Source: a virus
Direction: 5' to 3' (one strand)
IMG/VR virus record: IMGVR_UViG_3300046007_009559
Coordinates: 1 to 20,533 of that record
Length of the DNA stretch: 20,533 nt
In this document: one piece after another, positions 1 to 20,533 of the stretch
Layout: each line of letters starts with the position of its first letter
Numbering within the stretch: position 1 is the stretch's first letter
Translations under genes and position numbers: made by a program
The notes under the pieces: model-generated
What the model saw: the letters and a program-made list of their open reading frames with translations, nothing else
Databases searched by the model: none
What the model was told of the DNA's origin: nothing

Positions 1-43
1 CGTTTGCATTGCCTAAAATTAAAATTAAAATAAATGTATTCAT
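1..43 (-). CDS. Partial small ORF (N-terminus only), hydrophobic
   Basis: The first 14 codons of a leftward gene run off the window's left edge. The peptide begins MNTFILILILGNAN, a hydrophobic start like a signal anchor or membrane segment. A good ribosome binding site (GGAG, 7-8 nt upstream) precedes the ATG. It is the next gene after the SSB-like gene and is separated from it by a hairpin. Function unknown; the fragment is too short for more. Confidence 0.5.
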   Translation of the reverse strand, partial: MNTFILILILGNAN

Positions 44-65
44 CTCTCTCTCCAGATAAGGTTAA

Positions 66-88
66 GGGTGGTCGGTTAGTAACCACCC
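66..88 (-). terminator. Hairpin between SSB-like gene and next gene
   Basis: GGGTGGT (66-72) and ACCACCC (82-88) form a perfect 7-bp stem with a 9-nt loop just downstream of the stop codon at 101. There is no clean T-run on the minus strand, so it may be a weak terminator, a processing site or an mRNA 3' stabiliser. Confidence 0.4.
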
Positions 89-100
89 CTATTAGGTTAT

Positions 101-796
101 TTAAGCTGCGTTAAGCCATGCTGGTGCGTCTTCATCATGAGCATCAATAGCTTCACTTGTATTAGACACAGGTGGTCTTGGTGGCTTTGCTGGGGCTGTT
201 TTTGGTGCTACATTTGGTGTAGTAGGTCTTGCTGCTGGAATAGCACTCACAGGTGATGGAATATTTCCCGTTAATGATGCAATAAACGCAACACCTTCAG
301 GTGAATTCAATGTTTGTTGTTGTGATACCAATGGCTCATCTTCACCACGAACTTCAGTTAACACAGAATAAAAACCTTTAATATTCACATTCACACTTGG
401 ACGTAATTCACCTGTTGTGCGGTCAGCATATGAATTAAATGCATGGTCAGCACGAACTTTAAACGGTCTATTGTGAACTTCAATAACACCCGACTTAGGG
501 TAAATGCCAATCGCAAGGAATAATGCTTTTAATTGTGATTTACCGATATCTACAGCACGTTGATTAGGATTGCGAAGTGAATAATACACTTTTGTTGTTG
601 CGCCTTTATAAGCACCTTCAAGCACAGTTAATTCTAAATGTTGAACTAAATGTGTTTCTTCTGACTTACCTGCTGAAGGCTTGACTTCTGACCCTGTGAT
701 TGCAACAGTCACAACACCTTTAGGAAAACGTAATTGCGCTTCACCTGACGCTTCAACTGCATCCCATTGCCCAGCCATTTCTTGATAAAAATTCAT
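101..796 (-). CDS. Probable phage single-stranded DNA-binding protein (DUF669-like)
   Basis: This 231-aa protein has a compact N-terminal region (about residues 1-150) and then a disordered, Pro/Ala-rich linker (about 175-215). It ends in an acidic tail, DEDAPAWLNAA. A beta-rich core, low-complexity linker and acidic tip is the usual plan of SSB-type proteins, where the tip binds partner proteins. Motifs such as YYSLRNPNQRAVDIGKSQLK recall the DUF669 phage family, which commonly sits beside a RecA-like Sak4-type ATPase, as it does here (1128-1970). Likely role: coating single-stranded DNA during phage replication or recombination. It has its own promoter (864-892) and a 5' leader hairpin. The start follows a GGAG site. 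Family assignment is by eye. Confidence 0.65.
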   Translation of the reverse strand: MNFYQEMAGQWDAVEASGEAQLRFPKGVVTVAITGSEVKPSAGKSEETHLVQHLELTVLEGAYKGATTKVYYSLRNPNQRAVDIGKSQLKALFLAIGIYPKSGVIEVHNRPFKVRADHAFNSYADRTTGELRPSVNVNIKGFYSVLTEVRGEDEPLVSQQQTLNSPEGVAFIASLTGNIPSPVSAIPAARPTTPNVAPKTAPAKPPRPPVSNTSEAIDAHDEDAPAWLNAA

Positions 797-823
797 TTTT
801 GTAACTCCGTGTGGTTAGTTATG

Positions 824-847
824 TGCTGGTTTTAGGCGAGACCAGCA
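824..847 (-). promoter_or_regulatory. Perfect hairpin in the 5' leader of the SSB-like gene
   Basis: TGCTGGT (824-830) pairs perfectly with ACCAGCA (841-847) across a 10-nt loop. It lies in the mRNA leader, between the promoter at 864-892 and the ribosome binding site. No T-run follows, so it is not an ordinary terminator. It could stabilise the transcript or bind a regulator, possibly the ssDNA-binding protein itself. Confidence 0.45.
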
Positions 848-863
848 ACTCATGTAATAATGT

Positions 864-892
864 ATTATCGGTAGTTTTTACATTTCTGTCAA
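864..892 (-). promoter_or_regulatory. Leftward sigma70 promoter for the SSB-like gene
   Basis: On the minus strand TTGACA (887-892) is followed after 17 nt by GATAAT (864-869). The -35 box contains the TGA stop codon of the preceding gene (889-891). Confidence 0.7.
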
Positions 893-1131
893 CGCTGGTG
901 AGTTGGAAATGTCATATTGCCAACAATAATATTATTTTCATAATACTCTTTCTCACGTTTACGTTTGAGTCGTGAATCCCAATGTTCTAGGTAAGGTTGG
1001 ATTCTTTCTTCATCTACCCAAACATTACAGATAATGTTATCAGGGGCTGGTATAGCACCGCTATACACAGCCATTTCAACTTGTTTCTCGGTCACATTAA
1101 GTCGTGACATGATATCTTGAACTGTAATCAT
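889..1131 (-). CDS. Small helix-turn-helix (AlpA/excisionase-like) protein
   Basis: The 80-aa protein opens with a helix-turn-helix-like stretch (DIMSRLNVTEKQVEMAVYSG, residues 5-24). An IPAPDN turn and a charged C-terminal helix rich in Lys/Arg/Glu follow. This order resembles AlpA/HTH_17-type small DNA-binding proteins. Its ATG overlaps the stop codon of the RecA-like ATPase gene by ATGA, so the two are probably translationally coupled. Its own stop lies inside the next promoter's -35 box. DNA-binding is inferred from pattern only; its target is unknown. Confidence 0.5.
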   Translation of the reverse strand: MITVQDIMSRLNVTEKQVEMAVYSGAIPAPDNIICNVWVDEERIQPYLEHWDSRLKRKREKEYYENNIIVGNMTFPTHQR

Positions 1132-1970
1132 TTTGAAAAATAATCACTGCCTTTAGCATCATAGATGGCTTGAGCAATACAATTCCAACCATCATTTTTT
1201 GTGATTGTAATATCACGCTCAAGACCAAAACGATTCTTTGAACGAAATCTTGCGTTCTGCACCACACCTAATGTAACACCTTGTTCTCTATCAATATCAG
1301 CAGTATTCATCCCACTGCCCATACCTACAGGTGTTTTGGAGGTATAAAGCATACCAAAAATATCGCACCATTGTGTCACAAGTTCACGAGAACCAAATGA
1401 TTTGGATGATTTAGGTGAATGCAATAATGCATCAGTAAAATGGAATTCTGTTGCGCTAATGGTATCGCGCTCTAGGTTAGTAAATACATGGCAAGAACAG
1501 CAAATGTTAATACCGTTATCAGCAAAGAAATCAAGCCATTTTAAAGTGTCTTGCCAGATAGTATTGGACACATTATATGCATTACCATAGCCATTATGCG
1601 CGGATAACATAGTAAGTTTAGGGTTTGTTCTTGACACAGGGTCAAGAGCGATAACGTGCGTGTGGATAATACGCTCAAGAGCGGATAATGAATCCACAAC
1701 AATGGATTGATACTCAAATGTACCAGCCATCACTAGTTCAGATAACTCACCAAATAATTCAATTAAATCGGTATATGACGCATCATGCATAGGGATAATC
1801 GCTACTTTTTCTCTATCTACATCCACATAGCCTTTTTCTAAAGCAATGAATACAGGTTTAGGTGCTGATGCTAGAAGTGTCGTTTTGCCAATACCTTCAA
1901 TACCAGCAGCGATAAGGCGAAGACCTTCTTGTTTTGATTCTGTTGTTAATGCTCTGCTTAAAAAACTCAT
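1128..1970 (-). CDS. RecA-like AAA ATPase (Sak4/AAA_24-type phage recombination ATPase)
   Basis: This 280-aa P-loop NTPase has Walker A GIEGIGKTT (residues 23-31) and a Walker B strand SIVVDSLSAL ending at Asp93. FIALEKGYVDVD (41-52) is typical of the AAA_24/Sak4 group, single RecA-core proteins of phages thought to load or anneal strands with a partner SSB. The SSB-like gene two places downstream fits that pairing. The ATG follows GGAG and the gene has a strong upstream promoter (2009-2037) carrying a complete copy of the shared 16-bp palindrome. Expected role: ATP-driven homologous pairing during phage DNA replication. The ATPase fold is clear; the precise role is inference. Confidence 0.8.
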   Translation of the reverse strand: MSFLSRALTTESKQEGLRLIAAGIEGIGKTTLLASAPKPVFIALEKGYVDVDREKVAIIPMHDASYTDLIELFGELSELVMAGTFEYQSIVVDSLSALERIIHTHVIALDPVSRTNPKLTMLSAHNGYGNAYNVSNTIWQDTLKWLDFFADNGINICCSCHVFTNLERDTISATEFHFTDALLHSPKSSKSFGSRELVTQWCDIFGMLYTSKTPVGMGSGMNTADIDREQGVTLGVVQNARFRSKNRFGLERDITITKNDGWNCIAQAIYDAKGSDYFSK

Positions 1971-2008
1971 TTTATCTCTCCAGTTGTTTTGTCGTAATTG
2001 ACGATTGT

Positions 2009-2037
2009 ATATTAATTGTATTTGACGTTGTTGTCAA
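2009..2037 (-). promoter_or_regulatory. Leftward promoter plus operator-like palindrome for the ATPase unit
   Basis: TTGACA (2032-2037) and TAATAT (2009-2014) are separated by 17 nt on the minus strand. The -35 box begins the palindrome TTGACAACAACGTCAA (2022-2037), and a further GTCAA half-site lies just after the -10 box. The -35 also contains the TGA stop of the gene at 2034-2315. Confidence 0.75.
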
Positions 2038-2315
2038 CTTGATAATCCAACTAATTCTAAAATATAAGTCAATGTATCATATGATACATGGTGTGTAAGA
2101 CAATCCTTTGTTGATGCAGCAATCAGCTCACCATGACTCACCATGTCACAGGTAATGACGATAGTACCCACAGATTTCAATCGTAGCACCAGCACGTTAT
2201 CCTGTGGCTTAAATTGAACCACAACAAGTTGTTTGATATCAAAACTGACTACTGCACCATCTGAATCAGAAAATGCCACAAATTGTTGCTTTGGTTGTTT
2301 GTTATCTTTAGCCAT
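2034..2315 (-). CDS. Hypothetical phage protein, 93 aa
   Basis: No family is recognised. The protein has a Lys/Gln-rich start (MAKDNKQPKQQ), then alternating hydrophobic strands (VVSFDIKQLVVVQF, VLVLRLKSVGTIVITC) that suggest a small beta-rich fold, and a C-terminal amphipathic helix. It starts by a TAATG overlap with the upstream AlpA-like gene, so the two form a two-gene unit. The middle has the same feel as the 71-aa protein at 5598-5813 (beta-strand pattern with a DIK motif), which may be distant kin (weak). Confidence 0.6.
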   Translation of the reverse strand: MAKDNKQPKQQFVAFSDSDGAVVSFDIKQLVVVQFKPQDNVLVLRLKSVGTIVITCDMVSHGELIAASTKDCLTHHVSYDTLTYILELVGLSS

Positions 2316-2527
2316 TACACAACTCCCTTAACTAAGTCATGATGACGTATGTCATCGCGATAATACAATTTAAATACCTTATTTTTTCCACTTTTAAGCT
2401 CTAATGCGCGTGGAAACGCTTTACTTTCAATATGATGGTCTAAATAATTGCATGATTTATTTAGTCGCGCACATATTGCATTCTTGCTGATAAACAGCGA
2501 TTCAAATTCATCTTGGGTCATTTCCAT
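2315..2527 (-). CDS. Small AlpA-like DNA-binding protein
   Basis: 70 aa. Residues about 10-60 (SKNAICARLNKSCNYLDHHI, then AFPRALELKSGKNKVFKLYYRDDI) follow the AlpA/excisionase layout: a winged helix-turn-helix, an FPRA turn, a basic wing and a final RDDI helix. Good GGAG site upstream. It has its own promoter (2546-2574) and is coupled to the following 93-aa gene by TAATG. Likely a small transcription or recombination-directionality regulator (inference). No integrase is visible in the window, so an excisionase role cannot be argued. Confidence 0.55.
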   Translation of the reverse strand: MEMTQDEFESLFISKNAICARLNKSCNYLDHHIESKAFPRALELKSGKNKVFKLYYRDDIRHHDLVKGVV

Positions 2528-2545
2528 TCTCCATATAAAAATGCT

Positions 2546-2574
2546 AGTTTAATTCGTTTTTATGATAACGTCAA
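2546..2574 (-). promoter_or_regulatory. Leftward promoter upstream of the AlpA-like gene
   Basis: TTGACG (2569-2574), 17-nt spacer, TAAACT (2546-2551). The TGA stop of the 56-aa gene (2571-2573) lies within the -35 box. A degenerate copy of the shared palindrome overlaps the -35. Confidence 0.6.
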
Positions 2575-2741
2575 TGTTTTAACAGCTCAATTATTTCAAG
2601 TTCTGCTTCAAGCCAATTCTGCTCTTCATTATCCGAACCTTCAAGCCATTTAAAGTACGCTGCCTTTTCCACAAGTTCACGATACTCATCGTATTTAAGT
2701 AACGCAGGTCTATGACGATATTGATTAGATATTAACTGCAT
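2571..2741 (-). CDS. Small DUF2934-like protein, 56 aa
   Basis: Translated by hand; starts MQLISNQYRHRP and ends IIELLKH. The C-terminal half, EKAAYFKWLEGSDNEEQNW then LEAELEI, matches the DUF2934 pattern (Ala-Tyr-x-x-Trp, Gly, W-x-x-AE), small proteins of unknown function. A GGAG site sits about 7 nt before the ATG. It overlaps the end of the upstream gene by 17 nt and is the last gene of its operon. Confidence 0.65.
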   Translation of the reverse strand: MQLISNQYRHRPALLKYDEYRELVEKAAYFKWLEGSDNEEQNWLEAELEIIELLKH

Positions 2742-3048
2742 TGTGTCTCCCTGCTATAAAGTCTAAATAAAGTGATGTGAAAAATGGATGTTCTTCAACC
2801 TGTAAAATCTTTCTAGGCTTTCTTTTTCTTGGAAATTTATCCAAATATGCTTCAGTTGACACAACAAACGGAAGAATATCTTCGCGTCTAAATAATCTAT
2901 TTCTGTTTGTTTCTAAGATACCCACAGAAGGTACTTTGTGTTTAATTAATCGCCCACGAAGCGTCATTTGTTCAATTCCGAATTCATCTGATGCATCTTG
3001 CATTGTCATTGTGCCAATCGGCTTTGTGCTATATTTAATTTCGTTCAT
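2725..3048 (-). CDS. Small helix-turn-helix protein, 107 aa
   Basis: Residues about 13-60 (TMTMQDASDEFGIEQMTLRG, a RLIKHKVPSVGIL segment, then RLFRREDILPFV) resemble HTH_17/MerR-type helix-turn-helix proteins that end in a R-x-x-D-I wing. A basic stretch (FPRKRKPRK, about 71-79) follows. This makes it the third small AlpA/HTH_17-type protein in the leftmost 3 kb. Its ATG overlaps the stop of the 35-aa membrane peptide by ATGA, and AGGA lies about 8 nt upstream. Role unknown; DNA-binding is inferred. Confidence 0.55.
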   Translation of the reverse strand: MNEIKYSTKPIGTMTMQDASDEFGIEQMTLRGRLIKHKVPSVGILETNRNRLFRREDILPFVVSTEAYLDKFPRKRKPRKILQVEEHPFFTSLYLDFIAGRHNAVNI

Positions 3049-3152
3049 ACATAGAGTCCTGCAAAAAACATTAAAGTTACAATCGGGAATAAAATTGCCA
3101 CAAGCTCTAGCATAATTCTATCCATTATTTTATTTACTTGTTGTTGAGTCAT
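3045..3152 (-). CDS. Single-pass membrane micropeptide, 35 aa
   Basis: Translated by hand: an N-terminal polar helix (MTQQQVNKIMDRIMLE) followed by a hydrophobic segment (LVAILFPIVTLMFFAGLYV) long enough to cross a membrane. Both ends are locked to neighbours by ATGA overlaps (3149-3152 and 3045-3048), strong evidence that it is translated. Function unknown. Confidence 0.65.
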   Translation of the reverse strand: MTQQQVNKIMDRIMLELVAILFPIVTLMFFAGLYV

Positions 3153-3328
3153 TTCATATACCTTTTTAAAATTTCAATTACATCATATATACCTTCACAA
3201 ATCTCACTATCACAATCATAATACTTTGCATCAGATAATAAAATATCGAGTTTTGCAATTGCTTCTTCTTTTTGATTCACCAGTTTAGTTACTATCTCTG
3301 CCCAATCAATATGTTCTTGATTTGTCAT
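3149..3328 (-). CDS. Hypothetical phage protein, 59 aa
   Basis: A longer reading exists (to 3373), but the better start is the internal ATG at 3328. That ATG follows AAGG about 8 nt upstream, just after the stop of the 31-aa peptide. The 59-residue product (starts MTNQEHIDWAEIV, ends IEILKRYMK) is acidic and looks all-helical, with a CDSEIC motif near residues 42-47. No family recognised. Confidence 0.6.
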   Translation of the reverse strand: MTNQEHIDWAEIVTKLVNQKEEAIAKLDILLSDAKYYDCDSEICEGIYDVIEILKRYMK

Positions 3329-3338
3329 GTTTTTAACC

Positions 3339-3434
3339 TTAAAAACTGGATTGCTGTTTAACAATAAACACAATGAGTGAAAAAAGAATTATTGCGCCAA
3401 ATATATAAATCATGGCTTGTTTTAACTCTTTCAT
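3339..3434 (-). CDS. Single-pass membrane micropeptide, 31 aa
   Basis: Translated by hand: a short basic start (MKELKQAM), one transmembrane segment (IYIFGAIILFSLIVFIV) and a short polar tail. Its ATG overlaps the TGA of the 144-aa gene by ATGA. Function unknown; the charge layout suggests a tail-out inner-membrane peptide. Confidence 0.6.
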   Translation of the reverse strand: MKELKQAMIYIFGAIILFSLIVFIVKQQSSF

Positions 3435-3865
3435 TTTGTTTCCCCAATATGGCGGTAACGTACACCATAAGCAAACCCAATGGCTTTATCGCATAATACC
3501 CAAACTTCACTTCCTGTTACACCATAAGTCCATTCAAACTCAACCCAAGGGTCATCCCGTCTTTGCGCAACTTCTGCATATTTCATAATCATTTCAGCGT
3601 GTGGGTGTGGTGTGATGATTGGTTTGGGTCTATCGTATTTTGCTATTTGAAAACAGAATCGCCATGTGTCTTCACCAACCCAATAAAAATTTACTTCTGC
3701 TCTTTCTGCACATTCTGGTGCTTTACCCCAATCAACATTAACTTGCACACCTGTTTGCTTTTCGTTCCATTCATTTAAATATTCTTGAAAACCTTCGTTG
3801 CCATCCCACCATTCATCATGTAACAATGTTAATTCTTCAATTTGTTCGTTTGTTAACAAACTCAT
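3431..3865 (-). CDS. Hypothetical phage protein, 144 aa
   Basis: Acidic, Trp-rich protein (for example HDEWWDGNEGFQEYLNEWNE near residues 16-35, and DPWVEFEWTYG near 105). No family or catalytic motif is recognised. A GGAG site stands before the ATG. It is followed by a coupled membrane micropeptide and preceded one base away by the 68-aa gene, inside the 4512-2571 operon. Such Trp- and acid-rich phage early proteins are sometimes host-targeting inhibitors, but nothing in the sequence proves that. Confidence 0.65.
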   Translation of the reverse strand: MSLLTNEQIEELTLLHDEWWDGNEGFQEYLNEWNEKQTGVQVNVDWGKAPECAERAEVNFYWVGEDTWRFCFQIAKYDRPKPIITPHPHAEMIMKYAEVAQRRDDPWVEFEWTYGVTGSEVWVLCDKAIGFAYGVRYRHIGETK

Positions 3866-3866
3866 A

Positions 3867-4073
3867 TTAATCTCCAGTATAATTATTTAGTTTTTCTTGA
3901 CGGATAAAATCAAGTTCGTGTTCGGTAATGTGGTATTCATATTTACCACCTCTCCATGATACTTCTGCTTTACCAGCTTTTGTGGCTTGTGTAAAAGATG
4001 AAAAGATACCAACAACATAACTGTGAGATTCCCTATCTCCCCATCTTAATGCTTCTACTATAAAGAAACTCAT
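3867..4073 (-). CDS. Conserved-looking small phage protein, 68 aa
   Basis: The sequence contains GDRESHSYVVGIFSSFTQA (about residues 12-30), then RGGKYEYHITEHELD. This matches a type of small phage protein in which a YVVGvFs strand and a RGGKYE motif recur (a domain of unknown function). A GGGAG site precedes the ATG, which overlaps the upstream stop by ATGA. Function unknown. Confidence 0.65.
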   Translation of the reverse strand: MSFFIVEALRWGDRESHSYVVGIFSSFTQATKAGKAEVSWRGGKYEYHITEHELDFIRQEKLNNYTGD

Positions 4074-4261
4074 TTCACTCCCCCAAACATCACATCAATA
4101 TTTTTATCATCGCAAGCCATATTTCTAAATCGTGCATTATTTTGCCCAATAAACTGAGCTGAAAACAACTCATCAAATCGCTCATTGGTCTCACGCAACA
4201 CATCTGTTTCTTTTTTAGCCTGAAGCAACTTCAATGTTTCTTCAAATGTTCTTTTTTTCAT
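4070..4261 (-). CDS. Hypothetical phage protein, 63 aa
   Basis: A charged, helical N-terminal half (MKKRTFEETLKLLQAKKETD) with heptad-like leucines, then a polar C-terminal half with no recognised motif. ATGA overlaps join it to both neighbours (4258-4261 and 4070-4073), which supports translation. Confidence 0.6.
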   Translation of the reverse strand: MKKRTFEETLKLLQAKKETDVLRETNERFDELFSAQFIGQNNARFRNMACDDKNIDVMFGGVK

Positions 4262-4512
4262 CTCTTTTTAACCTCATAGGGTAAATAACTTTCTTCTTGA
4301 TAATCTGGTATCTGTATTTCTTCATCGTCATCAAGTTCAATACCAGATAACCATGATTTCACATAGCCAATAACTAAATCACCAAAGTTATCTTCTCTCA
4401 CACCCTGTGAATTTTCAACCTCAATAATATACACATCTTGGTCATAGCTAATACCAACAGTCAATAGGCATTGATACTTTGAGCCAATCCATGCAAACTC
4501 TTGTAAATACAT
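4258..4512 (-). CDS. Hypothetical acidic phage protein, 84 aa
   Basis: The start is set at 4512 rather than 4530 because a full GGAGGT (4517-4522 read on the minus strand) lies 4 nt before this ATG. The protein begins MYLQEFAWIGSKYQ, has beta-like stretches (CLLTVGISYDQDVYIIEVEN) and a strongly acidic patch (IELDDDEEIQIPDYQEES) near its end. It is the first gene of its operon, directly after the promoter at 4533-4562. No family recognised. Confidence 0.65.
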   Translation of the reverse strand: MYLQEFAWIGSKYQCLLTVGISYDQDVYIIEVENSQGVREDNFGDLVIGYVKSWLSGIELDDDEEIQIPDYQEESYLPYEVKKR

Positions 4513-4532
4513 AATTACCTCCGTTGGCAAGC

Positions 4533-4562
4533 ATAATACTCTTTGTTTGATAAGAACGTCAA
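4533..4562 (-). promoter_or_regulatory. Leftward promoter with operator-like palindrome
   Basis: TTGACG (4557-4562), 18-nt spacer, TATTAT (4533-4538). The -35 box is part of TTGACGTTCTTATCAA (4547-4562), a member of the shared 16-bp palindrome family. Confidence 0.75.
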
Positions 4563-4572
4563 ACTTTATTTT

Positions 4573-4607
4573 AAAAAATAGCCGAAAATATCTCTATCAA
4601 CGGCTAT
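4573..4607 (-). terminator. Rho-independent terminator ending the large small-gene operon
   Basis: On the minus strand ATAGCCG and CGGCTAT (4601-4607 and 4578-4584) form a 7-bp stem, followed directly by a run of T (4573-4578). It lies just after the stop codon at 4616, which marks the end of the 8821-4616 operon. The next promoter lies just beyond it. Confidence 0.75.
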
Positions 4608-4615
4608 GTTATTGA

Positions 4616-4789
4616 TTACTCTTCAAATTTTATTAACTGAAACAATTCATTGTTACGCATTGTGATACCACCAATATTAGTATCGTAGACCCGATAATAG
4701 CCTTTATAATGGTAGTATTCTATTGTTCCCACAGTTAAAGAACCAATGAGAACACCAATTGAGAATGAGATTAAACAGAATTTAAACAT
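4616..4789 (-). CDS. Single-pass membrane protein, 57 aa
   Basis: The start is placed at 4789, where the ATG overlaps the upstream TAA stop (TAATG). This gives MFKFCLISFSIGVLIGSLTV, a signal-anchor-like membrane segment at residues 1-22, then a Tyr-rich stretch (EYYHYKGYYRVYD) and a polar tail. The longer reading to 4822 would only add a polar extension. It is the last gene of the operon. Function unknown; an inner-membrane location is likely. Confidence 0.6.
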   Translation of the reverse strand: MFKFCLISFSIGVLIGSLTVGTIEYYHYKGYYRVYDTNIGGITMRNNELFQLIKFEE

Positions 4790-4989
4790 TAGTTGATGCT
4801 CCCATATTTCCCCGACACACAATATGCTGAAACCAGCTCAGTTTTGTACTTAGAGAGCTTGTAATCGCTATAGGCGTGTTCTAGTTCAAGTTTTGCATTA
4901 TCACACGCGGTAGGTGATTCAAACTGTATTGATACCGTGTTCATTTGTGAGACTACACTCACATAGATTGTAAAGATTAATGTGGTCAT
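4789..4989 (-). CDS. Small exported or membrane-anchored protein with two Cys, 66 aa
   Basis: An N-terminal hydrophobic stretch (MTTLIFTIYVSVVSQ) looks like a weak signal or anchor. Two cysteines follow (about residues 29 and 57, in SPTACDNAK and SAYCVSG) and could form a disulfide in the periplasm. The NTVSIQFESPTACDNA pattern is familiar from small phage proteins of unknown function. It is coupled on both sides by TAATG overlaps. Confidence 0.65.
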   Translation of the reverse strand: MTTLIFTIYVSVVSQMNTVSIQFESPTACDNAKLELEHAYSDYKLSKYKTELVSAYCVSGKYGSIN

Positions 4990-5465
4990 TATTTCTCTCC
5001 ATAAATTTTAGAATAATTTACATGACCATTCCAGTCCGCAGCTTCAATCAAAGATGGCATAAAGTATTTATTTGGCTCGTCTTTTGTGGTCGGATAAAAT
5101 ATACCATTAACTTTCTCAAAATGTACAGACTTTTCGTATTCTGTACAATTATCAATAAAATCAATAATCGCATCTACATCGTAATTTTCATTAAATAATA
5201 AATGACAATCACCAATCCGATAACACAAGTCTCGCAGTTCACGAGTGACCATCGCTTCTCTGCAATCAAGTCCAGAATAAAGCAGTATCTCAATAAACTC
5301 TAAATAATCACAGTCATTCATAATGATATCAGCAATACACATTAAATCACGCTGTAATTGCTTCTCACGAGCTAAACGTAACTTTTTGATGATAGTGCCT
5401 GCTCGTTCAATTTCTATTAGATCAGAAGGTTCTTGTGGGTATAGAGCTGTTTGTAATTTGTCCAT
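4989..5465 (-). CDS. Hypothetical phage protein, 158 aa
   Basis: A helical N-terminal half (ERAGTIIKKLRLAREKQLQR near residues 19-38) is followed by an acidic, Cys-containing middle (CIADIIMNDCDYLEF, GLDCREAM, LCYRIGDCHLLF). Five to six Cys are spread through it but without a zinc-finger spacing. No family recognised. A strong GGAGG, placed inside the end of the upstream 46-aa gene, serves its ATG, and the genes overlap by TAATG. Confidence 0.6.
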   Translation of the reverse strand: MDKLQTALYPQEPSDLIEIERAGTIIKKLRLAREKQLQRDLMCIADIIMNDCDYLEFIEILLYSGLDCREAMVTRELRDLCYRIGDCHLLFNENYDVDAIIDFIDNCTEYEKSVHFEKVNGIFYPTTKDEPNKYFMPSLIEAADWNGHVNYSKIYGEK

Positions 5466-5605
5466 TAATCCTCCAAAAAATCAGAAATCTTATCGCTAAA
5501 AAACTCAATGAACATCCCTAATGCAATTAGGGTTTCAGAGGTTATTGATAAGCAGATGTAAAGCAATATCACGGGTATTTTTAATGCAGTGATTAACTTA
5601 TTCAT
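5465..5605 (-). CDS. Small membrane peptide, 46 aa
   Basis: Translated by hand: MNKLITALKIPVILLYICLS, then a second hydrophobic stretch (ETLIALGMFIEFF) and an acidic tail ending DFLED. Its ATG follows GGAG; its stop overlaps the next gene by TAATG, and its tail codons contain the next gene's GGAGG. A short inverted repeat (CCCTAAT/ATTAGGG, 5516-5532) lies inside the coding sequence. Function unknown. Confidence 0.6.
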   Translation of the reverse strand: MNKLITALKIPVILLYICLSITSETLIALGMFIEFFSDKISDFLED

Positions 5606-5813
5606 CTCCAGTCCAGTATTTTATTAATTCATCAAAGTCTTCAGGCAATATCTGATTCACAGAATGCTCATATATGCCGAAATCAATTCGTTTGCCTGAT
5701 ATCATATAGAAACGAATCACTTTGTGCTTGATATCAAAGCTCATATATTCGACATTTGCGTTATTTATAACAATAACTTCATTATTTTGTAATCTAATGC
5801 TTGAATGGCTCAT
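5598..5813 (-). CDS. Hypothetical phage protein, 71 aa
   Basis: Alternating hydrophobic strands (NEVIVINNANVEYMSFDIKH, KVIRFYMISGKRIDFGIYE) suggest a small beta-sheet protein, with an acidic C-terminal helix (EDFDELIKYW). No family recognised. GGAG precedes the ATG; the start is coupled by ATGA to the 50-aa gene. Confidence 0.6.
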   Translation of the reverse strand: MSHSSIRLQNNEVIVINNANVEYMSFDIKHKVIRFYMISGKRIDFGIYEHSVNQILPEDFDELIKYWTGDE

Positions 5814-5962
5814 TTGTTTTTCTCCAAAACTATATCAGTTAAATCATCAATTATTTTAATCAGCTCATCAGTGTGATGGTCTGGTACGTTAGATTGCATA
5901 AAAACGTACATCTCTAAGCCGGAAAGCAACTTTAGGATGCGGAGTGCTTGTTCTTTATTCAT
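5810..5962 (-). CDS. Hypothetical helical protein, 50 aa
   Basis: Translated by hand: starts MNKEQALRILKLLSGLEMYV and ends DIVLEKNK. It looks all-helical, with a central HHTDELIKIIDDLTD segment. A GGAG-like site precedes the ATG, it overlaps the upstream gene by 8 nt and ends by ATGA on the next gene. No family recognised. Confidence 0.55.
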   Translation of the reverse strand: MNKEQALRILKLLSGLEMYVFMQSNVPDHHTDELIKIIDDLTDIVLEKNK

Positions 5963-6272
5963 TTTCTACTCCTATTTTGTGCGAGATTTCAGCAAAAATA
6001 ATGCCTTCTTCAAATGCTTTTTGTTCAGATTTAGTGCCGTATGCTTTTGAAATTCTTTCTCTAAACTCGGGGTTAAAAGGCTCGCGCTTTAAATCATCCT
6101 TGGCTTTTGCATAGCCCCGCTGATACATCTCACGTGCCGTTTGTGCTGGCTCACGTTTTTGTGGTGCTAGGTCTAGTTCAGCTTGTATATCCCAGTACAA
6201 ATCATAATGAGTTTCTTTTAATTCGCGCAGTGTATCTCGCACTCTTTTTAACAACTCTCTTTCTTTATTCAT
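5955..6272 (-). CDS. Hypothetical phage protein, 105 aa
   Basis: A highly charged helical protein: MNKERELLKRVRDTLRELKE, a Gln/Ala/Arg middle (KREPAQTAREMYQRGYAKAK, about residues 39-58) and a C-terminal EQKAFEEGIIFAEISHKIG helix. The repeated A-x-x-x-Y/F-x-x-G helices (REMYQRGYAKA, QKAFEEGIIFA) suggest a two-helix repeat. No enzyme motif. AGGA lies upstream, with 8-nt overlap with the preceding gene. Confidence 0.6.
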   Translation of the reverse strand: MNKERELLKRVRDTLRELKETHYDLYWDIQAELDLAPQKREPAQTAREMYQRGYAKAKDDLKREPFNPEFRERISKAYGTKSEQKAFEEGIIFAEISHKIGVENE

Positions 6273-6444
6273 CTCTCAATCCTTTTAAATAATAATGGGC
6301 ATCCATATACAAATCATTTTCTTCTGATAGTGGTCTACCCATTGACCAAGCAAATAAAACTCTTTCAAGCAGCGCAACAAGTCCATTACGTTGAGCGATC
6401 ACTTTATCTAATTCTTGTTCATATAAATAGGATTCAAGGCTCAT
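6265..6444 (-). CDS. MSLESYLY-family small protein, copy A, 59 aa
   Basis: Translated by hand: begins MSLESYLYEQELDKVIAQRN. The first residues and their codons match the 51-aa gene at 6773-6928 (MSLESYLYQNYIDELV), and the LY-E-x-x-I/L-x-K-x-I-x-QRN stretch also recurs in the 57-aa protein at 6441-6614. The three look like tandem paralogues. Good AGGA site; 8-nt overlap with the next gene. Function unknown. Confidence 0.6.
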   Translation of the reverse strand: MSLESYLYEQELDKVIAQRNGLVALLERVLFAWSMGRPLSEENDLYMDAHYYLKGLRDE

Positions 6445-6614
6445 AACTCATCCTCATACTTTTCTAAAACTTCATCAGCATCTTCGATTCTCGAATAACA
6501 CAAATTGTAATCATCATTGTAATAGGCATTACAGATACCTCTTAAAACTGTAATCAGTTCATTGCGCTGACCAATAAGTTTGCCTATTTCTTCTTCGTAT
6601 AAATCATTTACCAT
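6441..6614 (-). CDS. MSLESYLY-related small protein, copy B, 57 aa
   Basis: Translated by hand: begins MVNDLYEEEIGKLIGQRNEL and ends LEKYEDEL. The LYEEEIGKLIGQRN segment aligns with LYEQELDKVIAQRN in the neighbouring copy A. Two Cys (ICNAYY, LCYSR) lie in the middle. AGGAG precedes the ATG. It joins copy A by an ATGA overlap. Function unknown. Confidence 0.55.
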   Translation of the reverse strand: MVNDLYEEEIGKLIGQRNELITVLRGICNAYYNDDYNLCYSRIEDADEVLEKYEDEL

Positions 6615-6769
6615 CGGATTGCTCCTATTCTTTTTAGTACCGCATGGACTTTATAAGGGCGTTCTTTTCTAAATATATGCGTCATAGTCATATCTCTAGT
6701 AAACATCGCGTATTTAAAACTTCGCCATTTTACATCGTAGCGATTGAATCCTCTTTGGCGTACTCTCAT
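6608..6769 (-). CDS. Small basic protein, 53 aa
   Basis: Translated by hand: begins MRVRQRGFNRYDVKWRSFKY and ends VLKRIGAIRW. It is very rich in Arg and Lys, which fits nucleic acid binding, though no fold is recognised. A clear GAGG site sits before the ATG, and its stop overlaps the start region of copy B by 7 nt. The alternative, that this is only a spacer frame, is less likely given the ribosome binding site and tight packing. Confidence 0.5.
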   Translation of the reverse strand: MRVRQRGFNRYDVKWRSFKYAMFTRDMTMTHIFRKERPYKVHAVLKRIGAIRW

Positions 6770-6772
6770 AAC

Positions 6773-6928
6773 TCATCCTCTATCTTTAGGTAGCATTTGT
6801 CGTGCTTTATCGTAAATTTGTTTAGATTCCTCTATTGACTCACCAGCTTGCCACGAATCCAAGACTTCTTCAAAGATATTCACCAACTCGTCAATATAAT
6901 TCTGATATAAATATGATTCAAGACTCAT
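6773..6928 (-). CDS. MSLESYLY-family small protein, copy C, 51 aa
   Basis: The start is set at 6928, because the protein then begins MSLESYLYQNYIDELVNIFE, the same N-terminus as copy A, and the ATG overlaps the upstream membrane peptide's stop (ATGA). The longer frame to 6979 reads through that membrane peptide's region. The protein is acidic and helical, ending ARQMLPKDRG. Function unknown. Confidence 0.55.
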   Translation of the reverse strand: MSLESYLYQNYIDELVNIFEEVLDSWQAGESIEESKQIYDKARQMLPKDRG

Positions 6929-7020
6929 AGCACCCACCAATCCTCTGAAATAAATAAGTAAACACAAATTGCAAACCAAATAACTATCACAGTCACCATA
7001 CCCAGTATAAAATCACCCAC
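6925..7020 (-). CDS. Single-pass membrane micropeptide, 31 aa (GTG start)
   Basis: Read from a GTG at 7020, the product has the core FILGMVTVIVIWFAICVYLF and ends EDWWVL. A GGAG lies 7 nt before this GTG, within the preceding Cys-peptide gene. An ATG start at 6999 would give 24 residues but has a poor site. The stop overlaps the next ATG by ATGA. Function unknown. Confidence 0.5.
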   Translation of the reverse strand: MGDFILGMVTVIVIWFAICVYLFISEDWWVL

Positions 7021-7063
7021 ACTTGCTATCTCCGCAGTTAGTACACGTCATGTAGTTATTCAT
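7013..7063 (-). CDS. Cys-rich micropeptide, 16 aa (CxNCGDSKC)
   Basis: The peptide is MNNYMTCTNCGDSKCG. Its ATG overlaps the TAA stop of the 110-aa gene (TAATG), the coupling seen throughout this operon. The C-x-N-C-G-D-S-K-C core recurs at 7968-8036 with mostly synonymous codon differences, which argues for translation. Three Cys close together suggest metal binding (inference). Confidence 0.5.
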   Translation of the reverse strand: MNNYMTCTNCGDSKCG

Positions 7064-7395
7064 TAGTATCTGCCCACTCTATAAGTACCGCATTTTTTCT
7101 CATAAATCTTATCGAAGATAGGTCTATAAACTAACATTTGACCATCTTTAACTTCTCTAACAATCTTTTTTGGTATATTCATCCAAAAACCATCTCGTAA
7201 TATTGAATAGCAATTAATTCTTTCAATAATTCTATCGAACCTAGCCCAAAAATCATAGTAAGAATGGTCTGTTTCAAATACAGGTCTATTTGCTCGCATA
7301 GCTTTAAATTCAGCACTATGGTTTTTATGATAACCAACATGGAGATAATCATCAGAATTGTCGTTGTTACCATAACATTCATAACTGTAGTCCAT
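7063..7395 (-). CDS. Hypothetical phage protein, 110 aa
   Basis: Tyr/Asp/Asn-rich start (MDYSYECYGNNDNSDDYLHV), then FWARFDRIIERINCYSILRD and a basic, Tyr-containing C-terminus. No family recognised. Two reading frames are open here; this one is preferred because it has GGTGAG upstream, starts just after the preceding stop and ends by TAATG on the next gene. Confidence 0.55.
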   Translation of the reverse strand: MDYSYECYGNNDNSDDYLHVGYHKNHSAEFKAMRANRPVFETDHSYYDFWARFDRIIERINCYSILRDGFWMNIPKKIVREVKDGQMLVYRPIFDKIYEKKCGTYRVGRY

Positions 7396-7401
7396 AATAA
7401 C

Positions 7402-7608
7402 TCACCCAATTTTAGTTACAGATATTTCATACAATGGTTTACCACCAACTTTAACGATATGGGTATCATCCGTCCCAACATATTCTATTATTGCTTTTAG
7501 CACATCACTAGTAACGTCAGTTTTATTGGCAAGAAAAGCAGTGCCTTTTTTATTCAACTTACCAGCATAGATAGTTTTTGAAATAATTGCTGTTGCTACT
7601 CTAATCAT
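7402..7608 (-). CDS. Conserved-type small phage protein (DUF7446-like), 68 aa
   Basis: The start is set at 7608, where the full AGGAGG site lies 6 nt upstream; the longer frame to 7713 runs through the preceding gene. The protein begins MIRVATAIISKTIYAGKLNK and contains DVTSDVLKAIIEYVG. The pattern x-TIYAGxLN ... DVTSDxLxAxI ... yeisv is a recurrent small phage family of unknown function (DUF7446-like, by memory). It overlaps its upstream neighbour by 8 nt. Confidence 0.65.
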   Translation of the reverse strand: MIRVATAIISKTIYAGKLNKKGTAFLANKTDVTSDVLKAIIEYVGTDDTHIVKVGGKPLYEISVTKIG

Positions 7609-7786
7609 AATCCACCTCCTCAAAAGAACTAAAAAAATCTTCTTCAGTTCTAACAAACATTTCACGAAGTCTGTTTGAATTAAAATAAGAAATTCCTTCA
7701 ACCCAGTTATCACTAATTTTTACCCAACACGCAGTTTCAAGTAGGTAAACGTCACCTGTTTTTTTGTTTTTGTATTGAATGCTCAT
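7601..7786 (-). CDS. Small phage protein resembling DUF1653-type folds, 61 aa
   Basis: Begins MSIQYKNKKTGDVYLLETAC and contains VRTEEDFFSSFEEV. The order Y-K-N-x-x-T-G-x-V-Y, then a strand, then a MF-x-R-x-x-x-x-F-x-x-x-F-E end resembles the small SH3-like DUF1653-type proteins common in phages. Its stop codon lies inside the next gene's start region. Function unknown; the fold assignment is tentative. Confidence 0.55.
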   Translation of the reverse strand: MSIQYKNKKTGDVYLLETACWVKISDNWVEGISYFNSNRLREMFVRTEEDFFSSFEEVDYD

Positions 7787-7796
7787 AGCTCGACCT

Positions 7797-7964
7797 CTAT
7801 TTATTATCTGGAACTGCGGTTAAATGGCAGTGAACATCTCTTGTTAAAGATTTTTCACATTCGTTGATTAAATCAAGCTGCTTTTGACTCGTATAAACAG
7901 CACCAACAAAAAGTGTTAGCACAAGTATTACAGCTATCCAAATCATCAAGTAGCTATCATTCAT
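7797..7964 (-). CDS. Single-pass membrane protein with two Cys, 55 aa
   Basis: Translated by hand: MNDSYLMIWIAVILVLTLFV forms one transmembrane segment, followed by a polar domain with two Cys (INECEKSL, DVHCHLTA) that would lie in the periplasm if the N-terminus is inside. The ATG overlaps the TGA of the 69-aa gene by ATGA. Like the 31-aa peptide at 6925, it directly follows a CxNCGDSKC reading frame. Function unknown. Confidence 0.6.
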   Translation of the reverse strand: MNDSYLMIWIAVILVLTLFVGAVYTSQKQLDLINECEKSLTRDVHCHLTAVPDNK

Positions 7965-8170
7965 AACTCACCAGCACTTGCTATCGCCACAGTTTGCACA
8001 AGTTCTTCTGATACGGTTTCGAGTATCTGACGGCATGATTCCACAATAGCGTGATAATGACCCACACCTTCTAAGTGTGGGAAGTTATGGTCTAGGTTGC
8101 GCAGTAATGATATTGCTTTAATGATGTCACGGTTGGTTTCTTCAATTACGCTTAGTCTATAGTTGCTCAT
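7961..8170 (-). CDS. Hypothetical phage protein, 69 aa
   Basis: A mainly helical protein: starts MSNYRLSVIEETNRDIIKAI and has a HNFPHLEGVGHYHAIVESC middle. A strong GGGAGG site lies 5-6 nt before the ATG and it is joined to both neighbours by stop-start overlaps. Its last third is overprinted by a second frame encoding a 22-aa Cys-rich peptide (7968-8036), so its unusual C-terminus (TVAIASAGEL) may be shaped by the other frame. No family recognised. Confidence 0.6.
   Translation of the reverse strand: MSNYRLSVIEETNRDIIKAISLLRNLDHNFPHLEGVGHYHAIVESCRQILETVSEELVQTVAIASAGEL
7968..8036 (-). CDS. Overprinted Cys-rich micropeptide, 22 aa (CxNCGDSKC)
   Basis: Within the 69-aa gene but in another frame, an ATG at 8036 opens a 22-codon frame beginning MPSDTRNRIRRT and ending CANCGDSKCW. 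The last nine residues nearly match those of the 16-aa peptide at 7013-7063. The ribosome binding site is weak (GGA 3 nt before the ATG), so translation could depend on the surrounding gene or be lost. I rate the motif match stronger than the start. Confidence 0.35.
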   Translation of the reverse strand: MPSDTRNRIRRTCANCGDSKCW

Positions 8171-8442
8171 TAAAACCTCCCCTCTTTTTCAACATAAAAC
8201 TTAATGAATTCGAGCATCTCATCTACGCTTAGTTCATCATACTCACAGTGATTCTTTCTAGCTGTGAATTCTACGCCTTTAGGGGTCATAGTCGCTACAA
8301 AGTTCACAGTTTTAAGCTCGGAGCAGTAATGCTTACCTGAGGTCATTCTGTACTCAAATGAGGTTAGAAGCCATTTTCCATCATCTTGATAGTCTGTGAA
8401 GCAGTCTACCCATTTCCATGTTGTTTTTTCTTTATCAGTCAT
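8170..8442 (-). CDS. Hypothetical phage protein, 90 aa
   Basis: The start is set at 8442, where GGAGAG precedes the ATG; the frame to 8499 would overlap the previous gene and lacks a good site. The product begins MTDKEKTTWKWVDCFTDYQD and has beta-like strands (KWLLTSFEYRM, VNFVATMTPKGVEFTARK), ending in an acidic helix. No family recognised. Its TAA overlaps the next ATG. Confidence 0.6.
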   Translation of the reverse strand: MTDKEKTTWKWVDCFTDYQDDGKWLLTSFEYRMTSGKHYCSELKTVNFVATMTPKGVEFTARKNHCEYDELSVDEMLEFIKFYVEKEGRF

Positions 8443-8464
8443 TTTTATCTCTCCGATTATATAA

Positions 8465-8821
8465 TTATTGTGGGAAAATACGGGTATCCCAGAACCCATC
8501 GATATCTGACATCACAAGGTCAGGTACGGTATATTCTTTGCCGTACTTGTCAATGTGTTCCACAATTGACCAGTAAATGTTATAAGGAATCTGTTCATTT
8601 GAGATGTTTACTTCAAAAGATTCATCCTCGGAGATTGAGTAGAACTCAATATTTAAATCATCAGTGTTGGTTTCTGATTCATCCGCATGGTCAAAAGTAG
8701 CTGGAATACTGACGTGATACTCCGACCATGATGCATTAACACACGCGATGCAATCGCCTTGTGCATTGTTGATATAAAATTCGTGGCTATAATCTTTTTG
8801 TGTAACATTATTTTTTAACAT
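8465..8821 (-). CDS. Hypothetical acidic phage protein, 118 aa
   Basis: Rich in Asp, Glu and Asn (for example HADESETNTDDLNIEFYSIS near residues 45-64), with two Cys in GDCIACVNASW. No family recognised. It is the first gene of the longest small-gene operon, directly behind the promoter at 8855-8883, with GGAGAG before the ATG. A first-position acidic early protein could be a host-takeover factor or DNA mimic; that is only a guess. Confidence 0.6.
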   Translation of the reverse strand: MLKNNVTQKDYSHEFYINNAQGDCIACVNASWSEYHVSIPATFDHADESETNTDDLNIEFYSISEDESFEVNISNEQIPYNIYWSIVEHIDKYGKEYTVPDLVMSDIDGFWDTRIFPQ

Positions 8822-8854
8822 TTTTGCTCTCCAGTAAAATAATTAAGTTGACGT

Positions 8855-8883
8855 ATATTAATTGTGTTTGACAACAAAGTCAA
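8855..8883 (-). promoter_or_regulatory. Leftward promoter with operator-like palindrome for the long operon
   Basis: TTGACT (8878-8883), 17-nt spacer, TAATAT (8855-8860). The 16-bp palindrome TTGACTTTGTTGTCAA occupies 8868-8883, and a GTCAA half-site follows the -10. Its architecture is almost the same as the promoter at 2009-2037. Confidence 0.75.
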
Positions 8884-8885
8884 AT

Positions 8886-9308
8886 TTATTTATCACAAAT
8901 GTAGAAGAAGTACGAATTATTTGTTCTGTCTTCTTCATAAGGTTCACAAGACCCTGTATCATAGACCCATGCATCTCCACGAGAATTGAGGTTACCTGCC
9001 CAGTACACAGTGCTATCTGCTAGGAATCTGTTATCATTGCAATTATATAACATGGTGATTTCTTCAATTAACGGTAAACGCCATCCTTGCGCTTTTTGTG
9101 CTACAGTTAGCTTTTGCTCTGCTGTATCATAATTGCCAAATTGCATTGATGGTGACACATGAAATGGTAAATCCATTATGTCTGTGATTAATGTTGACTT
9201 AATAGTCAACTGTTGACGCAAAGCATTCATAAATAATATCGCTTCTTCGCGTGATATATCTTGAGCTGCGTCCCAAGAGTAGGTTTCTTTTCTGATTATT
9301 TGTGTCAT
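8886..9308 (-). CDS. DUF1566-like (Lcl C-terminal type) protein, 140 aa
   Basis: The C-terminal half has the DUF1566 signature: AQGWRLPLIEEITMLYN (about residues 73-89), then VYWAGNLNSRGDAWVYDTG and a final SYFFYICDK strand. This order (GWRLPT-x-E-E, W-x-G/S, x-A-W, final strand) marks small lectin-like/formylglycine-enzyme-like folds with mostly unknown function. The usual extracellular signal is missing, so it is probably cytoplasmic. It is a one-gene unit with its own promoter (9336-9364). A GTTGAC-N6-GTCAAC palindrome (9193-9210) lies inside it. Confidence 0.6.
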   Translation of the reverse strand: MTQIIRKETYSWDAAQDISREEAILFMNALRQQLTIKSTLITDIMDLPFHVSPSMQFGNYDTAEQKLTVAQKAQGWRLPLIEEITMLYNCNDNRFLADSTVYWAGNLNSRGDAWVYDTGSCEPYEEDRTNNSYFFYICDK

Positions 9309-9335
9309 ATTTTTCTCTCCAAAAACTGATTAATT

Positions 9336-9364
9336 AATATGCTCATTCTGAGCGAAATTGTCAA
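9336..9364 (-). promoter_or_regulatory. Leftward promoter for the DUF1566-like gene
   Basis: TTGACA (9359-9364), 17-nt spacer, CATATT (9336-9341). Its spacer contains a different palindrome, GCTCA-TTC-TGAGC (9341-9353). The TGA stop of the gene at 9361 lies inside the -35 box. Confidence 0.6.
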
Positions 9365-9588
9365 CTGTAAGTATTTAACTTTACTTTTGGTAAGTAATAT
9401 TTTTTACACCATTCAATATCAGTGTCCGACATTTTAAAATCTAAAATCGTATCATCAATTTTTAAAGTGCGTCCATTTTTATGCCATGTTTTAAGATTGA
9501 CATACAAGTATTTTTTAAAAGTTTCATTACATGAATGTGTTACTTCCACCACTGTTAAAATATCACCATCTAATTTTATATCTAACAT
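9361..9588 (-). CDS. Hypothetical phage protein, 75 aa
   Basis: Begins MLDIKLDGDILTVVEVTHSC, with alternating strands and a second Cys in IEWCKKYY near the C-terminus. No family recognised. The ATG follows GGAG 8-9 nt upstream, overlapping the end of the 54-aa gene's stop region. Second gene of the 9765-9361 unit. Confidence 0.6.
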   Translation of the reverse strand: MLDIKLDGDILTVVEVTHSCNETFKKYLYVNLKTWHKNGRTLKIDDTILDFKMSDTDIEWCKKYYLPKVKLNTYS

Positions 9589-9600
9589 ATTTTTTCTCCG

Positions 9601-9765
9601 TTAATACGCCCACTCAGGGCGATAGTTTGATTGTGGTTCTTCTTGCAAGGCAAGGTATTCTTTGTATAAGTCAGACAGTCTGACTCCTTCATATGCCCAG
9701 CCTTGAATTTGTTCTAAGGTCATGGTGCTTACAAATTCTTCATAAGTCCATATTTCGTTTGCCAT
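9601..9765 (-). CDS. Hypothetical phage protein, 54 aa
   Basis: Translated by hand: begins MANEIWTYEEFVSTMTLEQI and ends YRPEWAY. Aromatic-rich and acidic, probably helical. GGAG stands 7 nt before this ATG; an ATG 5 nt earlier is in another frame. It is the first gene after a near-consensus promoter (9799-9826). No family recognised. Confidence 0.6.
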   Translation of the reverse strand: MANEIWTYEEFVSTMTLEQIQGWAYEGVRLSDLYKEYLALQEEPQSNYRPEWAY

Positions 9766-9798
9766 CTCATTTCTCCGTAATTCATTTAAGTTGACGCT

Positions 9799-9826
9799 AT
9801 TATAATCTTTTTTGCGTTATTGTCAA
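9799..9826 (-). promoter_or_regulatory. Strong leftward promoter with operator-like site
   Basis: TTGACA (9821-9826), 16-nt spacer, perfect TATAAT (9799-9804). The -35 and spacer (TTGACAATAACGCAA) match the shared palindrome with one base missing, and CGTCAA follows the -10. The spacer is nearly identical to the rightward promoter at 15570-15597. Confidence 0.75.
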
Positions 9827-9846
9827 AAATACTTAATACCTGAATA

Positions 9847-9895
9847 CACAAAATCCCTTCAAACACAGGTACGACAAGGTCTGGAGGGATTTGTG
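9847..9895 (-). terminator. Hairpin after the replication operon
   Basis: CACAAAATCCCT (9847-9858) and AGGGATTTGTG (9885-9895) form an 11-bp stem with one bulged base and a 26-nt loop. A short T-run lies some 20 nt further left. It lies between the last gene of the replication unit (stop at 9928) and the next promoter, so it probably ends that transcript; the large loop is unusual. Confidence 0.5.
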
Positions 9896-9927
9896 GGCTT
9901 GCGCAGGGAGTGCGGGTTTTATTCTAT

Positions 9928-10269
9928 TTACCGTTTATCCCATGAAACAAATAATTCATGCGTTTCTCTTGAAAATTTTGCATAGTAGCCTTTTTTTATT
10001 AAAAACTGAGTAATCATATTGGCTAATATTGGTAATTCATAAAAATCCATACTTTCATCTTGACTATCAAACATTGACCTCGTAAAAGAAAACTCACAAG
10101 TACCACTAAACTGTTCAATCAGTTCTTTTATAAAACAAATTTCTGATTCAAATACCGTGTTATAGATATGCTCTTTAACACTATCTACCTTATTAATTGT
10201 AGTATCAAATACTTCAAATGCGCTAGGAAAATCATTTAACTCAGTGGTATAACTTTTATCGTTTAACAT
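9928..10269 (-). CDS. Hypothetical phage protein, 113 aa
   Basis: Start set at 10269, because AGGAG lies 8 nt before this ATG; two earlier in-frame ATGs are possible. The protein begins MLNDKSYTTELNDFPSAFEV and ends LFVSWDKR. It looks alpha/beta with acidic patches (SMFDSQDESMDFYELP). No family recognised. It follows the prim-pol/DUF3987 gene with a 16-nt gap and is probably co-transcribed with it, so a replication accessory role is possible. Confidence 0.6.
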   Translation of the reverse strand: MLNDKSYTTELNDFPSAFEVFDTTINKVDSVKEHIYNTVFESEICFIKELIEQFSGTCEFSFTRSMFDSQDESMDFYELPILANMITQFLIKKGYYAKFSRETHELFVSWDKR

Positions 10270-10285
10270 CTTCATCACTCCTAAA

Positions 10286-12799
10286 TTAAAAACAAACAAG
10301 GTAGGCTACACCAGAAAACATCTTAGTCTTGCCCACAGGTGGTACGATATGTTTCTCAAGGCGTATGGCTTCATTAAAGGGTATTAAATCACCCGTTTCA
10401 ACCATCTCTTTGAGTATCACATTGAGTGTTGCGGTATTGCTCATGTGTCCGATACGATAAGTATCGTTATTGAGCTTCTTCGCGAGTAAACTCTTAGGTA
10501 CAACACCGTTATCGAGTAAGTATGCCCATTCTTTTGAAACCTTATCACGAGGTTCATTCGGGTCAATTAATCGTTTGATTAATGTTGTGGTGCGTTTTTT
10601 ACAGTTGTTTTCACCAATACCAATGGTGCCTTCTTTAATACGTTTGATTAAATTAAAGCAATCACGAAGCACGAGAGCTTTTGCCCATTCAAAATCCTCC
10701 AATGTTATCTCAGGCTTATAGCGATTACGAGTCACAGCAAAAAGCGAAGCAATGGTCATGACTTTTAAGTACGCTCTCGCAAATGGCTGTCTCTGCATCT
10801 CATCAATGCCTTGATTGAATCTCATGTTGATATACACTTCCAGATTAAGCATAGCGAGTTCAACTTGTTTATTAGCAGGTACAACCTGCTCAACGTGTTC
10901 TTGTTCATGATTTAATTTGGCTTGGATAACGAGGTCACACAAATCAGTCACAATGTTCTGGTCAAGTTGGGTCAAGTGCGCACACTTATCCGACATCCCT
11001 TTGTGCGTTGAATATCGCTCAATTAAAACAAATCGAGAGATAAAACCACTCTTAGCCATTGATTCTGTAATTCCTTCATAGTAATCAAGTGTGCAATCAC
11101 CAATAAGACTTATCGCAGCTCCAGTCACACCTGTGCGGTTATTTGCAGTATCCGCATGACGACTACCTCCGTAGGTTGATTTAGGTGCTGATTTACTGTG
11201 AGCATCGAGTAACTCGTTATATAAGCCCGACATAGCGGCATCATTTTTATTCTTTAATGCATCTACAAGTCTTGCGAATTCAGGCATCACAACAAGTATT
11301 GAATGGTAAGGTGATGATGTGATAACCGATTTGAATGCTTGCCCTGATGATAATCTATCAAAACATACGAATTCATCACCATTAACTTTAGCAATCGCAT
11401 TTACAATCACACCAAGTGAGCGTGAAACGCTTTCTTTGCCAAGACCTGACGCTGCGAGGATAACAAAATAATTATTAAGACCTGCGCCATTGAAGTTCCA
11501 TTGACGACCACAGATACCTGATATCAATGCTAGTGATGCACCAATCGCGGCTTCTTTAAGTTTATAGGGTGATGCATTGTAAATGTATTTTGAAATATCC
11601 CCGATTAAACCATGTGGGAAGGGGATGTCCGTTTTAAATAAATCCTCTTCAGCAAAAAACTCAAGTTCGTCAGCATCAAAATCATATTTTAAATCATCCA
11701 CATCCATGTTGTTTTCAATAGCTGCATCACGTTTACTTTTAGCGTAATCAAGTTCTGCGGTAATTCTGTCATTAGTCGTCTTAAAATAGCTATCAATAAT
11801 GCTATCAAATAATTCGGTCATGCTCGTTAAATCAAGTTCATCACGAATCTTAATTAAGCATCTATCAATACGGTAATTGGTACCTTGATGCTTTGCTCTC
11901 TGTCCCACAGGTGTTGTGCGAAATATTCTTCTAACTTGTGAGTCAGAGGGGGTTGCCCGACCTAAAATACAGATTAAGGCTAAGTCTACTTCGGATAAAG
12001 ATGGATAATTAAAACTTACTAAATCCGTGCTTTCAGTAATGAGACTCAGTTCGAGATACTTATCACACCAAGGTGAATCGAGAATCCAATCAATTACTCC
12101 ATCGTCAGTGAGGTCTGATTCAACTTCTTTTAACACAAAGTCAAATTCAGGGTCAGCCTGTAAGCCAAGTTTATCGACTAATGCAAGTAATGCTTCATTG
12201 CGATATTCAATTCGCTTTGCGAATTTTTCAATCTCGGATACCCGTAAGTCGGTATCATTTATTTTCTCAAATGTGCGCTCAATGCTGTAATCCATTGTGC
12301 CATCAGGCAATGCCTTTGCCACAGGTGTGACGATATTACCTGTGACTACGATGAATCGTCTGAAGGAATAGGCTTCTATTTTGTATTTAGATGACCTACG
12401 AGAAATAAATTCATCAGTTTTAAAGATGATGTGATATCCCATTCCATACGTTGAAAGTTCAGTGTAGGAATCAAATTTACTAATGATTTCATGCATCATC
12501 TCGATGGATTCTTTAGTTGTGAAATCTTTAATATCTAAATCAATTACACCAAAGTGATGGTCAGTATTCATCACAGCACCAATATCATATCCATGTGCAT
12601 CAGCAAATGAAAATGCCACACTAAAAGGCATGAGATGAGACTTTATGTTGATATTACATTTAACAAGTTTATCTTGATTAGTTAAGGTATGAGGGATTTT
12701 ACCTCCTATATTACCATCTACATCAGCAGCAATTAACCAGATATTTTCTCTCTTTAATTCATCGGGTATTAAATTATAATTGCGAATTCTATTTTCCAT
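10286..12799 (-). CDS. Replication protein: prim-pol domain fused to DUF3987 helicase-like ATPase
   Basis: The 837-aa protein has two parts. Residues about 1-165 are a primase-polymerase (AEP) domain: the metal-binding pair in VIDLDI (Asp87, Asp89), the STYGMGYH nucleotide-binding motif (116-123) and RFIVVTG (148-154). Residues about 390-750 look like DUF3987: PFPHGLIGDISKYIYNAS, a P-loop AASGLGKES near 450, and VVMPEFARLV near 500. Such fusions prime and unwind DNA for phage or plasmid replication. Between the two lies a helical linker. It is expressed leftward, 1.3 kb from the GGTACC repeat field that may be its origin. AAGGA precedes the ATG. No DNA polymerase gene is seen in the window. 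Confidence 0.85.
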   Translation of the reverse strand: MENRIRNYNLIPDELKRENIWLIAADVDGNIGGKIPHTLTNQDKLVKCNINIKSHLMPFSVAFSFADAHGYDIGAVMNTDHHFGVIDLDIKDFTTKESIEMMHEIISKFDSYTELSTYGMGYHIIFKTDEFISRRSSKYKIEAYSFRRFIVVTGNIVTPVAKALPDGTMDYSIERTFEKINDTDLRVSEIEKFAKRIEYRNEALLALVDKLGLQADPEFDFVLKEVESDLTDDGVIDWILDSPWCDKYLELSLITESTDLVSFNYPSLSEVDLALICILGRATPSDSQVRRIFRTTPVGQRAKHQGTNYRIDRCLIKIRDELDLTSMTELFDSIIDSYFKTTNDRITAELDYAKSKRDAAIENNMDVDDLKYDFDADELEFFAEEDLFKTDIPFPHGLIGDISKYIYNASPYKLKEAAIGASLALISGICGRQWNFNGAGLNNYFVILAASGLGKESVSRSLGVIVNAIAKVNGDEFVCFDRLSSGQAFKSVITSSPYHSILVVMPEFARLVDALKNKNDAAMSGLYNELLDAHSKSAPKSTYGGSRHADTANNRTGVTGAAISLIGDCTLDYYEGITESMAKSGFISRFVLIERYSTHKGMSDKCAHLTQLDQNIVTDLCDLVIQAKLNHEQEHVEQVVPANKQVELAMLNLEVYINMRFNQGIDEMQRQPFARAYLKVMTIASLFAVTRNRYKPEITLEDFEWAKALVLRDCFNLIKRIKEGTIGIGENNCKKRTTTLIKRLIDPNEPRDKVSKEWAYLLDNGVVPKSLLAKKLNNDTYRIGHMSNTATLNVILKEMVETGDLIPFNEAIRLEKHIVPPVGKTKMFSGVAYLVCF

Positions 12800-12810
12800 T
12801 TTTTAAATCC

Positions 12811-13674
12811 TTATATTGTTGTAAAAGTATAACCTTCTGCTTTATACATAAATAAAGCACTATAAGCTGTTTGTAATGCGACTCTTAGACACATTTGAGG
12901 TGAAGAAATATCAATTTTGCCATTAACGGCTGTATATTTAGGTATTGTGGCTAATATTTCGTTTAGTTCAGAAAGTGTATATGACCACATGGAGTGGTTT
13001 ATTTGTTCATTTGATATACCCATCTTTGTGAAACGGAGGGATAAATATCGACTTAATGCCATGCCATTAATAGGCATAAATAGTTCTATAAGTCGTTGGT
13101 CAGAAATGTAGGTGGATAAAAGCTCGGTTAATTCAAGTGAGTAATCAGCCACATGAGCGTTGAGTTTAGCTCTGAGTTCAAGTAACTCGGAATCAGAGTA
13201 TTTAGATTTTAAGTCAAGTTCAGGTATTGCATTAAATGCGATGTAATTATGACCACAGATTTTGATGATAGCTGTGTCAAGAGATAGTTCTTTATATTTT
13301 AAGATTTTATCTGATATTTTTGGTGTATTTGAAATTTCAACAGAAAGGGGTGTAGAAGGCTCGGAAATTTCTTCCCCTTGTGGTTGTATAGGTTCGGACA
13401 TAAGAATTGATTCTACCTCTGCTGGAGAAAGTTTATTGAGTATTTCTGTGACTGCTTCAAGGACTTTATCAGACACATTCTTGATGTCATTAAGTTGATT
13501 CACGACCACATTGTTGGAGATGATATCCATAGATTCATATTTCTCATAACCAATTTGAATTAACCATTCAAAGGTTTTGACTTTGGTTTCTGTGGGCAAT
13601 AGTGCGTGTAAGCTATCAAACTTATCCACAATATCTTGAGTTGTGCTGAATTTTAATTGGGTTTTAGTTGACAT
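12811..13674 (-). CDS. Unknown 287-aa protein with possible ribbon-helix-helix N-terminus
   Basis: The first 45 residues (a strand TQLKFSTT, a helix DIVDKFDSLHALL, then a helix KTFEWLIQIGYEKY) fit a ribbon-helix-helix DNA-binding fold. Residues about 55-125 are a polar, Glu/Pro/Ser-rich linker (SEPIQPQGEEISEPSTPLSV), and the C-terminal 150 residues look helical. A DNA-binding head joined to a helical body beside the prim-pol gene fits an origin-binding or initiator accessory protein (inference). AAGGA precedes the start; the preceding stop is 2 nt away. Confidence 0.55.
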   Translation of the reverse strand: MSTKTQLKFSTTQDIVDKFDSLHALLPTETKVKTFEWLIQIGYEKYESMDIISNNVVVNQLNDIKNVSDKVLEAVTEILNKLSPAEVESILMSEPIQPQGEEISEPSTPLSVEISNTPKISDKILKYKELSLDTAIIKICGHNYIAFNAIPELDLKSKYSDSELLELRAKLNAHVADYSLELTELLSTYISDQRLIELFMPINGMALSRYLSLRFTKMGISNEQINHSMWSYTLSELNEILATIPKYTAVNGKIDISSPQMCLRVALQTAYSALFMYKAEGYTFTTI

Positions 13675-13676
13675 AA

Positions 13677-13862
13677 TTAGTCCTTACGTTTTGAATTGTT
13701 AGCTTTTATACATTCCGACATACAGATGTCTAATATCTCAATTGGTTCTTTGTTCATTAGAATGCACAGTCTTAGGAAGTTGAAAGCGAGTCTATAGCTC
13801 ACATCAATATCAAGGCTTTGCGCTCCTGTGTCTGGAGTAAATGATAGTTTTATAGTATTCAT
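13677..13862 (-). CDS. Hypothetical phage protein, 61 aa
   Basis: Begins MNTIKLSFTPDTGAQSLDID, then a helical LAFNFLRLCILMNKEPIEIL segment and a basic end (NNSKRKD). No family recognised. GAGGT precedes the ATG, which follows the upstream stop with no gap. Middle gene of a three-gene lead-in to the prim-pol gene. Confidence 0.6.
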   Translation of the reverse strand: MNTIKLSFTPDTGAQSLDIDVSYRLAFNFLRLCILMNKEPIEILDICMSECIKANNSKRKD

Positions 13863-14078
13863 TTATTTGACCTCTTTAACTTTAAATTGTTTTTCTTCCA
13901 CAGAGTATTCCAGTTTCACAGTTGGGTGAGATAATAAATCGTGGAGTAGATTGATGGATTGCTCACACATTTTTGTGTGATTGGTAATCCCTGCAAAAAA
14001 TTTATTTGATATTTCTGTGATTTTTATGCATGAATCAGATGATAATCTGACCATGTGACGCTTAGTTTCTGTAGACAT
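13863..14078 (-). CDS. Small ribbon-helix-helix-like protein, 71 aa
   Basis: Strand (KRHMVRLSSD), helix (CIKITEISNKFFAG), helix (CEQSINLLHDLLSH) fits a ribbon-helix-helix repressor plan, with a charged C-terminal strand. It is the first gene of the replication operon, next to its promoter (14106-14134), the place where an autoregulator usually sits. It and the 287-aa protein are the nearest candidates to bind the GGTACC palindromes. Function inferred only. Confidence 0.55.
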   Translation of the reverse strand: MSTETKRHMVRLSSDSCIKITEISNKFFAGITNHTKMCEQSINLLHDLLSHPTVKLEYSVEEKQFKVKEVK

Positions 14079-14105
14079 GATAGTTCCCGAAGTAAGTAAA
14101 ATATT

Positions 14106-14134
14106 AGGTTAGCATATTTATCAACATTAGTCAA
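14106..14134 (-). promoter_or_regulatory. Leftward promoter of the replication operon
   Basis: TTGACT (14129-14134), 17-nt spacer, TAACCT (14106-14111). Upstream lies TCAAC-TCAT-GTTGA, an inverted repeat near the -35. The -10 contains the TAACCT motif that recurs in other non-coding segments. Confidence 0.6.
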
Positions 14135-14206
14135 CATGAGTTGATTTTGATGTTGTTGTAAAAAAATTTATTTTTTTTATGTTATTCCTAGAGGGGGAAA
14201 GTTAAG

Positions 14207-14619
14207 TTGGTACCAACTTGGTACCAAGAAATGTCTTTGGTACCAACTTGGTACCACACTCAAAGCCAGTAAATATAAGGGTTTGACCTTGGTACCAAGG
14301 TAGTGATTTGTTGGTACCAACTAGGATTTTGACAATAAAATAAAAAAGGTATAAATTTATAAACTTAAAAATATATATATTATAATAAAGCTTTTTTTCT
14401 TCTTAAAAATCAATAACTTACATAACATCAGCATCCAATATACAAAATCGGCTTTTTTGGCACTTTTTCGACTTTTTGACAACAAAATAACCACACAACT
14501 TAGTCGGTTATTCAAAATTCTTGGTACCAACATTTTTTTTATGGTTATTATTTGAAAACAAGAATCCAGCAATGATGCGGGTTTGAGGGTTGGTACCAAA
14601 TAGGTACCATTGGTACCAA
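14207..14619. repeat. GGTACC palindrome field (iterons), likely replication origin
   Basis: Ten GGTACC palindromes, mostly inside TTGGTACCAA, start at 14209, 14220, 14239, 14250, 14291, 14313, 14523, 14592, 14603 and 14612. Two pairs have 11-bp spacing and are themselves 30 bp apart; another pair is also 11 bp apart. This regular, one-turn spacing suggests cooperative protein binding on one DNA face. Beside the repeats lies an AT-rich tract (14335-14391). Repeats plus an unwinding region upstream of the replication genes fit an origin; an operator cluster is the alternative. Confidence 0.65.
14335..14391. other. AT-rich tract, candidate DNA unwinding element
   Basis: A nearly pure A/T stretch, including ATATATATATTATAATAA, lies within the GGTACC field between its left and right clusters. 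Such tracts melt easily and are typical of origins. No gene is supported here. Confidence 0.5.
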
Positions 14620-14739
14620 TAAAGTTTTTAGGGTTATTATTTGATGGTTTTTTGGATGTGAGTTTTGCCAAACGGACTTCAAAATCCAATTTGTGCAAAA
14701 TAATTTTATGGGCTAGTGGGATAATGTGAAAAAGGGGTC

Positions 14740-15180
14740 ATAATTTTGATTTTAAGGTGTGCTGAAGGCACGAGGAGGGATTGGGTGCTACATTGGTATT
14801 ACTTGTGACACAAAAGACCACTGTGGGTCAATTCTGAGAGGATTTTGGATTGGCTGTTGATTTTACCCTGTGACCTGATGTGTCACAAGGAGGAGCTGCG
14901 AGACCGTTCCTGAGCTGCGGGAGCTGAGGAAGACAAGAAGGAGCGGCACCCTGTGTCACCTGTGGCTAAAAATACGCCTTCCAGTTTTGTGGGATGAAGT
15001 TCAAAATTGAATTGACCATGAAAAATTTTACAGGCTAACGAGCTTTTTGTGAAATCATACCCCAAATTTGAATTCTAAGGGGTCTAGGAGGCGATTTAAG
15101 ACCTGAGGTGTGGTCATAGTATTCCTCATGAGCCAAGCGAGCCTCAGAGGTCAAATTTGAGCATATTGGTCTCAGAGTAA
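14740..15180. other. GC-richer structured non-coding island
   Basis: No convincing gene. The stretch is clearly less AT-rich than its surroundings and packed with inverted repeats: GTGC/GCAC (14759-14771), CTTGTGACACA (14802-14812) with TGTGTCACAAG (14879-14889), TTCCT-G-AGCT / AGCT-G-AGGAA (14907-14931), and a stem pairing 15100-15108 with 15142-15152. It may be a structured RNA, a recombination or packaging site, or acquired DNA. The strand is undecided. Confidence 0.45.
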
Positions 15181-15545
15181 AAAAATAGGGTAAATACCAC
15201 TTGAAAAGTAGTGGATTTATACCATTTTGAAACTAAGGTTATTCTAACCTATTGTTTTATATAGGATTATCTAACCTTATAAAGTGTAAGGTTTTATAAG
15301 TGATTGAATTCTATAGCGGTTTATAGTCGATTGAATTGACTGGTAGGCTTATCAAGTAACAATGCTGCAGAACCTGTTTACTTGATAGATGTAAAATTAT
15401 CATTTTATTAAAGAGCAATTTTTCGCTATATATAGTGAAAAATTAAATACTGGTATAGTTTACCGCATAAAAGGCGCAATATGTGACGCGCGTCATTTTG
15501 TCGCGCTGATTATAAACTATTGTTTTTATTCAAAATGTTATTTAT
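15181..15545. promoter_or_regulatory. Non-coding control segment with several palindromes
   Basis: Four kinds of inverted repeat precede the rightward genes: AGGTTA-TTC-TAACCT (15236-15250) and AACCTTA-N7-TAAGGTT (15273-15293); TATCAAGTAA / TTACTTGATA (15350-15387); a 28-bp near-perfect palindrome (15417-15444); and TGACGCGCGTCA (15484-15495), GC-rich in AT-rich DNA. These look like protein-binding sites for controlling the rightward promoter. No gene is seen. Confidence 0.45.
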
Positions 15546-15547
15546 TT

Positions 15548-15597
15548 TTGACGATAACATCAAAATAGTTTGATAAGAACGCAAAAAAGATTAAAAT
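15548..15597 (+). promoter_or_regulatory. Rightward promoter with tandem operator-like sites
   Basis: TTGATA (15570-15575), 16-nt spacer, TAAAAT (15592-15597). The shared palindrome appears twice: TTGACGATAACATCAA (15548-15563) and, over the -35, TTGATAAGAACGCAA. The spacer matches the leftward promoter at 9799-9826 almost base for base. It would drive the 15643-16759 genes. Confidence 0.7.
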
Positions 15598-15642
15598 ACG
15601 TTAACTTTTTTATTTTCTTCTTCTTCTTTTCAGGTGGTTAAA

Positions 15643-15771
15643 ATGCTAAAAATTATTTTTTCTTTTGTTGTATCTGTTTTATTAGCTTTATTGATTACGG
15701 GTTCACTGGTTAGCGCGTCACAATATCGCGTTAGCGTGGTAAACGGTTCTATTTCAATTTCAAAATCTTAA
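15643..15771 (+). CDS. Small exported or membrane protein, 42 aa
   Basis: Translated by hand: a hydrophobic start (MLKIIFSFVVSVLLALLITG) with an Ala-x-Ala-like end (LVSASQYR) resembles a signal peptide or one membrane anchor, then a short strand-like tail (VSVVNGSISISKS). AGGTGG stands 5 nt before the ATG. First gene of the rightward cassette; the next starts 12 nt on. Function unknown. Confidence 0.6.
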   Translation: MLKIIFSFVVSVLLALLITGSLVSASQYRVSVVNGSISISKS

Positions 15772-15783
15772 AAGGCGGTCATT

Positions 15784-16470
15784 ATGTTAAATTTAAATTA
15801 CAGTTTCACAAGTCATTCAAGCAATAAAAAAATCGGTAACATTGCAGCGGTGTCTACTTCTTCACAATCATGCCCTACCACGTGCGGTTTATTCGAAGAG
15901 TGCTACGGAAAATTGCATTTTACTGGTATACAATGGAAAAAATTGGATAAGAGTGGACTAGATTTTGTTCAAGTTATGAACCTAATTGACGCCTTAAAAA
16001 AACGTTCATCACTACGTTTTAATGTAGTTGGCGACCTTGCACATAGTAACGGAACAATTGACGCTGTTAAACTCTTAAAACTTGCTAATACAGTGAAAAA
16101 TCGTATGATTGAAACGATTTTATATACCCATCATTCAATCGATAATAGTTTGAATGTTAGCGCGTTGAAGTTAGCATTTAGCAAAGGATTGCACGTGAAT
16201 ATTTCATGTGAAGACACAAACAAGGCTACACAAGCCTTAAATCACGGCTTAAATGCCGTTATCGTATTGCCCACTGGTAGCATTCATAAGGTCATCAAAC
16301 ATGATGATTTAATGATTGTTAGGTGTCCAGCTGAATATAAAGATAGCATTAAATGTGCTAATTGTATGTTTTGCGCAAAGGATAGAGTTCAAAAAAGGGT
16401 TGTTGTTGCATTTACCGCGCATGGTGCCAAACGTAACGCTTTATCTAAAAAACTTGGCGGTCTAGCATGA
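15784..16470 (+). CDS. Cys-rich phage protein of unknown function, 228 aa (DUF7227-like)
   Basis: The N-terminus carries C30-x3-C34-x5-C40 in SCPTTCGLFEECYG. The C-terminus carries C181 and C191-x2-C194-x2-C197 (KCANCMFCAKD), followed by a conserved-looking AHG (213-214). Between them are strands VVGDLAH (81-87), LYTHH (113-117) and VNISCEDTN (138-146), with spacing like a TIM-type barrel. I recall phage proteins with this CPxxCxxxxxCY start and late Cys cluster, annotated only as a DUF. The Cys sets could hold zinc or an iron-sulfur cluster. It has GGCGG before the ATG and is coupled by ATGA to a 27-aa membrane peptide. Function unknown. Confidence 0.6.
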   Translation: MLNLNYSFTSHSSNKKIGNIAAVSTSSQSCPTTCGLFEECYGKLHFTGIQWKKLDKSGLDFVQVMNLIDALKKRSSLRFNVVGDLAHSNGTIDAVKLLKLANTVKNRMIETILYTHHSIDNSLNVSALKLAFSKGLHVNISCEDTNKATQALNHGLNAVIVLPTGSIHKVIKHDDLMIVRCPAEYKDSIKCANCMFCAKDRVQKRVVVAFTAHGAKRNALSKKLGGLA

Positions 16471-16550
16471 TAGTTTTTAATACTGGTAGACTTGTCGAAA
16501 CATGGTTAATTTTTAATCTTATTATTATTTTATTATTGGTGGTATTATGA
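16467..16550 (+). CDS. Membrane micropeptide, 27 aa
   Basis: Translated by hand: polar start (MIVFNTGRLVETW) then LIFNLIIILLLVVL, one membrane segment. ATGA overlaps join it to both neighbours (16467-16470 and 16547-16550), and GGCGG lies upstream, so translation is likely. It contains one copy of the ACTGGTAGACTTGT repeat. Function unknown. Confidence 0.6.
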   Translation: MIVFNTGRLVETWLIFNLIIILLLVVL

Positions 16551-16765
16551 AAATTCGGATCAATAAAGCGCAGCTTATGCACGGCGTAAAGTTTCAATTC
16601 ATCGTAGCTAATAAGCCTATGATTGATAAAAAAATATCATTTTGTTTTTTAGATAATACTTTTTTTATTATTAATCATTATGATAATGGTATCGTTTACA
16701 AGTTCAATAATTATGATTCATTCAGAAAAAAAATTAATGATATCATTTTAGACTGGTAGACTTGT
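16482..16765 (+). repeat. Direct repeats ACTGGTAGACTTGT
   Basis: Identical 14-bp copies lie at 16482-16495 and 16752-16765. A variant, ACTGGTAGGCTTAT, lies at 15339-15352, left of the cassette. The outer copies flank the four rightward genes. They may mark recombination junctions or bind a regulator. Confidence 0.5.
16547..16759 (+). CDS. Hypothetical protein, 70 aa
   Basis: A basic, Ile/Asn/Phe-rich protein (MKIRINKAQLMHGVKFQFIV, then KKISFCFLDNTFFIINHYDN) with a beta-like pattern and a Trp at the end. No family recognised. GGTGG precedes the ATG. Last gene of the cassette; the ACTGGTAGACTTGT repeat covers its final codons. Confidence 0.55.
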   Translation: MKIRINKAQLMHGVKFQFIVANKPMIDKKISFCFLDNTFFIINHYDNGIVYKFNNYDSFRKKINDIILDW

Positions 16766-16782
16766 AAACTATTGATTTTTAA

Positions 16783-16921
16783 GGTATACCTACCCTATAG
16801 AATGGCGAATTTTATAGGGTATAGGGGGAGGGGGCATCCACCCACCCACAAAAACCCCAAATCACCCCACTATTTGACAACAAAGCAAACCCACCCCCTA
16901 TATACCCTCTTTTTTATAGGG
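16783..16921 (+). promoter_or_regulatory. Attenuator-like leader with competing hairpins
   Basis: TACCCTATA (16791-16799) pairs perfectly with TATAGGGTA (16813-16821). The second strand, continued to 16828 (AGGGTATAGGGGG), can instead pair with CCCCCTATATACCCT (16894-16908), which is followed by six Ts (16910-16915). A fourth segment, TATAGGG (16915-16921), could pair with the first or third. This resembles terminator/antiterminator switching. No gene is supported in 16760-17034. Confidence 0.45.
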
Positions 16922-16974
16922 ACAAAGTCCATCTCAAATATAGGATTTTTAAAAATACCCCAACCCAATATAAC

Positions 16975-17004
16975 TTGACACCAAACCCATCACTGTGATA
17001 TACA
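16975..17004 (+). promoter_or_regulatory. Rightward promoter for the packaging genes
   Basis: TTGACA (16975-16980), 18-nt spacer, TATACA (16999-17004), 31 nt before terS. The spacer contains ATCAC-T-GTGAT (16989-16999), a short inverted repeat. The start of the spacer (CAAACCCA) resembles the HU promoter's (AAACCCA). Confidence 0.6.
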
Positions 17005-17034
17005 AATGTCTTTTGGATTTAATAATAAATAGAT

Positions 17035-17535
17035 ATGGCAGATACAGAAATAGCGACTAAAGAGCGACAATTAAGTCATTATGAGGTTGAACTTCGTGAG
17101 AAGTTTGTGAAGGAGTATATGTTTGATAAGAACCCAACCAAAGCAGCTATCCGTGCAGGAATCAATGCTACTTATGCAGATAATTATGCAAAAGAGTTCT
17201 TATCAGAGAGCAAAGTCCAAATCATGATTAAGCGTAAAGAGATTGAAGCATCTGTGGCAGCAGCAGACCCTGAAAGGATGCGTCAAGATATGATTATTTC
17301 ACTTAGACAAATCATGATATATGACGGAGAGGGTTCAAACCCATCCGCAAGAGTTGCGGCAGCAAAACAATTAGGTGTGCTACTCGGATTAGAAGCTCCC
17401 TCTAAATCTGAAACCAAAGTTGAATTCATGGGAGGCGTGATGGTCACACCCGCTACAATGACTGTGGATGATTGGTCATCTCATGCCATTGATTCACAGA
17501 GTAAATTACATAAACAACTTGAGGCATCGATATGA
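17035..17535 (+). CDS. terS: Terminase small subunit
   Basis: A 166-aa protein. Residues about 18-70 (LREKFVKEYMFDKNPTKAAI, then AGINATYADNYAKEFLSE and KVQIMIKRKE) form the Terminase_2-type helix-turn-helix head that recognises phage DNA. The later part (ARVAAAKQLGVLLGLEAPS) is the usual helical/oligomerisation region. Small subunits ring-assemble on viral DNA and bring it to the large subunit. terL lies 450 bp downstream. The ribosome binding site is weak. It ends by ATGA overlap with the next ORF. Confidence 0.85.
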   Translation: MADTEIATKERQLSHYEVELREKFVKEYMFDKNPTKAAIRAGINATYADNYAKEFLSESKVQIMIKRKEIEASVAAADPERMRQDMIISLRQIMIYDGEGSNPSARVAAAKQLGVLLGLEAPSKSETKVEFMGGVMVTPATMTVDDWSSHAIDSQSKLHKQLEASI

Positions 17536-17834
17536 ACCTCCAAAACCTATCAGACGAAGAATACTTCAAACGCTTTGTCACTACTGTGATATCAAAAGAC
17601 TTTGTGATTCTTTTAGACTCCTTAATCACCACAACCCAACTCACCTATACTAAGAAACAAGCTCTCGCTAGATTCAGGGATGATGGCACAATGGATTCAA
17701 TAATCTTAGGTAAATTTGATAAGGTATTGCTATCCGAAGTAATTGAGATTCTCGCAATATTCAATCTAGGCTTACGCTTCATACCTGTGAATAAAGAAGA
17801 CTACTGTGAGCAAGATATCATGAGCATTCATTGA
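17532..17834 (+). CDS. Hypothetical protein between terS and terL, 100 aa
   Basis: Begins MNLQNLSDEEYFKRFVTTVI; a helical pattern with a basic TYTKKQALARFRDD segment and a hydrophobic VLLSEVIEILAIFNLGLRF stretch. No family recognised. Coupled to terS by ATGA and to the next ORF by TGATG. It may be a packaging accessory protein (context only). Confidence 0.6.
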   Translation: MNLQNLSDEEYFKRFVTTVISKDFVILLDSLITTTQLTYTKKQALARFRDDGTMDSIILGKFDKVLLSEVIEILAIFNLGLRFIPVNKEDYCEQDIMSIH

Positions 17835-17989
17835 TGAATGAGCCAAATGAAGAATTAAATGAGTTACTTGATTTAGATATCCATAAATGTTTCCTCAATT
17901 TAGATACAAAAGATGAAACATTATTTAAATTAAAATATGAATTAGAACTAATAGACGAATATTTACTTGGTGGCGATTGGGATGAGTAA
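17834..17989 (+). CDS. Small acidic protein before terL, 51 aa
   Basis: Translated by hand: begins MNEPNEELNELLDLDIHKCF and ends GGDWDE. It is highly acidic, Leu-rich and helical. It starts by a 1-nt TGATG overlap with the preceding ORF and its last codons overlap the terL start, so it is part of the packaging operon. No family recognised. Confidence 0.6.
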   Translation: MNEPNEELNELLDLDIHKCFLNLDTKDETLFKLKYELELIDEYLLGGDWDE

Positions 17990-19535
17990 TAATGGATTAA
18001 TTGTAGATGGAAAAGTAAATGGCAGAAAGATTATCTGGCAACCTACTGCTGGCTCTCAGACCCTCGCGTTATCATGTCCCGCAAACCTAATTCTTTATCA
18101 TGGCTCACGGGGTAATGGTAAAACGGATTTACAGATAATGCGATTCCGTAAGAGTGTGGGAATTGGATATGGTCGATTTTGGAAAGGGATTATTATTGAC
18201 CGTCAATACTCCGCATTAGATGACATCATAACAAAAACAAAGCGTTACTTTCCTCAATTCCTAGATGGGGCAAAATTCTTATCGAGTAAAGGCGAATTCA
18301 AATGGGTGTGGAAAGATGGTGAGGAACTATTATTCCGTGCTGTGGCAGATGAGCAAGATTACCAGAAGCTGCATGGACAAGAATTCTGTTACATAGGTAT
18401 TAACGAGCTGTCGCAATATCCCGATTCAACTGTGTTAGATTTAGTCACCTCATTAAACCGTACTTCATTTGTGCCTGAAGAGCATCCTCTGCCTGATGGA
18501 ACTGTTCTACCTGAGATACCCTTAACCATCTTCTGCACAACAAACCCAAGTGGTCGTGGACATCTATTTGTGAAAAAAAGATTCATTGATGCTGGTGATG
18601 CGGGTGAAATTGTGAAGCGAGAGGTCAAAATATTCAATCCTCGTACACAGAAAGAAGAAGTCATGGTTAAGACCCAATGTCATATATTCGGGTCATATCG
18701 TGAGAATACAAAGCTATCCCCTGAATATGTGGCAGACTTAGAAAGTATTATTGACCCACGCAAAAGACGCGCATGGCTCTTAGGCTCATGGGATAATGCT
18801 GTGGATGGAGGTATGTTTGAGGATGTATGGGATTCCGATACCCATATCATCCCACCATTTGATATCCCAAGTAGTTGGAAAATAGACCGTTCATTTGACT
18901 GGGGGAGCAGTAGTCCTTTCTCTGTGAATTGGTGGGCTGAGTCTAATGGTGAAGATATCACATTGCGTAATGGTAAAACTCGTTCAACTGTGAGAGGGGA
19001 TTTATTTCTTATTGGTGAATATTATGGTTGTGAAGAAGGAAATGTTAATAAAGGATTAAAGATGCTTGCTCATGATGTAGCTACAGAGATTGTAAAACGT
19101 GAACTCATGATGGGCATTCATGATAGATGTAAAGGTGGAGCAGCAGATAACTCCATTTGGAATATGGAAAACGGCAATTCCATTGCACGGTCAATGAATC
19201 AACCTATTGTGATTGGGGATAAAGTCTACCAAGGTGTGACTTGGGAACGCTCCGATAAATCACGAGGTAGTCGTGTTCATGGCTGGGAATCTGTGAAGCA
19301 ATTTCTACAAAACTCAAAAACAACACCTGACAAACCTTATCGTGAAAAAGCGGGGTTATTTATATTTAATACCAATAAATATTTTATTGAAATATTCCCG
19401 ACCACAGTTCGCGATACAAAGAACCCTGATGATGTGGAAACCCACTCCTGTGACCATATACAAGATGCAGTGAGATATCGAGTATTAGCAACTAAGTTAG
19501 GCTCTAAGTCTGGTAAGACTAAGGGATTGACATAG
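17982..19535 (+). CDS. terL: Terminase large subunit
   Basis: About 517 aa from the ATG at 17982, chosen because it fits the usual N-terminus (MSNNGLIVDGKVNGRKI) and has GGTGG upstream; an alternative start lies 15 nt earlier. The packaging ATPase shows Walker A GSRGNGKT (residues 41-48), a Walker B-like strand FCYIGINELSQYP with Glu, and a TTNPSGRGHLF coupling motif. The nuclease half begins at FDWGSSSPFSVNWW and continues to the C-terminus (HSCDHIQDAVRYR), as in Terminase_6/17 proteins. It pumps DNA into the prohead and cuts it. The frame continues past the stop into an HNH-like ORF. Confidence 0.9.
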   Translation: MSNNGLIVDGKVNGRKIIWQPTAGSQTLALSCPANLILYHGSRGNGKTDLQIMRFRKSVGIGYGRFWKGIIIDRQYSALDDIITKTKRYFPQFLDGAKFLSSKGEFKWVWKDGEELLFRAVADEQDYQKLHGQEFCYIGINELSQYPDSTVLDLVTSLNRTSFVPEEHPLPDGTVLPEIPLTIFCTTNPSGRGHLFVKKRFIDAGDAGEIVKREVKIFNPRTQKEEVMVKTQCHIFGSYRENTKLSPEYVADLESIIDPRKRRAWLLGSWDNAVDGGMFEDVWDSDTHIIPPFDIPSSWKIDRSFDWGSSSPFSVNWWAESNGEDITLRNGKTRSTVRGDLFLIGEYYGCEEGNVNKGLKMLAHDVATEIVKRELMMGIHDRCKGGAADNSIWNMENGNSIARSMNQPIVIGDKVYQGVTWERSDKSRGSRVHGWESVKQFLQNSKTTPDKPYREKAGLFIFNTNKYFIEIFPTTVRDTKNPDDVETHSCDHIQDAVRYRVLATKLGSKSGKTKGLT

Positions 19536-19652
19536 GGGTAATTTATCAAACACCTAAACACCATCTATCAACAATTAAAATCAAGTGCTACTAGGAGAGG
19601 TATTCCTTTTAGGTTAACCAAACTGCAATTATATGGATTAGATTACCCTACA

Positions 19653-19865
19653 GTGTGTCCAATATTAGGTATCCCCCTCAAATGGAATAAAGGTAAAGCC
19701 TATGATAACTCCTATAGTTTTGATAGAATTGATAATAATGGTGCGTATGAAATAGGAAATATTGTTGTGGTATCTAATCGTGCTAATAGACTTAAGGGTA
19801 ATGCAACGGTTGAAGAATTAGTTAAGATTGCGGAGTTCTATAAAAATATTGACAATTTAAAATAA
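19653..19865 (+). CDS. HNH-like (endonuclease VII-like) protein, start uncertain
   Basis: From the first canonical start (GTG, 19653) the 70 codons read CPILGIPLKWNKGK, then SFDRIDNNGAYEIGNIVVVS and NRANRLKGNATVEEL. This is the phage HNH/endonuclease VII-like pattern (C-x-x-L-G-x-P-L, S-x-D-R-I-D, Y-x-x-G-N, S-x-x-A-N-x-x-K). Related-looking sequence continues upstream in frame to about 19545 (KSSATRRGIPFRLTKLQLYG), but there is no ATG, GTG or TTG there. It shares the terL frame, separated by two stops. HNH proteins near terminases can assist DNA cutting; this one may be degraded or use a rare start. Confidence 0.55.
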   Translation: MCPILGIPLKWNKGKAYDNSYSFDRIDNNGAYEIGNIVVVSNRANRLKGNATVEELVKIAEFYKNIDNLK

Positions 19866-20250
19866 GGCATTATAATTAATCATAACACGGCTCTGAGTCA
19901 CGAGAGTTCTTTAAATTTATCGTACTGACTGATGGAAAGACATCACTATGAATAAAACAATATGGTTTTGTCACGATGATAACGTGCGCTAAGAGAGCTT
20001 AATCAACTACACCATGTTGTTTTATTGATAGTACGCGCATAGCGCACCGGTAATGGCACGACGCTCAGAAATAGGAGACTTGGGATTGGCTGAAAGTATG
20101 CCAACAAATACTGAGATTACTATCAAATTTCCTCAGCCTATCGGGAATTAAATAAGATAGGAGCGCATCGAACCAGCTTATGCGTAGTGAGTGGACTGGT
20201 GACTGCTGGAAAGACAGCAACTATCAAATCCCCTCAAATATCTAATCAAA
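19866..20250. ncRNA. Strongly structured non-coding segment (candidate RNA)
   Basis: No convincing gene. A 21-bp stem (19946-19966 with 20011-20031; one mismatch, one G-U) encloses a loop whose GTGCGCTA (19984-19991) can pair perfectly with TAGCGCAC (20040-20047) outside it, a pseudoknot. Two hairpins share the loop GAAAGA: GATG/CATC (19931-19944) and TGCTG/CAGCA (20204-20219). More stems: CCTATC/GATAGG (20137-20161) and CGCAT/ATGCG (20164-20184). Known RNA family not identified; the strand is presumed plus. Confidence 0.5.
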
Positions 20251-20253
20251 TCC

Positions 20254-20283
20254 TTGACAAAACCCACTAACTTGTGGTAATGT
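20254..20283 (+). promoter_or_regulatory. Rightward promoter for the HU-family gene
   Basis: TTGACA (20254-20259), 18-nt spacer, TAATGT (20278-20283), 45 nt before the ATG. The spacer contains the inverted repeat CCAC-N6-GTGG. Confidence 0.55.
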
Positions 20284-20327
20284 GTTCTTTTCTAACCACC
20301 TTATACTAACCTAAAGGTAAAATAATA

Positions 20328-20533
20328 ATGGCTTTAAAAGAATTCTTACAAGAAGTTAAGTCGCTAAATAGCGATGCGGGTATTCAATTGACCAATGCGG
20401 ATACCCGCACTGTGATTGATAATGTATTCAAAGCATTAACTGCTCAGACATCAATTCGTATTCCAAATTTTGGTGCATTCAAATTGAAAACTCGTGCTGC
20501 TCGTGCTGCAAGAGTAGGTCGTAATCCGTCTAC
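20328..20533 (+). CDS. HU/IHF-family DNA-binding protein, partial
   Basis: The visible 68 residues start MALKEFLQEVKSLNSD and contain IRIPNFGAFKLKTRAARAAR followed by VGRNPST. This is the HU beta-arm signature (F-x-x-F-G-x-F-x-x-x-x-R, then GRNP-x-T). HU-like proteins bend and compact DNA as dimers; phage copies aid replication, packaging or host control. The window ends before the arm tip and last helix. AGGT precedes the ATG and it has its own promoter. Confidence 0.85.
   Translation, partial: MALKEFLQEVKSLNSDAGIQLTNADTRTVIDNVFKALTAQTSIRIPNFGAFKLKTRAARAARVGRNPS

Follow-up and report, generated by a model that had tools for sequence, protein, structure and literature searches.

A near-palindromic site predicted to be the operator of one protein at early promoters and a putative replication origin of a phage

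Results

A recurrent 16-bp site. About 12 copies of one short, near-palindromic site are present in a 20.5-kb stretch of phage DNA (the window), at promoters judged early from their gene content and at the likely replication origin. The sites resemble TTGAYRANAAMGYMAA on either strand and are probably operators of one protein. On the sequence evidence, we give somewhat better than an even chance to the reading that they are bound by a dimeric or pairwise-binding, phage-encoded protein that blocks early promoters, with a further copy acting at the origin. The record holds this stretch only, and the remaining genome was approached through relatives.

The original prediction had placed four 16-mers at or beside -35 boxes, and all four were found: TTGACAACAACGTCAA (2022-2037), TTGACGTTCTTATCAA (4547-4562), and TTGACTTTGTTGTCAA (8868-8883) on the minus strand and TTGACGATAACATCAA (15548-15563) on the plus strand. 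Two further sites, described as one base short (9812-9826 and about 15570-15584), are better read as 16-mers with substitutions, TTGACAATAACGCAAA (9811-9826, minus strand) and TTGATAAGAACGCAAA (15570-15585, plus strand), because relatives show TTGACAAGAACGTAAA and TTGATAAGAAAGCAAA there, respectively. The set is also wider than the promoters first named, adding sites at 877, 2559, 14147, 14329, 14476, and 16874, and it includes copies in the putative origin.

TTGAY-N6-RTCAA occurred five times in the window, compared with a mean of 0.23 (maximum, 2) in 100 dinucleotide shuffles; four matches are intergenic, and one (9194-9209) lies within ORF 8886-9308. By our own gene list, 8 of 46 non-coding TTGAY words were followed at N6 by RTCAA, versus 2 of 140 coding ones (Fisher P = 0.0003; with each palindrome counted once, 0.013). 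Equal density inside genes had been named as the result that would speak against a regulon; enrichment in non-coding DNA was found instead. This bias also bears on the possibility, which we regard as unlikely, that the site is an extended early-promoter consensus (TTGACA plus an A-rich spacer) copied around the region without a dedicated protein. The left arm is a -35 box, as that explanation would have it, but the right half is enriched after conditioning on TTGAY, so a -35 box alone is an insufficient explanation. The plain dyad TTGAC-N6-GTCAA gave P of ~2e-5, uncorrected for about 13,000 possible dyads, and is by itself weak support for the palindrome.

A weight matrix with six window sites in its training set gave 15 window matches scoring at least 10 (one place counted on both strands) versus 1.9 (maximum, 5) in 60 shuffles. 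Five of the six held-out window matches scoring at least 14 were non-coding (2559, 14147, 14329, 14476, and 16874; binomial P = 8e-4), and the sixth (8538) was coding. Matches in coding DNA thus also occur, at 8538 and 9194; the 9194 palindrome is kept in three relatives but not in G003. At 9811, 15570, 16874, and 14329, the right half is poor and the palindrome only partial.

As predicted, a single site family lies over promoter -35 boxes on either strand. A -10-like hexamer (at least 4/6) lay 16 to 18 bp downstream of 9 of the 12 sites, the arrangement of sigma-70 promoters, versus 31 of 170 other TTGAY words on both strands. Sites 14147, 14476, and 16874 lack such a hexamer; at 15548 the -10 falls inside the next operator, and at 14329 it is doubtful. 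By our count, seven of the 12 sites are likely promoters. Half-sites following the -10, also reported earlier, were confirmed as CGTCAA at 1998-2003, 8848-8853, and 9791-9796 (promoters 2022, 8868, and 9811, respectively) and as CGTTAA at 15599-15604 (promoter 15570).

Leftward promoters. The predicted operator at 2022 covers the -35 of a leftward promoter (-10 TAATAT at 2009-2014, spacer 17) before a Sak4-like ORF (1128-1970). Of 13 distinct relative contigs, 11 have the identical 16-mer, while L011 and L017 carry the 15-mer TTGACAACAAGTCAA, one base shorter, with a promoter spacer that is still 17. At this site the constraint on promoter spacing therefore seems tighter than that on operator spacing; that promoter spacing survived the loss of an operator base is a point in favor of a copied promoter consensus. 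Predicted operators likewise cover leftward -35 boxes at 4547 (spacer 18, TATTAT; before ORF 4258-4512), 8868 (spacer 17, TAATAT; before ORF 8465-8821), and 9811 (spacer 16, TATAAT; before the small ORF 9601-9765). A weaker predicted operator, TTGACAGAAATGTAAA (877-892, minus strand), lies over the -35 before ORF 101-796, with a matrix score of 9.5 in the window and 15.0 where relatives carry TTGACAGAAACGTAAA. The predicted operator TTTATGATAACGTCAA (2559-2574) is on the plus strand, inverted relative to its own leftward promoter (-35 TTGACG, spacer 17, -10 TAAACT), which precedes ORF 2315-2527. It had a held-out score of 15.8, and none of the 15 aligned rows (13 distinct contigs) departed from this 16-mer.

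The site is retained at orthologous promoters of relatives, as the original prediction required of a regulon, with changes that preserve its symmetry. The 4547 site is identical in 9 of 11 distinct relative contigs; L007 and L011 have TTGACGACAACGTAAA, in which five of six central bases are changed versus two of ten arm bases. At the 8868 position, within near-identical flanks, L005 and L009 have the window sequence, L010 and L019 have TTGACAACAACATCAA, and L006 has the 16-mer of the 2022 site. Between the window and L006, all six central bases differ and none of the ten arm bases does. Reverse complementation of the window core gives AACAAA; the L006 core is AACAAC. The core has thus been replaced in place by nearly its own reverse complement with the arms intact, which favors a protein with two-fold symmetry over a promoter consensus.

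Promoters 2022 and 8868, and likewise 9811 and 15570, are alike beyond the operator, through the -10 and start region. Part of this likeness could be promoter duplication, and it is a feature that a copied consensus would share.

Rightward promoter and terminase side. The 15570 site covers a rightward -35 (spacer 16, TAAAAT) whose promoter precedes ORFs 15643-15771 and 15784-16470. In four aligned sequences, 15 of its 16 columns were invariant versus 153 of 254 gap-free upstream columns. The predicted operator at 15548, upstream at the same promoter, shows poor conservation, with only 10 invariant columns out of 16 in four aligned sequences. Another predicted operator, TTGACAACAAAGCAAA (16874-16889, plus strand), lies upstream of the terminase small subunit ORF (17035-17535) with a weak -10; its held-out score was 22.3, and it is also present in L026, L029, L032, and L062. 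Putative late promoters with TTGACA, at 16975 (matrix score 6.1), 20254 (by eye), and L058:12960 (12.0), are without the rest of the site, which again argues against a consensus that any such promoter would carry.

A putative replication origin. Eight TTGGTACCAA iterons flank an AT-rich tract, placed by eye at about 14346-14395, in a putative origin at 14207-14619. The predicted operator TTGACAATAAAATAAA (14329-14344, plus strand; held-out score 19.6) lies between the TTGGTACCAA array and the tract. A matrix match was found at the equivalent position in each of three other origin types; in all four exchanged cassettes, with different iterons, the site is between iterons and AT-rich tract. The operator-like TTGACAACAAAATAAC (14476-14491, plus strand; held-out score 14.9) is on the opposite side of the tract, and the operator-like TTTACAACAACATCAA (14147-14162, minus strand; 16.1) is upstream of a leftward replication-gene operon (ORF 13863-14078); neither has a convincing -10. 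The 14147 site was found only in relatives sharing the same cassette (L005 and L006). Nor could a clear -10 be made out by eye at the L026 and L032 origin sites. Origin copies of this kind, with no clear promoter, are not what a promoter consensus would predict.

The constant position at all four origin types would suit an activator or a replication factor binding the origin, with early promoters marked incidentally. We consider this quite improbable. Sites centered near -28 overlap the footprint of the polymerase, in contrast to those of class I or class II activators; most sites lie over promoter-like sequence; and the iteron-side proteins vary between cassettes but the site does not.

Proposed mechanism. 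In the model that we prefer, a dimeric or pairwise-binding phage protein would occupy the 16-bp sites on either strand, covering the -35 hexamer along with the ten spacer bases next to it, and host sigma-70 RNA polymerase would be blocked at early promoters of both directions. Early genes would be turned off as infection proceeds, an effect like that of Cro, and the copy beside the AT-rich tract could let the same protein affect origin transcription or opening. The original prediction was of one protein, perhaps a repressor, controlling both directions. The shared, conserved sites on both strands support the first part; repression (or the role of a lysogeny repressor), early timing, the phage origin of the protein, and action at the origin are what we infer.

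If the model is correct, this phage group couples early transcription with replication through one operator, and its inverted cores and exchanged origins are natural site-swap experiments that allow the model to be tested directly. Natural pairs for studying how such proteins recognize DNA would also come from the exchanged iterons with their partner proteins. A bolder version, which we hold only tentatively and think rather doubtful, is that one small winged-HTH protein, in a phage with no CI-type repressor, shuts early promoters and gates the origin via a single operator that is kept while the whole cassette (iterons, iteron-side proteins, and primase) is exchanged, with at least four types represented in phages whose terminase genes are nearly identical.

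Candidate regulators. The leading candidate for the operator-binding protein is the 107-residue product of ORF 2725-3048 (minus strand), chosen for its HTH-like character and near invariance (93 to 100% identity in 12 relative loci). The window protein matched HTH_17 with an E value of 0.078; among 13 records the family was matched in one (G002, in the orthologous place; E = 1.7e-4, below the curated cutoff). Its AlphaFold2 model was uninformative (pLDDT 40), and tblastn gave no match at an E value of 1 among annotated phages. ORF 2315-2527 (minus strand, 70 residues) is a second candidate, the first gene behind the 2559 operator. It matched no HTH family, and its low-confidence AlphaFold2 model (pLDDT 55.8) has three helices and then a beta hairpin, an order that a winged HTH would have. 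A third, ORF 889-1131 (minus strand, 80 residues), is AlpA-like by eye only, had no Pfam match, and is 84 to 100% identical in relatives. PDB sequence searches with three HTH-like ORFs gave nothing useful, and neither did NCBIfam. A regulator within the replication cassette (ORFs 13863-14078 and 12811-13674) was dropped as main candidate, as these ORFs differ or are absent where operators persist.

HTH_3 (CI/Cro type; PF01381) was matched at an E value of 1 in none of the 13 records, all of them fragments in which the family could be diverged, and tyrosine integrase (PF00589) was likewise matched in none of these fragments. The group is so far, in 13 partial records, without sign of lysogeny genes.

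Comparison with known systems. Lambda-type CI/Cro operators are short symmetric sites at early promoters facing both ways, arranged in two triplets. Symmetric sites overlap apparent early promoters here too, but about 12 of them extend over one genome side and the origin, and the partial records hold no detected CI/Cro-type gene or tyrosine integrase.

Stoperators of mycobacteriophage L5 type are many copies of one site across the genome, promoters included; these are 13 bp, asymmetric, and monomer bound, with function lost on reversal (PMC9283540). The present site is instead near-palindromic and occurs in both orientations at the same promoter among relatives (8868 and 4547). TgrL of phage phiCbK is described as an XRE-type early factor acting mostly as a repressor, with 92 of 99 direct targets repressed (PMC10688885). 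It resembles the protein proposed here in being an early, mainly repressing phage transcription factor; it differs in being XRE type and studied on host targets, whereas here HTH_3 was not matched in the 13 partial records and the phage's own genome carries the sites.

The Queuovirinae phages Seurat and 9g count among the best relatives by TerL (56%), with primase at 28% and a gene order partly similar by eye. Unlike in the window, the operator is not enriched in them: Seurat had 0 matches scoring at least 14 in 20.8 kb versus 0.20 expected, and 9g had 1 in 50 kb versus 0.35 expected. The distant relative G007 (63 kb; TerL, 57%) had no sites, and no dyad was clearly prominent in it. No such operator is described in the literature searched, in which subscription journals are thinly represented, including the available parts of two Queuovirinae papers (PMC8594841 and PMC6266253).

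Distribution in relatives, other phages, and bacterial genomes. Among relatives, the sites are concentrated in replication-side and origin DNA. L032 had 6 matches scoring at least 14 in non-coding DNA versus 0.06 in shuffles, five of them outside DNA alignable with the window. L058 and L059 together (38 kb, mostly structural genes) had one such match, within an open frame, and L028 (20 kb) had none. L062 and L026 had three matches each, with just one each in the exchanged part; two of those in L026 are training sites.

The exact 16-mer was found at at least 118 viral loci; of the 118 scanned, 9 are DNA relatives of the phage. Among the viral loci whose matches were listed, all five with at least four matrix matches were relatives, as were three of five with three. 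Among the unrelated loci listed, 17 had two matches scoring at least 14, L135 and L150 had three (in contexts that look coding by eye), and the remainder had one.

This distribution bears on whether a host transcription factor binds the sites, host state then deciding if the early genes and origin are read or blocked. The promoters resemble host sigma-70 promoters, and the failure to find a CI-type regulator gene in the 13 partial records would fit. We nevertheless judge a host factor improbable, given that the viral loci listed with at least four matches are all phage relatives. CRP and FNR boxes have the form TGTGA-N6-TCACA or TTGAT-N4-ATCAA, and no exact copy of either is present in the window. 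The IHF consensus, WATCAANNNNTTR, has eight matches in the window that overlap none of the 12 sites; it overlaps one of three relative origin sites (L032). A scan of reference genomes for the operator plus a -10 also argues against a host factor: it returned 44 stretches scattered over unrelated taxa, with no clear host-genus cluster among them. One Saccharibacteria isolate had two of these stretches (L201 and L205), and two strains of Vibrio hepatarius were represented (L208 and L215).

Operator-like sites in the window

Sequence comparisons point to a real family of operator-like sites in this phage group, 16-bp near-palindromes of the approximate form TTGAY-N6-RTCAA. The window covers the whole of a linear IMG/VR virus record of 20,533 bases. 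Its genes are phage genes, including a DUF669-like/ssDNA-binding ORF (101-796), a Sak4-like ORF (1128-1970), a primase (10286-12799; phrog_3022, E = 6e-115) and the small and large terminase subunit genes; 17% of the window is non-coding by our own gene list. Even the closest annotated phages are remote relatives (identity of 56% in TerL, to Seuratvirus and others, and about 28% in the primase). The window had no megablast match among annotated phages, a set from which very close records may be absent.

The four 16-mers of the original prediction (2022, 4547, 8868 and 15548) were present in the sequence. Two further sites described there as 15-mers lacking one base make better sense as 16-mers whose right half carries substitutions, because relatives have TTGACAAGAACGTAAA and TTGATAAGAAAGCAAA at those places. 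Strict palindromes numbered five in the window versus 0.23 expected. One of them, at 9194, is intragenic; it is still palindromic in three related records, G001, G004 and G006 (one base altered in two of these), and had no match in G003. A weight matrix was trained on 12 distinct sites, including six window sites. It gave 15 hits scoring at least 10 in the window (15548 counted on both strands); 60 shuffles averaged 1.9 such hits and never exceeded 5. Since those six window sites trained the matrix, their own scores are circular. Held-out hits scoring at least 14 fell at 2559, 14147, 14329, 14476 and 16874 in non-coding DNA and at 8538 in coding DNA. Site 877 scored weakly in the window (9.5) and 15.0 in several relatives.

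The family exceeds mere -35 boxes. Rather than being equally dense inside genes, RTCAA at N6 after TTGAY was commoner in non-coding (8/46) than in coding DNA (2/140; P = 0.0003, or 0.013 with each palindrome counted once). An unbiased dyad search of the window returned TTGAC-N6-GTCAA as the top dyad outside the origin, with a P value (2e-5, before correction over about 13,000 possible dyads) that is insufficient alone.

Most sites coincide with likely promoters

A -10-like hexamer (at least four of six matches) was found 16 to 18 bp after 9 of 12 sites, versus 31 of 170 other TTGAY words in the window (binomial P = 3e-5). Judged by this geometry, seven sites are likely promoters: 877, 2022, 2559, 4547, 8868, 9811 and 15570. 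Of the others, 15548 has its -10 within the next operator and 14329 has a doubtful one; no -10-like hexamer was present 16 to 18 bp after 14147, 14476 or 16874. The predicted CGTCAA or CGTTAA half-sites were likewise in place, directly past the -10 at three leftward promoters and one rightward promoter. Repression would be the simplest reading, because a protein bound at the site would cover the -35 box and the upstream spacer. The earlier idea of one protein serving both transcription directions remains the best explanation, and a phage repressor is a plausible candidate for that regulator; a role in lysogeny has no support. The gene behind the rightward operators encodes a DUF7227 protein in the window (15784-16470; E = 4e-53) and a GP88-family protein in the related locus L032 (4641-5429; E = 2e-37).

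Conservation and variation of sites in relatives

The relatives share main blocks at 88 to 98% DNA identity, with some early segments at only 70 to 78%. The 16-mer at 2022 was kept in 11 of 13 distinct contigs; L011 and L017 carry TTGACAACAAGTCAA, which is one base shorter with promoter spacing unaltered. Site 4547 was identical in 9 of 11 contigs, and the TTGACGACAACGTAAA of L007 and L011 alters five of six central bases and two of ten arm bases. At 8868 the window core, TTTGTT (the reverse complement of AACAAA), is matched in L005 and L009, while L006, L010 and L019 have AACAAC within near-identical flanks, as does L062. The L006 site departs from that of the window at every one of the six central positions and at no arm position (0 of 10). 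Such core replacement with the arms kept would be allowed by a symmetric binding site and not by a directional promoter element. At 15570, 15 of 16 columns were invariant among four aligned sequences versus 153 of 254 gap-free columns upstream; its neighbor 15548 (10 of 16) was no better than its surroundings.

Some regions are poor in sites. Two putative late promoters, 16975 and 20254 ("early" and "late" being assigned from gene content) have TTGACA without the remainder of the site. Loci L058 and L059, which together span 38 kb and carry structural genes plus part of the replication operon, had one hit scoring at least 14, within a long open frame; L027 (15 kb) had one, within a helicase frame, and L028 (20 kb) had none. 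The helicase gene encodes 938 aa in L027 (1897-4713) versus 589 aa in L028 (16314-18083), and the extra part looks intein-like by eye.

The site family extends to exchanged putative origins

The most interesting part is the extension of the family to the putative replication origin. Non-coding DNA at 14079-15642 holds eight copies of TTGGTACCAA, which has none elsewhere in the window. Three relatives (L032, L062 and L026) have a terminase small subunit 96% identical to that of the window, and the large subunit is 100% identical where the contig extends that far (L032 and L062). Their origin repeats are five copies of GTGTTAACAC, ten of GTGTCACA types and ten of TGTATCCAT, respectively. Among the four cassettes, TTGGTACCAA, GTGTTAACAC and TGTATCCAT are each confined to their own, and the GTGTCACA pattern has two to three background copies in each of the other three. 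The primases of L032, L062 and L026 are 47%, 45% and 36% identical to the window's, and a neighboring protein of about 290 aa, whose N terminus looks ribbon-helix-helix-like by eye, is 20 to 30% identical. Four iteron sequences in phages with near-identical terminase genes suggest that origin cassettes are exchangeable. The stretch at 14641-15220, long, non-coding and with inverted repeats, is 87.5% identical in L032 despite the exchanged neighboring cassette.

In all four origin types (cassettes at window 14207-14619, L032 3150-3255, L062 6580-6690 and L026 3318-3520), a matrix hit lies between the iterons and an AT-rich tract, judged by eye (14329, 3264, 6552 and 3299, respectively). The L032 site is TTGATTTATTGTCAA (N5) and the L062 site TTGATAAGAACGCAAA, with flank matches on the AT-rich side only. 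Non-coding DNA of L032 contained six hits scoring at least 14 versus 0.06 in shuffles, five of them outside window-alignable DNA. L062 and L026 had three each, one apiece in the exchanged part; two of the three in L026 are training sites.

Candidate regulators

The operator persists through replication-cassette exchange; therefore, the regulator is probably encoded outside the cassette, for example, in the conserved block 1-3323, or by the host. The block contains three small ORFs (889-1131, 2315-2527 and 2725-3048) that look by eye like candidate winged HTH proteins; structure models of the latter two were poor. Family support was found for 2725-3048 only (HTH_17): E = 1.7e-4, below the cutoff, in G002 alone of 13 records, where the coordinates make the match its ortholog, and E = 0.078 for the window protein. 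Neither HTH_3 nor a tyrosine integrase was found in the 13 partial records. A scan of reference genomes for the operator plus -10 gave 44 stretches in unrelated taxa; a single Saccharibacteria isolate accounted for two, and Vibrio hepatarius was represented by two strains.

A second inverted repeat, at 9341-9354 and 9607-9621, lies upstream of two leftward genes (GCTC..GAGC and GCCC..GGGC in the window) and may be a hairpin or another operator. At 9341-9354, relatives carry GCCC..GGGC, both arms altered together; recombination is possible there, since the upstream DNA also differs.

What the first reader, a model, noticed from the sequence alone, without database searches (positions are those of the whole stretch)
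19931..20219. Pseudoknotted structured RNA candidate between the HNH ORF and HU
A 21-bp stem, an 8-bp perfect GC-rich pseudoknot, and two hairpins with the same GAAAGA loop but different, compensated stem pairs (GATG/CATC versus GCTG/CAGC). ACTATCAAAT followed by CCTCA also recurs (20119 and 20220). Such compensation implies selection on RNA structure. It matches no RNA class I can name.
Basis: partly seen in the sequence, partly recalled or inferred. Interest (0 to 1): 0.7.

Follow-up and report, generated by a model that had tools for sequence, protein, structure and literature searches.

The report
Modular structured RNA shared by phages
Between two genes of this phage lies a folded non-coding RNA whose roughly 100-letter core recurs, with matching base-pair changes, in more than 80 viral sequences including unrelated phages, matches no catalogued RNA family, and is built from exchangeable modules, one of them shaped like a tRNA; what it does is unknown.

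Summary
Confirmed: the long stem (19945-19966/20011-20032; 0/300 shuffles), the two compensated GAAAGA hairpins and the ACTATCAAAT repeat. Not supported: the 8-bp pseudoknot (19984/20040), which competes with a conserved hairpin and is not kept when the stem's cap changes. The heart is 20025-20126: a P1-closed domain ("core A") with inner helices and invariant GGAGACUUGGGA, UGAAAGUA and UAAU. Core A occurs in 81 IMG/VR contigs, two Superficieibacter genomes, a Salmonella phage-plasmid and a 294-kb Erwinia phage, one copy per record checked. Covariation is overwhelming (12/13 inner pairs and 7/8 P1 pairs change on both sides; no shuffle reaches the scores). No Rfam family matches it; another module in one array weakly resembles STnc100. 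Caps of the stem are freely exchanged; one is a tRNA-like domain above Rfam's cut-off. X' (20025-20032) is complementary to both an upstream and a downstream element, in unrelated sequence versions. A 12/12 consensus promoter precedes the RNA; a relative shows promoter and terminator around a 322-nt unit. Most likely a trans-acting phage RNA whose long stem is cut or unwound so that X' closes the core. Function unproven.

The parts
19849..19876 (+). sigma-70 consensus promoter TTGACA-16-TATAAT; transcript start inferred near 19883
   Evidence: 12 of 12 consensus positions; 10 of 54 loci have a promoter of 11 or more here, 0 of 270 shuffles; the 10 include the near-identical window clade. Start site not mapped
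19931..19944 (+). GAAAGA hairpin 1 (GATG-GAAAGA-CATC)
   Evidence: recurrent compensated hairpin
19945..19966 (+). 5' arm of the long stem; its first 8 nt are X5' (ACTATGAA)
   Evidence: 0 of 300 shuffles; the X5'-cap-X' layout recurs in relatives
19967..20010 (+). cap of the long stem, exchangeable between phages
   Evidence: 26 distinct caps counted in relatives, including one tRNA-like cap
20011..20032 (+). 3' arm of the long stem; its last 8 nt (20025-20032, TTGATAGT) are X'
20025..20126 (+). core A: domain closed by P1 (20025-20032 with 20119-20126)
   Evidence: P1: 96.5% of cells paired, covariation 0.906 against 0.279 in shuffles; model R1 hit 20032-20117, 107.9 bits
20035..20045 (+). 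P2 hairpin GCGC-AUA-GCGC
   Evidence: hairpin present in all relatives in two alignment phases; left out of the covariation count
20048..20060 (+). P2a small hairpin CXG-UAAUGGC-[C/A]YG
   Evidence: X-Y occurs as UA, GC, AU and CG; UAAU invariant
20064..20068 (+). P3 5' arm (pairs with 20111-20115)
   Evidence: 5 of 5 pairs changed on both sides in some sequences
20069..20085 (+). invariant internal strand AAAUAGGAGACUUGGGA
   Evidence: GGAGACUUGGGA has no change in 25 aligned sequences
20086..20104 (+). P4 hairpin UUGGC-UGAAAGUAU-GCCAA with invariant loop UGAAAGUA
   Evidence: 5 of 5 pairs changed on both sides
20105..20115 (+). conserved CAAAUA strand and P3 3' arm CTGAG
20119..20126 (+). 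X3' (ACTATCAA), 3' arm of P1
20138..20200 (+). module D: hairpin 20138-20160, then H-type pseudoknot candidate (20163-20168 with 20180-20185; ACCAG 20172-20176 with CTGGT 20196-20200)
   Evidence: stem differs compatibly in three versions (window clade, L022/L053, L038); few sequences
20204..20219 (+). GAAAGA hairpin 2 (TGCTG-GAAAGA-CAGCA)
20220..20229 (+). second ACTATCAAAT element; no further X' follows before HU

Best explanation
A phage-encoded, non-coding structured RNA that acts in trans, a member of a widespread modular RNA family that Rfam does not hold. Shown by sequence comparison: a conserved domain (core A) closed by helix P1 (X':X3'), preceded by a long stem (X5':X') with an exchangeable cap and by a GAAAGA hairpin; X' is complementary to both X5' and X3', so the two helices exclude each other at X'. 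Inferred: the RNA is made from the promoter at 19849-19876; the long stem forms first; cleavage of the stem (RNase III is the obvious candidate, from general knowledge) or branch migration frees X', which then closes P1 and lets core A fold. Inferred: the invariant strands of core A are its working surface and bind a host component common to the hosts of these phages. The cap seems to do little beyond ending the helix.
For: Covariation in all helices of core A. A model finds L002, which was not used to build it, at E 4.8e-10. One copy in each of eight records searched whole. Unrelated neighbours: terminase and HNH, primase and PhoH, terminase small and large subunits, GroES-like co-chaperonin, tRNA genes, which speaks for action in trans. 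Promoter and terminator around a 322-nt unit in L068. X5', X' and X3' stay complementary in two unrelated sequence versions, and L023 changes all three arms together.
Against: No transcript data. In the window no terminator follows, so the RNA may be part of a longer transcript. Computed energies favour the long stem over P1 by about 7-9 kcal/mol, so closing P1 needs cleavage or a partner. L049 and L071 have core A with no long stem found, so the hand-over is not general. No binding partner found. Many promoter-bearing loci are close relatives.
Confidence: 0.5

Rival explanations
1. A cis-acting leader (riboswitch-like or protein-binding) that controls the gene downstream, HU in the window.
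For: No terminator between the RNA and HU; in L018, L021 and others core A ends about 55 nt before a GroES-like gene, in L049 before another ORF. Invariant internal strands would suit a ligand pocket.
Against: Downstream genes are unrelated from phage to phage, and in about a dozen loci a terminator follows the core directly.
Confidence: 0.17
2. A processing or antitermination element of long untranslated phage transcripts and tRNA operons: long stems are cut, or boxA/boxB-like signals keep RNA polymerase going.
For: Stem modules lie between tRNA genes in L092 and N4 and between Q and the holin gene in L093. Enterobacterial stem arms read TGCTCTTT, like boxA (from memory), and the GAAAGA hairpin recalls boxB (from memory).
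Against: The window's stem has no boxA-like sequence. Exact conservation of core A strands is more than a processing stem needs. Free-standing 322-nt unit in L068.
Confidence: 0.17
3. A base-pairing sRNA like STnc100/PasD that regulates mRNAs with Hfq.
For: A module in the same L007 array matches STnc100 below its cut-off; PasD-type prophage sRNAs are Hfq-bound and abundant (PMC13192938).
Against: Core A has no model match to STnc100; its invariant strands lie within a folded domain rather than in a variable seed. No target searched genome-wide.
Confidence: 0.1
4. A DNA-level element: a packaging or recombination hot spot whose inverted repeats only look like RNA helices.
For: Near terminase genes in 16 of 86 loci, many loci being short; modules look shuffled at ACTATCA repeats.
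Against: Compensatory changes in helices with strand-specific invariant loops, G-U pairs, and a promoter and terminator on the same strand where present. Terminase is often not near.
Confidence: 0.05

Closest known systems
STnc100 (Rfam RF02076) and PasD, prophage sRNAs
   Same: The third module of the L007 array matches STnc100 (38.5 bits) in the outer frame: GGTGAAT, a hairpin, CACCGGGAGGCACCCGG, closing stem. Phage-borne, near Q and lysis genes.
   Different: Below the cut-off of 47; core A itself has no match; STnc100 lacks the invariant strands of core A. Kinship is by neighbouring module and frame only.
GOLLD and ROOL RNAs
   Same: Phage or prophage RNAs often near tRNA islands; GOLLD can hold a tRNA in a linker (PMC12286853).
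   Different: No Rfam match; 322 nt in L068 against many over 800 nt for GOLLD; oligomers untested.
tRNA and tmRNA (tRNA-like domains)
   Same: The cap of L048 scores 34.5 bits with the Rfam tRNA model, cut-off 29; caps of L021 and L022 have canonical T arms.
   Different: Acceptor end runs into the long stem, anticodon arm degenerate; the window's cap is not tRNA-like.
Lambda boxA/boxB (nut) sites
   Same: GAAAGA-loop hairpin and TGCTCTTT in enterobacterial stems resemble boxB and boxA (from memory, a lead only).
   Different: Hexaloop, no boxA in the window, no N-like protein tested.

Membership tests
STnc100 (RF02076) | Score at or above the Rfam gathering cut-off (47 bits) | tested here: not met
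   No match in the window; 38.5 bits for another module of L007
STnc100 (RF02076) | Hfq-dependent base pairing with mRNAs | not testable with these tools
   Needs RIL-seq or mutants
GOLLD / ROOL | Rfam model match | tested here: not met
   Window and ten relatives, gathering threshold; six relatives, E up to 2
GOLLD / ROOL | Homo-oligomeric RNA cage | not testable with these tools
   Needs cryo-EM or native mass
tRNA | Rfam tRNA model at or above 29 bits in the cap | tested here: inconclusive
   Met by L048 (34.5 bits); L053 only a T-arm fragment, L093 weak tRNA-Sec; not in the window
Group I/II intron | Rfam intron model match next to the HNH gene | tested here: not met
   No match; relatives have other neighbours
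Protein-coding gene | Conserved open frame across the core | tested here: not met
   Forward frames over the core are at most 79 aa and vary between loci
Known riboswitch class | Rfam riboswitch model match | tested here: not met
   No match at gathering or at E up to 10

The most novel reading that the evidence does not exclude
A large, unrecognised superfamily of modular phage RNAs: one frame holds exchangeable central domains (core A, STnc100-like, others), each preceded by a long helix whose cap may be a tRNA that lost its anticodon arm, and each governed by a three-way strand exchange (X5', X', X3') that times folding or release of the domain during infection.
Probability: 0.35. Interest if true: 0.88.

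Novelty: new variant of a known kind. Interest (0 to 1): 0.7.

Why it matters
A compact RNA with invariant internal strands, kept in single copy by phages that share little else, points to a common host target or process that phages address with RNA instead of protein. It gives a defined family with a covariance model, may link poorly understood prophage sRNAs (STnc100, PasD) and non-coding stretches of tRNA islands, such as the 1.5-kb gap in phage N4, to one architecture, and offers testable cases of tRNA-like domains used as helix caps and of RNA strand exchange.

Tried and rejected
Rfam at gathering and permissive thresholds: only chance matches in the window. rRNA and RNase P mimicry or antisense pairing: of 20 comparisons only a 9-mer in the 16S rRNA beats the shuffles, not followed up. 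Intron hypothesis: no model match, other neighbours elsewhere. UCCCAAGUC, the exact complement of the invariant strand, occurs only in one module type of L022/L053/L063, so it is no general partner. The pattern gave two chance genome hits without the structure, L087 and L088. Relaxed patterns added mostly chance hits; only L098, L101 and L109 score with the model. Terminase proximity as a rule: 16 of 86 loci within 3 kb. 246 Enterobacteriaceae genomes: only the known one matched, so the RNA is rare in chromosomes. A tool count of P1 failed because MAFFT put gaps in; redone by script on 18 hand-listed arm pairs. MAFFT aligned P2 in different phases, so P2 was left out of the covariation count. 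My first query of L014 used wrong coordinates and was repeated. Literature searches found no description of the core.

Full report
What was checked. The window is a 20.5-kb virus record. The interval lies between a short HNH gene (ending 19865) and an HU-like gene (from 20328); no ORF of 60 aa or more lies between them. PHROGs identifies terminase small and large subunits, an HNH endonuclease and a DNA-binding protein around it. No Rfam family is matched and there is no tRNA or tmRNA.

The long stem is real and far outside chance. Both GAAAGA hairpins are real and belong to a recurring element found mostly just 5' of ACTATCAA-like sequences, with at least six stem versions. The repeated ACTATCAAAT marks positions that serve as helix arms. 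The proposed 8-bp pseudoknot is not kept: it would need the 3' half of a conserved hairpin (20035-20045), and relatives whose cap differs mostly show only chance complementarity.

Relatives. A distant blastn found a 41-nt match in Erwinia phage pEa_SNUABM_48 beside a tRNA-Asn gene and a 70-nt match in a Salmonella phage-plasmid. Pattern scans then gave 81 IMG/VR contigs and two Superficieibacter genomes; relaxed scans added three more that the model confirms. In 25 aligned sequences GGAGACUUGGGA, UGAAAGUA and UAAU do not vary; L002, L098, L101 and L109, outside that alignment, each differ in one to three of these bases.

Structure of the core. On 25 sequences the inner helices P2a, P3 and P4 have 96.3% of cells paired, 12 of 13 pairs with changes on both sides, and a covariation score of 0.741 against 0.241 in shuffles and at most 0.148 in slid versions. 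The structure was written by eye, but RNAalifold on its own finds P3 and P4. The closing helix P1 is TTGATAGT/ACTATCAA here, GTTGTGGTG/CACCACAAC in enterobacterial phages and GTTTTGAGAT/ATCTCAAAAC in L049. Over 18 distinct arm pairs 96.5% of cells pair, score 0.906 against 0.279; that list was made by hand, so this test is less strict. A covariance model finds every relative tested once, and L002, which was not used to build it and carries two extra hairpins, at E 4.8e-10. Eight records searched whole have one copy each.

Modularity. Upstream of core A nearly every copy in the window's group has X5'-cap-X', where X' is also the 5' arm of P1. The script counted 26 distinct caps, some of them close variants; loops run from a few nt to about 140 nt. 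The cap of L048 is a tRNA-like domain of 34.5 bits with a degenerate anticodon arm; caps of L021 and L022 carry canonical T arms, and caps in an E. coli prophage and in phage N4 look similar by eye, although the models give only weak matches for L053 and L093. In enterobacterial copies a further hairpin P5 has a loop (AUCAGC) complementary to the P2 loop (GCUGAU); one module of L092 has AUCAGU with ACUGAU, a compensated change (seen by eye, not tested statistically). What looks like the same frame with other central inserts occurs in L040, L092 and L093, and the third module of the L007 array matches STnc100 at 38.5 bits, below its cut-off of 47.

Expression. In the window a 12-of-12 sigma-70 consensus lies at 19849-19876. 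Of 54 loci, 10 have a promoter-like match of 11 or more upstream of the core and 0 of 270 shuffles do; these 10 include the near-identical window clade, so they are not all independent. About a dozen have a terminator-like hairpin just after the core. L068 defines a 322-nt unit from promoter to terminator. The window has no terminator. No transcript data were available.

Mechanism. Direct evidence covers the folds only. The three-way complementarity X5'-X'-X3' exists in two unrelated sequence versions, and L023 changes all three arms together. Energies favour the long stem over P1 by about 7-9 kcal/mol, so P1 would need cleavage of the long stem (RNase III would be the obvious enzyme, from general knowledge), branch migration or a partner. 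L049 and L071 seem to have P1 without a long stem. Unrelated neighbouring genes and single copies favour action in trans. The partner is unknown; comparison with E. coli rRNA and RNase P RNA gave nothing convincing.

Comparison. Its setting is like that of GOLLD and ROOL (phage RNAs near tRNA islands, PMC12286853), but it matches neither. It may share part of a frame with STnc100/PasD-type prophage sRNAs (PMC13192938) but is not a member by the tests made. The literature searched has no description of the core.

Noticed in passing
L089 (phage N4, record 32113-33631): The 1.5-kb gap between gp47 and gp48 holds what look like several unannotated tRNA genes, degenerate tRNAs capping long stems, and a module related to the one found in 103 phage records.
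   Followed up: partly
L092 1000-2560 (E. coli plasmid pCREC455-3): tRNA-Arg, Thr, Ser and Ile genes are interspersed with frame modules that carry different central inserts; 823 of 5426 E. coli genomes hold a match to the frame.
   Followed up: partly
L022, L053, L063, about 380 nt 3' of core A: A second frame module contains UCCCAAGUC, the exact complement of the invariant GACUUGGGA of core A.
   Followed up: partly
L022, terminase large subunit ORF upstream of the RNA: The ORF appears to hold an intein-like stretch before the terminase sequence resumes (read by eye).
   Followed up: no
L007-L015, 3' arms of the long stems: Many arms read TGCTCTTT, like the boxA antitermination signal (from memory).
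   Followed up: no
L002 2940-3000: The Erwinia phage copy of core A carries two extra hairpins between the 5' arm of P3 and the invariant strand, so that joint tolerates insertions.
   Followed up: no
L011 290-377: Two CRISPR-DR4 repeats on the same viral contig.
   Followed up: no
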